Source: Sphingopyxis granuli NBRC 100800 (GTDB lineage: Bacteria; Pseudomonadota; Alphaproteobacteria; Sphingomonadales; Sphingomonadaceae). From it: a DNA stretch of 60,705 nt. The DNA lies in the NCBI RefSeq assembly GCF_001591045.1, contig NZ_BCUA01000017.1, positions 1 to 60,705 on the forward strand. The letters are read 5' to 3'. Positions 1 through 60,705 of the stretch are shown one piece after another. Numbering within the stretch: the stretch's first letter is position 1; every line of letters begins with the position of its first letter. The notes beneath the pieces were generated by a model. That model ran no database searches and was not told where the DNA came from. It saw nothing but the letters and a program-made list of their open reading frames with translations. The translations under genes and the position numbers were made by a program.

Positions 1-120
1 CGAACTTGTTTCAGAGCCTGCCCCGGACCCGATCCGGGGGGCCATGGCCTGCCCCCGAAGCGAGCGCGGCGTACAAGGAGATATCCGGCCATGGATGCTG
101 AAAACGAGTTCAGCATGACG
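1..120. repeat. REP-like intergenic inverted repeats at the left edge
   Basis: Two short inverted repeats lie in gene-free sequence. CCCCGGA (21-27) pairs with TCCGGGG (33-39). ATGCTGAA (95-102) pairs with TTCAGCAT (109-116) across a 6-base loop. The opening bases CGAACTTGTTTCAG resemble a further copy of the second unit. Elements of this look are common between genes in sphingomonad genomes (recalled, not searched). Nothing coding is convincing between 1 and 228. Confidence 0.5.
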
Positions 121-173
121 AAGGCTGGGGAGGACGGGACGCCTGCCTCATATTTGCAAACGATATAATCGCC

Positions 174-202
174 AAAAAAAGGGCCCGGCGCGCGGCCGGG
201 CC
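174..202 (-). terminator. Rho-independent terminator of the leftward GST-VOC operon
   Basis: A GC-rich hairpin (181-202, arms GGCCCGGC and GCCGGGCC) is followed on the minus strand by seven T residues, seen as A174-A180 on the plus strand. It lies about 30 bp beyond the stop of the VOC gene, where a leftward operon should end. Confidence 0.75.
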
Positions 203-228
203 ACAGGGGGTTCCCAGTGGACCCGGGA

Positions 229-867
229 CTATTCGGCGGGCGTCATCTCGCCGGCCAGCGCCGCGTCGTTCGCCGCCAGTGCCTTGTTGCGCAGGACGAA
301 TCCCTCGCGCCGGGTGCCGTCGGCCTGGCGCGGGTCGTGCGCGACGTCGGCGTCGGTGAACTCGCCGTTCGCCATCGTCCACGCCGCGAATTCGAGGCAG
401 ACGCCGTCGGGGTCGAAGAAATAGATCGAGCGGACATAGACGCTGTCGTCGAAGCTGTCGGCGACCTGCGTTTCCGAATTGTCGTGGTTGAGGATCGGCG
501 TGACGTCGATGCCCTTGTCGATCAGCCGCTGGTGATATTCCTCGAACTTCTCGGCGGGCACGTTGAAGGCGATGTGGTTCATCGAACCGTGCGCCGACAT
601 GAAGTTGCCGCGGGTCGGCAGCGCCTCTGGCGCCGCGATGCCGGGCGCCGCCTCGGGCGCTTCGGGGAACCAGAAGAAGGCGAGGCTGTCGCCGTTGCCG
701 AGGTCGAAGAAGAAATGCTGTCCGCGCCCGCCCGGCAGGTCGAGCGTCTTGACGAGCGGCATGCCGAGGACGTCGCGATAGAATTCGACCGTCTTCGCCA
801 TGTCCTTGCATACCAGCGCCAGGTGGTTGACGCCGCGAAATTCGAATTCCTTATTGGTTGCAGCCAT
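229..867 (-). CDS. VOC superfamily (glyoxalase/extradiol dioxygenase fold) protein
   Basis: This 212-residue cytoplasmic protein has the paired beta-alpha-beta-beta-beta modules of the vicinal-oxygen-chelate fold. The N-terminal module has NHLALVCKD with likely metal ligand His15. The second has MNHIAF (His98) and FFDPDGVCLEF (Glu159), the usual ligand positions. The start is supported by AAGGAGA ending 7 bases upstream. It follows the glutathione transferase gene by 30 bp and is the last gene of the leftward operon. The family includes lyases, isomerases and ring-cleaving dioxygenases. The substrate cannot be read from sequence, and the CoA-linked neighbours suggest a catabolic step. Family confidence is high and function is unknown. 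Confidence 0.88.
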   Translation of the reverse strand: MAATNKEFEFRGVNHLALVCKDMAKTVEFYRDVLGMPLVKTLDLPGGRGQHFFFDLGNGDSLAFFWFPEAPEAAPGIAAPEALPTRGNFMSAHGSMNHIAFNVPAEKFEEYHQRLIDKGIDVTPILNHDNSETQVADSFDDSVYVRSIYFFDPDGVCLEFAAWTMANGEFTDADVAHDPRQADGTRREGFVLRNKALAANDAALAGEMTPAE

Positions 868-897
868 GATCCGTCTCCTTCGTGCAATCGGCTGTAG

Positions 898-1515
898 TCA
901 GTTCGGGTTGGCGCCGGGGCGGGCCTTCATCCCCGCGAACCAGCGCGCGATGTTGGTGCAGGCGGGGTCGAGCGGCTGGCCCACCGTGGCACCGAAATCG
1001 AGAAAGGCGAAAAGCAGCAGGTCGGCGAGGCTCAGCCGGTCGCCGGCGATGAAGTCGCGCCCGGCGATCAGCGGATCGAGCCAGCGCAGCCCGTCCTGCG
1101 CGATCGCCTTCAGCCCCGGCGCCGCCTCCGGCACGCAGCGCGTCCGCGATTCGAACAGCGGCAACCCTTCGGCGAAGCGGAAGCCGTTGGCGAGCGGCTC
1201 GCAGATCTTGAGGTCGACGCGGCGCACCCACATGCGCGTGCGTGCGCGTTCCTCGGCCGTGGTGCCGATCAGCGGCGGCGCGGGAAAGCGCTCCTCCAGA
1301 TATTCGCAGATCGCGGTGATCTCGGTCAGCACCGAGCCGTCGTCGAGCGCGAGCGCGGGGGTCTGCCCGGCGGGGTTCACCGCGCTGTTATAGGGCGCGC
1401 GCCGGTTCTCGCCGCCGCGCAGGTCGACCTCGACCGTGGGGATGTCGATCCCCTTTTCCGCCATGAACAGGGTCACGACGCGGGGGTTGGGGCCGACCGA
1501 ATGATAGAATTGCAT
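898..1515 (-). CDS. Glutathione S-transferase family protein
   Basis: The 205-residue protein has a thioredoxin-like N-terminal domain (MQFYHSVGPNPRVV, then GQTPALALDDGSVLTE with the cis-Pro and the E/S pair that binds the gamma-glutamyl group) and an all-helical C-terminal domain. I chose ATG 1515 because GAGAGG lies 6 bases upstream; ATG 1521 is also in frame but has no spacing from that site. The gene reads leftward into the VOC gene and is preceded by a strong palindrome with an embedded promoter-like sequence. Such enzymes in aromatic and CoA-thioester pathways act as isomerases, dehalogenases or ether cleavers. The exact reaction is unknown. Confidence 0.87.
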   Translation of the reverse strand: MQFYHSVGPNPRVVTLFMAEKGIDIPTVEVDLRGGENRRAPYNSAVNPAGQTPALALDDGSVLTEITAICEYLEERFPAPPLIGTTAEERARTRMWVRRVDLKICEPLANGFRFAEGLPLFESRTRCVPEAAPGLKAIAQDGLRWLDPLIAGRDFIAGDRLSLADLLLFAFLDFGATVGQPLDPACTNIARWFAGMKARPGANPN

Positions 1516-1549
1516 CGCCATCCTCTCGGCACGATTCCTAGCATGTTCA

Positions 1550-1582
1550 GAGCCAACCGTCAATTAACTTGACGGTTGGCTC
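1550..1582 (-). promoter_or_regulatory. Perfect 14-bp inverted repeat with embedded promoter before GST
   Basis: Arms of 14 bases (1550-1563 and 1569-1582, GAGCCAACCGTCAA and its complement) flank a 5-base loop. The core GTCAA-N5-TTGAC (1559-1573) recurs at 7294-7308 and, with one mismatch, at 4078-4092. On the minus strand TTGACG followed 17 bases later by TAGGAA looks like a sigma-70 promoter driving GST-VOC, so the palindrome is best read as an operator. It has no T-tract to make it a terminator. Confidence 0.55.
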
Positions 1583-1612
1583 CGCGTCCCTTCGCACGAC
1601 CCTTTCGCCCGG

Positions 1613-2260
1613 TCATTCGGGCTTGCGCGCCGGGGCGCTCAGGAAGTCGGCGGCGTTGAAGCCCTCGGGCGCCGCGATCTCGACGATCGGCTCCTCGCGC
1701 GCGTCATATTCCATGCGCAGCGCGCGGGTGATCACCGCGTGCATGTCGTAAAGGCAGGTGATGTAGGTGAATTCGAAGATCTGCTCGTCGTCCCAGAAGC
1801 TCTTGAGCTTGTCGAACACCGCGAGCGGGACGCGGCCGCCCGCCTGGCTGAGGCAGTCGGCATAGGCGAGCACGGCGCGTTCCTGCTCGTCGAAGCAGTC
1901 GGCGACCGCCCAATGCGGGATGGCGGCGATCTTCTCGTCGGACACGCCGAGCCCGCGCAGCGACTTGCAATGCTGCGAAAAGACGAACTGGCTGCCCTTC
2001 ACCCAGCCCGCGCGCGTCTGGCCGAGCTCGCGCAGCACCGGGTCGATCTTGCGCGCCGGATGGCGATAGACCGCGAAGCCGTCGACCGCATGCTTGAAGA
2101 TGTCGGGCGCGAGCGCATAGACGGTCCACCAGTCGCCGGGCGTGCCGGTCGCGGTGCCTGGCTCGGCGACCGGGTCGCGATCGCCGAACAGGCGGTTGTA
2201 ATAGGCGATGACGGTCTCGTCGGTCACTTCGGACCGGGGGACCTGGCGCAGCACGGGCAT
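1613..2260 (-). CDS. Carboxymuconolactone decarboxylase / AhpD-like family protein
   Basis: This 215-residue, mostly helical protein has the features of the CMD/AhpD fold: the helix with GSQFVFSQHCKSLRGLGVSDEKIAAI carries the typical Cys-His region, although the usual CxxC is reduced to a single Cys before KSLR. A second conserved stretch, DEQIFEFTYITCLYDM, matches the C-terminal helices. ATG 2260 is chosen because AGGAGGA sits 5 bases upstream, directly after the stop of the NTF2-like gene 10 bp away. Family members are decarboxylases, peroxidases or proteins of unknown function in catabolic clusters. It probably belongs to the same leftward operon as the MFS carrier. Confidence 0.82.
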   Translation of the reverse strand: MPVLRQVPRSEVTDETVIAYYNRLFGDRDPVAEPGTATGTPGDWWTVYALAPDIFKHAVDGFAVYRHPARKIDPVLRELGQTRAGWVKGSQFVFSQHCKSLRGLGVSDEKIAAIPHWAVADCFDEQERAVLAYADCLSQAGGRVPLAVFDKLKSFWDDEQIFEFTYITCLYDMHAVITRALRMEYDAREEPIVEIAAPEGFNAADFLSAPARKPE

Positions 2261-2270
2261 GGCGTCCTCC

Positions 2271-2669
2271 TCAGGCGTCGGCATATTTGCGGAATGCGGC
2301 AACATGCGCCGAATCGAAATATTCGTCGAGCCGCGCGATCTTGCCGTCCTCGACGCGGCAGACGATCGCGCAAGGCAGCCGCACCGCGACGTCGTCGTGC
2401 ACCCGCCGGCCCTTCAGCACATGCTGCTGGACGAAGCCGCCGGGAAAGACGTGGAGCTGGCGCTCGGCATAGGCGCGGTCCTTGATCCGCGCGACCATGC
2501 CGGTCAGCGTCGCGGCGGTCTGCTCGGGGGAGACGATCGCCTCGTCGCTGTTGTGCCAGATCTCGGCGTCGGGAGTGAAGCTGGCCTTCATCGTCTCTAT
2601 GTCGCCGGCCTCGATCGCGTCGAAGAAGCGCTGGGCCATCGCCCGGATATCGTCCTGTTCTGCCATCAT
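2271..2669 (-). CDS. NTF2-like / SnoaL-type small protein
   Basis: The 132-residue protein starts with an amphipathic helix (AMAQRFFDAIEAGDIETM), then PDAEIWHN and a C-terminal strand region (VEDGKIARLDEYFDSAH), the usual order of the NTF2-like cone fold. The family contains small isomerases, dehydratases and non-catalytic binding proteins. Two adjacent ATGs (2669, 2666) follow GGGAGA. The gene lies 29 bp after the MFS gene and 10 bp before the CMD-like gene, and is clearly co-transcribed with them. Conserved Asp and His in this fold often act as general acid or base, but no reaction can be assigned. Confidence 0.82.
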   Translation of the reverse strand: MMAEQDDIRAMAQRFFDAIEAGDIETMKASFTPDAEIWHNSDEAIVSPEQTAATLTGMVARIKDRAYAERQLHVFPGGFVQQHVLKGRRVHDDVAVRLPCAIVCRVEDGKIARLDEYFDSAHVAAFRKYADA

Positions 2670-2698
2670 CGTCTCCCGATCGTTTCCTGAAAATAGGG

Positions 2699-4018
2699 TC
2701 ACTCGGCGAAATCGCCCTCGAGGTGGCGGGCCATCGCATATTGCGCGACCCCGGCCGCGGCGGCGAAGGGCAGGATGCTCAGCAGCGCCCAGCGCAGGCT
2801 CTCGTCGCCATGCACCGCCTTCAGCGCGTCGCTGACCATGCCCACGAACAGCGGCCCGAGCCCCAGCCCGACAATGTTGAACATCAGCAGCAGCAGGGCC
2901 ACCGACGTCGCGCGCGATCCCGGCGGGGTCAGGTTCTGGACCAGCGCCAGTGCGGGCGCCACATAGACGGTGCAGGCCGCCATCGGCAGCAGCATCAGCG
3001 CCAGCGACAGCCGCCAGTCGTCGACCAGCAGCGCCGCCGCCAGCGTGGGAACGAGGATCAGCGTCGCGAGCGCCGGAATCGTGCCATAGGCCCGCGTCGA
3101 GCGGCGCGCGAAGCGGCTGACCAGCCAGCCGCCGCCGAGGATGCCGATGCCGAAGGTGAGTCCCGCGGCGCTCGCATACCAGGTCGCCATCGCCTCGAGC
3201 GGCATCTTCTGCGTCCGCATCAGGAAGGCGGGAATCCAGTTGAGCATGCCATAGCTGACGAAGGCCGCGAGCCCGCTGCCGACCAGCACCATCCGCAGCG
3301 AGGGGCGGCGGACGAAGGCGGCGAAGCATTGGGCGAAGGTCGGGCTGGCGTCGACGGCCGTCCCGGCGTCCGCCGGCACGCGCGCCGGCGCGTCCATCTG
3401 CCCGCGCGGCGGCTCGCGCACCAGCCAGACGAGCAGCGGGGCGACGACGAGCCCGACGAGCCCGACCGCGAAAAAGGCCTGGCGCCAGCCGATGTGCGCG
3501 GCCGCCCACGCGCCGAAGGCCGTGCCGAGAAAGACCCCGAACGGCCCGTTGAGGGTGAAGAGGCCCGACACGAACGGCCGCTGCGCCGGCGGATAATAGT
3601 CGGCGAGCACCGACAGCGACGGCGCGGTCCCGCCCGCCTCTCCGGTGCCGACGCCGAAGCGCATCACCGCGAGTTGCCAGAAATTCGACACCATGCCGCA
3701 CGCGGCGGTGAAGACGCTCCATATCACGCAGGCGATGCCGACCAGCTTCACGCGGTTCCAGCGGTCGGCGATCATCGCCACCGGCACGCCCATCGCGGCA
3801 TAGAAGAGCGCGAAGGCAAGGCCGGTGAGCAGCCCGAACTGGGTGTCGCTGAACTGCATCTCGGCACGGATCGGCTCGACGAGCACAGAGAGGAGCTGGC
3901 GGTCGAGGAAGTTGATCGTCCCGACGAGGAACAGCATCGCGAGCGCGACGGTCCGGCGAAGGCCGAGGCCGCGATCGGGCGGTGCGGCGCCTGCTTCCAG
4001 CGCGGTGGCTTGCGTCAT
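2699..4018 (-). CDS. MFS transporter
   Basis: This 439-residue inner-membrane carrier has about 12 hydrophobic segments. The motif-A region of the first half reads as MIADRWNRVKLV after helix 2, and helix 1 carries NFLDRQLLSV, typical of the organic-anion/hexuronate-type MFS carriers common in sphingomonad catabolic islands. GGGGAGA precedes the ATG by a few bases. It is the first gene of the leftward operon (MFS, NTF2-like, CMD-like) and is divergent from the SDR gene across a 106-bp regulatory region. It probably imports the compound degraded by this island. The substrate is unknown. Confidence 0.88.
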   Translation of the reverse strand: MTQATALEAGAAPPDRGLGLRRTVALAMLFLVGTINFLDRQLLSVLVEPIRAEMQFSDTQFGLLTGLAFALFYAAMGVPVAMIADRWNRVKLVGIACVIWSVFTAACGMVSNFWQLAVMRFGVGTGEAGGTAPSLSVLADYYPPAQRPFVSGLFTLNGPFGVFLGTAFGAWAAAHIGWRQAFFAVGLVGLVVAPLLVWLVREPPRGQMDAPARVPADAGTAVDASPTFAQCFAAFVRRPSLRMVLVGSGLAAFVSYGMLNWIPAFLMRTQKMPLEAMATWYASAAGLTFGIGILGGGWLVSRFARRSTRAYGTIPALATLILVPTLAAALLVDDWRLSLALMLLPMAACTVYVAPALALVQNLTPPGSRATSVALLLLMFNIVGLGLGPLFVGMVSDALKAVHGDESLRWALLSILPFAAAAGVAQYAMARHLEGDFAE

Positions 4019-4053
4019 GGCTCTCCCCGAAACGTGATTCTTGCTTCGCCGGA

Positions 4054-4092
4054 ATGCTTAGGTATTTAAGTTTATCTGTCAACGCGCTTTAC
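4054..4092. promoter_or_regulatory. Divergent MFS/SDR control region with two shared palindromes
   Basis: TTAG-GTAT-TTAA (4058-4069) matches the pattern TTAG-N4-YTAW found at 7311-7322 and 9299-9310. GTCAA-CGCGC-TTTAC (4078-4092) matches GTCAA-N5-TTGAC with one mismatch. Both lie between divergent genes, as expected for operators. The binding proteins are not identifiable within the window. Confidence 0.45.
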
Positions 4093-4124
4093 GGTCGACC
4101 GGGCGCGGCAGCGGGAGAGATAGC

Positions 4125-4895
4125 ATGGACATCAAGGGAAAACGCGCGATTGTCACCGGGGCGGCGTCGGGCATCGGCCGCGCGACCGCGCTGATGCTCG
4201 CCGGGCGCGGCGCGGCGGAGATCGCGCTCGTCGATATCGACGGCGCGGGGCTGGAGGACAGCGCGCGGCAGGTCGCGGCGCTGGGCGCGCACGCGATTCC
4301 GCATCGTCTCGACCTTGCCGACCTCGCGGCGGTCGCGGCGTGGTTCGGCGCGCAGGGCGATGCCGACATCCTGCACAACAATGCCGGGGTTGTGTCGGGC
4401 CCCGACGCCTTTCCCGAAATGCCCGTCGACCGGATCGGCTGGATCGTCGACGTCAACCTGACCTCGCTGGTCGTCGCGACGCAGATCGCGGCGCGGGCGA
4501 TGCGGGCGCGCGGCGGCGGCGTGATCGTCAACACCGTGTCGACCGTCGCGCTCGGCCCCGGCTTTCGCGATGCGATGTATGCGACGACCAAGGCGGGGGC
4601 GATGATGTTCACGCGCTGCTGCGCGGCGCTGAAGGCCGACTGGAACGTCCGCGTCATGGGGGTGCTCCCCGGTCTCACCGACACGCCGATCCTCCACACG
4701 ACCGGCGGCGACCGCGCCGCCGACTGGATGGCCCCGATCCTCGCCAACAACGAACGCTGCCAGCCCGAAGACATCGCCGCGGCGGTGATCGACCTGATCG
4801 AGGACGACGGTCTTGCCGGCGGCGACTGGGTCGCGGTGCGGCGCGAGCAGGGCGTCGTCACGCGGCAGTGGGGACACGACACGCCGGCGGCATAG
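4125..4895 (+). CDS. Short-chain dehydrogenase/reductase (SDR)
   Basis: This is a 256-residue classical SDR. The Rossmann motif TGAASGIG (Gly12, Gly16, Gly18) is followed by Asp37 at the end of strand 2, which favours NAD(H) over NADP(H). NNAG is present, and the catalytic set is Ser139, Tyr152 and Lys156 (YATTK). The start is preceded by GGGAGAG. It is transcribed divergently from the MFS carrier. The likely reaction is oxidation of a secondary alcohol or 3-hydroxyacyl intermediate in the degradation route encoded by this island. The substrate is unknown, and the family assignment is secure. Confidence 0.93.
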   Translation: MDIKGKRAIVTGAASGIGRATALMLAGRGAAEIALVDIDGAGLEDSARQVAALGAHAIPHRLDLADLAAVAAWFGAQGDADILHNNAGVVSGPDAFPEMPVDRIGWIVDVNLTSLVVATQIAARAMRARGGGVIVNTVSTVALGPGFRDAMYATTKAGAMMFTRCCAALKADWNVRVMGVLPGLTDTPILHTTGGDRAADWMAPILANNERCQPEDIAAAVIDLIEDDGLAGGDWVAVRREQGVVTRQWGHDTPAA

Positions 4896-4984
4896 AGTGT
4901 CTTCACCGCCCGCCGACTCCGAAAATACGGCAAGACGACAATCCGGAGCGCCGGTTTTGATCCAATCAAAACCGAACACTCTAT
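4892..4984. repeat. Nested inverted repeat element after the SDR gene
   Basis: An outer 9-bp inverted repeat (ATAGAGTGT 4892-4900 with ACACTCTAT 4976-4984) encloses an inner 10-bp perfect hairpin (CGGTTTTGAT 4952-4961, loop CCA, ATCAAAACCG 4965-4974). The outer left arm overlaps the SDR stop region. The symmetry suggests a small non-autonomous or REP-like element that may also act as a transcript end. Confidence 0.5.
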
Positions 4985-4985
4985 A

Positions 4986-5020
4986 GAAAACGGCCCCCTC
5001 CGTCGACGCGGAGGGGGCCG
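4986..5020 (-). terminator. Rho-independent terminator of the leftward TonB receptor gene
   Basis: Arms GGCCCCCTCCG (4992-5002) and CGGAGGGGGCC (5009-5019) form an 11-bp stem. On the minus strand it is followed by TTTTCTATAG. It sits 28 bp beyond the receptor stop codon. Confidence 0.8.
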
Positions 5021-5047
5021 CCTTCACCCCAGGGACTGCCCCCTGTT

Positions 5048-7243
5048 TTAGAATTTCACCCCGGCCTCGATCGCGATGTTGCGCGGCGGTTCGACGAACA
5101 GGATCGAACGTTCCGAGGTGGTGATCGGGACCGGCAGGCGGAAGGCGCTGCCGGTGGTCAGCTTGTCGGTCAGGTTCTTGCCGACCAGCGCGATGTGCCA
5201 GCTGTCGTCCTGCGGCGCGAATTGCAGGCGCAGGTCGAGCTTCGCATAGCCGCCCTGATAGCCATAGAGCGGGCTCTGGTCGTCGGAGTCGAAGAAGCCC
5301 GAGCGGCCGCCGAGCACCGCCGTGCCGTCGAGCTTGTAGTCGCTGACGTCGACGCGGCCGTGGACCGCGACGTTGCCGGTGAACTTCGACGTATAGGGCA
5401 GGCGGCGCCCGCTGAGATCGCAGATCGGGCCCGTCATGCCGGCCAGGCAGGGGGCGTCCGGATAGCGATCATATTTGATGTCCTGATAGGCGGCCGACGC
5501 CGTGATGTCGAAATAGCGGCTCGGCGCGATGCGCAGCGAGGCCTCGACGCCCTTCGCCGTCGCCGATGCCGCGTTCTTGGTGATGTAGGACGAGGAATCG
5601 GGGTCGTAGCCTGAGGTCTGGAGGTTGGTGAACTTGGTGTCGTAGACCGACAGGTTCAGCGTCGCGCGGCCGTCCCACAGCGTCGACTTGATGCCCGCCT
5701 CCCAGTTGCGCGAGCGTTCGGGCTTGTAGACGAAGGTCGCGTCGGTGGTGCCGAAGGTGTTCGACACGAAGCCGCCCGACTTCGACCCGCGGCCATAGAC
5801 CGCATAGACCATCAGGTCGCGCGAAAGGTCGTACTGGACCGTGATCGACGGATCGGTCAGGCCTTCGCTGATCGAACCGCTGGCCGTGGTCAGCGGCCGG
5901 AACATCTGGCCGTCGAGCAGCTTGCCGCTGAACGTCCCGTCCTTGTGCGTGTTGGTGTAGCGCAGGCTGCCGATGATTCGCACGCCTTCGACCGGGCGCA
6001 CGGTCGCCTGGCCGAACACTGACAGGGTGCGCGATTTCTGGTGGAAATAGAGCTGGTTCAGCGAGACCAGATTATAGGCACGCAGGTCGTAGTAGAGAAA
6101 GGGGTCCACATTGTAGCGCGCGGTGTCGTAATAGGCGCCCACGACATATTCGAGCGCGCCGCCGGTCGGCGACAGCAGGCGGAGTTCCTGCGAGAACTGG
6201 TGGAAATTCTCGGGATATTTGTTGGCGACCGAATTTTCGACGACCGGACCAGCGGGCGTCTGCTGGTCGAAATAGTTGGTGACGTCGCCGTTGAACCACG
6301 AATAGCCGGTGATCGAGGTCAGCGTGTGGTCGCCGACCTTGAGATTGGCGATGACCGAACCGAGCACCGAGCGGTTGCTGTAACCTTCCCGGCCGAGCGG
6401 ATATTCCTCGGTGTAGCGCTCGAGCTTTGGGCGCTGCCTGGTGTTGACGGGACTCGACACGCCGAGCCCGCCGATGCGGTCGTAGTTCGATATTTCGAGC
6501 TTCGCCGACATGTCGAAGCTGTCGCTGGGTTCCCACAGCGCGCTGACGCGGAACAGCTGCAGCTTGTTGCGCGGGTCGTCGCGGCCCGTGGCGAGATTCT
6601 TGATATAGCCTTCCTGATTCTGGAGCCGCGTCGCGACGCGCAGGCTCAGCGTGTCGCTGACCGGGCCGGAGACATAGCCGGTCAGGTCATAGCCTTCGAG
6701 GTCGAAATTATAGGTGCCGGTGACGCCGCCCTCGAACGACGAGGTCGGGCCGGCGCTGACGACGCTGACCGCGCCCGCCGGCGTGTTCTTGCCATAGAGC
6801 GCGCCCTGCGGCCCGCGCATCACCTCGACGCGCGCGACGTCGAAGAAGGGGTTGAGCGCCTGGCGCATCTTGCCGGCATAGACGCCGTCCATATAGACGC
6901 TGACCGCCTGGTCGAACGAGAAGTTCTGCGGCGGCGAGCCGAAGCCGCGGATATAGATGGTGTCGTTGCCGTTGGTCTGCTGCACGAAGACGTTGGGGAC
7001 GTAATTCTGTACCGCCTTGAAATCGACGGCGGCAAAGTCGGCGATGCGTTCGCCGCTGACCACTTCCATCGAGATCGGCACATCCTGCAGATTCTGCGCG
7101 CGCTTCTGCGCGGTGACGATGATCTCGCTACCGGTCGCGGCGGTGTCGGCGGCATCCGCGGCCTGCGCCATCGCCGGTGCCGCGCCCGCGGTCATCGCGG
7201 CCAGGGCCACGCCGGATAGCAGAATCGGATGAAGAAACTTCAT
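5048..7243 (-). CDS. TonB-dependent receptor
   Basis: This 731-residue outer-membrane receptor has a signal peptide ending in APAMAQA, the SEIIVTAQKR segment before the plug, and a plug domain with VFVQQTNGNDTIYIRGFG and RGPQGALYGKNTPAGAVSV, the typical RGPQG/LYG/NT-GG motif. A 22-strand barrel follows and ends in an aromatic-rich strand finishing GVKF. I chose ATG 7243 over the upstream ATG because GGGAGG stands 6 bases before it. It is divergent from the DUF3237 gene and ends at a strong terminator. It probably brings the substrate of this island across the outer membrane. Ligand identity is unknown. Confidence 0.93.
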   Translation of the reverse strand: MKFLHPILLSGVALAAMTAGAAPAMAQAADAADTAATGSEIIVTAQKRAQNLQDVPISMEVVSGERIADFAAVDFKAVQNYVPNVFVQQTNGNDTIYIRGFGSPPQNFSFDQAVSVYMDGVYAGKMRQALNPFFDVARVEVMRGPQGALYGKNTPAGAVSVVSAGPTSSFEGGVTGTYNFDLEGYDLTGYVSGPVSDTLSLRVATRLQNQEGYIKNLATGRDDPRNKLQLFRVSALWEPSDSFDMSAKLEISNYDRIGGLGVSSPVNTRQRPKLERYTEEYPLGREGYSNRSVLGSVIANLKVGDHTLTSITGYSWFNGDVTNYFDQQTPAGPVVENSVANKYPENFHQFSQELRLLSPTGGALEYVVGAYYDTARYNVDPFLYYDLRAYNLVSLNQLYFHQKSRTLSVFGQATVRPVEGVRIIGSLRYTNTHKDGTFSGKLLDGQMFRPLTTASGSISEGLTDPSITVQYDLSRDLMVYAVYGRGSKSGGFVSNTFGTTDATFVYKPERSRNWEAGIKSTLWDGRATLNLSVYDTKFTNLQTSGYDPDSSSYITKNAASATAKGVEASLRIAPSRYFDITASAAYQDIKYDRYPDAPCLAGMTGPICDLSGRRLPYTSKFTGNVAVHGRVDVSDYKLDGTAVLGGRSGFFDSDDQSPLYGYQGGYAKLDLRLQFAPQDDSWHIALVGKNLTDKLTTGSAFRLPVPITTSERSILFVEPPRNIAIEAGVKF

Positions 7244-7293
7244 ATGCACCCTCCCTTTTCGTTGTTCCGGCATCCCGATAGCCTTCGGGGTCC

Positions 7294-7334
7294 GTCAATC
7301 TGATTGACCCTTAGTATACTAATGGTTTTATACT
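7294..7334. promoter_or_regulatory. Divergent TonB receptor/DUF3237 control region
   Basis: GTCAA-TCTGA-TTGAC (7294-7308) and the 20-bp palindrome ACCnTTAG-TATA-CTAAnGGT (7307-7326, core 7311-7322) lie side by side. TTGACC (7304-7309) and TATACT (7329-7334) form a possible rightward promoter with a 19-bp spacer, overlapped by both palindromes, so bound protein would block initiation. Confidence 0.5.
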
Positions 7335-7362
7335 GTCCATAGCTTTGGCAGGAGGATTCAGC

Positions 7363-7866
7363 ATGACGCAGCAGGATAAGGCGCCGGTTCCGGCGGGACT
7401 CGAAAGCCGCCACCTGTGCACGGTGGAGTTCGATGTCGGCGGCGGCATCATCGCGATCGGGGCGTCGCCCTTTGGCGAGCAGCGCGTCGGCTATGTCACC
7501 GGCGGGCGCATCCTGGGGCCGCGAATCACCGGCGAAGTGCTGCCGGGCGGCGGCAACTGGCCGCGCTCGGGCCGGATCGGCGATGCGGCGGTGGGCACCT
7601 TCGACGCGCGCGCGGTGTGGAAGACGGACGAGGGCGACCTCATCTACCTGACCTATACGGGACGCAGCCTGATCCCCGACGACGTCCGGGCGCTGTTCGC
7701 TGACCCCGCGAAGCCGCCGGTCGATCCGTCGCGCTATTATCTGCGCATCGCCGCGGTGTTCGAGACCGCGAGCGAGACCTACGGCTGGCTCAACGGCACC
7801 CTCGCGGTCGGGGTGGGCGAGGTCACCGGCTTCGGCGTGCGACACGTCTTCTACGAGATCGGGTGA
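7363..7866 (+). CDS. DUF3237 family protein
   Basis: This 167-residue soluble protein resembles the DUF3237 family, a compact beta-barrel group of unknown function. Recognisable stretches are HLCTVEFDVG, GRILGPRITGEVLPGGGNWP and SRYYLRIAAVFETAS, which match the family's usual order of strands and Gly-rich turns. I chose ATG 7363 because GGAGGA sits 6 bases upstream; an earlier in-frame ATG (7345) has no such site. It is a single gene, divergent from the TonB receptor. In other genomes such proteins sit in catabolic clusters (recalled), consistent with a small isomerase or binding role that has not been shown. Confidence 0.8.
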   Translation: MTQQDKAPVPAGLESRHLCTVEFDVGGGIIAIGASPFGEQRVGYVTGGRILGPRITGEVLPGGGNWPRSGRIGDAAVGTFDARAVWKTDEGDLIYLTYTGRSLIPDDVRALFADPAKPPVDPSRYYLRIAAVFETASETYGWLNGTLAVGVGEVTGFGVRHVFYEIG

Positions 7867-7912
7867 CGGTTCCGCCGTTCCGGCGCGTGAGGATTTTGAA
7901 TGGACCCGCTTG

Positions 7913-7995
7913 CGTCATTGCGAGCGGAGCGAAGCAATCCAGGGCGGCATAAGTCCACTCTGGATTGCCGCGCGGCTCCGCCGCTCGCAATGACG
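7913..7995. repeat. Long REP-like hairpin between convergent genes
   Basis: The left arm begins CGTCATTGCGAGCGGAGC (7913-7930) and continues to 7942. The right arm (7960-7995) ends with its reverse complement, CGCTCGCAATGACG. The arms pair almost fully except for a short bulge. It lies between the convergent DUF3237 and CoA-transferase genes. The unit is of a kind scattered through many alphaproteobacterial genomes (recalled), and it may end both transcripts. Confidence 0.7.
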
Positions 7996-8052
7996 GGTCG
8001 TTTGGGGGCGCCTTATCCCTCGCTCAATTCGCGATGACGATGCGCCAGCGTC

Positions 8053-9219
8053 CTACCCCTCGCGCCCCAGCCAGCGTTCGAGCACTGCGTCGGTGTCCTG
8101 TCCGACCGCGACCGGGGCGGGGCGGCGGATGCTGCCCGGCGTCGCCGACAGCTTCGGAAAGACGCCCTGCATGGTGACGGTTCCGAACTCGGCGTCGGGC
8201 ACCGTGACCAGCGCCTCGCGCGCGGCGAAATGCGGGTCGGCCATCATCTCCTCGGCGTCATAGATGCGCCCGGCGGGGACGCTCGACTCGATCATCTTCG
8301 CTTCGAGTTCGGCGACGGTCAGCGTCGCGGTCCATTCGGTGATCAGCGCGTCGAGTTCCTCCTGATGCGCGCCGCGCGCGAGATGGGTCGCGTAGCGCGG
8401 GTCGGCCGCAAGTTCGGGCCGCCCCATCGCCGCGGCGAGGCGCGCGAAGATGGCGTCGCCGTTGGCGCCGATCAGATATTCGCCGTCGCGGCACGGATAG
8501 ACGTTCGACGGCGCGATCCCCGGCAGGGTCGATCCGGTGCGCCGGCGCCGGGTGCCGCTGACCGAATAATCGGACACGGTCGATTCCATCACCTGCAGCA
8601 CGGCTTCGTAGAGCGCCGAATCGACAATCTGTCCCTCGCCCGTCCGCTCGCGGTGGTGGAGCGCGGCGAGCGCCCCCATGCAGCCGTAGGTCGCGGCGAG
8701 GGTGTCGCCGATCGAGACGCCCATGCGCGCGGGCGGCCGGTCGGGATAGCCGACGATGGCGCGCCACCCGCCCATCGCCTCGCCGATGCCGCCGAAGCCG
8801 GCGCGCGCCGCATAAGGGCCGGTCTGGCCGTAACCCGACACGCGCACGACGATCAGCCGCGGGTTGGCGGCGCGCAGGTCGGCGGGGTCGAGATTCCATT
8901 TCTCGAGCGTGCCGGGCTTGAAATTCTCGATCAATATGTCGGCGCGGGCGGTCAGGTCGCGCGCCAGCTGCTGCCCCTCGTCCGACCGCAGGTCGCAGGC
9001 GACCGAATATTTGTTGCGCGCGATCACCCGCCACCAGCTCGGCTTGTCGCCCTGGCCCCAGTGGCGCATCGGGTCGCCGGTCCCGGGGGGTTCGAGCTTG
9101 ACGATCTCGGCCCCCATGTCGCCGAGCAGCTGGCCGCAGAAGGGACCCGCGATCAGCTGTCCCATCTCGACGACGCGAATGCCGTCGAGCGGCCCCTTGC
9201 TCTTCCCCGTTGCAGTCAT
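8053..9219 (-). CDS. Class III CoA-transferase (CaiB/BaiF family)
   Basis: This 388-residue cytoplasmic enzyme has the class III hallmarks: GIRVVEMGQLIAGPFCGQLL at the N-terminus, DMGAEIVKLEPPGTGDPMR, IENFKPGTLEKW, and the SIGDTLAA stretch containing the catalytic Asp that forms the acyl anhydride. GRIYDAEEMMADPHF near the C-terminus is also typical. Family members move CoA between carboxylic acids. It is divergent from the HMG-CoA-lyase-like gene and shares a 138-bp promoter region with it. Together they suggest activation of a branched hydroxy-acid followed by C-C cleavage. The acid is unknown. Confidence 0.92.
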   Translation of the reverse strand: MTATGKSKGPLDGIRVVEMGQLIAGPFCGQLLGDMGAEIVKLEPPGTGDPMRHWGQGDKPSWWRVIARNKYSVACDLRSDEGQQLARDLTARADILIENFKPGTLEKWNLDPADLRAANPRLIVVRVSGYGQTGPYAARAGFGGIGEAMGGWRAIVGYPDRPPARMGVSIGDTLAATYGCMGALAALHHRERTGEGQIVDSALYEAVLQVMESTVSDYSVSGTRRRRTGSTLPGIAPSNVYPCRDGEYLIGANGDAIFARLAAAMGRPELAADPRYATHLARGAHQEELDALITEWTATLTVAELEAKMIESSVPAGRIYDAEEMMADPHFAAREALVTVPDAEFGTVTMQGVFPKLSATPGSIRRPAPVAVGQDTDAVLERWLGREG

Positions 9220-9294
9220 GATCTTCCTTTCGGCATCGATGTCGCTTCATGATAGGACGCCGGACGCGATCCGTCGTCCCCCCTTGGCCTCGAT

Positions 9295-9314
9295 ATACTT
9301 AGAGTGCTATGTAT
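9295..9314. promoter_or_regulatory. Palindromic operator candidate, CoA-transferase/lyase promoter
   Basis: ATAC-TTAG-AGTG-CTAT-GTAT is a near-perfect 20-bp palindrome between divergent genes. Its core TTAG-N4-YTAW is shared with 4058-4069 and 7311-7322, which ties the three divergent promoters of this island together. Confidence 0.5.
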
Positions 9315-9357
9315 TTTTCAACCGCCAATGGGATGGCGAATGCGGAAAGGGCAGACG

Positions 9358-10272
9358 ATGACGGGGTTTCGCAAGGTCGAGATGGTCGAGGTCGGGCCGC
9401 GCGACGGGCTGCAGAACGAGGCGGCGGTGGTCGCGACCGCCGACAAGGCCGAACTCGTCCGCCGCGCACTGGCCTATGGGGTGCGGCGCATCGAGGTGAC
9501 GAGCTTCGTCAACCCGAAGAAGGTGCCGCAGCTCGCCGACGCCGAGGAACTGGTGGCGCTGCTCCCCGACCGCGACGACGTCACCTACATCGGGTTGGTG
9601 CTCAACCGGCGCGGCGCCGAGCGCGCGCTGGCGACCGGGCGGATCGACGAGCTGGGCGCGGTGTGCGTGACGAGCGATACGTTCGGAATCCGCAACCAGG
9701 GACAGAGTTCGGCCGAATCGCTGGCGGCGGCGGCCGAGATCGTCGGGCTGGCGAAAGCGGCGGGGCGCGGCGGCCAGATCACCATCGCGACCGCCTTCGG
9801 CTGCCCGTTCGAGGGCGAGATCGCCGCGGCGCGCGTCGTCGAGATGGCGAAGCGCGCCGCCGACGCGGCGCCGCGCGAGGTCGCGCTCGCCGACACGATC
9901 GGCGTCGGCGTCCCGGCGCAGGTCGCCGAACTGGTGGGCCGGGTGCGCGAGGCGATCGCGCCGCTGCCGGTGCGCGTGCATTTCCACAATACGCGGGGAT
10001 CGGGGCTCGCCAATGTCTGGGCGGCGGTCGGCGAGGGCGCGGCGAGCGTCGACGCGGCGCTCGGCGGCCTCGGCGGCTGCCCCTTCGCGCCGGGCGCGGC
10101 GGGCAATGTCGCGACCGAGGATGTCGCCTATATGCTCGAACGCAGCGGCGTCGCGACCGGGCTCGCGCTGCCGGGAGCGGTCGAGGCGGCGGGCTGGTTC
10201 ACCGGCGTGATGGGCCGGCCGCTGCCCGCGATGGTCAGCAAGGCGCCCGCCTTTCCGCCCCCCGCCGCCTGA
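9358..10272 (+). CDS. Hydroxymethylglutaryl-CoA lyase family protein
   Basis: This 304-residue TIM-barrel lyase has the two signatures of the HMG-CoA lyase family: GPRDGLQNE (residues 13-21, with the metal- and substrate-binding Arg15-Asp16) and GGLGGCPFAPGA with catalytic Cys241. HFHNTRG supplies the metal-binding histidines. The start at 9358 follows AAAGGGCAG; an earlier ATG (9304) would add an implausible leader. The reaction is retro-aldol cleavage of a 3-hydroxyacyl-CoA, classically HMG-CoA to acetoacetate and acetyl-CoA. Next to a CoA-transferase rather than a leucine operon, it may act on a related branched hydroxyacyl-CoA. Confidence 0.92.
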   Translation: MTGFRKVEMVEVGPRDGLQNEAAVVATADKAELVRRALAYGVRRIEVTSFVNPKKVPQLADAEELVALLPDRDDVTYIGLVLNRRGAERALATGRIDELGAVCVTSDTFGIRNQGQSSAESLAAAAEIVGLAKAAGRGGQITIATAFGCPFEGEIAAARVVEMAKRAADAAPREVALADTIGVGVPAQVAELVGRVREAIAPLPVRVHFHNTRGSGLANVWAAVGEGAASVDAALGGLGGCPFAPGAAGNVATEDVAYMLERSGVATGLALPGAVEAAGWFTGVMGRPLPAMVSKAPAFPPPAA

Positions 10273-10284
10273 GCGCGGCGCGCG

Positions 10285-11430
10285 CTAGGCCGGTGCGACC
10301 TCGATAGTCCAGCCGCCGCGGCGCGACCGCTGGGGCGGCCCGAAGCGTGCCGATGCGCCGAGCCGGTCGCTGAGCGCCTCCAGCCGCTCGGCGATCGACC
10401 GCGCCGACGCGGCGGATGCCAGCCGCGGGCTGCCGCGCACGCGCCGCCCCTCGTGGACGAGCCCCTGGGCGTCGAGCTGGACCGGGACCAGCCGCGTCGC
10501 CGCGACCCGGCCGTCGATCAGGTCGAGTTCGGCGATCGCCGATTGCCAAGCCTCGGGACCATAGGCACCATCGGGCTTTTCGGACTGGAATATGAAGGAC
10601 GACAGCCCGTGGAACAGCGGCGCGCCGCGGTGAAATTCCATGCCCTGCAGTTCGGGAACGCCGTGCGCGACGAAGGTCGCGGCGCCCGCGTCGACGGCGC
10701 GCCGCGCCAGATCGCGCTGCCACGCCGGCGTGTCCGACTTGCGCGGCTCCCAATAATGATTGTGGAGATAGGCGATCACCGCCGCGCCGCCGGTCGCGGC
10801 GAAACGGATGGCGCCGAGATAGCGTTCGACGTCGGCCGCGACCAGCGCCCCGCCTGGTTCGCGCCGCAACTCGTTGACGCCCGGCTGCGTCGCGGTCGCG
10901 GCGGCGCCGTCGCGGATCGCGCCCGCCGCCGCCGCGACCAGTGCGACCCGCCCCGCGACGCCCGGCGCGCTGGCCTGCGCCAGGTCGCGGCCCGTCCCGG
11001 CAAAGGCCAGCCCGCGCGCCCGCAACGCCTCGATCGTCGACACGATGCCGCCGGTGTCGAGGTCCCAGGCATGGTTGTTCGACGTCGCCACGATATTGAC
11101 GCCGATCGCCTGCAGGCAGTCGATCACCTCCGGTTCGGCGACATGGAGCACCTCGCTGTCCGCCGGGCGGGTCGACCGGCCGGCCAGCGGTCCGCCGATC
11201 ACCGTTTCGAGGTCGGTGAAGACCAAATCGCGTCCCGCCAATACCCGCCGGAATTCGCCCAGGCCCCGCCAGCCGATCCGGCGCAGATCGGTCTTGATCA
11301 GCGATTGGCCGAGCAGGCTGATTCGCAGCGGGCGATGCCCGGCTCCCGCAACAACCGGCAGGAATATCAGGGGAAAACCGGCCTTCAGCAGGCATCGCCG
11401 TGTTGGCGCATCGAAACCGGTCGGCCCCAT
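10285..11430 (-). CDS. CapA family (poly-gamma-glutamate capsule-type) metallophosphatase-fold protein
   Basis: The 381-residue protein shows CapA/PgsA features: DLVFTDLETVIGGPL, the NNHAWDLDTGGIV stretch (the GNNHxxD-type metal site), VIAYLHNHYWE and FVAHGVPELQGMEF. The fold is calcineurin-like. The N-terminus (TRRCLLKAGFPLIFLPVVAGA) resembles a Tat or Sec export signal with twin Arg. ATG 11430 follows GGGGGA by 6 bases. Only 12 bp separate its end from the convergent HMGL gene, and it is divergent from a TonB receptor. CapA relatives take part in polyglutamate synthesis or breakdown, but no pgs genes are here. A periplasmic hydrolase is likely. Confidence 0.85.
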   Translation of the reverse strand: MGPTGFDAPTRRCLLKAGFPLIFLPVVAGAGHRPLRISLLGQSLIKTDLRRIGWRGLGEFRRVLAGRDLVFTDLETVIGGPLAGRSTRPADSEVLHVAEPEVIDCLQAIGVNIVATSNNHAWDLDTGGIVSTIEALRARGLAFAGTGRDLAQASAPGVAGRVALVAAAAGAIRDGAAATATQPGVNELRREPGGALVAADVERYLGAIRFAATGGAAVIAYLHNHYWEPRKSDTPAWQRDLARRAVDAGAATFVAHGVPELQGMEFHRGAPLFHGLSSFIFQSEKPDGAYGPEAWQSAIAELDLIDGRVAATRLVPVQLDAQGLVHEGRRVRGSPRLASAASARSIAERLEALSDRLGASARFGPPQRSRRGGWTIEVAPA

Positions 11431-11585
11431 GACTCGTCCCCCTTTGATATCAGCCATACAAAGATTGTTTGGATCGGGGCAATCTCATGCACTTTCGTTA
11501 TGATCGCATCCGCGAGCGTCATAATATTTTTCGCCGCCGCGCTTCCTCCTAAGCCGATGCACGAATCACAAACCTGGGGGACATC

Positions 11586-14478
11586 ATGATCATCGCATCC
11601 GCTCGCTTCGCTCGGCGCCGTCATCTGGCCAAACTGGCTGCCGCCGCTGGAATCAGCCTCGGCGCCCTGGCCTGGCCGACGCTCGCGCAGGCGCAGGCAT
11701 CGGGCGATGAAGCGGCCACGGCGTCGGGCAGCGGCGACATCATCGTCACCGGGTCGCGCATCGGGCGCAAGGATGCCGATTCGGTCGGGCCGATCCTGAC
11801 GCTGACGTCGGAGGACATCATCAAGTCGGGCACCTCGTCGATCGGCGACCTGCTCCAGAAGCTGCCGTCGGCGGGGGTCAGCCTCAATTCGAACGGCACG
11901 CAGGGCACCTCCTACGGCGCAAGCTCGATCAACCTGCGCTATCTGGGCGGCGCGGAGGGCAGCGGCAATCGCGTCCTCGTGCTCGTCGACGGCCATCGCT
12001 GGGTCGACGGCGTCGGCCAGCGCGGTTTCCGCGACTTCGTCGATCTCAACACCATGCCGCAGGGGATGATCGACGGCATCGAGATATTGAAGGACGGCGC
12101 CTCGGCGATCTACGGCGCCGACGCGATCGCGGGCGTCGTCAACATCAAGACGGTGCAGCCGTTCGACGGGCTGCGCGGGTCGGTTCGCGCCGGGATCACC
12201 AGCCATGGCGACGGCGCCGAACTGGGGGGCAAGCTGACGGTCGGCAAGACCTGGGACCGCGCCTCGATCATCCTGTCGGGCAGCTATTCGCGAACGCGCT
12301 CGATCCGCACCGACGCGCGCAAGCTGACGACGCAGACGCTGGTGCCGCAGACCGCGGTCGGCAACAATCCCAACGGCCTGTTCATCCTGCCCGGCCTCGC
12401 GAACAACGGCTATTTCGGCACCGCGGCGGGATTCGCCAGCTCCGCCAATCCGATCGTGCTCAATCCGGGCGCGGCGATCGGCGCGGGCAATCTGGCCGAC
12501 AATGCCTTTCACGTCGGCGCGCTGCCGGGGCGACGCCTACAACACGCAGGCGCAGGGCATCTATTCGGCGGGGCCGTCGGAACGCTACGGCGTCTACGGC
12601 CGCTTCGACTATGAACTGGCCGACGACGTCACGATCCGGATCGACGGCGTCTACAACCGGCGCAAGTCGAACCAGCTTTTCTCGCCCGTGCTGCTCGACG
12701 TCGGCGGCACCGCGGGAACGGTGCGCGGCTTCGCGATCCCGAACAATCAGGCGTATAATCCCTTCGGCACCGCCAACGGCGTTCCGGCCGCCAATGCGCT
12801 CGCCTTCGGCGCCAACAGCGCGTGGCGCATCCGCAAGGTGATGACCGACGTCGGCAACCGCAACAATGTGCAGGATGTCGAGACGATCCGCCTGTCGGTC
12901 GGCGTCGACGGCAGCGTCGCGATCGGCGGCGGCGAATGGCGCTGGGACGTCTTCGGTTCCTATGCGAAGAACAGCATCCACACGATGGCGGAAAACGGCA
13001 TCAACTACGACAATCTGTTCCTCGGCCTCGGCTCGCCCGCGATCTGCGCCGCGACGGCGGGCTGCGTGCCGATCAACCTGTTCGCCCCGATGACCGAGGC
13101 GCAGGCGGCCTATATCCGCTACACGACGCGCGAGTATAACCGCACCGAACTCTACAACGCCGCCTTCAACGTCACCGGCAACCTGTTCGACCTGCCCGCG
13201 GGGCCCGTCGCGCTCGCGGTCGGCTACGAATATCGCCAGAACCGCGGCTTCGACGCCCCCGACGCCTACGTCAACGCCGCGTCGCGTTTCCTGGCGTCGC
13301 AATATGCGACGACAACCTCGCAGACGCGCACCGCGACGGTCGGCAGCTATGACCTGCACGAGGCCTATGCCGAGCTCAACGTGCCGATCTTCCGCGACCA
13401 GCCCTTCGCCGAAAGCCTCGAACTGAGCCTGGCCGGCCGCTATTCGGACTATTCGACCGTCGGCAACAAGGTGACGCTGAAGGCCGGCGTCGGCTATCGC
13501 CCGATCGAGGATATCCTGTTCCGCGGCACCTATTCGCAGGGCTTCCGCGCGCCGTCGATCCTCGAACTCTATCAGGGCGCGCGCCAGACGAGCTTCCAGG
13601 GCAACGATCCCTGCAACGGCGGCGCGGCGGCCAATCCGGGGCTGCCCGGCTGCGCGGGCGTGCCGGCGGGCTACAACCAGATCAACTATAATCTCAACGG
13701 TCTGATTCCCGGCGTGATCAGCGGCAACACCAGCCTGAAGCCCGAAACCGCCGATACGTTCAGCGCCGGGGTCGCCATCTCGCCGCGCGGCGTGCGCGGG
13801 CTGTCGCTGACGGTCGATTACTACAAGATCAAGATCAAGGACGCGATCGCGTCGCAGACGCCGACCCAGATCATGCAGCTTTGCGCGGTGCGCGGCGGCG
13901 TCTTCTGCGACCTCGTCAGCCGCGATGCGGGAACCGGCGCGATCCTCGAACTGCTGCAGGGCGCGCAGAACCTCAACTCGATCACCACCGACGGGGTCGA
14001 CGCGACGCTGCGCTACGATTTCAGCACGGGCATCGGGCGCATCTCGGCGGTGGTCGACGCCTCCTGGCTCCATTCGTTCAAGACGACCGCGCCCAATCCG
14101 GCGGGCGGCGCCCCGATCGTCGACGAACGCGCGGGGCGTGGCGATTCGCCGCGCGCGACCTATCCGCACTGGAAGGGACAGGCCTCGCTCGGCTGGACCG
14201 GCGACACTGCCGACGCGACGCTGCGCGCGCGCTACATCGGCCCGACCACCGACGTCGTGAACGCGGTCAAGGATGCGCGGACGCGGTCGATCGTCTACAC
14301 CGACCTCGAAATCGGCTTCGCCATCGCCGACGACGCGGCGCGGTTCAGCCTGGGGGTCAACAACCTGTTCGACAAGGCGCCGCCGGCTTCCTACGCCAAT
14401 GCACCGATCAACTACGACATCTATACCTATGACGCGCGTGGCCGCTTCCTCTACGCCAGCTTCTCGGTGAAGATGTGA
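11586..14478 (+). pseudogene. TonB-dependent receptor interrupted by a one-base frameshift
   Basis: The 5' part (from ATG 11586, GGGGGA upstream) encodes a signal peptide, the SGDIIVTGSRI segment and a plug domain with GSGNRVLVLVDGHRWVDG and EILKDGASAIYGADAIAGVVNI. Near 12527-12530 a run of four G shifts the frame. The reading frame continues directly as DAYNTQAQGIYSAGP through the barrel to FLYASFSVKM at 14478. Removing one G restores a single receptor of about 963 residues. The barrel half has no other damage. This could be a true inactivating mutation or a sequencing error in a homopolymer. The receptor stands before an AbgT transporter and a CocE hydrolase. Confidence 0.85.
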
Positions 14479-14484
14479 TCGGAC

Positions 14485-14510
14485 GGCCGCGCCGGAACCC
14501 TGGCGCGGCC
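14485..14510 (+). terminator. GC hairpin between receptor and AbgT genes
   Basis: GGCCGCGCC (14485-14493) and GGCGCGGCC (14502-14510) form a perfect 9-bp stem with an 8-base loop just after the receptor stop. There is no T-tract, so it is more likely a partial attenuator or an mRNA-stabilising structure than a full terminator. Confidence 0.4.
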
Positions 14511-14540
14511 ACCGAATCGGGATTGCGGGGCGGGTCGGCG

Positions 14541-16079
14541 ATGCCAGCGAACAGCAAGACGCAGAAATGGCTCGACCGGGTCGAGCGCTGGGGCAATGCC
14601 CTTCCCGACCCGGTCTTCATCTTCCTCGGCCTGATCGCGCTGCTCGTCGCGGTGTCGGTCGCGGCGGCACAGCTGGGCTGGAGTGCGGTCCACCCGGTCA
14701 CGGGCGCGACCCTGACCGCTAGCAGCCTGCTGTCGGCCGAAAATGTCCGCAAGCTGCTGACCCTGATGCCCGAGACGATGGCGGATTTCCCGCCGCTGGG
14801 GCTGATCCTGGTCGTCATGCTCGGCGCGGCGGTCGCCGAGCGGTCGGGGCTGTTCACCGCGCTGATGACGCGCGCGATGCGGGGCGTGTCGAACCGCTTC
14901 CTCAGCCCCGCCATCTTCCTGATCGGCCTGTTGTCGCATCAGGCGGCCGACGCGGCCTATGTCGTGCTGATCCCGCTCGCGGCGATCATCTTCGCGGCGG
15001 CGGGGCGGCATCCGTTCGCGGGCATCGCGATCGCCTATGCCGGCATTTCGGGCGCCTTCGCCGCCAATCTGCTGCCGGGACAGTTCGACGTGCTGATGCT
15101 GGGGATCACCAAATCGGCGGCGGCGCTGCTGGGCCCGGCCCCGATGCTCAATCCGCTCGGCAACTGGTATTTCACCGCGGCGCTCGGCCTGATCCTGATC
15201 CCGATCACCTGGCTGGTGAACGACCGCATCGTCGAACCGCGGCTCGGCGTCTGGACCGATCCGCCGCCCGAAGGCGACATGGAGGATGCGGCCGACCCAG
15301 CGAGCCAGCGAAAGGGCCTGCGCCGCGCCGGGATCGCGGCGCTCGTCATCGCCCTTGCCTTCGCGGCGCTGGCGCTGTGGCCTGGCTATAGCCCACTGAT
15401 CGATGCGGGCGCGACGGGGCCGGCGCGCCTCGAACCCTTCTATTCCTCGCTCGTCGCGGGCTTCATGCTGCTCTTTCTCGTCTGCGGCTGGATCTATGGC
15501 GCCGCGGTCGGCACGGTCCGCTCGCACCGCGACGTCGTGAAGATGATGACCGGCGGACTGGCGACGATGACCCCGTTCCTCGTCATCGCCTTCTTCGCCG
15601 CCCATTTCATCGCGATGTTCGCCTGGTCGAACCTCGGCCCGGTGATGGCGATTAACGGCGCCGACTGGCTGCGCGCGCAGCAGCTCGCGACGCCGGTGAT
15701 GCTGATCCTGCTGCTGCTGATGTCGTCGGTGTTCGACCTCGTCATCGGGTCGGCGTCGGCGAAGTGGAGCGCGATGGCACCGATCGTCGTGCCGATGCTG
15801 ATGCTGCTCGGCGTCTCGCCCGAGATGACGACCGCGGCCTATCGGATGGGCGATTCGATCTTCAACATCGTCACCCCCGTCGCGTCGAACTTCGTGCTGG
15901 TGCTGGTCCTCGCCCAGCGCTGGCGCGCCGATTTCGGCGTCGGGTCGCTGATCGCGCTGATGCTGCCCTTCTCGATCGCCATCGGGCTGACGGGCCTGTG
16001 TCTCGTCGGCCTGTGGACCGGCCTCGAACTGCCGGTCGGGCCGGGCGCTCCGGCCACTTATGCGATGCCGCTTCCGTGA
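14541..16079 (+). CDS. abgT: AbgT family transporter (p-aminobenzoyl-glutamate type)
   Basis: This 512-residue inner-membrane protein has about 11-13 hydrophobic segments and AbgT-family landmarks: WLDRVERWGNALPDPVFIF at the N-terminus, GLLSHQAADAAYVVLIPL, GISGAFAANLLPG in a hairpin region, and the C-terminal SSVFDLVIGSASAKWSAMAPI. Characterised members carry p-aminobenzoyl-glutamate or export sulfonamides. ATG 14541 has only a weak Shine-Dalgarno; the ORF extends upstream, but without family similarity. Its stop overlaps the GTG of the CocE-like hydrolase. With the upstream TonB receptor this suggests uptake of an aminoacyl or amide compound that is then hydrolysed. Confidence 0.9.
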   Translation: MPANSKTQKWLDRVERWGNALPDPVFIFLGLIALLVAVSVAAAQLGWSAVHPVTGATLTASSLLSAENVRKLLTLMPETMADFPPLGLILVVMLGAAVAERSGLFTALMTRAMRGVSNRFLSPAIFLIGLLSHQAADAAYVVLIPLAAIIFAAAGRHPFAGIAIAYAGISGAFAANLLPGQFDVLMLGITKSAAALLGPAPMLNPLGNWYFTAALGLILIPITWLVNDRIVEPRLGVWTDPPPEGDMEDAADPASQRKGLRRAGIAALVIALAFAALALWPGYSPLIDAGATGPARLEPFYSSLVAGFMLLFLVCGWIYGAAVGTVRSHRDVVKMMTGGLATMTPFLVIAFFAAHFIAMFAWSNLGPVMAINGADWLRAQQLATPVMLILLLLMSSVFDLVIGSASAKWSAMAPIVVPMLMLLGVSPEMTTAAYRMGDSIFNIVTPVASNFVLVLVLAQRWRADFGVGSLIALMLPFSIAIGLTGLCLVGLWTGLELPVGPGAPATYAMPLP

Positions 16080-17908
16080 CCGGCGTCCTCATCCCGAACG
16101 TCATGGTGCCGATGCGCGACGGCGTCCGTCTCGCCACCGATGTCTATCTTCCCGATGGCGCGATCGACGCCCCGCTGCCGGTGCTGCTCGAACGCACCCC
16201 CTATGACAAGCGCGGCACCAACCATGCCGACTTCTCCGTCGCCGACGAAGTGCCGCTTTCGAAGCCGGAGATCGCGCGGATCTTCGCGGCGAACGGCTAT
16301 GCCTTCGTGCTTCAGGACTGCCGCGGCCGCTATGCCTCCGAAGGCATGTTCCGCAAATATCTGTCGGAGGCGGAGGACGGCGCCGACACGCTCGCCTGGA
16401 TCATGCGCCAACCGTGGTGCAACGGCCGGATCGGCACGCTCGGCCTGTCCTACAGCGCGCATGTCCAGGCGGCGCTTGCGACGCTCGACCCGCCCGGTCT
16501 CGCCGCGATGTTCCTCGATTCGGGCGGTTTTTCGAGCGCTTATCACAGCGGCATCCGTCAGGGCGGCGCCTATGAGCTCAAGCAGCTCACCTGGGCGCTG
16601 AAACACGCGCAGCTCGCGCCCGAGACGATGGCCGATCCCGCGCGCCGCGCGGCGCTCGAGGCCGTCGACATCCGCCGGTGGATCGGGGTCGAGAAATGGC
16701 GGCCCGGCCATTCGCCGATCAGCGCCGCCCCCGAATATGAGGATTTCATCCTCGAACAATGGAATGAGGAGGGATTCTCCGACTTCTGGAAACAGCGCGG
16801 CATCTATGCCCGCGGCTGGTACGACGCCTTCGCCGACGTGCCGATGGTGCATATGTCGAGCTGGTACGATCCCTATGCGCTGACCGCGGTCGAGAATTTC
16901 GTCGGGCTGTCGCAGCGCAAGCGCGGCCCGGTGAAGCTGATCATGGGGCCGTGGACCCACGGCAAGCGCTCGCTCACCTGGTCGGGCGATGCCGATTTCG
17001 GCCCGCAATCGACGCTCGATCATCTGTTCGGCGACTATGTCGCGCTGCGCCGGCGCTGGTTCGACCGCCACCTGAAGCGCGAGGGCGCCGATCCGCTGCC
17101 CGAGCCCGTCTATCTCTTCACCATGGGCGGCGGGTCGGGACGGCGGCTGCCGAGCGGGCGTCTCGACCACGGCGGGCGCTGGCGCACCGCGCCGGCATGG
17201 CCGCCGCCCGACATGGCGATGACCCCCTTCCACCTGCATCCCGACGGCGGCCTCCGCGCACAGCCTCCGGCCGCGCCGGGCCGCCGCAGCTTCGTCCACA
17301 ATCCGCGTCATCCGGTGCCGACGATCGGCGGCGCCATCGCGTCGGGCGCGCCGGTGATGGAGGCGGGCGGCTACGATCAACGCGAGGCTGCGGCCTTCTT
17401 CGGCGCCCGCGAACCATGGCGGCCGCTCGCCGAGCGGTCCGATCTGCTCGTCTTCGAAACCCCGGCGCTCGATACCGACGTCGAACTGACGGGACAGGCG
17501 GTCGCCGATCTGTTCGTGAGCTCGACCGCCGCCGACACCGACATCACGATCAAAATCGTTGATGTTTATCCGCCGAACGCCGACTATCCGGACGGCTATG
17601 CGCTCAATATCGCGCACGGCATCTTGCGGATGCGGTTCCGGGATTCGTTCGAGGCGCCCGAACCGATGGAGCCCGGAAAGGTCTATCGCGTGCGGATCGC
17701 CTCTTTCCCGATGAGTAACCTGTTCGCGAAGGGGCATCGCATCCGCGTCGAGATCGCGGGCAGCAATTTCCCGCATTTCGACATCAACCCCAATGTCGAC
17801 TGGCGCGTGCCCGGCCTGTCGCCGGTCGCGGCTGAAAACAGCGTGCATCTGGGACCGCGCGCGGGGTCGCGCCTCCTGCTGCCCGTCGTCCCTGCAAGGG
17901 CGGGCTGA
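16076..17908 (+). CDS. CocE/NonD family hydrolase (X-Pro dipeptidyl-peptidase S15 type)
   Basis: The 610-residue alpha/beta hydrolase starts at GTG 16076 in a GTGA overlap with the abgT stop, giving MTGVLIPNVMVPMRDGVRLATD, where VPMRDGVRLATDVYLP is the standard family N-terminus. The nucleophile is Ser125 in GLSYSA. The oxyanion Tyr lies in ERTPYDKRG. The helical cap spans roughly residues 160-300, and the C-terminal jelly-roll domain contains GSNFPHFDINPN. No signal peptide is visible, so it is probably cytoplasmic and acts on the compound carried by AbgT. Family substrates include esters, amides, beta-lactams and peptides. Confidence 0.9.
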   Translation: MTGVLIPNVMVPMRDGVRLATDVYLPDGAIDAPLPVLLERTPYDKRGTNHADFSVADEVPLSKPEIARIFAANGYAFVLQDCRGRYASEGMFRKYLSEAEDGADTLAWIMRQPWCNGRIGTLGLSYSAHVQAALATLDPPGLAAMFLDSGGFSSAYHSGIRQGGAYELKQLTWALKHAQLAPETMADPARRAALEAVDIRRWIGVEKWRPGHSPISAAPEYEDFILEQWNEEGFSDFWKQRGIYARGWYDAFADVPMVHMSSWYDPYALTAVENFVGLSQRKRGPVKLIMGPWTHGKRSLTWSGDADFGPQSTLDHLFGDYVALRRRWFDRHLKREGADPLPEPVYLFTMGGGSGRRLPSGRLDHGGRWRTAPAWPPPDMAMTPFHLHPDGGLRAQPPAAPGRRSFVHNPRHPVPTIGGAIASGAPVMEAGGYDQREAAAFFGAREPWRPLAERSDLLVFETPALDTDVELTGQAVADLFVSSTAADTDITIKIVDVYPPNADYPDGYALNIAHGILRMRFRDSFEAPEPMEPGKVYRVRIASFPMSNLFAKGHRIRVEIAGSNFPHFDINPNVDWRVPGLSPVAAENSVHLGPRAGSRLLLPVVPARAG

Positions 17909-17910
17909 GG

Positions 17911-18858
17911 ATGCGCAAGCCGCTGGCACCCGCGGGCGTCGAGCCCGACAAGGATGTCAGCTTCCGCGCGCTGCGCGTCTTTGCCGAGATCATGCGAACC
18001 GGCTCCGCGACCGCCGCCGGCAAGCGGCTTTCGCTGTCGCAGCCCGCGGTCAGCCGCCTGATCGCGCAGCTTGAGGCGCAGGTGGGCTTCGACCTCTTCT
18101 ATCGCGACCGCGGCAAGCTGGTTCCCACCGCCGACGGGGTCAAGCTGCTGCAGGAGGTCGAACTGACGCTCGCCAGCCTCGACCGCTTCAACAGCCTGGT
18201 GCGCGACATCGCCGGCTATTCGGCCGGAACCGTCCGCATCGTCGCGCCGCCGAGCTTTGCCGAAGGGGTGCTGCCCGACATCGTCTCGCGCTTTCGCGAG
18301 CGCTTTCCGGGGGTCGAATTCAACATCGATTCGCGCAGCGTCGAAACCGCGCGGACGATGATCGCGATGCGCTACGTCGACTGTGGCTTCGTGAAGCTGC
18401 CGATCGACGAGAGCGACCTGGCGGTCGAGCGGATCGTGGCGAACGGTTCGGTGTGCGTGATGCGCCGCGATCATCCGCTGGCGGCGCTCGCCGCCGTCAC
18501 GCCCGCCGACATCGGCCAGCATCCGCTGATCCTGCTCGGCGCCGGCCGTTATTGGCGCACGCAGGTCGATGCCGCCTTCGCGGCTTTCGGCCTGCGCCCG
18601 GTGGTCGCCATCGAAACGCACACCCACGGATCGGCGTGCGCGCTCGCGGCGCGCGGCAACGGCATGGCGATCCTGAATGCACTGCTCGTGAAGCCCTATC
18701 TGGACCCGGCGCTGGTAACGCGCCCCTTCGATCCGCCGATCACGCACGAATATGCCTTCGCCGTGTCGAACGTATCGCGCCCGTCGCGCCTGACCGAGGA
18801 ATTCCGGAAAGAGGTCCGCCGCTATTTCGACGCCCGCGCGTCGCAGCCCGCGGGCTGA
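17911..18858 (+). CDS. LysR family transcriptional regulator
   Basis: This 315-residue regulator has a winged-helix DNA-binding domain at about residues 18-77 (FRALRVFAEIMRTGSATAAG, then LSLSQPAVSRLIAQLE) and a periplasmic-binding-protein-like effector domain from about residue 105. It begins two bases after the CocE stop and reads in the same direction, so it is co-transcribed with abgT and the hydrolase instead of divergent, as is usual for LysR genes. It probably controls this transport and hydrolysis unit and possibly the receptor at 11586. The effector is unknown. Confidence 0.92.
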   Translation: MRKPLAPAGVEPDKDVSFRALRVFAEIMRTGSATAAGKRLSLSQPAVSRLIAQLEAQVGFDLFYRDRGKLVPTADGVKLLQEVELTLASLDRFNSLVRDIAGYSAGTVRIVAPPSFAEGVLPDIVSRFRERFPGVEFNIDSRSVETARTMIAMRYVDCGFVKLPIDESDLAVERIVANGSVCVMRRDHPLAALAAVTPADIGQHPLILLGAGRYWRTQVDAAFAAFGLRPVVAIETHTHGSACALAARGNGMAILNALLVKPYLDPALVTRPFDPPITHEYAFAVSNVSRPSRLTEEFRKEVRRYFDARASQPAG

Positions 18859-18940
18859 ACGCGGATCACCGACGGGCCACGGCTACGGACCTGGGCTGGC
18901 CAGGTTACTGAGGCCCAGGATTTCTGAAACTGACGCCGAA

Positions 18941-18968
18941 CTGACATGGACCGACGAGCAGATGTCAG
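18941..18968. promoter_or_regulatory. Inverted repeat upstream of TonB receptor
   Basis: CTGACAT (18941-18947) and ATGTCAG (18962-18968) are separated by 14 bases in the 176-bp gap before the receptor at 19035. It could be an operator or a short hairpin. No GGAA-N6-TTCC-type site is present here. Confidence 0.25.
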
Positions 18969-19034
18969 TGGGACGGGTGCAATGGACCTTACGAGGGCGG
19001 GCGAGGTGGCCGCCTGTCGGAGGATCGGCGCCGC

Positions 19035-21062
19035 ATGGGTCATGGCATTCGCATCGCGCTGCTTCTGTGGGCCGGGTCCGGCGCCATCGCGCCGGCGGCG
19101 GGGCAGGACGGCGGGGACGCTGGCAACCCGGTTTACGACCAGCGCTTCTTCGACCGGACGCAACCCTCGAACGCTTACGAGATGGTGGCGCTGCTTCCGG
19201 CCTTCACGATCGCCGAAGGCAATGCGGACGTGCGCGGCTATTCGGGCGTTGCGGGCAATGTCCTGATCGACGGGCAGCGCCCCGCCGGAAAGACCGACAC
19301 GCTCGAAGCGATCCTGAAGCGGCTTCCCGCGGCGCGCGTCGCCCGCATCGAACTGATACGCGCCGGGACGGCGGGCTACGACATGCAGGGCTATGCGCTG
19401 CTCGCCAACATCATCCTGGTGAAGACGGGCACGATCGGCGGCCGGATCGAGGCAGAGCAGGCGCTCTACCGGCACGGCCTGCGCGCGCCGCGCGTTTCGG
19501 CGCAGGCGACGTTCGACGGGCGCGGGCGGGTGACCGACCTCTTCGCCACCGTCTATCGCGAGATCGACGACGAGCATGGTTTCGGCGTCCGCAACCGCTT
19601 TGCGAGCGACGGCACGCCGCTGCGCCTCGTCGATTATGCGCAGCCCGAGGGCGCCGACATCGCGCAGGCGACGCTCGCCTATCGCCAGCCGCTGCTCGGC
19701 GGGACGCTTCGTCTCAACGGGCTGATCCAGGACAAACGCAAATTCGCCGATATCGCCCATGCCGTCACTTTCCCCGCGCCCGATGCCATCGTCGGCAGCG
19801 AGCGCAAGCATGCGCGCACCTATGAAGCGGGCGTGCGCTACGAACGCGCGCTCGGTCCCGCGGACGATCTCGAGCTGGTCGGAAGCTATCGGTCGGTGGC
19901 GACGGTCGGCCTCGATCGCGAATCGACCGCGTCGGAAAGCAGCGTCTCGGACGAGCGTTCGAACGCCAGCGAAGCGATCCTGCGCGCCGCGCTCCGCCAC
20001 CACCGGGGCGGCGCGACGATCGAGATCGGCGCCGAGGGCGCGGTTAACAGTCTCGATGGCCGGAATGCGTTGATAGAGGACGGCGAGCCGGTTCCGCTGC
20101 CCCAGGCCAACGTCCGGGTTGCCGAACGCCGCGCCGAATTGTTCGTGACCGCCAGCCGTCCGCTCGGCGCGCGGACCGTCGCGGAGTTCGGCATCAGATA
20201 CGAAATGTCCCGCCTGTCGCAGGCGGGCGACATCGACCTCGTCAAATCCTTCGCCTTCTGGAAACCGCGCGCGCGGCTTGTCTGGACGCCGACGCCGAAC
20301 CGGACGTTTCGCCTGCTGGCCGAGCGCGCGGTCGGCCAGCTCGATTTCGACGATTTCGTCGGCGCCGCGTCCTTGACCAGCGGAACGATCAGCGCCGGCA
20401 ATGCCGATCTGGAGCCCGACAGCCTCTGGCGCATCGAGCTGAGCTACGAACGCCGCTTCGGCGCCGGATCCGTCACCGTTGCCGCGCGCCGCGAATGGAT
20501 ATCCGATCTGGTCGACCAGCTTCCCGTCGTCGTCGATGGGACCCTGTACGACGCGGTCGGCAATATCGGCGCGGCACGCCGCGATACCGTCGAAGCGTCG
20601 CTCAAATGGCCGCTGGACGCGTTTGGCGCCAGGGGGGTCGTGGTGACTGCCGATCTCGTCGCGCGGCGCGGCCGGGCGACCGATCCCGCGACCGGCGAGC
20701 GGCGGCCCATCTCGGGCGACCTTCCGGTCGAGGCGCGGGTGGCGTTGACCCATGACATTCCGGCGTGGAAGCTGCGCTGGGGCGGCGGCTATGCCTTCGC
20801 GCGCACCGAGACCGCGTTCAAGGTCGAGGAGGTCGAGGCCGATCGTCTGGCCGGGCGGCTCGATCTGTTCATCGAATATCGCCCCGATGCGCGCTGGACG
20901 CTTCGCCTGTTCGGCCGGAATCTGACCGACAGCGCCGCGACGCGGACGCGCGACATCTATGCCGGCGTCCGCGGCGACGCCGCGCTGCGCTATCGCGAAC
21001 TGCGGGTGCTGCGCAGCGGCCGCTCTATCGGGTTGACCGTCCAGCGCAGCTTCGGCGGATAG
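19035..21062 (+). CDS. TonB-dependent receptor, short plug type
   Basis: This 675-residue outer-membrane protein has a signal peptide ending APAAGQ, then a plug domain: YEMVALLPAFTIAEGNADVRGYSG, NVLIDGQRPAGKTDTLEAIL and ARIELIRAGTAGYDMQGY. The usual IVVTG segment is absent. The remainder is an amphipathic-strand barrel whose last strand ends GLTVQRSFGG. It is smaller than classical receptors. It converges on the histidine-acid phytase gene with only 6 bp between stops, an arrangement that suggests a joint role, perhaps uptake of phytate or partly dephosphorylated products. That role is inferred only from position. Confidence 0.83.
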   Translation: MGHGIRIALLLWAGSGAIAPAAGQDGGDAGNPVYDQRFFDRTQPSNAYEMVALLPAFTIAEGNADVRGYSGVAGNVLIDGQRPAGKTDTLEAILKRLPAARVARIELIRAGTAGYDMQGYALLANIILVKTGTIGGRIEAEQALYRHGLRAPRVSAQATFDGRGRVTDLFATVYREIDDEHGFGVRNRFASDGTPLRLVDYAQPEGADIAQATLAYRQPLLGGTLRLNGLIQDKRKFADIAHAVTFPAPDAIVGSERKHARTYEAGVRYERALGPADDLELVGSYRSVATVGLDRESTASESSVSDERSNASEAILRAALRHHRGGATIEIGAEGAVNSLDGRNALIEDGEPVPLPQANVRVAERRAELFVTASRPLGARTVAEFGIRYEMSRLSQAGDIDLVKSFAFWKPRARLVWTPTPNRTFRLLAERAVGQLDFDDFVGAASLTSGTISAGNADLEPDSLWRIELSYERRFGAGSVTVAARREWISDLVDQLPVVVDGTLYDAVGNIGAARRDTVEASLKWPLDAFGARGVVVTADLVARRGRATDPATGERRPISGDLPVEARVALTHDIPAWKLRWGGGYAFARTETAFKVEEVEADRLAGRLDLFIEYRPDARWTLRLFGRNLTDSAATRTRDIYAGVRGDAALRYRELRVLRSGRSIGLTVQRSFGG

Positions 21063-21068
21063 GCCGTC

Positions 21069-22298
21069 TTATCCGCGCGGCGCGGCGATCCGGGCGAAAT
21101 CGCTCCAGCTGCACGCGGTCGCCGCGACCGAATCGCCGCACCCCGGAATGGGGAGATAGCGGCGGAACAGGGCATCGTCCGATCCCAGCGCTTCGAGGTT
21201 CCTCAACTGGTCCATCGTCTGCGCGCGATAGAAAGCGCGGACATAGCGGTCGCCCCTGGCATTGCTGACCAGCTCGAACCCCAGCGCGCTGCCGGGCGGA
21301 ACTTCGTCGGCGGGATAGCTCGGCACCTGCCAGTGCAGGTCGAAGAAACCGCCGAGGTCGGCGACGTTGGTGTCGTGTCCGGCAAGTAACGTCAGCCGCG
21401 CCGGATTCCGGTCACCGAGCGCCGTGACGATCTCGTGCACGATGGGCGCGGCAGCGGCAGCAGCGATATAGCCGGGACGGTTCGAATAACGGAACTTGAG
21501 CGGGTGGAAGCGCAGCAATTGCTCGATCTCGGCGCGGCTCACGCGGCCCCAGCCGACTTCGGCCATCGGCTTGCCTTCCAGATATTCGAGCAGCAGCGTC
21601 TGGCTGGCCGTCGATGCGACGGCGAGCGGGCCTTCGAGATCGGGACGATCGTGCGGCTGCGCGACCAGCCGGCTGGGTTCGGCGACGAGCGGACAGGCCG
21701 GCACGGCGCAATTCAGCACTTTCGCGAGCAGCGTCAGTTCGCCGCGATGGCGTTCGGTCTCGGCGGCGAGTCCGCCTTCGGGCGCTTGCGCCAGCGCCGC
21801 GTCATAGGCGCGATTGCCGTCGAACGACGCCGGGCCGCTGTCGAGACCATGAAAGATCGCGTCGTCGTCGGAACCGGCGGGGTGGGATATCGCCGCTGCG
21901 CAGCCGGGCATGAAGCCCGCCGCCCAGCTTCGCGCCGTTTCGATCGTGCGCTCCTTGTAACTCGCCTTCAGGACGATCGTGCCGGGCGCGGGGCATCCGC
22001 CGGGAAACAGACCGCGGGCGCCGAAATAGGCGCGGTCGCTTTCGCCGAGAAGCTTGACGCCCGCCGCGCCGCGCGGCGTCAACAGGCCGAAATCGACGGG
22101 CCAGCCGGACCATGTCTCGGACGAATAGCCCGGCGGGACGACGGCGGGCTTCGTCGGCGGACGGATGCCGTGCCGCATCAGCATTACGACCTTCTCCAGC
22201 TTCAGCGATGGCTGGCTGGCGGGGGGCGTGTCGGCGCCCGGCCCGGGCGCGGCGCAGGCCGCCAGCAGTGCGGTGGATAACAGCAGGATGCGCTTCAC
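21069..22298 (-). CDS. Histidine-acid phosphatase (AppA-type phytase), lipoprotein
   Basis: The 409-residue enzyme carries RHGIRPP (nucleophile His43, phosphate-binding Arg42 and Arg46) and LAGHDTN (His308-Asp309, proton donor), the paired signatures of branch-2 histidine phosphatases. GHDTN-VADLGGFF is close to AppA phytase. The N-terminus MKRILLLSTALLAAC is a lipoprotein signal with Cys15, so it should be anchored in a membrane facing the periplasm or surface. I prefer GTG 22298 because GGAG lies 6 bases upstream; ATG 22310 lacks a site. It would strip phosphates from myo-inositol hexakisphosphate or related esters. Upstream are two IolR-like operator variants. Confidence 0.9.
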   Translation of the reverse strand: MKRILLLSTALLAACAAPGPGADTPPASQPSLKLEKVVMLMRHGIRPPTKPAVVPPGYSSETWSGWPVDFGLLTPRGAAGVKLLGESDRAYFGARGLFPGGCPAPGTIVLKASYKERTIETARSWAAGFMPGCAAAISHPAGSDDDAIFHGLDSGPASFDGNRAYDAALAQAPEGGLAAETERHRGELTLLAKVLNCAVPACPLVAEPSRLVAQPHDRPDLEGPLAVASTASQTLLLEYLEGKPMAEVGWGRVSRAEIEQLLRFHPLKFRYSNRPGYIAAAAAAPIVHEIVTALGDRNPARLTLLAGHDTNVADLGGFFDLHWQVPSYPADEVPPGSALGFELVSNARGDRYVRAFYRAQTMDQLRNLEALGSDDALFRRYLPIPGCGDSVAATACSWSDFARIAAPRG

Positions 22299-22313
22299 GG
22301 GCCTCTCCATTGT

Positions 22314-22356
22314 GGAATAAATTTATCGACACTATATAAATAGGAAAATTTATTTC
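22314..22356. promoter_or_regulatory. IolR-like operator variants between phytase and PepSY genes
   Basis: GGAA-AATTTA-TTTC (22343-22356) matches GGAA-N6-TTCC with one mismatch. GGAA-TAAATT-TATC (22314-22327) matches with two. The surrounding AT-rich stretch stands out in GC-rich DNA and lies just upstream of the phytase start and 79 bp before the PepSY start. Confidence 0.55.
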
Positions 22357-22434
22357 ATCAATGCCATTTGCCGATCCGCCCGTGCGGTCGGTGACGTCAG
22401 CTTCCTATCAGCGGCCTTGTGGCAGGGAGGGCGT

Positions 22435-22749
22435 ATGAAAAAGACACTCCTCCTTGCGGTCGCTGTGACCGCTCTCACCGTCCCCGTCGCGATCTCCGCA
22501 AAGGACAAGGATGACAAGGCCGACCAACGCGCGGCGAGCGCCGCGCTGGCGCGCGGCGAAATCCTGCCGATCACCCGCGTCCTGGCGATCGCGACCGAGC
22601 GCGTCCCGGGCGACGTGCTCAAGGTCAAGCTGGAACGCGAATCCTTCGGGTTCAAATATGAGGTGAAAATCCTGACCGGCGGCGGCAGGGTGCGCGAGGT
22701 CGAAATCGACGCTAGGACCGGCCGGGTGATCAAGATCGAGGATGATTGA
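22435..22749 (+). CDS. PepSY domain protein, exported
   Basis: This 104-residue protein has a Sec signal peptide (MKKTLLLAVAVTALTVPVAISA) and one PepSY domain: ALARGEILPITRVLAIATERVPGD, then YEVKILTGGGRVREVEID and GRVIKIEDD. Start 22435 follows GGGAGGG. The gene ends one base into the response-regulator ATG (TGATG overlap), so the three genes PepSY, regulator and kinase form one translationally coupled unit. PepSY proteins often sit beside PhoP/PhoQ-like systems and may inhibit or sense through the kinase's periplasmic domain. It is divergent from the phytase. Confidence 0.88.
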   Translation: MKKTLLLAVAVTALTVPVAISAKDKDDKADQRAASAALARGEILPITRVLAIATERVPGDVLKVKLERESFGFKYEVKILTGGGRVREVEIDARTGRVIKIEDD

Positions 22750-23414
22750 TGCGCGCATTGGTGGTCGAGGACGACCCGGTCGTCGCTTCCGAACTTGTCC
22801 GCGGCATGACCGCGGCGGGCTTCGTCGTCGACCTTGCGGGTGACGGCCAGCAGGCGTGGTTCAACGGCGATGTCGAGGATTATGACGTCGCGATCGTCGA
22901 CCTCGGCCTGCCGCGGCTCGACGGGCTGTCGGTGGTCCGGCGCTGGCGCGAGGCGGGACGGAATTTCCCCGTCCTGATCCTGTCGGCGCGGGGCGAATGG
23001 ACCGACAAGGTTGCCGGGATCGAGGCGGGCGCCGACGATTATATGGCAAAGCCGTGGGCGATGGAGGAACTGGTGGCGCGCGTTCGCGGGCTGATCCGCC
23101 GTGCCGCCGGGCGGTCGAGCCCGATGATCGAGGCGGGGCCGCTGCGGATCGATACCCACCGGATGACCGCGACGCTCGACGGCGCGCTCGTCAAGCTCTC
23201 GCCGCTTGAGTATCGGCTGCTCGACTATCTCGCCCATCATGCCGGCCGCGCTGTGCCCGCGACCGAACTTTCCGATCATCTCTATGGCGACGCCGATACC
23301 GAAAACGCCAACGCGATCGAGGCCCTGATCGCGCGACTGCGGCGCAAGCTCGGCGCCGACACCATCCAGACCCGGCGCGGCTTCGGTTACGTCCTGCCGG
23401 CCGCCGCCGCGTGA
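22749..23414 (+). CDS. OmpR/PhoB-type response regulator
   Basis: The 221-residue protein has a receiver domain (acidic Asp8-Asp9, phosphorylated Asp51 in VDLGLPRLDG, Lys in AKPWAMEEL) and a C-terminal winged helix (about 125-221) with LSPLEYRLLDYLAHHAGR and RRGFGYVL. ATG 22749 shares its A with the stop of the PepSY gene, and its stop overlaps the GTG of the kinase (GTGA). It probably responds to the kinase next to it. Target genes are unknown. Its position next to a phytase promoter makes phosphate- or cation-linked control possible. Confidence 0.95.
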   Translation: MRALVVEDDPVVASELVRGMTAAGFVVDLAGDGQQAWFNGDVEDYDVAIVDLGLPRLDGLSVVRRWREAGRNFPVLILSARGEWTDKVAGIEAGADDYMAKPWAMEELVARVRGLIRRAAGRSSPMIEAGPLRIDTHRMTATLDGALVKLSPLEYRLLDYLAHHAGRAVPATELSDHLYGDADTENANAIEALIARLRRKLGADTIQTRRGFGYVLPAAAA

Positions 23415-24748
23415 CGCGACGCTCGCTCCGGCTTCGGTTGATCACGGGGGCCGGTGTGGCGATCGCCCTGGCGCTGATCGTCGCCTGGTTCGCAATGACC
23501 TGGCTGTTCAACGGCCATGTCGAGCGGCGCGTCGAGGACGAACTGCTGGTTCAGGTGCGGCCGCTCCTCGCCGATCTGCAACTGGCCCATGGTGTGCCGG
23601 TTGCGGGGTCCGAGCCCGCCGATCCGCGCTTCGCGGTTCCGGCCGGTGGTCTCTACTGGCAGGCGTCGACCGCTGCCGGCGCGATCCGCTCGATTTCGCT
23701 TTGGGACAGCCATCTGCCGACCACCGTGTCGGCGCCCGCCGACCGGTGGCGGACTCGCCGCGCTGACGGCCCCTTTGGCCAGCAGCTGCTGTTGATGGAA
23801 CGCGCGATTCGCCTGCAACCGCGGGAATCGCCGGTGATCGTTCAACTCGGCTACGACCTCGCCAAGCTGGCTCCGGCGCAGCGCGAGTTCGGGCGCGAGA
23901 TGGCGCTGTTCCTCGCATTGCTGTGGACCGTCCTCGCGCTTGCGGCCTGGGCGCAGGTTGGGCTGGGCCTCCGCCCGCTGCGGCGCGTCGGACAGGAGGT
24001 CGAGCGGCTGCGTCGCGATGCCGGGGCGCGTCTGGGCGGCGCCTATCCCCGTGAGCTGGCGCCGCTCACCGAATCGATCGATGCACTGGCCGACGCGCGC
24101 GAAGCCGATCTGGTGCGCGCCCGCCGCCGCGCCGCCGACCTTGCGCACGGACTCAAGACGCCGCTTGCCGCGCTTGCCGCGCAAAGCGCCAGGGTGCGCG
24201 AGAGCGGGGCGACGGCGATGGCCGACGGTCTCGATTCGTCGATCGCGGCGATGCGCGCGGCGATCGGCGGCGAACTGGCGCGGACGCGGATCAGCCTCGT
24301 TCCCGAAGGGCGCAGCACGATCGCGCTGTCGCTGATCGAGCGGCTCGTCGCGGTGATCGAGCAGACCGAGGCAGGCGAGCGCGTGGCGTTTTCGCTGGCC
24401 TGTGACGAAAGCGCGACGTTGCCGCTCGCGAGCGACGATGCCGCCGAACTGCTCGGCCCCCTGCTTGAGAATGCCGCGCGCCATGCGCGCCGCCTCGTCC
24501 GTGTCGCGGTCGAAGCTACCGGCGAGCGGCGGATGCTGGTTGTCGGCGACGACGGACCCGGTCTTGATGATGCGCAGCGCGAGGAAGCGATCCTGCGCGG
24601 CGCGCGCCTCGATTCGGGCGACGAGGGTCATGGGCTCGGCCTCGCCATCGCGCGCGAACTGGCCGAGGCGTCGGGCGGCGACCTGTCTCTCGCGCGCTCG
24701 CCGCTCGGCGGGCTTGAAGTCCGCGTCGGCTGGGCGCTATCCGCCTGA
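23411..24748 (+). CDS. Sensor histidine kinase, PhoQ-like layout
   Basis: This 445-residue membrane kinase starts at GTG 23411 in a GTGA overlap. Two membrane helices (about residues 13-35 and 160-185) frame a periplasmic domain of about 125 residues. HAMP and linker follow, then the HisKA helix AHGLKTPLAAL with phosphorylated His246, the N-box LLENAARHA, G1 DDGPG and G2 GHGLGLA. All ATP-lid motifs are intact. The periplasmic domain faces the compartment where the phytases and the PepSY protein act. The signal is unknown. Confidence 0.94.
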   Translation: MTRRSLRLRLITGAGVAIALALIVAWFAMTWLFNGHVERRVEDELLVQVRPLLADLQLAHGVPVAGSEPADPRFAVPAGGLYWQASTAAGAIRSISLWDSHLPTTVSAPADRWRTRRADGPFGQQLLLMERAIRLQPRESPVIVQLGYDLAKLAPAQREFGREMALFLALLWTVLALAAWAQVGLGLRPLRRVGQEVERLRRDAGARLGGAYPRELAPLTESIDALADAREADLVRARRRAADLAHGLKTPLAALAAQSARVRESGATAMADGLDSSIAAMRAAIGGELARTRISLVPEGRSTIALSLIERLVAVIEQTEAGERVAFSLACDESATLPLASDDAAELLGPLLENAARHARRLVRVAVEATGERRMLVVGDDGPGLDDAQREEAILRGARLDSGDEGHGLGLAIARELAEASGGDLSLARSPLGGLEVRVGWALSA

Positions 24749-24818
24749 TCCTTCCGTCAGCCCGGTGTCAGATCGCGCGCCGCGCCGCCCGTTGCCGCGC
24801 GTCTCCGCAAGCTATTGT

Positions 24819-24862
24819 GCAAGATATATTCTATTTGTCTTGCAATATAGAATAATTGTGCC
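24819..24862. promoter_or_regulatory. IolR-like operator variants before TonB receptor
   Basis: GCAA-GATATA-TTCT (24819-24832) and AGAA-TAATTG-TGCC (24849-24862) each differ from GGAA-N6-TTCC at two positions. They are AT-rich islands in the promoter region of the receptor at 24919. These are the weakest members of the set. Confidence 0.35.
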
Positions 24863-24918
24863 ATTATGCTGCCCGAACGAGCGCGGCAGGGAGCCGTGCC
24901 GGGGGAGGAGAGTCCATA

Positions 24919-27459
24919 ATGACACGGCGGTTCGGACGGGCGCTTTTGATCACGACATGTCTGGTGGTTCCGATGGCGAGTGCCTGGGCCCAGGATGCGT
25001 CGGATGCGGCGGAGCAGGGCGATGCGATCGTCGTCACCGGCCGCCGCGCCGCCGACCGCGCGGCGCTAGAAACGAAGCGAAACACCGACACGCAGGTCGA
25101 CGAAGTCCGCGCCGACGACGTCGGGCGACTGCCCGACCAGAACGTCGCCGAAACGCTGCGCCGCCTGCCGGGCCTCAGCGTCGCCAACGACATGGGCGAA
25201 GGACGCTATCTGACCGTCCGCGGCGTGTCGCCCGACCTGCTCAACGTGACCTTGAACGGCCAAACCGCCGCCGCGCCCGAGCCCGACTCGCGTCAGGTGA
25301 AGCTCGACGACATCCCGTCGGCGCTGATCGGCGCAGTGACGGTGTCGAAGACGCTGACCCCCGACATGGACGCCAATGCGATCGCGGGCGCCGCCAATAT
25401 CGAAACCGTGACCGCTTTCGACCGGCCGGGCACCTTCGGCAGCCTGCGCGCCGCCTATGGCAAATATGATCTGAACGGCAAGCATCCCTATGAGTTCGAC
25501 GCATCGATCGGGTCGCGCTTCGGCCCCGATCGCCAGTTCGGCTTCGTCTTCGCGCTCAACTATTCGAACCGCGAGTTCGAGGCGCAGAACATCCAGTCAG
25601 GCGGCAAGTGGGAAGAGGTGGGCGGTGAATTCGTGCCGCTGCGCCAGACTCTGCGCGACTATCACACCCGCCGTCAGCGCTATGGCGCGGTCGCCAATTT
25701 CGACTGGCGCCCGACCGACGAGGTGAAGGTATTCGCTCGCTTCCTCTATTCCAAATATAAGGACAAGGAATCGCGTCCGGGCTTCCAGGTCGACCTCGAC
25801 GAGGACGAGATCACCAACCAGACCGCGACCAGCGGCGATTTCGCCGCCGCCAAGGCCAAGCGTGCGCTGCGCTCGCGCGAGGAAAATTCGGACACATTCA
25901 CCTCGTCGTTCGGCGGTGAATTCGATCTCGGCCCGAGTTGGCTGCGCGTCGAGGGCAGCTATACCCAGGCCAACAAGCGCGACCCGCATCGCGACGAGAT
26001 CATCTTCGCGGCCAAGAAGATGACCGGGTCGTACGACCTGTCGGGATCGATCCCGCTCTATCAATCCGATCCGCCGGCGTTCGACCCGACCCAGTATAAA
26101 TTCGACGAAACAAGCTATGAACATCGCCGCGCGCGCGAGGATCTTTATCAGGCGCGCGCCGATTTCCGCACCCCGATCGGCATCGGCGACGACAGCACGA
26201 TTCAGATCGGCACCAAATATACGCAGCGGCGCAAGACCAACGACGAAGAATCAGTCATTTATGGCGGCTATGACGACGACTTCACGCTCGACCAGGTTGA
26301 GGGCGCGCCGATCGACAGCATCTTCAAGGGTCGCTATCCGTTCGGCGCAACGATCAGCCGTCCGAACGCCGACAGCTTCTTCCAGTCGAACCTCGCCGGG
26401 TTCGAGCTGGATGAGGAAGGCACCGTCGGCGACAGCCTTGCCGGCGACTATCTGATCCGCGAAAAGATTTTCGCCGCCTATGCGATGGCGACGCTGAAGT
26501 TCGGCACCTTCACCGCGATCCCCGGCGTCCGCATGGAAAAGACGAAGAGCAATTATGCGGCGAAGGACATTCTCGACACGACGACCGTCGCTGACCTCGG
26601 CAAGGATTACGACAGCTTCGGGTCGCAGAGTTACACCGATTTCTTCCCGGGTCTCAACCTGCGCTGGAATGCGACGCCGTCGCTCGTCCTGCGTGCCGCG
26701 GTGACGCGCGCGATCGGGCGGGCGAACTATGAACAGCTCGCGCCGACGACGGTCGTCAACACCAGCGACAATGAAGTCTCGATGGGTAATCCGAACCTGA
26801 AGCCGCTTACCTCGACCAACTACGACCTCGCGGGCGAATATTATATCGGGCGCAAGGGCATCGTCAGCATCGCCGGCTTCTATAAGACGATCCAGAATCC
26901 GATCTATTCGGCGACCACCGAGCAGAGCGGCACCTTTGCCGGACAGGCGCTCGTCGATGCGCAGGTGACGATGCCGGTCAACGCCGACAGCGCGTTCGTG
27001 AAGGGGGTCGAGATCAACGCCCAGACCGAGCTCAGCTTCCTGCCCGCGCCGCTCGACGGCTTCAGCATCGGCGGCAGCATCACCTTCGTGAAGTCGCGCG
27101 CGAAGGGTATCCCCGGCCGCGGCAACGAGCGGCTGCCGCTCGCCAGCCAGTCGAACCGGGTGGCATCGGCCTTCCTCTCCTATGAGAAGGGCGGGCTGTC
27201 GGCGCGCATCGCCTATACCCACCGCTCGGCCTATCTGCTCGAACCCGGCGAGGATACCGACACCGATCTGTATGTCGGCTCGTTCAACCAGTGGGACGCG
27301 CGCATCGGATACGACATCGTCAAGAATGTGACGATCTTCCTCGAAGGATCGAACCTCAACGACGAACCCTATCGCGTCTTCCAGGGCATTTCGTCGCGAA
27401 CCGACGAAGTCGAACGCTACGGCTATTCGGTCAAGACGGGCGTCCAGTTCAAATTCTGA
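24919..27459 (+). CDS. TonB-dependent receptor (Xanthomonas/Caulobacter type)
   Basis: The 846-residue receptor has a signal peptide ending SAWAQ, DAIVVTGRRAADR, and a plug with DVGRLPDQNVAETLRRLPGLS, YLTVRGVSPDLLNVTLNGQ and VSKTLTPDMDANAIAGAANI. This wording is typical of the large carbohydrate-type receptor subfamily of Xanthomonas and Caulobacter. The barrel closes with GYSVKTGVQFKF. GGAGGAGAG precedes ATG 24919. A terminator follows at 27483. It lies between the two-component genes and iolG, so inositol phosphate or a phytate complex is the likely ligand, by context only. Confidence 0.92.
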   Translation: MTRRFGRALLITTCLVVPMASAWAQDASDAAEQGDAIVVTGRRAADRAALETKRNTDTQVDEVRADDVGRLPDQNVAETLRRLPGLSVANDMGEGRYLTVRGVSPDLLNVTLNGQTAAAPEPDSRQVKLDDIPSALIGAVTVSKTLTPDMDANAIAGAANIETVTAFDRPGTFGSLRAAYGKYDLNGKHPYEFDASIGSRFGPDRQFGFVFALNYSNREFEAQNIQSGGKWEEVGGEFVPLRQTLRDYHTRRQRYGAVANFDWRPTDEVKVFARFLYSKYKDKESRPGFQVDLDEDEITNQTATSGDFAAAKAKRALRSREENSDTFTSSFGGEFDLGPSWLRVEGSYTQANKRDPHRDEIIFAAKKMTGSYDLSGSIPLYQSDPPAFDPTQYKFDETSYEHRRAREDLYQARADFRTPIGIGDDSTIQIGTKYTQRRKTNDEESVIYGGYDDDFTLDQVEGAPIDSIFKGRYPFGATISRPNADSFFQSNLAGFELDEEGTVGDSLAGDYLIREKIFAAYAMATLKFGTFTAIPGVRMEKTKSNYAAKDILDTTTVADLGKDYDSFGSQSYTDFFPGLNLRWNATPSLVLRAAVTRAIGRANYEQLAPTTVVNTSDNEVSMGNPNLKPLTSTNYDLAGEYYIGRKGIVSIAGFYKTIQNPIYSATTEQSGTFAGQALVDAQVTMPVNADSAFVKGVEINAQTELSFLPAPLDGFSIGGSITFVKSRAKGIPGRGNERLPLASQSNRVASAFLSYEKGGLSARIAYTHRSAYLLEPGEDTDTDLYVGSFNQWDARIGYDIVKNVTIFLEGSNLNDEPYRVFQGISSRTDEVERYGYSVKTGVQFKF

Positions 27460-27482
27460 TCCCTGCAGGGAGCACTGGACCT

Positions 27483-27512
27483 GGGGCCGGGGAAACCCGG
27501 CCCCTTTCTTTT
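27483..27512 (+). terminator. Rho-independent terminator after TonB receptor
   Basis: GGGGCCGGG (27483-27491), loop GAAA and CCCGGCCCC (27496-27504) form a perfect 9-bp stem with a GNRA-type loop, followed by TTTCTTTT. It sits 24 bp beyond the receptor stop. Confidence 0.9.
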
Positions 27513-27658
27513 GAGCGGCTTCGCATGTTTCGGCGACGCGGGCTTTGGGATGGGAAACGGTCGTCTGAGCCATGCACCGGTCTCCGTTCCCGCAGGCGGG
27601 ATGGGAGACGATGGCGCCTTCCGATCGAGGCCCGGCATTCCAGGAAATCCGCACAGAG

Positions 27659-27707
27659 GCGCAGAGATCGCAAAGGGGCGAGCTCTTCACCTTTGCGATC
27701 TCTGCGC
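27659..27707. repeat. 18-bp arm inverted repeat between receptor and iolG
   Basis: GCGCAGAGATCGCAAAGG (27659-27676) pairs perfectly with 27690-27707 across a 13-base loop. The gap 27513-27767 otherwise contains no convincing gene. The hairpin lacks a T-tract. It resembles dispersed GCAGAGA-type intergenic repeats of proteobacteria and may protect the 3' end of the iolG transcript. Confidence 0.55.
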
Positions 27708-27767
27708 GAATCCCCTTCGAAACGCTTTGACGGGGCAGCGGTCGATCGATCGTTGCCTGCCAGCGAA

Positions 27768-28751
27768 CTATAACAGTACCCGTTCCCCCGTCCGCGCCGA
27801 CTGCGCCGCCGCTTCGGCCAGCGCCAGCGCCGCGACGCCGTCGCGGAAATCGACGAGCGGTACAGCGCCGTCGAGGATGTCGGCGAAATGATCGGTCTCG
27901 CGCGCGTAGGCGACCGCGTAGCGATCGAGGAAGAAATTCTGGAAGCGGTCGGCGGCGGCGCCCTCTTCGCCCCACGTCTCGACCGTCGTTTCGAGCTGGT
28001 TCTGCGCCCGGATCATGCCCTTCGATCCGAAGGCCTCGATCCGCTGGTCATAGCCATAGCCGCTGCGGCGACTCGACGAGATCATGCAGAGCCGGCCAGA
28101 TGCGGTGCGCAGGATCGTCTTCGCGGTATCGGCATCGCCCGCCTCGCCGATCGCGGGATCGACGAGCACGGACGCGCTGGCAAAAACTTCCGTCACGTCC
28201 TCGCCGAGCAGCCAGCGCGCCATGTCGAAATCGTGAATGACCATATCCTTGAAGATGCCGCCCGACACTTTGACATAGTCGACCGGCGGCGGTGCGGAGT
28301 CGTGGCTGATGATGTGCAGCGTTTCGAGCGCACCGACCGCGCCGGCAGAAAGCCGCGCCTGCAATGCCGAGAAGTTCGGATCGAAGCGGCGGTTGAATGC
28401 CAGGAACAACCGCGCGTCCAGCGCCGCGAACCGCGCCGCCGATTCGCGCGCGGCGGCCAGATCCTGATCGAGCGGCTTTTCGCAGAAGATCGCCTTGCCG
28501 GCCTCGGCAGCGGCGAGGCTGTAGGGAAGATGGGTGTCGGTCGAACTCGCGACGACGACCCCCGCGACCGCCGGATCGGCCAGCGCTTCCTCGATTGTAG
28601 AGACGCGCGCGTCATATTGCGCCGCGATCGTCGTCGCCGCCTCTGGAAAGGGATCGACGACCCGCGTCAGCCGCAGGCGCGGGTTGGCGGCCAGGTTCGC
28701 CGCATGGATTTTGCCGATCCTGCCGGCGCCGATCAGTGCGATGTCGTGCAT
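27768..28751 (-). CDS. iolG: Inositol 2-dehydrogenase (Gfo/Idh/MocA family)
   Basis: The 327-residue NAD-dependent enzyme oxidises myo-inositol to 2-keto-myo-inositol. It has the Rossmann motif GAGRIGKIHAANL, VVDP after strand 2, the EKP triad member in FCEKPLDQDL, and the catalytic segment GGIFKDMVIHDFDMARWLL with Asp and His as in known inositol dehydrogenases. GGAAGAGGA stands before ATG 28751. It is divergent from the RpiR-type regulator, with three operator-like sites between them. The other pathway genes read away on the plus strand. Assignment as IolG is supported by family motifs and by the complete iol set beside it. Confidence 0.93.
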   Translation of the reverse strand: MHDIALIGAGRIGKIHAANLAANPRLRLTRVVDPFPEAATTIAAQYDARVSTIEEALADPAVAGVVVASSTDTHLPYSLAAAEAGKAIFCEKPLDQDLAAARESAARFAALDARLFLAFNRRFDPNFSALQARLSAGAVGALETLHIISHDSAPPPVDYVKVSGGIFKDMVIHDFDMARWLLGEDVTEVFASASVLVDPAIGEAGDADTAKTILRTASGRLCMISSSRRSGYGYDQRIEAFGSKGMIRAQNQLETTVETWGEEGAAADRFQNFFLDRYAVAYARETDHFADILDGAVPLVDFRDGVAALALAEAAAQSARTGERVLL

Positions 28752-28767
28752 TCTATCCTCTTCCGGT

Positions 28768-28868
28768 TGAAACCATATTCCATGTCTATATAGTATGGAA
28801 TATATATTCCATAGCGTGGAATGGGCCGCAGGGCGACAGTTGCGTTACAAGTTTTGAACAGATATTCC
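28768..28868. promoter_or_regulatory. Three GGAA-N6-TTCC-type operators between iolG and iolR
   Basis: The central site GGAA-TATATA-TTCC (28797-28810) is exact and sits in a perfect 20-bp palindrome, TATGGAATATATATTCCATA (28794-28813). Flanking sites are TGAA-ACCATA-TTCC (28768-28781) and TGAA-CAGATA-TTCC (28855-28868), each with one mismatch. The Sinorhizobium meliloti RpiR-like repressor IolR was reported to use GGAA-N6-TTCC (recalled). Autoregulation and control of iolG are likely. Confidence 0.8.
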
Positions 28869-28898
28869 GTTTTTTCGGATGAATGGGGGAGAATATAT

Positions 28899-29771
28899 TT
28901 GACCGACGTCCCAACTGCCCCCGCCTCGGCGGAGGAATTGCGCGCCGAGATCGTGAGCCGCTACGAGACGCTGAGCAAGCGGCTCAAGCAGATCGCGCGC
29001 TATATCCTCGACGAACCCAACGACATTGCGCTCGAAACGCTTGCGGTGATCGCCGACCGTTGCGGCGTCCAGCCCTCGGCGATCGTGCGCTTTGCCAAGA
29101 GCTTCGGGTTCGAGGGTGCGAGCCAGATGCAACGACTGTTCCGCGACGGTCTGCTCAGCAACAACGCCGCGCTCGGTTATTCGGAGCGCGTCCGCCAGCT
29201 CGATCAGGCAACCAGCGCCAGCGATATCGAGCCCGCGAACCTTCTCTCCGAATTTGTCGAGGGCAACAGTCTCGCGATCCAGAATCTGTTGCAGACGGTC
29301 AGCGGCGCCGACATGCGCGCGGCGGTCGATTTGCTGATGGCGGCCGATACCGTGCATGTCGCGGGCTTTCGCCGCTCCTTCCCCGTCGCCTCCTATATCG
29401 CCTATTCGCTGCTCCAGGCGGGCAAGCGCGCGGTGTTCATCGACGGAGTCGGAGGTCTCGGGCTTCAGCAGGTGCATGCGATGGGCCCCGACGACCTGCT
29501 GATCGCGATCAGCTTTCACCCCTATTCGGAAGAGACGATCGCCGTCGTCAATGCCGCCCGGGCGAGCGGCGGCCGCGTTCTCGCGATCAGCGACAGCCTG
29601 GTAAGCCCGGTCGCCAAGCCCGCAGAGCAGGTTCTTCAGATTCGTGAGGCAGAGGTGCGGAAATTCCGTTCTCTGTCCGCGTCGATGTGTCTCGCGCAGG
29701 CGCTCGTCATCAATTTTGCCTTCGAGGCGACACGCGCCGACGGTGAGGCACGCGAGGACGGCTCGGCATAG
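28899..29771 (+). CDS. iolR: RpiR/MurR family transcriptional regulator (IolR-like)
   Basis: This 290-residue regulator has an N-terminal HTH_6 domain (about residues 10-85: LSKRLKQIARYILDEP, LETLAVIADRCGVQPSAIVR) and a C-terminal SIS sugar-phosphate-binding domain (about 125-265: VHVAGFRRSFPVASYIAY, ISFHPYSEETIAVVNAA). I chose TTG 28899 because GGGGGAGA lies 8 bases upstream and the next residues match the family; the open frame extends further up without similarity. It stands between iolG and iolC, the classical place of IolR. The inducer is likely a phosphorylated late pathway intermediate, as in known IolR systems. Confidence 0.9.
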   Translation: MTDVPTAPASAEELRAEIVSRYETLSKRLKQIARYILDEPNDIALETLAVIADRCGVQPSAIVRFAKSFGFEGASQMQRLFRDGLLSNNAALGYSERVRQLDQATSASDIEPANLLSEFVEGNSLAIQNLLQTVSGADMRAAVDLLMAADTVHVAGFRRSFPVASYIAYSLLQAGKRAVFIDGVGGLGLQQVHAMGPDDLLIAISFHPYSEETIAVVNAARASGGRVLAISDSLVSPVAKPAEQVLQIREAEVRKFRSLSASMCLAQALVINFAFEATRADGEAREDGSA

Positions 29772-29823
29772 CCATTTCATTTCTGGCGCCGTGTGAAACA
29801 TATGTTGCAAACATTCTAAAAGT

Positions 29824-29837
29824 GGAATAAGCGTTTC
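29824..29837. promoter_or_regulatory. IolR-like operator before iolC
   Basis: GGAA-TAAGCG-TTTC has one mismatch to GGAA-N6-TTCC and ends 13 bp before the iolC start, where bound repressor would block the promoter or early elongation. Confidence 0.6.
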
Positions 29838-29850
29838 AGGCCAAGGAAGG

Positions 29851-31806
29851 ATGGTCTCGAAAACGATGGCGCAACAAGGGCAGGAACGGGGCGAAGAGGA
29901 CCGGCTTGACGTCGTCACGCTGGGGCGCGCGGGGATCGACCTTTACGGCGAGCAGATCGGTGGGCGGCTCGAAGATATGGCGAGCTTCGCCAAATATATC
30001 GGCGGCAGTCCCACCAATACCGCGGTCGGCGCGGCGCGCCTCGGTCTTCGCGCCGGGCTGATCACCCGCGTCGGCGCGGATCATTTCGGCCGCTTCATCG
30101 TCGAGGAGTTGAACCGCGAGGGCGTGGTGACGGACGGCGTCCGCACCGACCCCGACCGGCTGACCGCGCTTGCGATCCTCGGCATTCGCGATCCCGACAC
30201 CTTTCCGCTGATCTTCTACCGTGAAAATTGTGCCGACATGGCGCTTTGCGCCGGCGACATCGATCCCGACTTCGTCGCTTCGGCGGGTGCGCTGCTGATC
30301 AACGGCACCCATCTGTCGCAGCCGGGCGTGTTCGATGCGAGCATCAAAGCCGCGACGGTGATGAAGGCCGCCGGGGGGCGCGTCGTCTTCGACATCGATT
30401 ACCGCCCGGTGCTCTGGGGGCTTGCCGGCAAGGACAATGGCGAGGATCGCTTTGTCGCCGACCAGGGCGTCACCGAAGCGTTGCAGCGTGTCCTGCCGCT
30501 CTGTGACCTGATCGTCGGCACCGAAGAGGAAATCCATATCCTTGGCGGCTCGACCGACACGCTCGCGGCGCTCCGTGCGATCCGCGCGAACAGTTCCGCG
30601 CTGCTGGTCTGCAAGCGCGGCGCACAGGGATGCGTCGCCTTTCCCGATGCCGTTCCCGCGTCGCTCGATGCCGGAATCGTCGGTCGCGGCTTTCCGATCG
30701 AGGTGTTCAACGTGCTCGGCGCGGGGGATGCCTTTATGGCGGGTTTCCTGCGCGGCTGGCTCAAAGACATGCCGCTCGAAAAATGCTGTGAAATCGCCAA
30801 TGCGTGCGGTGCGCTCGTCGTGTCGCGGCACGGCTGCGCCCCGGCGATGGCGTCCTGGGACGAGCTTCGGCATTTTCTCGGCGGGCAATGGCCGCACCGC
30901 CTGCGCGAGAGTGCAGAGCTCGAACAACTGCACTGGTCGACCAATCGCCACGGCGAGCGCGACGAACTGACCGTGCTCGCGATCGATCACCGCAGCCAGT
31001 TCGACGACCTGCTCGCCGAGCTCGGCGAAAGCGACGAGGCGCGGATCCATCATTTCAAGAATCTCGCGCTCGAGGCGCTTCATCGGATGGGGGCTGGCGA
31101 CCCCAATTACGGCGTTCTGCTCGACGGCCGCTTCGGCGCACGCGCGCTGGAGGCGGCGGCCGATCATCCCTATTGGATCGGGCGGCCGATCGAGGTGCCC
31201 GGATCGCGCCCGCTGCTCTTCGAAGGATCGCCTGACGTCGGCATGACGCTGCGCGACTGGCCGACGAACCACGTCGTCAAATGCCTCGTTTTCTATCATC
31301 CGGACGATGATGCCGAAATGCGCGCACGGCAGGATCGGCAGTTGCTGCGCCTCTTCGATGCCTGCCGTCGCACACGCCACGAATTTCTGCTTGAAATCAT
31401 CGCGTCGAAGCACGGTCCGGTCGACAGCGGCACGATCGCCTCGGTGATCGATCATGTCTATTCGCTCGGCATCTATCCCGATTGGTGGAAGCTCGAACCG
31501 ACGACCGATGCCGCCGCTTGGGCCGCGAGCGAGGCGGCGATATTGCGCCACGATCCGCTCTGCCGCGGCATCGTCCTGCTCGGCCTGTCGGCGCCGCGGG
31601 ACGAAGTGCTCGCGGGCATCGTCGCGGCGGCGCCTTTTTCGCTGGTCAAGGGCTTCGCGGTGGGGCGCACCATCTTTCACGATGTCGCGCAGCAATGGCT
31701 GACGGGAGCGATCGACGACGAGGCCGCCATGACCGCGCTCGGTGAAAATCTGCGCGTTCTCGCCGATGGCTGGCGCGCGGCGCGCCGTGCTAGGGTGGCG
31801 GCATGA
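29851..31806 (+). CDS. iolC: 5-dehydro-2-deoxygluconokinase fused to DUF2090 aldolase-like domain
   Basis: The 651-residue protein has two parts. Residues 10-340 are a PfkB/ribokinase-type kinase: KYIGGSPTNTAVGAARLGL near the N-terminus and NVLGAGDAFMAGFLRGW with catalytic Asp293. It phosphorylates 5-dehydro-2-deoxy-gluconate. Residues 350-650 are DUF2090, now usually described as a 2-deoxy-5-keto-gluconate-6-phosphate aldolase-like domain (LAIDHRSQFDDLL, GPVDSGTIASVI, GIYPDWWKLEP). No separate iolJ aldolase is present, so the fusion may carry both steps. ATG 29851 follows AAGGAAGG closely; ATG 29866 is an alternative. It overlaps iolD by ATGA. Confidence 0.93.
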   Translation: MVSKTMAQQGQERGEEDRLDVVTLGRAGIDLYGEQIGGRLEDMASFAKYIGGSPTNTAVGAARLGLRAGLITRVGADHFGRFIVEELNREGVVTDGVRTDPDRLTALAILGIRDPDTFPLIFYRENCADMALCAGDIDPDFVASAGALLINGTHLSQPGVFDASIKAATVMKAAGGRVVFDIDYRPVLWGLAGKDNGEDRFVADQGVTEALQRVLPLCDLIVGTEEEIHILGGSTDTLAALRAIRANSSALLVCKRGAQGCVAFPDAVPASLDAGIVGRGFPIEVFNVLGAGDAFMAGFLRGWLKDMPLEKCCEIANACGALVVSRHGCAPAMASWDELRHFLGGQWPHRLRESAELEQLHWSTNRHGERDELTVLAIDHRSQFDDLLAELGESDEARIHHFKNLALEALHRMGAGDPNYGVLLDGRFGARALEAAADHPYWIGRPIEVPGSRPLLFEGSPDVGMTLRDWPTNHVVKCLVFYHPDDDAEMRARQDRQLLRLFDACRRTRHEFLLEIIASKHGPVDSGTIASVIDHVYSLGIYPDWWKLEPTTDAAAWAASEAAILRHDPLCRGIVLLGLSAPRDEVLAGIVAAAPFSLVKGFAVGRTIFHDVAQQWLTGAIDDEAAMTALGENLRVLADGWRAARRARVAA

Positions 31807-33638
31807 GCGGGCATGTACGATTGACGATGGCGCAGGCGCTGACGCGCTGGCTTGCGATGCAGCGGGTCGAGGTGGACGGCGTCGAATTGCCCTATTTCGC
31901 CGGCATGTGGGCGATCTTCGGCCATGGCAATGTTGCGGGGATGGGCGAAGCGCTCGCCGGGATGGAAGACGCGCTTCCGACGTATCGTGCGCATAACGAG
32001 CAGGGCATGGCGCATGCCGCGATCGCCTTTGCCAAGGCGAGCCGCCGCCGCCGCGCGATGGCGTGCACGACCTCGATCGGTCCCGGCGCGACGAACATGG
32101 TGACCGCGGCGGCGCTCGCGCACGTCAACCGGTTGCCGGTGCTTTTCCTGCCGGGCGACGTCTACGCAAGCCGCCGTCCCGACCCGGTGCTTCAGCAGAT
32201 CGAGGATTTCGCCGACGGGGCGGTGAGCGCCAACGACTGTTTCCGTCCGGTGTCGCGCTATTTCGACCGCATCACGCGGCCCGAACAGATCATCGATGCG
32301 CTGCCGCGCGCGATGGCGGTGCTGACCGACCCGGCGCTCTGCGGGCCAGTGACCCTCGCGCTCTGTCAGGATGTGCAGGCCGAGGCCTATGATTATCCCG
32401 AGAGCTTCTTCGCCCCGCGAATATGGCGTTCACGCCGGCCGCGTCCCGACCGTGCAGAACTGAATAATCTCGTCGAAGCGATCCGCACCGCGAAAACGCC
32501 GCTGATCATCGCGGGCGGCGGTGTCCTCTATTCGGAGGCCGAAGGAGTCCTCGCCGACCTCGCCGCACGGACCGGCATCCCGGTCGCCGAGACGCAGGCG
32601 GGGAAGGGCGCGCTCGTCTGGGATCATCCGCAGGCGCTTGGCAGTATCGGCGTGACCGGGACGAGCGCCGCGAACGCCGCTGCCGAAGCCGCCGACCTGA
32701 TCGTCGGGGTCGGAACCCGGCTGCAGGATTTCACTACCGGGTCGCGCACGCTTTTCGCGGGCAAGCGGTTGGTGCAGATCAACATTGCGGCGCCCGACGC
32801 GATCAAGCAGGGCGCCGAAACGGTCGTCGGCGATGCGCGTGAGACACTCGAAGCCTTGGCGGAGGCGCTGGCTGACTGGCAGGTCGATGATAGGTGGCGC
32901 GCCGCGAACCGCGACGCGGTCGCTGAATGGAACGCCGCCTGGGACGCCGCGACAGCGCCAGTCAATGCGCTTCCCTCCGACGCGCAAGTGATCGGCGCGG
33001 TGTGGCGGCAGGCGGGGGACGACGCGACCGTCGTCTGCGCCGCGGGCGGCCTGCCCGGCGAACTCCACAAGCTTTGGCGGACCCACCGCCCCGGCGGCTA
33101 TCATGTCGAATATGGCTTCTCGTGCATGGGCTATGAGGTCGCGGGCGGACTAGGGGTCAAGATGGCCGATCCGGCGCGTGACGTTTATGTGATGGTCGGC
33201 GACGGCAGCTATCTGATGCTCAATTCGGAGCTGGCGACCTCGGTGATGCTCGGGCGCAAGATCACCGTCATCCTGCTCGACAATCGTGGCTATGGCTGCA
33301 TCAACCGACTGCAGCAGGGGACGGGCGGGCGCCCGTTCAACAATCTGCTCGCCGATGCGGCGCACGAAATCCTGCCTGACATAGACTTTGCGGCCCACGC
33401 CCGCAGTCTCGGCGCCGCGGCGGAGAAGGTCGGCGGCATCGCCGAACTCGAAGCCGCGCTCGTTCGTGCGAAGCAATCGCCGAAAAGCTATGTGATCGTC
33501 ATCGACACCGATCCCGCGATCACCACCGAGGCGGGCGGCCATTGGTGGGACGTCGCGGTCCCCGAAGTGTCGGCGCGCGCCGAAGTGCAGGCCGCGCGCC
33601 GCGACTATGAAAATCGAATCGACGGAGGCAGGACATGA
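31803..33638 (+). CDS. iolD: 3D-(3,5/4)-trihydroxycyclohexane-1,2-dione acylhydrolase
   Basis: This 611-residue thiamine-diphosphate enzyme opens the cyclohexane ring to 5-deoxy-glucuronate. Three ThDP-fold domains are clear: an N-terminal Pyr domain with the activating Glu in YRAHNEQGMAHAA, a central domain with IIAGGGVLYSEAEG, and a C-terminal PP domain with GDGSYLMLN (GDG at 466-468) and LLDNRGYGCINRLQ. Length matches IolD. It overlaps iolC by four bases (ATGA) and iolE by four (ATGA), so translation is coupled along the operon. Confidence 0.96.
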   Translation: MSGHVRLTMAQALTRWLAMQRVEVDGVELPYFAGMWAIFGHGNVAGMGEALAGMEDALPTYRAHNEQGMAHAAIAFAKASRRRRAMACTTSIGPGATNMVTAAALAHVNRLPVLFLPGDVYASRRPDPVLQQIEDFADGAVSANDCFRPVSRYFDRITRPEQIIDALPRAMAVLTDPALCGPVTLALCQDVQAEAYDYPESFFAPRIWRSRRPRPDRAELNNLVEAIRTAKTPLIIAGGGVLYSEAEGVLADLAARTGIPVAETQAGKGALVWDHPQALGSIGVTGTSAANAAAEAADLIVGVGTRLQDFTTGSRTLFAGKRLVQINIAAPDAIKQGAETVVGDARETLEALAEALADWQVDDRWRAANRDAVAEWNAAWDAATAPVNALPSDAQVIGAVWRQAGDDATVVCAAGGLPGELHKLWRTHRPGGYHVEYGFSCMGYEVAGGLGVKMADPARDVYVMVGDGSYLMLNSELATSVMLGRKITVILLDNRGYGCINRLQQGTGGRPFNNLLADAAHEILPDIDFAAHARSLGAAAEKVGGIAELEAALVRAKQSPKSYVIVIDTDPAITTEAGGHWWDVAVPEVSARAEVQAARRDYENRIDGGRT

Positions 33639-34528
33639 CGATCCGCTGGGGCGTGAGCCCGATCGCCTGGTGCAACGACGACATGCGCGAACTGGGCGGC
33701 GACACGACGCTCGACGAACTGCTCGCCGATGTCCGCGACATCGGCTTCGACGGGGTCGAACTCGGGAACAAGTTCCCGCGCGATCCGGAGTTGCTTGCGC
33801 CGATCATGGCGAACTATGGCCTCGACATTGTCGGCGGCTGGTATTCGTCGAACCTGCTCGTGCGCGATGCCGATGCTGAAATCGAGGCGCTGTCGAAGCA
33901 TCTTGCCTTGCTCGAATATATGGATTCGAGCGTCTTCATCCTCGCGGAAACGTCGAACGCGGTGCATTGCGACCGCTACGGCAGCCGGCTCGATACGCAT
34001 CCGGTGCTTCCCGCCGCCGACTGGAAGCGGTTCGGCGAGCGGCTGGATACCGTCGCGCGCTTCATCAACGATCGCGGGCTGCGCTTCGCCTATCACCATC
34101 ATCTCGGCACGGTCGTCGAGACGAAGGATGAACTCGAACGCTTCTTCGACGCGACCGGCGACCATGTCGGTCTGGTGCTCGACACGGGGCATGCGCTGTT
34201 CGGCGGGATCGAGCCCGTCGACGTGATCAAGGCGCGCCCGGAGCGCGTCGCGCACGTCCATTGCAAGGACGTCCGCACCGCCAAGTATGACGAATTCCGC
34301 GCGAACGGCACCAGCTTCCTTAACGGTGTCGTCGGCGGCATGTTCACCGCACCCGGCGACGGCGATTACGACTATGCGCCGTTCATGCGTGCGCTTGCCG
34401 ACATGCACTATTCGGGCTGGATCGTGATCGAGGCCGAACAGGATCCGGCGATCGCCAACCCCCGCGACTATAGCCAGCTCGGCCTCGACACGCTGAAGCG
34501 GCTGGCGCGTGAGGAGGCGCTGGTCTGA
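33635..34528 (+). CDS. iolE: Myo-inosose-2 dehydratase
   Basis: This 297-residue TIM-barrel enzyme dehydrates 2-keto-myo-inositol to the trihydroxycyclohexanedione used by IolD. The start IRWGVSPIAWCNDDMRELGGDTTL is the IolE signature. FAYHHHLGTVVET, LVLDTGHALFGG, HVHCKDVR and GWIVIEAEQDP supply the His, Asp and Glu ligands of the divalent metal. It lies between iolD (ATGA overlap) and iolB (TGATG overlap). Length and motifs fit the family exactly. Confidence 0.96.
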   Translation: MTIRWGVSPIAWCNDDMRELGGDTTLDELLADVRDIGFDGVELGNKFPRDPELLAPIMANYGLDIVGGWYSSNLLVRDADAEIEALSKHLALLEYMDSSVFILAETSNAVHCDRYGSRLDTHPVLPAADWKRFGERLDTVARFINDRGLRFAYHHHLGTVVETKDELERFFDATGDHVGLVLDTGHALFGGIEPVDVIKARPERVAHVHCKDVRTAKYDEFRANGTSFLNGVVGGMFTAPGDGDYDYAPFMRALADMHYSGWIVIEAEQDPAIANPRDYSQLGLDTLKRLAREEALV

Positions 34529-35319
34529 TGTCGCTTCTCGTCCATCCCCATCCGCCCGCGGGCGACGGCACGGTGCTCGACATCACGCCCGAAAGCGCGG
34601 GTTGGAAATATGTCGGCTTTCGCGTGGTCCGCCTTGCGGCGGGGGCAAGCTATAATCGCGTCGAAGACGGCCGCGAGGCGTGTGTGGTCGTGCTTACGGG
34701 GACCGTTTCGATCATGGCGGGAGGCGAGAGCTTCGAGAATATCGGCGGTCGCCAGACGGTGTTCGACGGCGCGGCGACCTCGGTCTACGTGCCCGCGGGC
34801 CATCGCTACAGGATCGAGGCCGTGTCCGATGCGGAAATCGCGATCTGCACGGCGCCGGGAACCGGGGCGGGCGCGGTGCGCCTGATTCGCTCCGATGCGG
34901 TCGAGGTACGCGGCCAGGGCACGAACAAGCGGCATGTCCGGAACATCCTGTCCGATGCCGATGCCGCCGAAAGCCTGCTTGTCGTCGAGGTGATCACGCC
35001 CGGGGGGCACTGGTCGAGCTACCCGCCGCACAAGCACGACCGCGACGCCTACCCCGAGGAGACTTTCCTCGAGGAGACCTATTACCACCGCCTCTCACCA
35101 TCGCAGGGTTTTGCCTTCCAGCGGGTCTATACCGACGAGCGCGACATCGACGAGACGATGGCGGTCGAGGATGGCGATGTCGTGATGGTGCCGCGCGGCT
35201 ATCATCCGGTCGGCGCGCCGCATGGCTATGATCTTTATTATCTGAACGTGATGGCGGGACCCCGGCGCAACTGGGTGTTCCGCAACGACCCCGCGCACGA
35301 GTGGATCGTGCGCCAGTAA
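34528..35319 (+). CDS. iolB: 5-deoxy-glucuronate isomerase
   Basis: The 263-residue bicupin isomerises 5-deoxy-glucuronate to 5-dehydro-2-deoxy-gluconate. Family landmarks are WKYVGFRVVRLAAG, SVYVPAGHRY, NKRHVRNIL and the metal site WSSYPPHKHDRDAYPEE (His-x-His and Glu), then PRGYHPVGAPHGYDLYYLN. It begins one base into the iolE stop (TGATG) and lies 9 bp before mmsA. It is a standard IolB. Confidence 0.96.
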   Translation: MSLLVHPHPPAGDGTVLDITPESAGWKYVGFRVVRLAAGASYNRVEDGREACVVVLTGTVSIMAGGESFENIGGRQTVFDGAATSVYVPAGHRYRIEAVSDAEIAICTAPGTGAGAVRLIRSDAVEVRGQGTNKRHVRNILSDADAAESLLVVEVITPGGHWSSYPPHKHDRDAYPEETFLEETYYHRLSPSQGFAFQRVYTDERDIDETMAVEDGDVVMVPRGYHPVGAPHGYDLYYLNVMAGPRRNWVFRNDPAHEWIVRQ

Positions 35320-35328
35320 GGAAGAGCG

Positions 35329-36837
35329 ATGAGACAGATTGACCCCTTCATCGCCGGCGATGCCGCCGGCGGCGGTTCCGTGCGCCCGGAAAACGGACGC
35401 GCCGGCGATGTGTTCAACCCGAGCACCGGACAGGTCCAGGCACGCGTCGCTTTCTCCACCGCCGCCGATCTCGACCGCGCGGTCGTCGCGGCCGCCGCGG
35501 CGCAGCCCGGTTGGGCGGCGACCAATCCGCAGCGCCGCGCGCGCGTCCTGTTCCGTTTCCGCGAACTGCTCGAGGCGAACATGCAGGATCTCGCGGAACT
35601 GCTGGCGAGCGAGCATGGCAAGGTCGTCGCCGACGCGCGGGGCGACGTTCTGCGCGGGCTGGAAGTGATCGAATTTTCGTGCGGCATCCCGCATGCGATG
35701 AAGGGCGAATATACGCAGGGTGCCGGACCGGGAATCGACGTCTATGCCATGCGTCAGCCCCTCGGCGTGGTCGCGGGTATCACGCCATTCAACTTTCCCG
35801 CGATGATCCCGATGTGGATGTTCGGCCCCGCGATCGCGGCAGGCAACGCCTTCATCCTCAAGCCCAGCGAACGCGACCCGTCGGTGCCGGTGCGCCTCGC
35901 CGAACTGATGCTTGAGGCCGGGCTGCCCGAAGGCATCCTCCAGGTCGTCCACGGCGACAAGGAAATGGTCGACGCAATCCTGGATCATCCGGCGATTTCG
36001 GCGGTCAGCTTCGTGGGATCCTCCGACATCGCGCACTATGTCTATGGGCGCGGTGCCGCTGCCGGCAAGCGTGTGCAGGCGATGGGCGGCGCCAAGAATC
36101 ACGGCATCGTCATGCCCGACGCCGACCTCGACCAGGTGGTGCACGATCTGTGCGGCGCCGCCTTCGGTTCGGCAGGCGAGCGCTGCATGGCGCTGCCCGT
36201 CGTGGTGCCGGTCGGCGACGCGACCGCCGACGCGCTTCGCGAGCGACTGATCCCGGCGATGGCCGCGCTCAAGGTCGGCGTGTCGACCGATCCCGATGCG
36301 CATTATGGCCCGGTCGTCAACGCCGCGCACAAGGCGCGTATCGAGGACTGGATCCAGACCGGGGTCGATGAAGGCGCCGAACTGGTCGTCGATGGCCGCG
36401 GTCTGGTCCTGCAGGGACATGAGCACGGATTCTTCGTCGGCCCAACGCTGTTCGACCGCGTCACGACTGCCATGCGCGCCTATCGCGAGGAAATCTTCGG
36501 CCCGGTGCTGCAGATCGTCCGCGCCCCCGATTTCGAGACCGCTTTGCGCCTGCCGAGCGCACACCAATATGGCAATGGCGTGTCGATCTTCACGCGCAAT
36601 GGTCACGCCGCGCGCGAATTCGCGCAGCGCGTCAATGTCGGCATGGTCGGCATCAACGTGCCGATCCCGGTGCCGGTCGCCTATCATAGCTTCGGCGGCT
36701 GGAAGCGCTCGGGTTTCGGCGACACCAATCAATATGGGATGGAGGGCGTGCGCTTCTGGACGAAGGTCAAGACGGTAACCCAGCGCTGGCCCGATGGCGG
36801 CGAAGGGGACAACGCCTTTCTCATTCCCACCTCCTGA
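35329..36837 (+). CDS. mmsA: CoA-acylating methylmalonate-/malonate-semialdehyde dehydrogenase
   Basis: This 502-residue aldehyde dehydrogenase converts malonate semialdehyde from the inositol route to acetyl-CoA and CO2, with NAD and CoA. The N-terminal strand FNPSTGQVQARV, GVVAGITPFNFPAMIPMWM, MGGAKNHGIVMPDA and the catalytic Cys286 in GSAGERCMALPV are diagnostic of the MmsA/IolA group. HSFGGWKRSGFGDTNQYG is near the C-terminus. It is the fifth gene of the iolCDEBA operon, and 97 bp with an operator-like site separate it from the next gene. Confidence 0.95.
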   Translation: MRQIDPFIAGDAAGGGSVRPENGRAGDVFNPSTGQVQARVAFSTAADLDRAVVAAAAAQPGWAATNPQRRARVLFRFRELLEANMQDLAELLASEHGKVVADARGDVLRGLEVIEFSCGIPHAMKGEYTQGAGPGIDVYAMRQPLGVVAGITPFNFPAMIPMWMFGPAIAAGNAFILKPSERDPSVPVRLAELMLEAGLPEGILQVVHGDKEMVDAILDHPAISAVSFVGSSDIAHYVYGRGAAAGKRVQAMGGAKNHGIVMPDADLDQVVHDLCGAAFGSAGERCMALPVVVPVGDATADALRERLIPAMAALKVGVSTDPDAHYGPVVNAAHKARIEDWIQTGVDEGAELVVDGRGLVLQGHEHGFFVGPTLFDRVTTAMRAYREEIFGPVLQIVRAPDFETALRLPSAHQYGNGVSIFTRNGHAAREFAQRVNVGMVGINVPIPVPVAYHSFGGWKRSGFGDTNQYGMEGVRFWTKVKTVTQRWPDGGEGDNAFLIPTS

Positions 36838-36845
36838 GCAAAAAC

Positions 36846-36859
36846 GAAACAAATCTTCC
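36846..36859. promoter_or_regulatory. IolR-like operator before the OPA-family transporter
   Basis: GAAA-CAAATC-TTCC differs from GGAA-N6-TTCC at one position, inside an AT-rich patch between mmsA and the transporter. It suggests that the transporter unit has its own IolR-controlled promoter. Confidence 0.5.
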
Positions 36860-36934
36860 ATTCTTATATAAAATGAAATAGCATCATGTCCGGACACCCG
36901 AAACAACAGGGGCGCCGGATGCGGGAGAGAGGCG

Positions 36935-38269
36935 ATGCTCAGATATTTCGCGACGGGTCCGGACCTGCCGGTCAGAACCGACGACGGCGTCGACGGCGCG
37001 TTCCGGCGCTATCGGATGCGGATCATCATGGCGATCACGCTTGCCTATGCCGTCAGTTATACGTGCCGGCTCGCGATCAATATCGTCAAGAAGCCGCTGA
37101 TCGATCAGGGTATCTTCACCCCGCTCGAACTCGGCATGATCGGCTCGGCGCTGTTTTATACTTACGCCGCCGGCAAGCTGATCAACGGCTTCGTCGCCGA
37201 CCACAGCAACGTGAAGCGTCTGTTCGCGGCCGGGATGATCCTGTCGGCGCTTTGCAACATCGCGATGGGTTTCTCGACGCTGTTCTGGGCGACGCTGCTG
37301 ATCTGGGGGCTCAACGGCTGGTTCCAGAGCTATGGCGCGCCGGCGTGCGTCGTCGCGCTGGCCAGCTGGTTCTCGAACCGGGAGCGCGGGCGCTATTATG
37401 GCATCTGGTCGACCGCGCATTCGATCGGCGAGGGGCTGACCTTTGCGGTCGTCTCGGCGGTCGTCGCGATCGGCGGCTGGCGGTGGGGTTTCTGGGGTCC
37501 GGGTGTCGCGGCGGTGCTCGCGGGCGTCGCGGCCTATTACGCGATGGCCGATCGGCCCCGCGCGCTCGGCTTGCCGACCGTCGCCGACTGGCGGAACGAT
37601 CATTATGCCCCGCCCGCGGAGGATGTGCCTGAGCGCGGGGTGTTCGCCACCCAGCTATCGATCCTGAAAATACCGGCGGTCTGGATTCTCGCGCTGGCGA
37701 GCGCGGCCAACTATGTGACGCGCTACGCGATCAACAGCTGGGGAATCCTCTATTTGCAGGAGGCGCGTGCCTATTCGCTGGCGGAAGCGGGTGCGATGCT
37801 CACCGCCAGCACGCTGGCGGGGGTTGCGGGCGCGGTCGCCTTCGGCTTCGTCTCGGACAAATTCTTCGGCGCGCGCCGTCCGCCCGCCAATCTGCTCTTC
37901 GGGGTCATCGAACTCGTCGGGCTTTTTCTGCTGTTCTTCGGTCCCAACAATCCGGTCATCGTCTTCATAGCGGTGATCCTGTTCGGACTCGGCATGACCG
38001 GCCTCGTCACTTCGCTTGGCGGGCTGTTCGCGATCGATATCTGCCCGAAGCGCGTCGCCGGCGCCGCACTCGGCCTGGTCGGCGTGTTCAGCTATATCGG
38101 CGCGGCGGTGCAGGAACAGGTATCGGGGGCGCTGATCGACGCCAACATGCATATGATAAATGGTACGAACGTCTATGATTTCGGGCCGGTGATCTGGTTC
38201 TGGATCGGTAGTTCGGTGCTGGCGACGTTGCTGGCGACGACGCTATGGAACACGAAGCTCCGCGACTGA
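36935..38269 (+). CDS. Organophosphate:phosphate antiporter family (GlpT/UhpT-like) MFS carrier
   Basis: This 444-residue inner-membrane protein with about 12 helices aligns by eye with GlpT over its whole length: LNGWFQSYGAPACVVALASW and RPRALGLPTVADWRNDHY have clear GlpT counterparts. The residues of GlpT that hold the substrate phosphate are kept: Arg45 (YTCRLAI), His162 (STAHSIGEG) and Arg263 (YVTRYAINSW), corresponding to GlpT Arg45, His165 and Arg269. A phosphorylated substrate, rather than free inositol, is therefore likely. The stop overlaps the PhoD-like start (TGATG). Inositol monophosphate in exchange for phosphate is the proposed role. Confidence 0.87.
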   Translation: MLRYFATGPDLPVRTDDGVDGAFRRYRMRIIMAITLAYAVSYTCRLAINIVKKPLIDQGIFTPLELGMIGSALFYTYAAGKLINGFVADHSNVKRLFAAGMILSALCNIAMGFSTLFWATLLIWGLNGWFQSYGAPACVVALASWFSNRERGRYYGIWSTAHSIGEGLTFAVVSAVVAIGGWRWGFWGPGVAAVLAGVAAYYAMADRPRALGLPTVADWRNDHYAPPAEDVPERGVFATQLSILKIPAVWILALASAANYVTRYAINSWGILYLQEARAYSLAEAGAMLTASTLAGVAGAVAFGFVSDKFFGARRPPANLLFGVIELVGLFLLFFGPNNPVIVFIAVILFGLGMTGLVTSLGGLFAIDICPKRVAGAALGLVGVFSYIGAAVQEQVSGALIDANMHMINGTNVYDFGPVIWFWIGSSVLATLLATTLWNTKLRD

Positions 38270-39684
38270 TGGAAAAGACGATGCATCGCCGCAATCTTCT
38301 GCGCGGGGGCGCTGCCCTTGCTTTTCTCGCCGCGCTGCCGCGCCGGCTCTATGCCGCCGCGGTCGGCTATCCACGCTTGCTCGACGGACCGATGATCGGC
38401 GCGACGACGCCGGATAGCTTCACCGTCTGGTCGCGCGCGAGCGGGACGTTCGGGGTCGCGGTCGAATATGCGACGCGCCGCGACTTCGCCGATGCGAAAA
38501 CAACCGCGCCGGTCGCCGCGACGCAGGACAACGACCTGTGCACGGTGGTCGAGGTTACCGGCCTAAAGCCCGACACCGACTATTATTATCGCATCGAGAC
38601 CGATGGAATCGACGACCGCCACCAGCCGCTTGCCTTTCGTACCCGCACCGCGCCCGACCGGCCGCGCCCGATCCGGATCGCCTTCGGCTCGTGCGCGCGG
38701 GTCCAGCTCTATCCCGAGCAGCCGGTGTTCGACGCGGTCGCCGCGATGGAGCCCGATCTCTTCCTCTGGCTCGGCGACAATATCTATGCCGACAGTGACA
38801 GCGAGACCGCCTATTCGGCGCTCTATTCGCGCCAGCGGGGCGTGTCGGCGCTTGTTCCGCTGCTCCGCTCGGTGCCGCAACTCGCGATCTGGGACGATCA
38901 TGATTTCGGCTATAATGACTCGGATCGTCACAACGGCGTGAAGGCGATGACCCGCCGCCTGTTCGACCGCTGGTGGGCGAATCCCGCTTCCGGCCTGCCC
39001 GACACGCCTGGAATTTTCTTCCGTCACAGCTTTGGTCCCGTCGACATCTTCATGCTCGACGGGCGCTACCACCGCGATCCGCCATCGGCCCCCGACGGCC
39101 CCGAAAAGACGATGCTCGGTGCCGGGCAGAAGGCGTGGCTGAAGCGCGAGCTCAAGGCATCGAAAGCGGCGTTCAAGATCCTTGCCTCGGGCACCGGCTG
39201 GTCGCTTGCCGAAAAGGGCGGCGACAGCTGGGCCGCCTATCTCCACGAGCGCAACGAGATCCTTGATTTCATCCGGGACGAAGGAATCGGCGGTTGCCTC
39301 GGCATTTCGGGCGACGTCCATCAGGGCGAAGTCAACTGCGTGCCCTGGTCCGAACGGGGCGGCTATGATTTCTATGATCTGGTGAGTTCGGGGCTGGCGC
39401 AATATCTGGCCCCCAAATTCGTCGACCAGCATCCCGAGGTGCGATTGCGCGCGCCGTGGGTGCGCAGCACCAATTTCGGGCTGCTCGAATTCAGCTTTGA
39501 TCCCGAACCGCGCGTCGAACTCAGCGTTCGCGACGTGATCGGGGCATCGGCGTCGGGCGAGCCCGTCTGCCTTCGCGCCGCCGACCTCGTCAACGGCAAG
39601 CAGAGCTGGCGCGCCGTGATCGATCCGGATGAACTCGAACGGCGCGAGCGTGTCGAGCGCGGCGGCAGCTATTATGGGGAGTGA
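38269..39684 (+). CDS. PhoD-like alkaline phosphatase, Tat-exported
   Basis: The 471-residue metallophosphatase begins MEKTMHRRNLLRGGAALAFL, a twin-arginine signal, so it folds before export to the periplasm. A PhoD N-terminal Ig-like domain (about 45-135) precedes the catalytic domain with IAFGSCARVQLYPEQ, LWLGDNIYAD, AIWDDHDFGYND, FMLDGRYHRD and CLGISGDVHQGE, which supply the metal ligands. The start at 38269 overlaps the transporter stop. It hydrolyses phosphomono- or diesters. In this operon it could remove phosphate from inositol phosphates left by the phytases or release alternative substrates. Confidence 0.92.
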   Translation: MEKTMHRRNLLRGGAALAFLAALPRRLYAAAVGYPRLLDGPMIGATTPDSFTVWSRASGTFGVAVEYATRRDFADAKTTAPVAATQDNDLCTVVEVTGLKPDTDYYYRIETDGIDDRHQPLAFRTRTAPDRPRPIRIAFGSCARVQLYPEQPVFDAVAAMEPDLFLWLGDNIYADSDSETAYSALYSRQRGVSALVPLLRSVPQLAIWDDHDFGYNDSDRHNGVKAMTRRLFDRWWANPASGLPDTPGIFFRHSFGPVDIFMLDGRYHRDPPSAPDGPEKTMLGAGQKAWLKRELKASKAAFKILASGTGWSLAEKGGDSWAAYLHERNEILDFIRDEGIGGCLGISGDVHQGEVNCVPWSERGGYDFYDLVSSGLAQYLAPKFVDQHPEVRLRAPWVRSTNFGLLEFSFDPEPRVELSVRDVIGASASGEPVCLRAADLVNGKQSWRAVIDPDELERRERVERGGSYYGE

Positions 39685-39689
39685 ATAGG

Positions 39690-39890
39690 ATGCGCTTCGG
39701 GATGGCGCCGATCGCGCGCGACGGGTTCGTGGCGGTGAAGGCGCGACTGCCGCTTGCAATGCCGGAGGAGGCGGTCGGGACCCACCGGATCGACCAGAAC
39801 GACGGGCGCAAGCTGCGCGGCGGCCAACCGGTCAAGCGCCAGGCGATCGAACGGCGACGCGAACGCTGTCGACAGGCTGTCGGGGCGTGA
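39690..39890 (+). CDS. Small ORF coupled between PhoD-like and Gfo/Idh genes
   Basis: The 66-codon frame (MRFGMAPIARDGFVAV... ending RQAVGA) is not recognised. It has a good Shine-Dalgarno (GGGGAG, 8-base spacing), strongly GC-biased third codon positions, and a GTGA stop-start overlap with the following dehydrogenase, whose own ribosome site is weak. It may be a real small protein or a leader that couples translation. The C-terminal half is Arg-rich and has no signal peptide. It could also be a decayed remnant. Confidence 0.38.
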   Translation: MRFGMAPIARDGFVAVKARLPLAMPEEAVGTHRIDQNDGRKLRGGQPVKRQAIERRRERCRQAVGA

Positions 39891-41011
39891 CGCGGCCCGC
39901 GCTCAATATCGCGCTGATCGGCAGCGGCTTCATGGGCCGCGCGCATGCCCTCGCCTTTGCGGCGGCCGACCGCACCTTCGACTTGCCGCGCGCGCCGCAC
40001 GTCGCGCTCCTTGCCGACCGTGACCTGCCGAAAGCGACCGCGGCCGCGGCATCGCTCGGAATAGCGCGGGCGAGTGGCGACTGGCGCGAGGCTATCGACG
40101 ATGCGGGCATCGACCTCGTCGCCATCGCGACCCCGAACAGGCTTCACGCCCCGATCGCCATCGCCGCTCTCGAGGCGGGCAAGGCGGTCTATTGCGAAAA
40201 GCCGCTGGCGACGACGATCGCCGAGTCCGAGGCGATGACCGCGGCCGCCGCGGCATCGGGGCTGCCCACCGCGGTCGGCTTCACCTATCTCTACAATCCG
40301 ATGATCGTCCTTGCGCGCGAGTTGATCGCGGGCGGAGAGATTGGGGAGGTAACCGCCTTTCGCGGCATTCACGCGGAGGATTTCATGGCTTCGGCCGACG
40401 CGCCGTTCAACTGGCGCTGCGAGCCCGATCAGGCGGGCGGCGCGCTCGCCGACATCGGCAGCCATATCATTGCGATGGCGCGCCATCTGGTGGGCGATAT
40501 CGCCGTCGTGTCGGGCCGCCTTCATACCGCCTATCCGACGCGCCGCGATGCGCAGGGCACCGACCGCGCGGTGACGGTCGACGATCAGATGGATGCCGTG
40601 ATCGAATTCGCCAGCGGTGCGACGGGGACGCTCGCGGCGAGCTGGATCGCGAGCGGGCACAAGATGGGGCTGGCATTCGAGGTCAGCGGGACACGCGGAT
40701 CGATCGCCTTCACGCAGGAGCGGTTCAACGAACTCAGGCTCTATCGCTCCGGACCGGGGCGCACCAATGGCTTCACGACGATCTGCGCGGGGCCGGAGCA
40801 TGGCGACTATGGCGCCTTCTGTCCGGCGCCGGGGCATCAGATCGGCTACAACGACCTGAAGACGATCGAGGTCAAGGCCGTCGTGGAGGCGGCCGCAGGC
40901 TTGCCGTCGGCCGCGAAGAGCTTCGCCGACGCGCTGGCGGTCGAGCGGGTCGCCGACGCAATCCGCCGGTCGCATCGCGAAGGATGCTGGATCGGACTTC
41001 AGACGGCGTAG
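39887..41011 (+). CDS. Gfo/Idh/MocA family dehydrogenase (second inositol-type)
   Basis: The 374-residue oxidoreductase starts at GTG 39887. The Rossmann motif GSGFMGRAHALAFAAA, ATPNRLHAPIAIAALEAGK and YCEKPLATT (catalytic Lys) define the family, and GGALADIGSHIIAMARHLVGD carries the Asp and His of the active site. It is longer than IolG and closer to dehydrogenases that act on inositol isomers or substituted inositols. At the end of the inositol operon it may oxidise scyllo- or D-chiro-inositol, products expected from soil inositol hexakisphosphate isomers. It converges on the monophosphatase gene with a 13-bp overlap. Confidence 0.88.
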   Translation: MTRPALNIALIGSGFMGRAHALAFAAADRTFDLPRAPHVALLADRDLPKATAAAASLGIARASGDWREAIDDAGIDLVAIATPNRLHAPIAIAALEAGKAVYCEKPLATTIAESEAMTAAAAASGLPTAVGFTYLYNPMIVLARELIAGGEIGEVTAFRGIHAEDFMASADAPFNWRCEPDQAGGALADIGSHIIAMARHLVGDIAVVSGRLHTAYPTRRDAQGTDRAVTVDDQMDAVIEFASGATGTLAASWIASGHKMGLAFEVSGTRGSIAFTQERFNELRLYRSGPGRTNGFTTICAGPEHGDYGAFCPAPGHQIGYNDLKTIEVKAVVEAAAGLPSAAKSFADALAVERVADAIRRSHREGCWIGLQTA

Positions 41012-41799
41012 GCCGGCGCCAGCGCCGCCAGCATTTCCTCATGAATTGCGGGCGTCGATGCCAGCACGGTTCCGTTCATCAGGTCGAGCGCGTTGCCGCG
41101 CGTGTCGGTCACGACGCCGCCCGCCTCGCGGACGATCACGACCCCGGCCGCCATGTCCCAGGCGCTGACGCTCTGCTCCCAATAGGCGTCGTGGCGGCCG
41201 CAGGCGACCCAGGCCATGTCGATCGCTCCCGCCCCAAGGCGGCGGATGCCCGTGACACGCGGGGTCAGCCGCTCCATCTCGGCATAGAATTGTTCGTGGT
41301 TCGGCTTGGTCGCAAAGGGAATGCCGACGCCCAGCACCGATTCCTCGATCGTCGTGCGCGTCGAGATATGGATGCGACGTTCGCCGAGCCATGCGCCGCC
41401 GCCGGTTTCCGCGCAGAACAGCTCGTCCATCGCGGGGACATAGGTGACCCCCGCGACGACCTCGCCTTGCTTCGCCAGCGCGATGTTGACCGCGAAGAGT
41501 GGGGATCCTGTCAGGAAGTTGGTCGTACCGTCGAGCGGATCGACCACCCACACATGGTCGGTGTCGCTGCCGGGCGTCAGCCCGCCTTCCTCACCGAGGA
41601 AGCCATAGTCGGGGGCATGGGCCATCAGCCGCTCACGGACGGTCGCCTCAGCCTTCAGGTCGGCCTCGGTGAACATGTCGGCGGCGCCGGCCTTGCTATG
41701 GATCGTGAGCGTGGCGATGCGCTCGCGATCGGCGATCAAACCTTCGCCGGCGGCGTGGGCGGCGGCGATCATGGCGGAAATAAGGGGTGACATTGGCAT
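40999..41799 (-). CDS. Inositol monophosphatase family protein
   Basis: This 266-residue Mg-dependent enzyme has the family motifs FLGEEGG, WVVDPLDGTTNF (Asp87 and Asp90 region) and AWDMAAGVVIVREAGG. No signal peptide is present, so it acts in the cytoplasm on inositol-1-phosphate-type monoesters, giving free inositol and phosphate. ATG 41799 and 41793 are both possible; no strong ribosome site is visible and the 5' leader is short. Because the locus encodes a carrier that keeps phosphate-binding residues, this enzyme offers the missing last dephosphorylation step. It is divergent from the beta-propeller phytase across two operator-like sites. Confidence 0.92.
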   Translation of the reverse strand: MPMSPLISAMIAAAHAAGEGLIADRERIATLTIHSKAGAADMFTEADLKAEATVRERLMAHAPDYGFLGEEGGLTPGSDTDHVWVVDPLDGTTNFLTGSPLFAVNIALAKQGEVVAGVTYVPAMDELFCAETGGGAWLGERRIHISTRTTIEESVLGVGIPFATKPNHEQFYAEMERLTPRVTGIRRLGAGAIDMAWVACGRHDAYWEQSVSAWDMAAGVVIVREAGGVVTDTRGNALDLMNGTVLASTPAIHEEMLAALAPAYAV

Positions 41800-41803
41800 G
41801 GAA

Positions 41804-41847
41804 TGAATATACGTTCTGTTTTATAGAAAAGATAGAAAAATTATTCT
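41804..41847. promoter_or_regulatory. IolR-like operator variants between IMPase and beta-propeller phytase
   Basis: TGAA-TATACG-TTCT (41804-41817) and AGAA-AAATTA-TTCT (41834-41847) each differ from GGAA-N6-TTCC at two positions but keep the GAA-N6-TTC core. The AT-rich block is shared by the divergent phosphatase and phytase genes. Confidence 0.45.
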
Positions 41848-41936
41848 GAAATGATGTTGCGGGCTGCTTTTGCGGCCGTTGTCGGACGATCGGGTATTGG
41901 CTCGATTGCGATCTGGAAGAGAAAAGGGAGGGGTGC

Positions 41937-43943
41937 GTGAAAACGAGTCTATTTGCAATCGCCGCCGGGCTGGCGGCTGTTCCGGCAGGCGTCATGGCAC
42001 AGCAGGCTGCTTCGATTCCGGTCGTCGCCGCCTCCGCCGAAACGCAGGCGACCGACGGATCCGGTGCCGATGGCGCCGTGGTCGTCGCCGACCCCGCCGA
42101 TGCATCGCGTTCGTTGATTCTCGCGGGCGCCGAATCCGCCGGAATCGATGTCTTCGATCTGGCCGGGAAGCGCCTGGGGACGCACAAGGTTGGCAATATT
42201 CGCGCGCTCGATCTGCGCGCCGATGCCGCGCCGGGCGGGGGACCGTTGCTGGCCGGGCTCGATGGCAAGGATAATGCGCCCAAACTCTTTCGTGTGATGG
42301 CCGGTGGTGCCCCGGCGCCGCTCGCGCTGACCGGAATAGAGCCTGGGATGACGGTCGCGGGGCTCTGCTTCTCGCGCAGCCATCGCGACGATACCCTTTA
42401 TCTGTTTCTCGTCGGTGACAAGGGAGAGATCGAGCAGTGGGGATTGTCGTCCGAAGCGTCGGGCGCCATGAACGGGCGGATTGCGCGGCGCTGGTCGCTC
42501 GGGTCGGAAATCGGCTATTGCGCCGCCGACGACCGCGGCTCGGTCTATTTCTCGCAGGAAGCCGTGGGGGTATGGCGCTTCGCCGCCGAACCCGAGGCCG
42601 AGATCGCACCCGAGATCGTCGATATCGTCCGCCTCGGCCACATCACCGAAGAAGCGAAGGGTGTCGGCATCGCCGCCGACGGCCGCCTGCTTGTTTCGGA
42701 CGCGTCGGTCAATCGGCTGAACATTTACGATCCCCTCGATGGCTATGCCTATCTTGGCTCGGTGGCGCTCGCGGCGGGTACCGACCAGGTCGAGGATGGC
42801 GGCAGCGTCACGGTGGCAGGGCCGGTCGTGCTGGTCGCAGACGACGATAATTCGCCTGAGGAACCGAATTTCAAGATTGCGGGCTGGCAGGCGATCCTCG
42901 CTGCGGCGGGGCTTCCCGAACGGCCGGCGGTGCCGGCGCCCGAGACGATGCCGCTCGCGCGCCCGACAGTCGAGACAGTGCCGGTGGAGACCGGCGGCGA
43001 CGCCGCAGACGATCCGGCGATCTGGATCAATCCCGCCGACCCCGCGCAAAGCGTCGTGATCGGGACGCAAAAGCAATCCGGACTCTATGTGTATGATCTG
43101 GAAGGGAAAGTCATTCAGTTCCTTCCCGACGGGCGCATGAACAACGTCGATTTGCGAAGCGGCTTCCGCCTCGGCGGCCGCGACGTGACGCTCGTGACGG
43201 CCAGCAATCGCACGACCAAAGGCATCTCGATCTATGTCCTCGATCCCGCGACGCGCAAGCTGACCGACGTTGCGGACGGGTTGCAGGACACCGGTTTCAA
43301 GGATCCCTATGGCCTCTGCATGTATCGCAGCGCGAAGACGAAAAAGACCTATGTTTTCGTCAATCAGAGCGACGGCAAGATGCGCCAGTGGGAGTTGGTC
43401 GCGACGCCCGCCGGCAAGGTGCGGGCGAAACTAGTGCGCGACCTGCCTTTCGAAACGCAGGTCGAGGGCTGTGTCGCCGATGACGAGACCGGCATGCTTT
43501 ATACCGGTGAAGAGGATGTCGGCATTTGGCGCGAGGGCGCTGAACCGCGCGGTGGTCCCGCACGCACGACGCTGGCGAAAGTCGCCGACAACCCGGCGCT
43601 CAAGGACGATATGGAGGGGATCGGACTCTATGCCATGGCCGGCGGTCGGGGCTATCTCGTCGTATCGAGCCAGGGCAACGACAGCTATGCGGTGTTCCGT
43701 CGTGAAGGCGACAATGCCTATGTCGGCTCATTCCGCATCGGCGCCGACATGGCGGCGGGGATCGACGGTGTATCCGAAACCGACGGCCTCGACGTCACCA
43801 GCATGGCCGCGGGGCCGGCCTTTCCCCACGGCCTGATGGTCGCGCAGGATGGCCGAAATGTTTCGCCTCCCGAGAATCAGAATTTCAAACTGGTACCGTG
43901 GGAGCGGGTGGCGAAGGCGCTCGGTCTTGAAATCGGCCAATAG
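41937..43943 (+). CDS. Two-domain beta-propeller phytase (3-phytase)
   Basis: This 668-residue exported enzyme (signal peptide ending GVMAQQ) starts at GTG 41937 after GGGAGGGG. The C-terminal half is a full six-blade propeller with the two phytase signatures, DAADDPAIW (from Asp355) and NNVDLR (Asn402-Arg407), followed by KDPYGLCMYR and ENQNFKLVPWERV. The N-terminal half (about 25-340) repeats the same fold, with EEPNFKIAGWQAIL as a matching closing strand, but its signatures are eroded. Dual-domain phytases of this form are known, with the first domain assisting the second. It releases phosphate from calcium phytate in the periplasm or outside. Confidence 0.93.
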   Translation: MKTSLFAIAAGLAAVPAGVMAQQAASIPVVAASAETQATDGSGADGAVVVADPADASRSLILAGAESAGIDVFDLAGKRLGTHKVGNIRALDLRADAAPGGGPLLAGLDGKDNAPKLFRVMAGGAPAPLALTGIEPGMTVAGLCFSRSHRDDTLYLFLVGDKGEIEQWGLSSEASGAMNGRIARRWSLGSEIGYCAADDRGSVYFSQEAVGVWRFAAEPEAEIAPEIVDIVRLGHITEEAKGVGIAADGRLLVSDASVNRLNIYDPLDGYAYLGSVALAAGTDQVEDGGSVTVAGPVVLVADDDNSPEEPNFKIAGWQAILAAAGLPERPAVPAPETMPLARPTVETVPVETGGDAADDPAIWINPADPAQSVVIGTQKQSGLYVYDLEGKVIQFLPDGRMNNVDLRSGFRLGGRDVTLVTASNRTTKGISIYVLDPATRKLTDVADGLQDTGFKDPYGLCMYRSAKTKKTYVFVNQSDGKMRQWELVATPAGKVRAKLVRDLPFETQVEGCVADDETGMLYTGEEDVGIWREGAEPRGGPARTTLAKVADNPALKDDMEGIGLYAMAGGRGYLVVSSQGNDSYAVFRREGDNAYVGSFRIGADMAAGIDGVSETDGLDVTSMAAGPAFPHGLMVAQDGRNVSPPENQNFKLVPWERVAKALGLEIGQ

Positions 43944-44495
43944 CGATACCTTGACAGAGATATGATCGCTGAGGCGAGGAAGCGATGTCCGCACGGCTCT
44001 GCGGGCGCGCTCGGTCAGTAGATCATGCGCGGCTGCAGAATAGCCAACACAGCGCAGCGGCCGCCGCAGCTATTGGGGGGGAGAAAGCAGGGTACAGCGC
44101 GGCGGGCGACGGATACAGCTTGTCGCTGTGATCGCGATAAGGCGGCCAGCTTGCCTGACAATCGTTCGGCAGCGGCGATCTCCGCCTTGTCGATCGGCGG
44201 CAGGGCGGGGAATATGTCGATCAGCCGCGCCGGCGCCTGCGCATTGAGCCGAGGATAACGGGCGAGCGGATTGTGAGTCTCTTGCGTCCTGTGTGGCGCT
44301 CCCCGCAAGCGGGGAATGGATGACTGGCAGCCATCCTGAGGGTCAGGACCCGCTAACATCATACAGGTTCAGCCGGGGGCGGGCATTTGCCGTGAGCCAC
44401 GTGCTGCTAGAACCGGGCTCGCGAGGTCATCGACAGCGAGCTTGGGAGGTGCTGAGCGCCGCTCCGCGACGCTTTCGGGCTACTTCTGCTCCGTT
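43944..44495. other. 552-bp junction without a recognisable gene
   Basis: This stretch separates the phytate/inositol island from the GntR-controlled island. A 115-codon minus-strand frame (44015-44362) has a Gln/Arg/Ala-rich middle but no family I know and no good ribosome site. A small hairpin TCCCCGC-AA-GCGGGGA lies at 44300-44315. It may hold a decayed gene. I see no promoter or repeat that explains it. Confidence 0.5.
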
Positions 44496-45413
44496 TTAAC
44501 GCAGCGCGTCCGCGATCTCGCCCAGGCCGTGGAAGGCCGCGTCGTCCTGATCGGCCAGCCAACCTAGCAGCCGCTCGAGCACATCGATCCTGTAAGGCAA
44601 GCCCATGATATAGGGCGTGAGGTTCAGCGGCAACATGCGGCTGGTGCCGAGCGTCGAGGCTTCGCCGTGCAGCAGCGCATAGGCGTCCATGATCTGCTCG
44701 ACATAGGAATCGGCCGATTGCTGCTGGACGGTCACGATCTGTCGGTCGGAAAGCTCGTGGTTGACCGGCACGTTGACGATGGCGCCTGCGCCGGTCTCGA
44801 ACCGATAGGGCAATTCGTCATTCACCCAATCCGCCATATAGGCCAATCCCGCCTCGGCGAGCAGGCGCGGCGTGTTGAACGATTGCGAACGCGCGATCGA
44901 CATCCAGCCGCGCGGGCGCGTGCCCGCGGCCTGTTCCAACGCGTCGAGCGCGGCCGCGATCAGCGCGCGTTCCTCGTCCTCGGGCAGGCCCGATGCGATG
45001 GTGTCGTTCATGTCGGTCGAATGCGCGACGATCTCGTGCCCCGCGGACAGGATATCGGCGATAATCCGCGGATAGCGTTCGGCGATCGCGCTATTGATCG
45101 CGACCGATACCCGCGCATCCACCTTCGCGAACGCATCGAGCATCCGGTAGAAGCCGATCCGCGTGCCATATTCGCGCGCGGTATAGTGCCGGTAATCGGG
45201 ATAAGGCGTGACCATATGTCCCGGCGCGCGGAACGGCTTGTCGGCGGGCAGGATCGGAAACCATTCGAGATCGACGACGATCGCCACCGCGACGGCCTTG
45301 CCCGAAGGCCAGGCGATCGGCGGCCGTTCGAACAGGTTGGAATAGGGGTAATATTCGTGATCCATGCCCCGCTTGCGCAGGGGATAGTCGAGATAGGCCG
45401 GGTCGAGGCTCAT
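44496..45413 (-). CDS. Polysaccharide-deacetylase-fold hydrolase (allantoinase/imidase-like), copy 2
   Basis: The 305-residue NodB-fold protein begins MSLDPAYLDYPLRKRGMDHE. VAIVVDLEWFPI corresponds to the first metal-binding strand and HEIVAHSTDMND to the His-containing motif. GWMSIARSQSFNTPRLLAEAGL and a C-terminal PYRIDVLERLLGW follow. It has no signal peptide, so it is a cytoplasmic amidohydrolase of the PuuE-allantoinase type and not a cell-wall deacetylase. ATG 45413 overlaps the stop of the other copy (ATGA). The two copies differ strongly and may form a hetero-oligomer or act in sequence on a cyclic amide or imide. Confidence 0.83.
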   Translation of the reverse strand: MSLDPAYLDYPLRKRGMDHEYYPYSNLFERPPIAWPSGKAVAVAIVVDLEWFPILPADKPFRAPGHMVTPYPDYRHYTAREYGTRIGFYRMLDAFAKVDARVSVAINSAIAERYPRIIADILSAGHEIVAHSTDMNDTIASGLPEDEERALIAAALDALEQAAGTRPRGWMSIARSQSFNTPRLLAEAGLAYMADWVNDELPYRFETGAGAIVNVPVNHELSDRQIVTVQQQSADSYVEQIMDAYALLHGEASTLGTSRMLPLNLTPYIMGLPYRIDVLERLLGWLADQDDAAFHGLGEIADALR

Positions 45414-46285
45414 GCCGCCACCTGCTGCATGTAATGATCGGCAATGTCGCCGCTTCGGGTGATCCAGGCGCGGCCGTCGGCGGCGATGTGCTTCAGCACC
45501 TCTTCGAACGGGCCGATACGATGCGGCTGGCCGATCAGATAGGCGTGCAGCGGAATGCACATCACCGTGCCGCCTTCGTCCGCCAGCCGTTGATATTGGC
45601 GGATCAGTGTGTCGGCATAGGCGCGCGGCGACATGTTGTAGACGAAGAAGCCGTAATGATCGTTGACCTCCAGGCTGTAGGGCATCGAGATCAACCGGCC
45701 CGACTTCACATGAACCTCGCCCGGCTGGTCGTCGTGGTAGAGGTCGCAGGTATAGGACAGGCCATAGTCGGCGATCAGGTCGAGCGTACGCGGCGTATGG
45801 GTCAGCGCGGGGGCGAGCCAGCCCTTGATCGTCTGGCCGGTCGCCTCGCGCACGGTGCGGATCGAATCCTCGATCAGCGCGCGCTCCTGCGCCTCGTCCA
45901 TGCCATAGCTGTAGCGCGTGTTGTAGATGCCGTGGCTGAAGAACTCCCAGCCGCGCGCGGCGGCGTCGGCCACCACTTCGGGCAGATGCTGGCACATCGC
46001 CACCGACAGGCTGACCGATCCCGGGAAGCCGTGCCGCGACATCGCCTCTGCCAGCCGCCAGTGACCGACGCGGTTTCCATAATCGCGGTGACCATAGCCG
46101 ACCACGTCCGGATGCGGCCTGGGCCAGCTCTTGCGGTGGGGATTGGCGGGCGGATCGAGTTCGTAGAATTCGATATTGGGCGACACCCAGACCGCGACCT
46201 GCTTGCCCCCGGGCCATTCCAGCTTCGGACGGCCGCGATAGGGGCGGAAGTCATAGAGACCGGGGTCCTTCTCGCCCTCACGCAT
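45410..46285 (-). CDS. Polysaccharide-deacetylase-fold hydrolase (allantoinase/imidase-like), copy 1
   Basis: The 291-residue cytoplasmic protein shows VAVWVSPNIEFYELDPP, the DYGNRVGHWRLAEAMSRHG stretch typical of PuuE-like allantoinases, FFSHGIYNTRYSYGMDEAQER with the metal-binding His, and GWLAPALTHTPRTLDLIADYGL. It starts 8 bases inside the isochorismatase-fold gene and ends in an ATGA overlap with copy 2. Relatives hydrolyse allantoin, and some bacterial cyclic-imide hydrolases are reported to share this fold (recalled, unverified). With the amidase next to it, ring opening of a cyclic imide or hydantoin is a reasonable guess. Confidence 0.87.
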   Translation of the reverse strand: MREGEKDPGLYDFRPYRGRPKLEWPGGKQVAVWVSPNIEFYELDPPANPHRKSWPRPHPDVVGYGHRDYGNRVGHWRLAEAMSRHGFPGSVSLSVAMCQHLPEVVADAAARGWEFFSHGIYNTRYSYGMDEAQERALIEDSIRTVREATGQTIKGWLAPALTHTPRTLDLIADYGLSYTCDLYHDDQPGEVHVKSGRLISMPYSLEVNDHYGFFVYNMSPRAYADTLIRQYQRLADEGGTVMCIPLHAYLIGQPHRIGPFEEVLKHIAADGRAWITRSGDIADHYMQQVAA

Positions 46286-46973
46286 CGGCCTGGGCCTCCA
46301 GCCAGTCGATCACGGTCCGCACCGGTTCGACGTCCGCATATTTCAGCTGAAGGTCGGTCAAATTGGCGAAGTGATAGCTCTCATGCTTGTCCGCGCAGGT
46401 CTCGACCGGCACGATCGTGCGATAGCCGCGGCTGAGGCTGTCCACCGCGGCGGCGCGGACGCATCCCGATGTGGAGCCGCCGGTGATCACCACCGTGTCC
46501 ACCTTGTGCCAGACCAGCAGGCTCTGGAGCGGGGTCTCGAAGAAGGGCGATGGCATGCGCTTGGTGTAGATCGTGTCGCCCGGAGCGATCGCGCAGCGCT
46601 CGTCAAAGGCGTGGCGGTCGCTGTCGTACTTGATATTCTGCAGGCTGTCCGGCGTATCGGTCCGCGTGCCCCATACGCCCGCGTCGCTGGCATCCTCGGC
46701 ATAGGCGACACGGGTCCAGATCACCGGCATGCCCCTGGCGCGGGCGAGCGCCGAGATGGTGTTGACATGCTCGATCTGGCGCGGGTCGGTTTCGTAGGCG
46801 GTCCTGTACCGGTCGATCCGCGTATAGGCGTTCTGGAGATCGACATTGACGATGGCGAGCTTGCTGCCGAAGCCGAACTTGGCGCGGGCCGGATTGGCCA
46901 TCACCTCCTCGAAGATCTGACGCGCGGTCCTGCCGTCGCTGACCATCCGGGTTCCGACGATTTCACTCATCAT
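46278..46973 (-). CDS. Isochorismatase-fold amidase (N-carbamoylsarcosine/maleamate amidohydrolase-like)
   Basis: This 231-residue cysteine hydrolase has the catalytic triad Asp in AIVNVDLQNAY, Lys in IYTKRMPSPFF and Cys in GGSTSGCVRAAAVDSLSRGY. The last motif is very close to N-carbamoylsarcosine amidase and to maleamate amidohydrolases. ATG 46973 overlaps the stop of the lyase gene (ATGA); ATG 46970 is the next codon. It would release ammonia from a half-amide or carbamoyl compound made by the two hydrolases that follow. The fold is certain and the substrate is inferred from neighbours. Confidence 0.9.
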   Translation of the reverse strand: MMSEIVGTRMVSDGRTARQIFEEVMANPARAKFGFGSKLAIVNVDLQNAYTRIDRYRTAYETDPRQIEHVNTISALARARGMPVIWTRVAYAEDASDAGVWGTRTDTPDSLQNIKYDSDRHAFDERCAIAPGDTIYTKRMPSPFFETPLQSLLVWHKVDTVVITGGSTSGCVRAAAVDSLSRGYRTIVPVETCADKHESYHFANLTDLQLKYADVEPVRTVIDWLEAQADA

Positions 46974-47929
46974 ACGATCTCCAGGGCATGGGCGGGCTTG
47001 AAGCCCAGCGGCAGTTTCGCATCGGGCAGGAAGCCGTACATCTCTTCGTCCGGCAGCGCCGCGGTGACGATCTCGCGCACCGCCAGCAGCCGGTCGATAT
47101 CGATGCCGGTGCGCAGGCCCATCGCCTCGAGCATGAACACCAGATCCTCGGTCACGATATTGCCGCTGGCGCCGGGAGCGAACGGGCATCCGCCAAGGCC
47201 GCCCAGCGACGCATCAAGCGTGGTCAGCCCGCATTCGAGCGCGGCGAGCGCGTTGGCGAGGCCAAGGCCGCGCGTGTTGTGCAGATGGATACCGGTCAGC
47301 GCACCGTCGCCGACCACGCCGCGCACCAGTCCGATCAGATGCTTCACCGCGCGCGGATCGGCATAGCCCGTCGTATCCGACAGCCCGACCTCGTCGCAGC
47401 CCGCATCCATCAGCGCGGCGGCGAGCCGGGCGATCTGGGCGTCGGGGATCGCGCCCTCCAGCGTGCAGCCGAACGCGGTCGACAGGCTGCCCTCGAAATG
47501 CGGCCGATCAGCTGCGGGCAGTGCACGGATCAGAGTGGCGATGGCGATCGCCTCGTCGATCACCTGTTCGTGCGAGCGGCGCAGGTTGGCGAGGCTGTGC
47601 GTTTCGGAGACGGAAAGCGGCAGGGTGATCTTGTGCGCGCCGGCGCGAATCGCCGCCTCCGCGCCTTTGGCGTTGGGCACCAATACCGCGACGCTGAGGC
47701 CCGGAATGGTGCGGGCATGTTCGACCAGCTCGGCTGTGTCGGCGAGCTGCGGGAGCAGCTTGGCGGGGACGAAGCTGCCCACCTCGATCTCGCGGACGCC
47801 GGCGGCGGCCTCGGCGTCGATCCACGCTTTCTTGGCCTCCAGCGACATGACGGTGGCGATGCTCTGAAGCCCGTCGCGCGGACCGACCTCGCTTACCAAT
47901 ATGTCGATATCGCCCATCGGATCGGCCAC
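46970..47929 (-). CDS. HMG-CoA-lyase-like enzyme
   Basis: This 319-residue TIM-barrel lyase has EVGPRDGLQ near the N-terminus, HLHNTRGLGLANALAA with the metal-binding His residues, and GGLGGCPFAPGASGN with catalytic Cys248. It is the first gene of the leftward operon lyase-amidase-hydrolase-hydrolase, and a GntR-type operator candidate lies 16 bp upstream. Linked with a CoA-transferase and an aconitase-like pair, it would cleave a 3-hydroxy-3-methyl-type acyl-CoA such as citramalyl-CoA or an alkyl derivative. It is a different gene from the lyase at 9358. Confidence 0.9.
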   Translation of the reverse strand: MADPMGDIDILVSEVGPRDGLQSIATVMSLEAKKAWIDAEAAAGVREIEVGSFVPAKLLPQLADTAELVEHARTIPGLSVAVLVPNAKGAEAAIRAGAHKITLPLSVSETHSLANLRRSHEQVIDEAIAIATLIRALPAADRPHFEGSLSTAFGCTLEGAIPDAQIARLAAALMDAGCDEVGLSDTTGYADPRAVKHLIGLVRGVVGDGALTGIHLHNTRGLGLANALAALECGLTTLDASLGGLGGCPFAPGASGNIVTEDLVFMLEAMGLRTGIDIDRLLAVREIVTAALPDEEMYGFLPDAKLPLGFKPAHALEIV

Positions 47930-47944
47930 GGCTGACGCCCTATA

Positions 47945-47966
47945 TTTGTACTACACTTATAACAAA
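47945..47966. promoter_or_regulatory. GntR operator candidate before the lyase operon
   Basis: A 22-bp site starts TTTG (47945) and ends TTATAACAAA (47966), the same frame as the sites at 50436-50457 and 59315-59336. It lies just upstream of the lyase start. Confidence 0.6.
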
Positions 47967-48019
47967 TAGCCGAAGCGCATGGAATGGCAAGGGTGTCCGT
48001 TCAATTTTTTGCGCGCTGC

Positions 48020-48793
48020 TCAGATTTCGGCGTGGAGCGTGTGCGACTGGAGGTCGAAGCGCATCTGATACCGGTCAGCGCGATAATAGGCCTGGGTCAG
48101 CAGCATCGGCTCGCCCCCCTTGTCGCGAAACGCGCGGGTGATCCGCAGCAACGGCGCCATCGAGTCGATCTTGAGCGCGGCCGCCATCGCCGGATCCGCC
48201 GAAACCGCCGCGATCGTCTGCGCCGCGCCGCCAAACTCGCGGCCCGATTGCTGGACGAGGTTGAGGATCGGGGTCCGCCTCAGGCTCTTTTCGGTGATCA
48301 TGAAACTGAGCGGTTCCGGCACATGGGCAATCGTCACCCCCAGCGGCTCGCCGTCGAGCCAGCGCAGGCGTACCGCGCGCATGACACGCGTTCCCGGCGG
48401 GACCCCCAGCAGCGACGCGACCGGATCCTGTGCCTCCTCGCGCGTCAGTTCGAGCACGGTCACCTTGGTCTTGCGGCCGAAGGTCACCAGCGAATCGACG
48501 GCTTTGCCGATATCGGCCTCGATGGGCCGCACCGGCAGGTCATAAATGACGCGGGTACCGACGCGGCGCTTGCGCTCGACGAAATGCTGCAGCGCCAACT
48601 CGTCCAGCGCGCGGCGCGCGGTGATCCGCGATACCCCGAAGGTGTCCGATAACTCCTGTTCCGTCGGCACGAGCGAGCCGTGCGGTCGGCTGCCTGAAAC
48701 TATTTCGTCGCGCAACTGCACGAAAATCTGATGATACAGCGGAACGGCGGTCTTGCGATCGACGCTGGATAGTTCCTGCTTGCCGCTAATCAT
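48020..48793 (-). CDS. GntR family regulator, HutC/UTRA type
   Basis: The 257-residue regulator has a winged-helix domain (about 17-85: VPLYHQIFVQLRDEIVSG, LVPTEQELSDTFGVSRITARRALDEL) and a UTRA effector-binding domain (about 105-250: RVMRAVRLRWLDGEPLGV, MLLTQAYYRADRYQMRF). It lies between the leftward lyase operon and the rightward MFS gene. The same palindrome occurs before all four transcription units of the island, so it probably represses them until a pathway intermediate binds. Confidence 0.94.
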   Translation of the reverse strand: MISGKQELSSVDRKTAVPLYHQIFVQLRDEIVSGSRPHGSLVPTEQELSDTFGVSRITARRALDELALQHFVERKRRVGTRVIYDLPVRPIEADIGKAVDSLVTFGRKTKVTVLELTREEAQDPVASLLGVPPGTRVMRAVRLRWLDGEPLGVTIAHVPEPLSFMITEKSLRRTPILNLVQQSGREFGGAAQTIAAVSADPAMAAALKIDSMAPLLRITRAFRDKGGEPMLLTQAYYRADRYQMRFDLQSHTLHAEI

Positions 48794-48922
48794 CCAATCC
48801 CTCTCCGCGCGACTGAAGGCGCATATATGGCCGGGTGCCCGTCGGGCATCGCGGCTATTCCTATAACTTGGCAGTTCGGCGCGTGGAAAGCCGTTTACCG
48901 GGCCGAATGTGAAATTTGCTAT

Positions 48923-48944
48923 AAAGTTATAAGTCTATAACAAA
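48923..48944. promoter_or_regulatory. GntR operator candidate in the gntR/MFS interval
   Basis: The core GTTATA-AGTC-TATAAC (48926-48941) is a perfect inverted repeat and continues to CAAA at 48944. An extra TTTGCTATA half-site lies at 48915-48923. The position fits autoregulation and control of the MFS gene. Confidence 0.65.
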
Positions 48945-49001
48945 TAACTTGCCGCCCCGTCATCCCGGCGTATATCCCATCCGGCACGAGGGGAGACGAA
49001 G

Positions 49002-50321
49002 ATGGCGACGGGCGGCACGACAGGCGATCTTCACGCAGCGGCGCCCGGCACCGCCGGTTGGACCCCGATTCAGGTCACAGTGGTCGCAATCTGCGCGGTG
49101 ATCAACATGCTCGATGGCATGGACGTGCTCATAATCTCCTACATCGCTCCGGCAATGGCCAAGGACTGGGGAGTCAGTTTCGAGGTGCTGGGGGTGATCT
49201 TCAGCGCGGGACTGGTCGGCATGATGCTCGGTTCGATCGTAATCGCGCCGCTGGCCGACGGAATCGGGAGGCGTCCGGTCGTGCTCGGCGCGCTGGTGGT
49301 GATAACGGCCGGCGCGTTCGGTACCGGTCTGGCCCAGACGATTCCCGCCTTTGTGGGGTTCCGCTTTCTGACCGGCCTCGGCATCGGCACCTTGCTCGCC
49401 AGCGTTGCCGCGTTGGCGAGCGAATACGCACCGCCGGGCAAGCGCAGCATCGCGATCGGTTGGTTCCAGGCAGGCTATCCGATCGGCGCGGTGCTGACCG
49501 GCCTGGTATCGATCTGGTCGATCCCGCAATTTGGCTGGCAAGCGACGTTGCTGGGCACCGCGGTGGTCAGCGCGGTGGTGCTGCCGTTCGCCTTCGTGCT
49601 CCTGCCCGAGTCGCTGGATTTCCTCCAGAACCGCCAGCCCGCTGGCGCGCTGGCGAAGATCAATGCGCTGCGCCTCCGCCTCGACCTGCCGCAGCTCGAC
49701 AACCTGCCGCCGCCGCGCAGCCGCGGTGCCGTTCCCAAGCTGGGGCACCTGTTCGCAGGCGGACTGTGGAAATCGACGCTCATTCTGTGGCTGTCGATCT
49801 TCCTTGGTTATCTGGTGCTCTATTTCGTGACGAGCTGGATTCCGCGCCTGGCGTCGGAAGCGGGATTGAGTGCCGCCAATTCGCTCTGGGCCGGCTCGGT
49901 CTTCAATGTCGGCGGGATTATCGGCACGACCAGCATCGGCTGGCTGGCGACCAAACGCGACATCGGCTGGCTGATCCGCGGCTATATGCTGGTCGGCGCG
50001 GTGCTGCTGGTGGTGTTCAGCCAGCCGATGCCGCTGGTGGCGGTGCTGGGGGTCGCGGTCGGCATGGGGCTCGCGGTGCAGGGCGGCTTCAGCGGCTTCT
50101 ATTCGCTGGCGGCGCAGATCTACCCGACCGAAGTCCGCAGTTCGGGCATTGGCTGGGCGATCGGCATCGGTCGCGGCGGATCGGTGATCGGGCCGCTGCT
50201 CGGCGGTTTCCTGCTCGGACAGCACTTGCCGCTGTGGATCGTCTTCCTGTGCTTCGCCATCCCGCTCGCACTGTCGGGCATGCTTGCCGCGCTTGTTCGT
50301 GGGCGGGCCGATTTGGCCTGA
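49002..50321 (+). CDS. MFS transporter, aromatic/organic acid:H+ symporter type
   Basis: This 439-residue carrier with about 12 helices has the AAHS-like helix 1 motif INMLDGMDVLIISYIAPAMA and the loop PLADGIGRRPVVLGAL. PAARIYPTEVRSSGIGWAIGIGRGG has its counterpart here as QIYPTEVRSSGIGWAIGIGR. GAGGGGAG precedes the ATG. It is divergent from the GntR gene and is followed after 254 bp by a TonB receptor. The likely role is import of the carboxylate or amide degraded by this island across the inner membrane. Confidence 0.92.
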   Translation: MATGGTTGDLHAAAPGTAGWTPIQVTVVAICAVINMLDGMDVLIISYIAPAMAKDWGVSFEVLGVIFSAGLVGMMLGSIVIAPLADGIGRRPVVLGALVVITAGAFGTGLAQTIPAFVGFRFLTGLGIGTLLASVAALASEYAPPGKRSIAIGWFQAGYPIGAVLTGLVSIWSIPQFGWQATLLGTAVVSAVVLPFAFVLLPESLDFLQNRQPAGALAKINALRLRLDLPQLDNLPPPRSRGAVPKLGHLFAGGLWKSTLILWLSIFLGYLVLYFVTSWIPRLASEAGLSAANSLWAGSVFNVGGIIGTTSIGWLATKRDIGWLIRGYMLVGAVLLVVFSQPMPLVAVLGVAVGMGLAVQGGFSGFYSLAAQIYPTEVRSSGIGWAIGIGRGGSVIGPLLGGFLLGQHLPLWIVFLCFAIPLALSGMLAALVRGRADLA

Positions 50322-50435
50322 TTTCGCGCCCCGTCGCGTTCGAATCTTGCCACCCAAGTCACCGAAATGACGCTTTCAACCACTCAATCATCATAAATCT
50401 ATAACAAATCACTTGCCGATCCGGCCAACTCATGA

Positions 50436-50457
50436 TTTGATATGAATGCATAACAAA
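50436..50457. promoter_or_regulatory. GntR operator candidate before the receptor/bicupin operon
   Basis: TTTG (50436) and CATAACAAA (to 50457) flank the centre AATG in a 22-bp imperfect palindrome. A weaker relative ending ATAACAAA lies at about 50387-50408. Both precede the receptor at 50576. Confidence 0.65.
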
Positions 50458-50575
50458 TGAGATCGGGCAGCACCCGCGAGTCGCGGCCTGACCTCGAAGC
50501 ATAAAAGACGCTCCGCGCGCAGCGTCGGGGAACAATTGGCCGATTGGGCCACAGGGATAATGAGGGGGGGTCACC

Positions 50576-52795
50576 ATGACGCATCTGTCCAAGCCTACAG
50601 CACGCGCAATCCTGCTTGCTGCACTTCTGGGTTCCGCCGCGATGGCCGGGCCCGCCTGGGCTCAGGAAGCATCGGACGGTCAGGCGACCGAAGCCACGAC
50701 CGCCGACGAATCGCGAAATGCCGGTAGCGGAGAGATCGTCGTCACCGCCGAGCGCTATGGCGGCACGGTGCGGACCACTCCCATCTCGGTGACGGCACTG
50801 GGCGAGGGCGCGCTGGAAGAGCGGCAGGTTCGCGACGTTCGCGACATCGCCAACCAGGTCCCCGGCATCACGCTGTCGCAGGCGACGGCGGGTTCGTCCC
50901 AGATGAAGATCGTCGTGCGCGGCGCCGGTACGGAGACGGGCGGTATCCGCGCGAACGGCACCGTCGGCGTCTATATCGACAACGTCATCCAGCCCCGGCC
51001 CAACGGCGCCTTCTTCGATTTCTTCGATGTCGAGCGCGTCGAATTCCTGCGCGGTCCGCAAGGAACGCTCTATGGGCGCAACACCTCGGGCGGTGCGATC
51101 AAGCTGGTGACCAAGCGGCCCTCCTATGACTGGACCGGCGCGGGGCAGCTGGGGATCGGCAACTATGAGGCGTTCGAAGCCAAGGGCTATCTCAGCGGGC
51201 CGATCATCGACGACGTGCTGTCGTTCGCGGTGAGCGGCATCTACCGCAAGCGTGACGGCTTCGTCTATGGCATCGAGCATGGCGAGCGGATCGGCGATCT
51301 CGACCGTTCCGCCCAGCGCATCAAGCTCCTGTTCGAGCCGACCCCCGACCTGACCTTCGAGCTTTCGGGCTATGCGATGCAGGACCGTTCGGACTCCAAC
51401 ATCCCCATTCCGCTGATCGCGCCGCTCGGCGTGACCGATCCTTATGCGGTTCCGGACCGCGACCTGTCGGTCAACGAAGTGTACGCCAACCTCTATCAGC
51501 GGATCTATCAGCGCGGCTTCAGCCTCAACGCGACCTATGCGATCACGGACAATCTCGAGATCGGCTCGATCACCGGCTATGGCCGGCTGAACCAGGAGAG
51601 CCTCGGCAATGACAGCTTTCTGTCGCCGGCGCGTATCGCCGCCAATGGCGGGCGACTGGTCGTCGCCAACCCCAACCGCGTGCAGTTCGACAGCGAATGG
51701 TGGACCCAGGAAGTCAACCTCATCTACACGAGCGACAGGTTGAAGGCTGTCGCCGGCGTCTATTATTTCACCGAAAAGGGTACCCAGCAGGGCGCAGCGG
51801 GAACCGCGCAGACCGACGATGCCTCCAACAAGGTCGAGGCGCCCGCAATCTTCGCCCAGGCGACCTACACGATCGGCGGCGGGGTCAGCGTGCTGGGCGG
51901 CCTGCGCTACACCCGCGAGACGACGGACTATTATGCGCTGACGATCGGGTCGGCGGCCGGCTCGCAGGTGGGCCACTCCACCTTCTCCTCGCTTACGCCC
52001 AAGCTGGGCCTGAACTGGGAGGTCAACGAGAATCTGTTCACCTATATCTCGTGGACGAAGGGGACGCGCAGCGGCGGCTTCAACTCGCGCGATCCGATCA
52101 CCGCGCAGCTCGTGCCGACTCCGTTCGGTGCGGAGTTCGTCGACAGCTATGAGCTGGGCGCCAAGATGAACTTCCCGAGCATCGGGTTCAGGCTCAACGC
52201 GACCGGATATGTGGCGGATTACAGCGATCTGCAGCTGAGCACGATCATTCCCGGTGCCGCGTTCATCGTGACGCTCAACGCCGGCGCGGCGCGCGTCTGG
52301 GGTCTCGAACTGGAACCGAACTGGAAGGTGACCGACGATCTCGAACTCTATGGCAACATGGCGTTCAACGACGGCAAATATACCAAGAGCTTCTCCTGCG
52401 CGAACCAGTTCGGCGTCTGGGTCGATTGTACCGCCAACGAGATCAAGGGGCTGCCCAAGGCGAAGATCGGCCTTGGCTTCCGCTACTCACCGACGCTGGC
52501 CGATGGCTGGGGCTCGCTGACGATCGGCGGCAACTGGGACCACACGTCCAAGGTGTACAATACTATTTCCAACCAGACCGACCTGGTTCAGACCGCACCG
52601 CTGGATCTGTTCAACGGCTCGATCGGATGGCGCAGCGACGATCGCACCTGGAGTTTTTCGATTGAGGGGCGCAACCTCGCCAATAAGCGCTATCTGGTGG
52701 CGGGGTTGCTGAGCGCCAATGCGACGCGGCCTGCGGTGACCGGCTATCCCGGAGAGCCGCGCCAGGTCTTGTTTCGCGTCGGATTCTCCTTCTGA
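50576..52795 (+). CDS. TonB-dependent receptor
   Basis: The 739-residue receptor has a signal peptide ending GPAWAQ, GEIVVTAERYGG, a plug domain with VRDIANQVPGITLSQATAG, VYIDNVIQPRPNG and EFLRGPQGTLYGRNTSGG, and a barrel ending QVLFRVGFSF. ATG 50576 follows a GGGGGGG-rich ribosome site. Its stop overlaps the start of the first bicupin gene (TGATG), so receptor and exported cupins are made together. It probably takes up the island's substrate. The ligand is unknown. Confidence 0.94.
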   Translation: MTHLSKPTARAILLAALLGSAAMAGPAWAQEASDGQATEATTADESRNAGSGEIVVTAERYGGTVRTTPISVTALGEGALEERQVRDVRDIANQVPGITLSQATAGSSQMKIVVRGAGTETGGIRANGTVGVYIDNVIQPRPNGAFFDFFDVERVEFLRGPQGTLYGRNTSGGAIKLVTKRPSYDWTGAGQLGIGNYEAFEAKGYLSGPIIDDVLSFAVSGIYRKRDGFVYGIEHGERIGDLDRSAQRIKLLFEPTPDLTFELSGYAMQDRSDSNIPIPLIAPLGVTDPYAVPDRDLSVNEVYANLYQRIYQRGFSLNATYAITDNLEIGSITGYGRLNQESLGNDSFLSPARIAANGGRLVVANPNRVQFDSEWWTQEVNLIYTSDRLKAVAGVYYFTEKGTQQGAAGTAQTDDASNKVEAPAIFAQATYTIGGGVSVLGGLRYTRETTDYYALTIGSAAGSQVGHSTFSSLTPKLGLNWEVNENLFTYISWTKGTRSGGFNSRDPITAQLVPTPFGAEFVDSYELGAKMNFPSIGFRLNATGYVADYSDLQLSTIIPGAAFIVTLNAGAARVWGLELEPNWKVTDDLELYGNMAFNDGKYTKSFSCANQFGVWVDCTANEIKGLPKAKIGLGFRYSPTLADGWGSLTIGGNWDHTSKVYNTISNQTDLVQTAPLDLFNGSIGWRSDDRTWSFSIEGRNLANKRYLVAGLLSANATRPAVTGYPGEPRQVLFRVGFSF

Positions 52796-53904
52796 TGCGG
52801 GCGGCGGGCCGAGCGGGAGCGACCCGCGGCGCGGCATCGCGTGGTGTCGCGCTGCGGACGATCCTGCCGGCCTGTTGCGCCGCTATGGCCTTGTTGCCCG
52901 CCGCGGCCCGGACGGAGGGGCCGCCTTCCACCGATCAGGCGCCGCCCTTCGCGGTGCCCGACGACGGCTATGCGGTCGAGGGCCGCCCGGGGCCGCCGGG
53001 CTCCGGGTTCGTCCTTCATTACGACACGACCAAGGTGGCGTGGCAGCCCTTTGTCGCACCGGGCATTCCCGAGGGGCTGCAGCGCCGTCCGTTGAGCGAG
53101 TCGCCCAGCATGGGCGCCGTGGCGCAGATCACCTATGTGCCCGCGGGCTGGAGCCAGCCGATCGGATATGACGAGGTCGACAACGAAATCCTGGTGCTCG
53201 ACGGCGATCTGTCCATCGGCGACGAAAAGCTGGGCAAATATTCCTACAGCTACGTCCCCGCGGGCGTGGTGCGCGGGCCGGTGCGGTCACGGCAGGGCGC
53301 GGTGCTGCTGCAATGGTTCAAGGGGGCGCCCAAATTCGTCGCCGCGACCAGGAGCAGGAAGGGCGCCCGCGAAAATGCCCGTGTTCGCGACTGGAATCAT
53401 TTCTCGGCCGCCTGGTATATCGACAAGCCCTTTCCGGATTATCGCACCGGCGGAAACTTTCCCGGCGCGCTCCATAAGCTGCTGCGTCAGGATCCCGATT
53501 CCGGCGAGATGACATGGATGACCTTCGGCGCGAGCATCCCGGCGGCGCCCAGCGGAAAGCCGGGCAATTTCGGCGGGGGCTACGAAGTGCATCCCAGCTT
53601 CGAGGAATATTATTTCCTCGAAAAGACTCACGACACCGTCATCGGCGAGTGCCTCGAACAGGGCGAAACACCGGTCACCTATGGCAACGGCACCTATTGG
53701 TGGCGCCCCGGCGGCGTCGCGCATGGCGGTTCGCATGGCACGTCGCCCGGCACGCCCGGCTACACGGTATCGTTGGTGCGGACGGGGACGTCGCTCTGGG
53801 CCACCTATGTCACCGACTGCACCTATGAAACCGGGCTCGAATACACCCGAAAAGGCTGGAAAAAATACGATTACAATGTGCCGCGATACCGGCCGAAGCC
53901 GTAG
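52795..53904 (+). CDS. Exported bicupin, paralogue A
   Basis: This 369-residue protein has a long N-terminal region with a signal-like core (ILPACCAAMALLPAAA). Two cupin-like halves are visible. The first has PAGWSQPIGYDEVDNEILVLDG and SIGDEKLGKYSYSYVPAG, where the usual metal His-x-His is missing. The second has EVHPSFEEYYFLEK and WRPGGVAHGG, which keep a His-Glu-Glu and a His for metal. It is about 60 percent identical by eye to paralogue C. Possible relation to DUF4437-type cupins is a guess. Roles could be binding or oxidation of the substrate in the periplasm. Confidence 0.8.
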   Translation: MRAAGRAGATRGAASRGVALRTILPACCAAMALLPAAARTEGPPSTDQAPPFAVPDDGYAVEGRPGPPGSGFVLHYDTTKVAWQPFVAPGIPEGLQRRPLSESPSMGAVAQITYVPAGWSQPIGYDEVDNEILVLDGDLSIGDEKLGKYSYSYVPAGVVRGPVRSRQGAVLLQWFKGAPKFVAATRSRKGARENARVRDWNHFSAAWYIDKPFPDYRTGGNFPGALHKLLRQDPDSGEMTWMTFGASIPAAPSGKPGNFGGGYEVHPSFEEYYFLEKTHDTVIGECLEQGETPVTYGNGTYWWRPGGVAHGGSHGTSPGTPGYTVSLVRTGTSLWATYVTDCTYETGLEYTRKGWKKYDYNVPRYRPKP

Positions 53905-53958
53905 CGCGGCGCCCATGACGCCCACCGTCTGACGACATCGAAACCAGGGGAGCTAACA

Positions 53959-54891
53959 ATGCCGACAAGCAAAAGACTGCGAACGGGCCTGTCACTGTGC
54001 GGCGCGTTGCTGCTCGGGACCGGAGCACTGGCTCAGGACATCCGCATTCCCCAGTCGCGCGATCGATCGAGCGAATTTGTCGGCTTCGTCGCGCCGCGCA
54101 ACCTGCACCTGCGCCCGCTGATTTTCGCGGGCCTGCCGCCGGTCGAATTCAAACAGCTGAGCTTCGATGAAAAGACCGGCGCGCGGACGCTGCTCGTCAC
54201 GCTGCCGGCCGGCTGGAAACAGCCCTCCGGCTATCATGGCGCCGATCTGGAGATGTTCGTGGTCGAAGGCGGGATCAGCATCGGCGACAAGCCGATGGGC
54301 CGCTATGCCTATGCCTATTACCCGGCCGGCACCGCGCACAGCTTCGGCACCAAGGAAGGCGCGACCGTCCTGTTCTTCTGGAACGGAGCGCCGGATTACA
54401 TCGCGAGCGCGACGTCGCGCCCCGGGGCCAAGCCGGGTGCGATCGACGGGCTTGCCTATCACGACGTGCCCACCGCCACGCCGAGCGTCCTGCCCAAGTT
54501 CCGCGACGAACCGATCATGAAGAATTCGCCGGTGCATGTGAAACTGCTCCGGTCCGATCCGGCTACCGGCGAGGTGACCTGGATCGCAACCTCGCCCGGC
54601 GGTTATCCGGTCATGAGCGGCGAAGGTGACCTGCCGCTTTGGGCGACCAGCAAGAGTTGGGAAGAGGGCTATATGCTCGCCGGCGACATGACGATCGCCG
54701 AATGCCTGCCCGAGGGGCAGGTGGCCGGGACCTATGCCCCGAACGGCTATTTCTTCCGCCCCGCCGGCATCGCGCATGGCGGCTTGAGCCAGTTTTCCGA
54801 CAGCTATTCCGTGTGGCTCTACCGCAGGGGGCCCGGCTCATGGAAAACCTATGGCAATTCGTGCGCCGAGCCTTCGGCCCAGGCGAAGTGA
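53959..54891 (+). CDS. Exported bicupin, paralogue B (shorter, divergent)
   Basis: The 310-residue protein has a signal peptide ending GTGALAQ. Its first half, PAGWKQPSGYHGADLEMFVVEG with SIGDKPMGRYAYAYYPAGTAH, aligns with paralogues A and C but differs in keeping His residues. The second half retains EGYMLAGDMTIAECLPEGQ and RPAGIAHGG, while the HPSFEE metal stretch is changed to KSWEE. So metal-site residues are swapped between the two halves relative to A and C. AGGGGAG lies upstream. It follows A by 54 bp and precedes C by 13 bp in the same operon. Confidence 0.8.
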   Translation: MPTSKRLRTGLSLCGALLLGTGALAQDIRIPQSRDRSSEFVGFVAPRNLHLRPLIFAGLPPVEFKQLSFDEKTGARTLLVTLPAGWKQPSGYHGADLEMFVVEGGISIGDKPMGRYAYAYYPAGTAHSFGTKEGATVLFFWNGAPDYIASATSRPGAKPGAIDGLAYHDVPTATPSVLPKFRDEPIMKNSPVHVKLLRSDPATGEVTWIATSPGGYPVMSGEGDLPLWATSKSWEEGYMLAGDMTIAECLPEGQVAGTYAPNGYFFRPAGIAHGGLSQFSDSYSVWLYRRGPGSWKTYGNSCAEPSAQAK

Positions 54892-54904
54892 GGGGGAGGA
54901 TACC

Positions 54905-56032
54905 ATGTCGCGCAAAACGCATCTGACCTTGGCTTTATCGGCCGGTCTCGCCGCCGTGGCGGCTCCCGCGCTCGCCCAGTCCTATGGCCCGCCAACGGTC
55001 AGCCAGGCGCCGCCCTTTCCGGTGCCCGACAAGGGCTATGAAGTCGAAGGGCGTCCGGGGCTGATGCACAACATCCCCAACATCGAGTTCGTGGATTGGA
55101 AACCCTTCGACGCGCCGGGCTTCTCCCCGGGCCTGTATCGTCGCCTGCTGAGCGAGTCGCCCAGCATGGATGCGGTGGCGCAGATCACCTATGTTCCCGC
55201 AGGCTGGAGCCTTCCCCCCGGCTATGACGAGGTCGATAACGAGATCGTCGTCCTCGATGGCGACCTGAGCATCGGCGACGAGAAGCTGACCAAATATTCC
55301 TACAGCTATATCCCGGCCGGCGTGTTTCGCGGCCAGGTCAAGTCGCGTCAGGGCGCGGTGCTGCTGCAATGGTTCAAGGGGCCGCCGAAGTTTGTCGCCG
55401 CGGCCAAGGGCAAGGTCGGCGCGCGCACCCACGCGCGTGTCCGCGACTGGAACCGTTACAAGGAGACCTGGTATATCGACGAGCCGTTCCCGGCCTATCG
55501 CACCGGCGGCAATTTCCCCGGCTATCTGCACAATCTGATGCGCAAGGATCCGGACACCGGCGAGATGACCTGGATGACCTTCGTGTCCAGCATTCCCGCC
55601 CCGCCGAGTTCGAAGCCCGGCAATTTCGGCGGCGGCGCCGAGGTGCACCCCAGTTTCGAGGAATATTACATCCCCGAGGGCACCCGCGTTGCCACCAGTG
55701 ACGAACGCGGTCCCACCCGCGCCGTCTATGGCGGGGAATGCGTCGAGCAGGGCATTTCCACCTACAAACGCGGGACGCGTGGCTATTTCTGGCGCGCCGC
55801 CGGCGTGGCGCACGGCACCGTCGCCCAGGCGCCTCCGGGCGAACGGGACGGTGACGGGAACCTCAAAAAGGGCAATGGCGAACCCAGTTGGGGCTGGACG
55901 CTGGTGCGTACCGGCACGCGGCTCTGGGCGACCTATGTCACCGATTGCAGCTACAAGACCGGCATCGAATATATCAACGGCGAGTGGCGCCAATATGATT
56001 ATGACGTGCCGCGATACGAGCCGCACGACTAG
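54905..56032 (+). CDS. Exported bicupin, paralogue C
   Basis: This 375-residue protein has a clean Sec signal peptide (ending APALAQ). ATG 54905 follows GGGGGAGGA. It closely matches paralogue A: LLSESPSMDAVAQITYVPAGW, DEVDNEIVVLDGDLSIGDEK, GAVLLQWFKGPPKFVAA and EVHPSFEEYYIPEG, plus an insertion of about 20 residues (PPGERDGDGNLKKGNGEPS) before the final strands. WRAAGVAHG keeps the second-half metal His. A terminator follows at 56068. The three tandem copies suggest duplication inside the operon and possibly a hetero-oligomeric exported complex. Confidence 0.83.
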   Translation: MSRKTHLTLALSAGLAAVAAPALAQSYGPPTVSQAPPFPVPDKGYEVEGRPGLMHNIPNIEFVDWKPFDAPGFSPGLYRRLLSESPSMDAVAQITYVPAGWSLPPGYDEVDNEIVVLDGDLSIGDEKLTKYSYSYIPAGVFRGQVKSRQGAVLLQWFKGPPKFVAAAKGKVGARTHARVRDWNRYKETWYIDEPFPAYRTGGNFPGYLHNLMRKDPDTGEMTWMTFVSSIPAPPSSKPGNFGGGAEVHPSFEEYYIPEGTRVATSDERGPTRAVYGGECVEQGISTYKRGTRGYFWRAAGVAHGTVAQAPPGERDGDGNLKKGNGEPSWGWTLVRTGTRLWATYVTDCSYKTGIEYINGEWRQYDYDVPRYEPHD

Positions 56033-56067
56033 GCTCGCAAGGGCCGTCATCGCCTGCCGCGAAACTT

Positions 56068-56096
56068 CGGGTCGCTTCGGCGGCCCGTCTTCTTTT
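56068..56096 (+). terminator. Rho-independent terminator after the bicupin operon
   Basis: GGGTCGC (56069-56075), loop TTCG and GCGGCCC (56080-56086) form a 7-bp stem with one G-T pair. GTCTTCTTTT follows. It runs into the stop codon of the convergent small-subunit gene. Confidence 0.75.
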
Positions 56097-56685
56097 AGAG
56101 ATAGGCCCAGGGACGCCGGTTGCGGTCGGCTTCCCGAAAGCGCGCGATCTCGGCGGCGCGGGTTAGGGTCATGTCGATCGCGTCGAGTCCGCCGATCAGC
56201 ATCGCCTTGGCCTCCGCGTCGATCGCGAAGGCGATGTCCCGCCCCGATGCGCTCGTCAGCGTCTGCCGCGGCAGGTCGATCGTGATCGGCCCGTCGGCGT
56301 CGATCAGCATCGCGTCGATCTCCACCGGGACGATGCCGTTGCGTACGCAATTGCCGCGAAAGATCGGATTGAATGACGCCGCGACGATCGCCCGAAAGCC
56401 ATATTCGGCGAGCGCCCAGACGGCATGTTCGCGGCTCGACCCGCAGCCGACATTGGCCCCGGCGAGCAGAATCTGCGCCCCGGCATAGCGTGGATCGTTT
56501 AGTATGAACGACGGGTCGGGCTCGCGCGATCCGATCGCGGTGTAGCGCCATCCGGCGAACAGCCCGTCGGCGAGTCCGGTCTTTCCGATCGACTTCATCT
56601 CGCGCGAGGGGATGATCGCGTCGGTATCGATATTATCGCGGATCAGCGGCGCGGCGATCGCGGTGAGGATGGTGAACGGGGTCAT
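56095..56685 (-). CDS. Aconitase-family isomerase small subunit (LeuD-like)
   Basis: This 196-residue swivel-domain protein has RDNIDTDAIIPSR at the N-terminus and the hallmark GANVGCGSSREHAVWAL. FRGNCVRNGIVPVEI is also conserved. ATG 56685 overlaps the large-subunit stop (ATGA). Together the pair should hydrate, dehydrate or isomerise a hydroxy-dicarboxylate. A place in an operon with a CoA-transferase argues for a catabolic role, for example citraconate or dialkylmaleate hydration, and against leucine synthesis. Confidence 0.9.
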   Translation of the reverse strand: MTPFTILTAIAAPLIRDNIDTDAIIPSREMKSIGKTGLADGLFAGWRYTAIGSREPDPSFILNDPRYAGAQILLAGANVGCGSSREHAVWALAEYGFRAIVAASFNPIFRGNCVRNGIVPVEIDAMLIDADGPITIDLPRQTLTSASGRDIAFAIDAEAKAMLIGGLDAIDMTLTRAAEIARFREADRNRRPWAYL

Positions 56686-58091
56686 GCGCCGATCGGGCGC
56701 GGATCGGCGATACGGCCTGCAACGGCCGAAGCAGCGACGGTTTCGGGCGAGGCGAGATGGGTGCGCGTGCCGGGGCCCTGGCGGCTCTCGAAATTGCGGT
56801 TGGTCGAACTGATCACGCGCTCCTGCACCCCAAAGCTCTCGCCGCCCGCGAAGAAACACATCGAACAGCCCGACTCGCGCCATTCGAACCCCGCGTTGCG
56901 GAAGACGCGGTCGAGCCCCTCCGCCTCGGCCGCGGCCTTGACCATGGTCGATCCTGGCACGCAGATCGCTCTGACGCCATCGGCGACACGGCGGCCCTTC
57001 AGGATCGCTGCGGCGCGGCGCAGGTCGGACAGGCGACTGTTGGTGCAGGATCCGATAAACGCCGCATCGATCGCCAGCCCCTCGATCGCCTGGCCAGCCT
57101 TCAGCCCCATATAGGCGAGTGCGCGGTCATAAGCCTCGCGTGTGTCGCGCCCCGCGATCGCGTCGTGATCCGGCACCGGCCGACCCAGCGGCACCGCCTG
57201 TTGCGGGCTGGTGCCCCAGCTCACCATCGGAGCGACATCGGCGGCATCGACCGTCAGCTCTGCGTCGAACATCGCGCCCGCATCGGTGACAAGCCCGCGC
57301 CAATTCTCGACGGCGCGATCCCATTCCGCGCCCTCCGGGGCATAGGCGCGGCCCCTCAGATAGTCGAACGTCACCTCGTCGGGGGCGATAAAGGCACTGA
57401 ATGCCGAGAATTCGGTTGCCATGTTGCACAAGGTCAGCCGCGCCTCGATATCGAGCGCGCGGACGGCTTCACCGGCATATTCGACGACATGACCCTTCGC
57501 GCCGGAGGAGCCGAACCGGTCGAGCAGGTGCAACGCCAGGTCCTTGGCAGTGACTCCCGCGCCCAGCCGGCCGGTGACGGTGACCCGCATCGTCTTCGGC
57601 TTGCCGACGCGCAGCGTGTTGGTCGCCAGCGCATGCTCTGCTTCGGTCGAACCGATCCCCCAGGCGAGCGCGCCGAGCGCGCCCTGGCTGCAGGTGTGGC
57701 TGTCGGGACACACCAGGGTGAGCCCGGGCAGGACGATCGCCAGTTCGGGCGAGATGACATGGACGATCCCCTGGCGGGGGTCGTCCAGATCGAACAGCGT
57801 CAGCCCCGCGGCGTGGGCGGCGGCGCGGGTTGCCGCGATGAACCGGGTGCCCGTGGGCATCATGGTGGTATCGGTGCGCCCCGGCCGCGTATCGACGACA
57901 TGATCCATCGTCGCGAAGACCTGCGTCGGTGCCGCCACGGTACGCCCCGCCTCGGCCAGGCTGTTCAGCGCGACGCCGCCGGTGCGTTCGTGCAGCAGAA
58001 TGCGATCGATCAGCAGCAGCCCGGTATCATCGCCGAGATCCGCCACCAGATGGTCAGCCCAGATCTTCTCGAAAGCGGTTCGCGGCGTCAT
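56682..58091 (-). CDS. Aconitase-family isomerase large subunit (LeuC-like)
   Basis: The 469-residue iron-sulfur protein has VCPDSHTCSQGALGALAWGIG, SWGTSPQQAVPL and FIGSCTNSRLSDLR. Cluster Cys residues are in SHTC/SCTNSR and GCSMCFFAGGESFG. The usual Leu/Ala after the last Cys is replaced by Phe-Phe, a change near the active site that could alter specificity. It overlaps the CoA-transferase stop (ATGA) and the small subunit (ATGA). Family membership is secure and the substrate is open. Confidence 0.92.
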   Translation of the reverse strand: MTPRTAFEKIWADHLVADLGDDTGLLLIDRILLHERTGGVALNSLAEAGRTVAAPTQVFATMDHVVDTRPGRTDTTMMPTGTRFIAATRAAAHAAGLTLFDLDDPRQGIVHVISPELAIVLPGLTLVCPDSHTCSQGALGALAWGIGSTEAEHALATNTLRVGKPKTMRVTVTGRLGAGVTAKDLALHLLDRFGSSGAKGHVVEYAGEAVRALDIEARLTLCNMATEFSAFSAFIAPDEVTFDYLRGRAYAPEGAEWDRAVENWRGLVTDAGAMFDAELTVDAADVAPMVSWGTSPQQAVPLGRPVPDHDAIAGRDTREAYDRALAYMGLKAGQAIEGLAIDAAFIGSCTNSRLSDLRRAAAILKGRRVADGVRAICVPGSTMVKAAAEAEGLDRVFRNAGFEWRESGCSMCFFAGGESFGVQERVISSTNRNFESRQGPGTRTHLASPETVAASAVAGRIADPRPIGA

Positions 58092-59272
58092 CCGGCGACG
58101 GCGATGCGTGTCAGTTCGGCGATATCCTCTTCGCCAAATCCGATTTCGCGCAGAATGTCCGCGCCATTCTGATCGATCGCCGGGATGTCGTGGCGCAGTG
58201 CGGGGCGTTCGTCATCGAACGCGATCGGCAGCGCGGGAAGGCGCGTCGCCTCGCCCCCCGGGATAGTGACATCGACCAGCCCGTTGCTGGCGGTCAGGTG
58301 CGGGTCGTCGAACAGATCCTCGGGCCGCACGATCGCGGCGAAAGGCAGGCCGATCATTTCGAGCTTCGCGACCAGATCCGCCCGGGACATCGTTTCGAAC
58401 AGCGCGCGCACCCGGGGCAGCAGCGTGTCGCGCGCCATCACCCGCTGATTGTTCGTCGCATAGGCTGGCTCGGCAGCGAGTGCGTCGAATCCGAACGCGC
58501 GGCAAAAGGCCTGCCACTGGCTGTCGCTGACCACGCCGACGAAGAGCTGTTCGTCGGCATTGGCGGTTTCGAACACATCGTAGATCGCCCACGCCGAAAT
58601 CCGCACCGGCATCGGCGCGGCCGCCCTACCGGTGACCGCCTTTTGCGCCATATGCTGGCCGACGAGGAACGCGGTGGTCTCGTAGAGCGAGCATTTGACC
58701 TCGCCTCCCTGGCCGGTGCGGTGGCGGCGCTCGAGCGCGGCGAGGACGCCGATCACCCCGAACATGCCGCCGGTGATGTCGATTACCGACGATCCGGCGC
58801 GCAGCGGCCGGCCCGGTGGCCCCGTCATATAGGCGAGACCGCCCATCATCTGGGTGACCTCATCCAGTGCGGTCCGATTCTCATAGGGACCGGGGAGAAA
58901 GCCCTTGGCCGAGCAATAGATCAGCCGTTCGTTGATCGCGCGCAGCGCTTCATAGCCCAGGCCGAGCCGGTCGAGCGTACCGGGGCGAAAATTCTCGATC
59001 ACGATATCAGCCTTCTCCGCCAGACGGCGCGCGGCATCGACCCCCTTGGCGCTTTTCAGATCAAGACAGATGCTCCGCTTGTTCCGGTTGAACATCGGGA
59101 AATAGCCCGCGCCCGACCCCAGCAGGCGCCGCGTCTGATCGCCGCCGATCGGCTCGACCTTGATCACGTCCGCACCCAGATCGGCGAGGATCACACCGAC
59201 GGCCGGCCCCATGACCATGTGCGAGAATTCAACGATTCTGATGCCGGCAAGCGGCAGCTCCTGTTCGTCCAT
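58088..59272 (-). CDS. Class III CoA-transferase (CaiB/BaiF family)
   Basis: The 394-residue enzyme starts GIRIVEFSHMVMGPAVGVILADLGADVIKVEP. It has MFNRNKRSICLDLKS, IENFRPGTLDRLGL, and SSVIDITGGMFGV with the catalytic Asp. It is the first gene of a leftward operon with the aconitase-type pair, all joined by ATGA overlaps, and a 22-bp GntR operator candidate lies 43 bp upstream. It should activate a dicarboxylate with CoA for cleavage by the lyase at 46970. Confidence 0.93.
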   Translation of the reverse strand: MDEQELPLAGIRIVEFSHMVMGPAVGVILADLGADVIKVEPIGGDQTRRLLGSGAGYFPMFNRNKRSICLDLKSAKGVDAARRLAEKADIVIENFRPGTLDRLGLGYEALRAINERLIYCSAKGFLPGPYENRTALDEVTQMMGGLAYMTGPPGRPLRAGSSVIDITGGMFGVIGVLAALERRHRTGQGGEVKCSLYETTAFLVGQHMAQKAVTGRAAAPMPVRISAWAIYDVFETANADEQLFVGVVSDSQWQAFCRAFGFDALAAEPAYATNNQRVMARDTLLPRVRALFETMSRADLVAKLEMIGLPFAAIVRPEDLFDDPHLTASNGLVDVTIPGGEATRLPALPIAFDDERPALRHDIPAIDQNGADILREIGFGEEDIAELTRIAVAG

Positions 59273-59314
59273 ATATCTTCGAATCCCGCCTCGTCCTCAA
59301 ATGCAAGCTTGGGA

Positions 59315-59336
59315 TTTGATATAGATATATAACAAA
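59315..59336. promoter_or_regulatory. GntR operator candidate before the CoA-transferase operon
   Basis: TTTGATATA (59315-59323), centre GATA and TATAACAAA (59328-59336) make the best copy of the 22-bp palindrome shared with 47945, 48923 and 50436. Confidence 0.7.
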
Positions 59337-59701
59337 AATGCCAAGAGGTTTTGCGTGGGTTGAACATGCCTCTGAGCACCATTGCGCCGCGAGTGCCCCC
59401 TCCTCACGACAGGCAGTTGCTGGGCTCATCGACGGATCGACTGAATGATCGATTAGAGGCACGAAGTTGCGTTCAGAGATGCCATAGCTATCACATCGAG
59501 CATCGAGGAGCAGTGAGCATTCTAGATGCCGCATGATGTGAATGTGCGATTGAGACAGGGAGATGATTGTTTCACTGCATCGACGCGCTGCAAGCGACGC
59601 CGCGGGGCGACAGGAGGCGCCAGACCTCGATTCCAAAGCTACACAACGGTGCCTACGTCCTTGCGAGACACGACTGGATAGCCGTTCTGAACCTAGAAGA
59701 G
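59337..59701. other. Gene-free stretch before the insertion sequence
   Basis: No frame here has recognisable similarity or a convincing ribosome site. Frames on both strands are short and rich in Ser, Arg and His. It may be the remains of a gene broken by the insertion at 59708. Confidence 0.4.
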
Positions 59702-59707
59702 CCTAGG
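59702..59707. repeat. Predicted IS481-type target duplication, left copy
   Basis: CCTAGG abuts the left inverted repeat and fits NCTAGN, the 6-bp target reported for IS481 (recalled). The right copy would lie just beyond the window. Confidence 0.6.
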
Positions 59708-60649
59708 TGTTTGGTCCCGGCATTTGATGGTGTGGATTTAGCGTGAAGCGTTGGGGTTCACTTGTCCAGCATTTGCAGATGTATTCGTAAGGCGTGAGGC
59801 CGCGGAGCGTCTTGAGGCGGCGACCGTAGTTATATGCGTTGATGAAGTCGTGGAGGTGCGCAGTCAGTTGGGCATGGCTGTCGTAGTGGTAGCGTTTGAC
59901 CGTAGCTTCCTTGATGGTGCGGTTCATCCTTTCGACTTGGCCATTGGTCCAGGGGTGCTTCACCTTGGTCAGGCGATGCTCGATGCCGTGCTCGTCGCAG
60001 ACGCGGTCGAAGATATGATGGAAGGCGTATTTGTCGCGGACCTGGTGAACTGGATGCCGTTATCGGTAAGCACTGTGTGGATGGCGTAAGGGACCGATGC
60101 GATCAGGTTCCGCAGGAACTGGGCCGCGATCATCTTGCCAGCTTGCTCATGCAGTTCGACGAAGGCGAACTTGCTGGTCCGGTCGATCGCCACGAACAGG
60201 CGCAGCTTGCCTTCGGCCGTCTGCACCTCGGCGATGTCGATGTGGAAGTAGCCGATCGGGTAGGTCTTGAACTTGCGCATGGGTTCCTTGTCGCCGGTTA
60301 CTTCCGGCAGGCGGCTGATGCCGTGCCGTCGCAAGCAGCGATGCAACGATGATCGCGTCAAGTGCGGGATTGTCGCCTGCAGCGCATAAAGGCAGTCATC
60401 CAGCGGTAGCAGCGTGTGCTTGCGAAAGGCGACGATGACCGCCTCTTCCTCGATGCTCAGCACCGTTGAATGCGCATCCTTCGGACCCGTAGAGAGGTCC
60501 TTGACGGCCGTGCGTCTCTTCCACTTGGCGACCGTCTTCTGGTTGATCCCATAGCGCTTCGCCAGAACCCTCAGGCTCTCTTGACTATGCTGTATCGCTC
60601 GACGGACCGCCTCCGTCGTGCGGGCGCTCCCGTGTAAAATCTGGCCCAT
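59703..60649 (-). pseudogene. IS481-family transposase with a one-base frameshift
   Basis: The frame starts at ATG 60649 after GGAAGG. It has a helix-turn-helix N-terminus (ESLRVLAKRYGINQKTVAKW), then the DDE core: YFHIDIAEVQ (first Asp) and VLTDNGIQFT (second Asp). Near 60041-60046 one base is missing. The other frame continues as VRDKYAFHHIFDRVCDEHG, then KHPWTNGQVERMNRTIKE (Glu) to the end. The final TAG (59703-59705) lies outside the inverted repeat in the CTAG target. The copy is inactive unless the gap is a sequencing error. Confidence 0.88.
59708..59732. repeat. IS481-type terminal inverted repeat, left
   Basis: 25 bases, identical to the reverse complement of 60681-60705. Symmetry breaks at the 26th base (T against C). 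Confidence 0.93.
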
Positions 60650-60680
60650 AGTGCATCCTTCCATGCCTGCATGGATATCG

Positions 60681-60705
60681 CACCATCAAATGCCGGGACC
60701 AAACA
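60681..60705. repeat. IS481-type terminal inverted repeat, right
   Basis: 25 bases ending in GGGACCAAACA at the last base of the window. Perfect complement of the left repeat. Confidence 0.93.

Follow-up and report, generated by a model that had tools for sequence, protein, structure and literature searches.

A conserved gene island of Sphingopyxis granuli joins phytases, an organophosphate-type carrier and inositol catabolism in a probable phytate assimilation module

Soil and plant feed contain a large pool of organic phosphorus in the form of phytate, and phytases are usually treated as phosphorus tools. In Gram-negative bacteria, beta-propeller phytases occur paired with TonB-dependent receptors, an arrangement discussed for phosphorus supply; the locus described here has the same pairing, additionally linked to the genes and the regulator of inositol breakdown. 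The myo-inositol module of Caulobacter crescentus consists of iolCDEBA, idhA, IolR and ibpA-iatA-iatP (Boutte 2008, PMC2597717). It has the same catabolic enzymes as our locus, an RpiR-type IolR and the GGAA-N6-TTCC motif at iolC and the dehydrogenase gene, but its transporter is an inositol ABC system at a separate locus, and in the available text of that paper phytase appears only once, in the reference list, with "TonB" and "monophosphatase" absent (PMC2597717). The IolCatGC survey of inositol catabolic gene clusters across bacteria names phytate as a natural source, although the clusters in its available text do not include phytases or inositol phosphate carriers (Weber and Fuchs 2022, PMC9430895). 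Published work already describes bacteria that combine phytase activity with iol clusters, and growth with phytate as the only source of carbon (PMC12838507, PMC4070688, PMC11219571); unlike the present case, the accessible portions of two of these papers describe no single locus, shared regulator or inositol phosphate carrier (PMC12838507, PMC4070688). The combined phytase-carrier-iol system was not found in the literature searched.

The window, that is, the whole stretch analysed, comprises 60,705 nt from Sphingopyxis granuli NBRC 100800 (GCF_001591045.1, NZ_BCUA01000017.1, positions 1-60,705, forward strand), and the island under study occupies about 25 kb of it (positions 19,035-43,943; Table 1). 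An earlier note on this DNA had listed two outer-membrane receptors, two phytases, a periplasmic PhoD-like phosphatase, an organophosphate-type carrier, an inositol monophosphatase and the complete inositol catabolic steps. The island is genuine, and each of these families was confirmed at or very near the position given for it. The PepSY/two-component operon, the RpiR-type regulator and a second dehydrogenase (Gfo/Idh) had been omitted from that list. We read the island as a dedicated phytate assimilation module, with a probability of roughly 0.73.

Table 1. Genes and putative regulatory sites of the island (window coordinates).
Feature	Position	Strand	Basis or remark
GTCAG-N6-GTCAG direct repeat upstream of TBDT1	18930..18945	-	
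TonB-dependent receptor 1 (TBDT1)	19035..21062	+	PF00593; plug domain weak, below cut-off
Histidine acid phytase (HAP), AppA type	21069..22310	-	PF00328; RHGIRPP and HDTN motifs
IolR-like operator, ~30 bp before HAP start	22341..22358		18.3 bits
Direct repeat before PepSY-regulator-kinase operon	22396..22411	+	1 mismatch
PepSY-domain protein with leader	22435..22749	+	PF03413
OmpR/PmrA-type response regulator	22746..23414	+	PF00072, PF00486; best model PmrA, below cut-off
PhoQ-like sensor histidine kinase	23411..24748	+	PF02518; PhoQ model below cut-off
Direct repeat before TBDT2	24756..24771	+	exact
Two IolR-like operators before TBDT2	24817..24864		13.1, 18.4 bits; 30 bp apart
TonB-dependent receptor 2 (TBDT2)	24919..27459	+	TIGR01782 over cut-off
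IolG, myo-inositol 2-dehydrogenase	27768..28751	-	TIGR04380 over cut-off
IolR operators at iolG/iolR (putative)	28766..28812		perfect palindrome 28796-28811
RpiR/SIS regulator, IolR type	28821..29771	+	PF01380, PF01418
Two IolR-like operators before iolC	29793..29839		14.5, 12.1 bits
IolC kinase-DUF2090 aldolase fusion (IolJ role)	29851..31806	+	NF047869, TIGR04382 over cut-off
IolD	31803..33638	+	TIGR04377, 952.7 bits, over cut-off
IolE	33635..34528	+	TIGR04379 over cut-off
IolB	34528..35319	+	TIGR04378 over cut-off
IolA, CoA-acylating (methyl)malonate-semialdehyde dehydrogenase (MMSDH)	35329..36837	+	TIGR01722 over cut-off
IolR-like operator before carrier gene	36844..36861		17.7 bits
OPA-type MFS carrier	36935..38269	+	GlpT homology, E 1.3e-57 to 1pw4
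PhoD-like phosphatase/phosphodiesterase	38245..39684	+	PF09423, PF16655; twin-arginine-like leader RRNLLRGG by eye
Gfo/Idh/MocA dehydrogenase	39887..41011	+	PF01408/PF22725; levoglucosan dehydrogenase model below cut-off
Inositol monophosphatase (SuhB/IMPase)	40999..41799	-	PF00459; motifs; PDB IMPases/SuhB
IolR-like operators, SuhB/BPP divergent region	41798..41849		14.7, 12.9, 12.7 bits; first two overlap
Tandem beta-propeller phytase (BPP)	41937..43943	+	PF02333, two stretches

IolG, IolE, IolD, IolB, IolC and IolA are encoded together, all six above their curated NCBIfam cut-offs, with the aldolase step fused to IolC; the additional Gfo/Idh/MocA dehydrogenase perhaps acts on another inositol isomer. 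SuhB retains the metal-site motifs GEE, DPxDGTxNF and WDxAAG typical of IMPases and scores below the cut-offs of the IMPase and HisN NCBIfam equivalogs. No leader was seen in the window protein, so SuhB is probably cytosolic. The two phytases were assigned by profiles, motifs and solved relatives. HAP carries the RHGxRxP and HD(T)N catalytic motifs, its best solved matches are histidine acid phosphatases/phytases (E 4e-52), and its score against the AppA model PRK10172 (222.9) is below the cut-off of 585; a lipobox-like leader, recognized by eye, makes it a probable lipoprotein. The N-terminal propeller of BPP is degenerate, and the protein is placed among the beta-propeller phytases by its intact C-terminal propeller, which matches the solved phytase 1poo (E 3e-84). 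The PhoD-like protein combines the catalytic domain with a Tat leader seen by eye, and falls far below the cut-off of the NCBIfam PhoD equivalog (49.2 versus 1000). TBDT2 probably starts at the ATG at 24919 and not at the TTG at 24856 of the open reading frame list, and likewise the ATG at 22435, not the listed TTG at 22417, is the likely start of the PepSY protein, whose operon with the response regulator and the PhoQ-like kinase spans 22435-24748.

The nearest solved structure to the carrier is GlpT (1pw4), and the carrier shares with the GlpT/UhpT/UhpC antiporters both the sequence family and four phosphate-site residues, its R45, K81, H162 and R263 aligning with R45, K80, H165 and R269 of GlpT. 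The two arginines R45 and R263, which we take to be the phosphate-binding arginines of the OPA family, are thus both present alongside GlpT homology. In a survey of 83 carrier copies from 80 loci, R45 is kept in 82/83, K81 in 79/83 and H162 and R263 in 83/83 each. The carrier differs from these antiporters in that it reaches no cut-off of a named NCBIfam model (259.4 versus 564 for UhpC, 233.1 versus 632.55 for GlpT and 151.6 versus 497 for UhpT) and in that its genomic partners point to inositol phosphate. That UhpC gives the highest, if sub-threshold, score, and that a response regulator and kinase occur in 29/80 carrier loci, would fit a UhpC-like receptor of the neighbouring two-component system instead of a transporter; this seems very unlikely to us, as the kinase is PhoQ-like and apparently has its own periplasmic part, 51/80 loci lack a regulator/kinase pair within the DNA at hand, and the window carrier has an IolR site and sits among catabolic genes.

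We propose that the carrier is an inositol-phosphate:phosphate antiporter because of its GlpT-like phosphate-site residues, its association with two unrelated inositol pathways, and the presence of SuhB or a pyrophosphate (PPi)-dependent kinase within 3 kb. No bacterial inositol-phosphate importer was found in the literature searched. The earlier note had named the carrier and not its implication, that the compound imported would be inositol phosphate and not free inositol.

The neighbourhood genes behind these associations were called with home-made profiles of 2-6 sequences each, in loci that are related to one another (L076/L077 and L086/L088 are near-duplicates, and G067 and L062 are apparently one record). 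IolA, carrier and SuhB are immediate neighbours for 32 of the 83 copies. Classical iol genes are found in 50/80 loci; a separate 15, none of them among the 50, carry one or more of IolM/N/O, and 13 of these carry two or more. SuhB lies within 3 kb of the carrier in 42/80 loci and a PfkB kinase of the Thermotoga maritima TM0415 type in 28/80; no locus has both, and 10 have neither. The kinase gene is at most 130 bp from the carrier in those 28 loci, and K171, R229 and R232 (RXGRGD motif) are present in 27/27 complete copies; the L096 copy was matched to a PDB structure. The window has SuhB in its place, and no second PfkB gene was seen among the window genes scanned.

These distributions bear on a second account, in which dephosphorylation is completed outside by the phytases and PhoD, what passes through the carrier is free inositol or some other neutral polyol, and SuhB is a bystander. 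An inositol transporter would be expected in the slot following iolA, a locus without the carrier has a different MFS protein near iolC, and PhoD, being periplasmic, could take off the last phosphate; set against the near-invariance of the four phosphate-site residues, the SuhB or PPi-kinase gene within 3 kb in 70/80 loci and the sugar-type ABC transporter also present in two clusters examined (L106, L112), this account is unlikely. In seven of the 80 loci the available DNA contains none of the iol, IolM/N/O, phytase and SuhB genes, which we count against the phytate module; three of them (L103, L111, L118) have a PfkB kinase.

The main substrates could instead be phosphodiesters such as glycerophosphoinositol or phosphatidylinositol headgroups, cleaved by PhoD, with the carrier importing glycerol-3-phosphate and/or inositol-1-phosphate and the phytases added for phosphorus scavenging. 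The overlap of the PhoD-like and carrier genes in the window, PhoD in 37/80 carrier loci and GlpT as nearest solved carrier agree with this. We nevertheless judge it improbable: each of the 30 genomes picked for checking from the 80 loci, every one proteobacterial, has a phytase no more than 18.3 kb from the carrier (a BPP in 29 and a HAP in one), PhoD and Gfo are missing from the G083 stretch, and IolR sites precede phytase and carrier but 0/37 PhoD genes, although transcription from the carrier may extend into PhoD.

That phytase and iol genes should occur together in related genomes had been set in advance as a test of their connection, and they do. Of 149 family genomes, 4 have the carrier, the same 4 have the two-propeller phytase, and 6, these 4 included, have true iolD; the remaining two, G141 and G075, lack the carrier. 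The iol locus of G075 has a different MFS protein and that genome gives no OPA or BPP match, which we count in favour of the module. Gene order is conserved as well: in G081, the run of 15 genes that begins with the response regulator and ends with BPP has the order and strand of the window. In G083 and G067 most of the set is present in a different arrangement, which lacks PhoD and Gfo, has SuhB directly after iolA and places the carrier next to TBDT2 near the phytases. Relatives of TBDT1 are part of the island in G081 and in G083; in G067 the relative is on a separate contig. It could be argued that two units, a phytase locus for scavenging phosphorus and one for inositol, are simply linked, with no functional coupling, given that phytases are widespread without iol genes (BPP matches in 68/149 family genomes, a commonness we count against the module). 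We give this hardly any credence, since the carrier and tandem phytase share the same four iolD-positive genomes (chance of a carrier only in iolD genomes about 8e-7, by a hand calculation that assumes independent genomes, an assumption that does not hold), the linkage survives rearrangement and spans classes, and regulatory sites are common to both units. The recurrence of the gene set in other genomes argues against chance; the island is a conserved module, a kit with exchangeable parts that is present in distant bacteria.

An RpiR-type regulator beside the iol genes is accompanied by putative GGAA-N6-TTCC operators, and the iolG/iolR palindrome is the sole occurrence of TGGAAY-N4-RTTCCA in the 4.26 Mb draft genome. 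Shared IolR-type sites, in line with the operators suggested earlier, precede both window phytases, TBDT2, the carrier and the iol genes. In the upstream regions compared (threshold at least 12 bits, expectations from shuffles), sites were found before 14/20 BPP (0.27 expected), 32/83 carrier (0.75 expected) and 4/12 TBDT2 genes (0.09 expected), as well as before 1/8 Gfo genes, and at the same threshold before none of 251 IolD, IolE, IolB, IolA, PhoD and kinase genes combined. The 51/83 carrier regions with no 12-bit site count against our reading, as does a HAP site in 1/10 HAP regions, the window's own. The single regulon suggested in the earlier note may hold for the phytases, TBDT2, carrier and iol genes; the island as a whole is probably not one regulon, because TBDT1 and the two-component operon have no IolR sites and carry a different direct repeat. 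This GTCAG repeat, found before both TBDT1 and the regulator operon, is exact in 24/28 TBDT1 and 31/34 response regulator upstream regions, often as one shared divergent region (shuffle expectation 0.00), and window TBDT2 carries it together with IolR sites. TBDT1 and the kinase have 46-52% relatives in carrier-less genomes (e.g. G046, G085), so this unit is not phytate-specific, a further point against the module.

AppA-type enzymes stop at Ins(2)P, on which known IMPases act poorly; this also weighs against the module as we read it. The module is predicted to work as follows. TBDT1 and/or TBDT2 would take phytate or lower inositol phosphates, perhaps metal-chelated, across the outer membrane; BPP and HAP, both with export leaders, would remove phosphates, typically to low inositol phosphates, and PhoD may assist on mono- or diesters. 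The carrier, judging from its phosphate-site residues and context, would swap inositol monophosphate for cytosolic phosphate (Pi), and SuhB would hydrolyse it to inositol. IolG-E-D-B-C/J-A, as their curated families show, feed inositol into central metabolism. IolR is predicted to bind at and control the iol genes, carrier, SuhB, both phytases and TBDT2, and the local two-component system, through the direct repeat of 11-bp period, may control TBDT1, itself and TBDT2. The phytases would then respond to an inositol catabolite and not solely to phosphate starvation.

We know of no OPA carrier in Thermotoga, where the PPi-kinase is present, and this too counts against the module. TM0415 was described as a PPi-dependent myo-inositol kinase (Nagata 2018, PMC5931981); the available text treats the kinase direction and notes that inositol, with a Km of 12 mM, is possibly not the true acceptor (PMC5931981). 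We suggest, tentatively and at clearly less than even odds, that the carrier subfamily is a cross-phylum inositol-phosphate:Pi antiporter whose partner where SuhB is missing is a TM0415-type kinase running physiologically backwards (inositol-P + Pi to inositol + PPi). If true, the phosphoester would be saved as pyrophosphate and not lost, and the puzzlingly high inositol Km of TM0415 would be accounted for.

The module points to uptake of the ring with phosphate still attached. It offers, in the carrier, a specific candidate for inositol-phosphate transport in bacteria, PPi-dependent inositol kinases gain a physiological context, and many bacteria may use phytate as a carbon source, with their phytases under the inositol regulator.

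The window spans the whole of contig C17, part of a draft genome totalling 4.26 Mb. From 19 kb on, the island carries a TonB-dependent receptor (TBDT1), a histidine acid phytase (HAP, minus strand), a PepSY protein, a response regulator (RR), a PhoQ-like kinase (HK) and a second receptor (TBDT2), followed by IolG (minus), an RpiR-type regulator (IolR), an iolC/J-D-E-B-A run and an OPA-type MFS carrier, and, up to 44 kb, by a PhoD-like phosphatase whose leader resembles the twin-arginine type, a Gfo/Idh dehydrogenase (Gfo), an inositol monophosphatase (SuhB, minus) and a tandem beta-propeller phytase (BPP). The gene families, their linkage, the active-site motifs and the operator-like sequences are direct observations. 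Pfam and curated profiles, motifs and structure matches bear out the set of receptors, phytases, PhoD, carrier, monophosphatase and iol genes that the earlier note had listed. IolG, IolC, IolD, IolE, IolB and IolA pass curated cut-offs; all window proteins fall below the cut-offs of the NCBIfam AppA, PhoD, IMPase and OPA-member models, and these names therefore rest on Pfam family, motif and structure match. The active-site motifs of HAP, of the C-terminal BPP propeller and of the monophosphatase are intact. In 3 kb windows, G+C content drops near 24 kb, inside the island, from about 66–70% (1–24000) to about 63–67% (24000–60705).

Coordinates of features in the window
Feature	Position	Strand	Remark
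IolR profile matches off the island (examples)	835, 9002, 53602, 54840		8–13 bits
GTCAG-N6-GTCAG, TBDT1	18930		exact
309-aa ORF	22350-23279	-	rejected as a gene: no Pfam/NCBIfam match, overlapped by PepSY and RR
GTCAG-N6-GTCAG, regulator operon	22396		one mismatch
GTCAG-N6-GTCAG, TBDT2	24756		exact
IolR profile match inside the RpiR gene	29127		13.6 bits
OPA-type carrier	36935-38269	+	
tRNA-Tyr, unusual anticodon ATA (ARAGORN)	44781-44867	-	directly to the right of the island; may be a degenerate tRNA or a scar left by integration
Three adjacent DUF4437/ChrR-cupin-like genes	52795-56032		behind a TonB receptor
Exact GGAA-N6-TTCC off the island	53604		
rve integrase-core transposase-like fragment	59969-60664	-	close to contig end

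Conservation was examined in the 149 genomes of the family, with iolD called at its curated cut-off, the carrier at E ≤ 1e-60 and a tandem phytase as two propeller matches in one frame. Raw iolD matches were discarded: they reached E ≤ 0.001 in 149/149 family genomes and 14/14 control genomes, presumably via related TPP enzymes, acetolactate synthase for instance. iolD is present in 6/149 genomes, and the carrier and the tandem phytase each in the same four (the window's genome G000, G081, G083 and G067). All four are iolD-positive, which is the co-occurrence of phytase and iol genes in relatives that the earlier note had proposed to look for. Two genomes with iolD, G075 and G141, lack the carrier, and a BPP occurs in 68/149. 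G081 matches the window in the order and strand of 15 genes from RR to BPP, while the left-hand TBDT1 and HAP are present but swapped, TBDT1 pointing away from the two-component genes. G083 has the window's genes in a different order together with a second IolG; SuhB immediately follows iolA, TBDT2 adjoins the carrier, and PhoD and Gfo were not found in the 39 kb stretch examined. The arrangement in G067 is that of G083, divided between two contigs, and its TBDT1 is on yet another. The island is patchy, since G042 and G122, from the window's own genus, have neither iolD above cut-off nor the carrier. Relatives of TBDT1 and the PhoQ-like kinase (46–52% identity) occur in genomes lacking the carrier, for example in G046 (contig C18), where the two are about 1.2 kb from each other, and in G085, where they are on separate contigs, so this unit can stand alone.

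GTDB representative genomes were scanned with the carrier alignment, and the best 80 of 164 candidates became loci, all of which were tallied. These best 80 include Sphingopyxis, Caulobacter, Phenylobacterium, Brevundimonas, Luteimonas, Pseudoxanthomonas, Rhodanobacter, Arenimonas and Steroidobacter, as well as bins labelled Acidobacteria, KSB1 and Neomarinimicrobiota. With home-made profiles and DNA up to 10 kb either side of the carrier, at least one classical iolCDEBA gene was found in 50/80 loci, SuhB in 45/80 and a phytase in 30/80; IolA, carrier and SuhB are direct neighbours for 32 of 83 carrier copies. The phytase count is too low because the 10 kb limit concealed more distant phytases. 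Among 30 hand-picked genomes from the 80 loci, mostly isolates and all proteobacterial, each searched in full, 29 have a BPP on the carrier's contig, 0.2–18.2 kb away; in the remaining one, Pleomorphomonas (L102), an acid phytase lies 130 bp from the carrier, and acid phytases are present in 20/30. In three non-proteobacterial bins (L106, L109 and L116) the carrier genes are doubled in tandem, as if two inositol phosphates were handled. Context scores are identical for L076, a bin named Phenylobacterium, and L077, one named Rhodanobacter; one of the two is probably mis-binned.

The window's carrier protein shares 98% identity with that of Sphingopyxis flava, which marks its host as Sphingopyxis-like, and within the OPA family no named member's model reaches its cut-off for the window's protein. 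The strongest rival to the proposed inositol-phosphate:Pi antiporter is a carrier that imports free inositol. The gene neighbourhood points to inositol. The residues equivalent to GlpT R45, K80, H165 and R269, which we take to form the phosphate site, are R in 82/83, K in 79/83, H in 83/83 and R in 83/83 carrier copies, respectively. Retention of these four aligned residues speaks for a phosphorylated substrate. The neighbourhood extends to a second catabolic route: at least one gene of the Thermotoga-type route (IolM, IolN, IolO) lies in 15/80 loci and at least two in 13/80, with IolM, IolN and IolO of L096 and IolN and IolO of L106 above curated cut-offs. The classical and Thermotoga-type routes are unrelated, and none of the 80 loci holds genes of both.

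Within 3 kb of the carrier we found SuhB in 42/80 loci, a PfkB kinase in 28/80, neither in 10/80 and both in 0/80. About 15 loci would be expected to hold both if the two were independent, a figure weakened by the relatedness of the loci. Of the ten with neither, three have SuhB 3.1–4.5 kb away and two (L040, L078) end at contig ends. The PfkB kinase belongs to the TM0415 family; its L096 copy matches 1vk4 at E 5e-47 and 5ysp at E 5e-46. According to PMC5931981, TM0415 is pyrophosphate-dependent and phosphorylates myo-inositol, and in view of the Km of 12 mM its authors raise a possible other acceptor. K171, R229 and R232 are present in 27/27 complete PfkB copies, and in 25/28 copies (one of the 28 incomplete) large residues also occupy the two hydrophobic positions. 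The swap between SuhB and kinase is independent of the catabolic route, since the Steroidobacter/Povalibacter group, with classical iol genes, has the kinase in place of SuhB. The kinase, taking the phosphatase's place behind a phosphate-type importer, may work as a phosphorolytic enzyme on inositol phosphate. In a tree of SuhB proteins, those of the islands, except that of L102, stand apart from the three included paralogues of the window's genome (L120–L122), but the tree's rooting was arbitrary and it is given no weight here.

In Caulobacter (PMC2597717), the inositol genes are controlled by IolR, of the RpiR family, with a GGAA-N6-TTCC motif, one copy of which was shown to mediate iolC repression. 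The extended palindrome TGGAAY-N4-RTTCCA occurs once in the window, at iolG/iolR, with no second copy anywhere in the draft genome. A scan of the window allowing two mismatches was dropped for weak enrichment (20 vs 10.7 expected), and the exact GGAA-N6-TTCC count (2 vs 0.58 expected, one off the island) was replaced by a profile. Its training set consisted of 18 distinct exact sites, all from upstream of iolG, rpiR and iolC. Sites at iolG (37/82), rpiR (38/38) and iolC (38/45) are not independent tests, as these genes were used in training. At a threshold of ≥12 bits, reached at 7 of 814,527 positions inside the coding parts that served as a null, and with expectations from dinucleotide shuffles, sites lie upstream of BPP in 14/20 cases (0.27 expected), the carrier in 32/83 (0.75), TBDT2 in 4/12 (0.09) and SuhB in 6/45 (0.28). 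These counts overlap because in some genomes a single divergent region serves BPP together with the carrier or with TBDT2. Gfo has a site in 1/8 and HAP in 1/10, the latter being the window's; none was found upstream of IolD (0/43), IolE (0/50), IolB (0/44), IolA (0/47), PhoD (0/37), HK (0/30), RR (0/34) or TBDT1 (0/28). In the window, sites of 12–18 bits stand before HAP (22341), ahead of the carrier (36844) and in the region separating SuhB from BPP (41798 and 41832), and two more, 30 bp apart, upstream of TBDT2 (24817 and 24847); the iolG/iolR site is at 28795. Operators common to phytases and iol genes had been suggested from the window itself, and predicted IolR-like sites indeed precede HAP, BPP, the carrier and iol genes.

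A second signal, GTCAG-N6-GTCAG, is found in 22 of 26 non-redundant TBDT1 upstream regions, where shuffles reach at most 3. Exact repeats precede 24/28 TBDT1 and 31/34 RR genes, often in one common divergent region; in the window, the regulator operon is separated from TBDT1, yet each has its own copy. The window's two exact repeats compare with 0.02 expected. Its TBDT2, the only one of 12 with this repeat, carries both signals, having IolR-like sites and the repeat upstream. With up to one mismatch, the repeat precedes 7/83 carrier genes (0.80 expected); six non-redundant HAP upstream regions have no common repeat. We take its 11-bp period to resemble the Pho box. The window's genome has 16 exact repeats, seven of them on contigs C46 and C82, and one of 12 repeat loci inspected (L136, on C46) has another response-regulator-like gene, of 225 aa, about 120 bp downstream of the repeat, a hint that the site type is common to this regulator class. 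PhoB was considered as the repeat's owner and set aside, as these sites tentatively favour PmrA/QseB-type regulators.

The island's parts are individually of known kinds, and the literature already reports growth with phytate supplying the carbon as well as organisms that combine phytase with iol clusters (PMC4070688, PMC12838507, PMC11219571). In the open-access literature searched, we found no description of a linked, co-regulated phytase–iol locus, in keeping with the earlier impression that no locus with the whole set had been described, and none of the proposed inositol-phosphate carrier with its exchangeable SuhB/PPi-kinase partner. We infer all transport and enzyme substrates, regulator binding and induction in the following scheme. 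Phytate would enter via the TonB receptors and be stripped in the periplasm, and the resulting inositol phosphate would be swapped for Pi by the carrier, dephosphorylated inside the cell and burned as inositol by the Iol enzymes, with IolR coupling phytase expression to an inositol catabolite.
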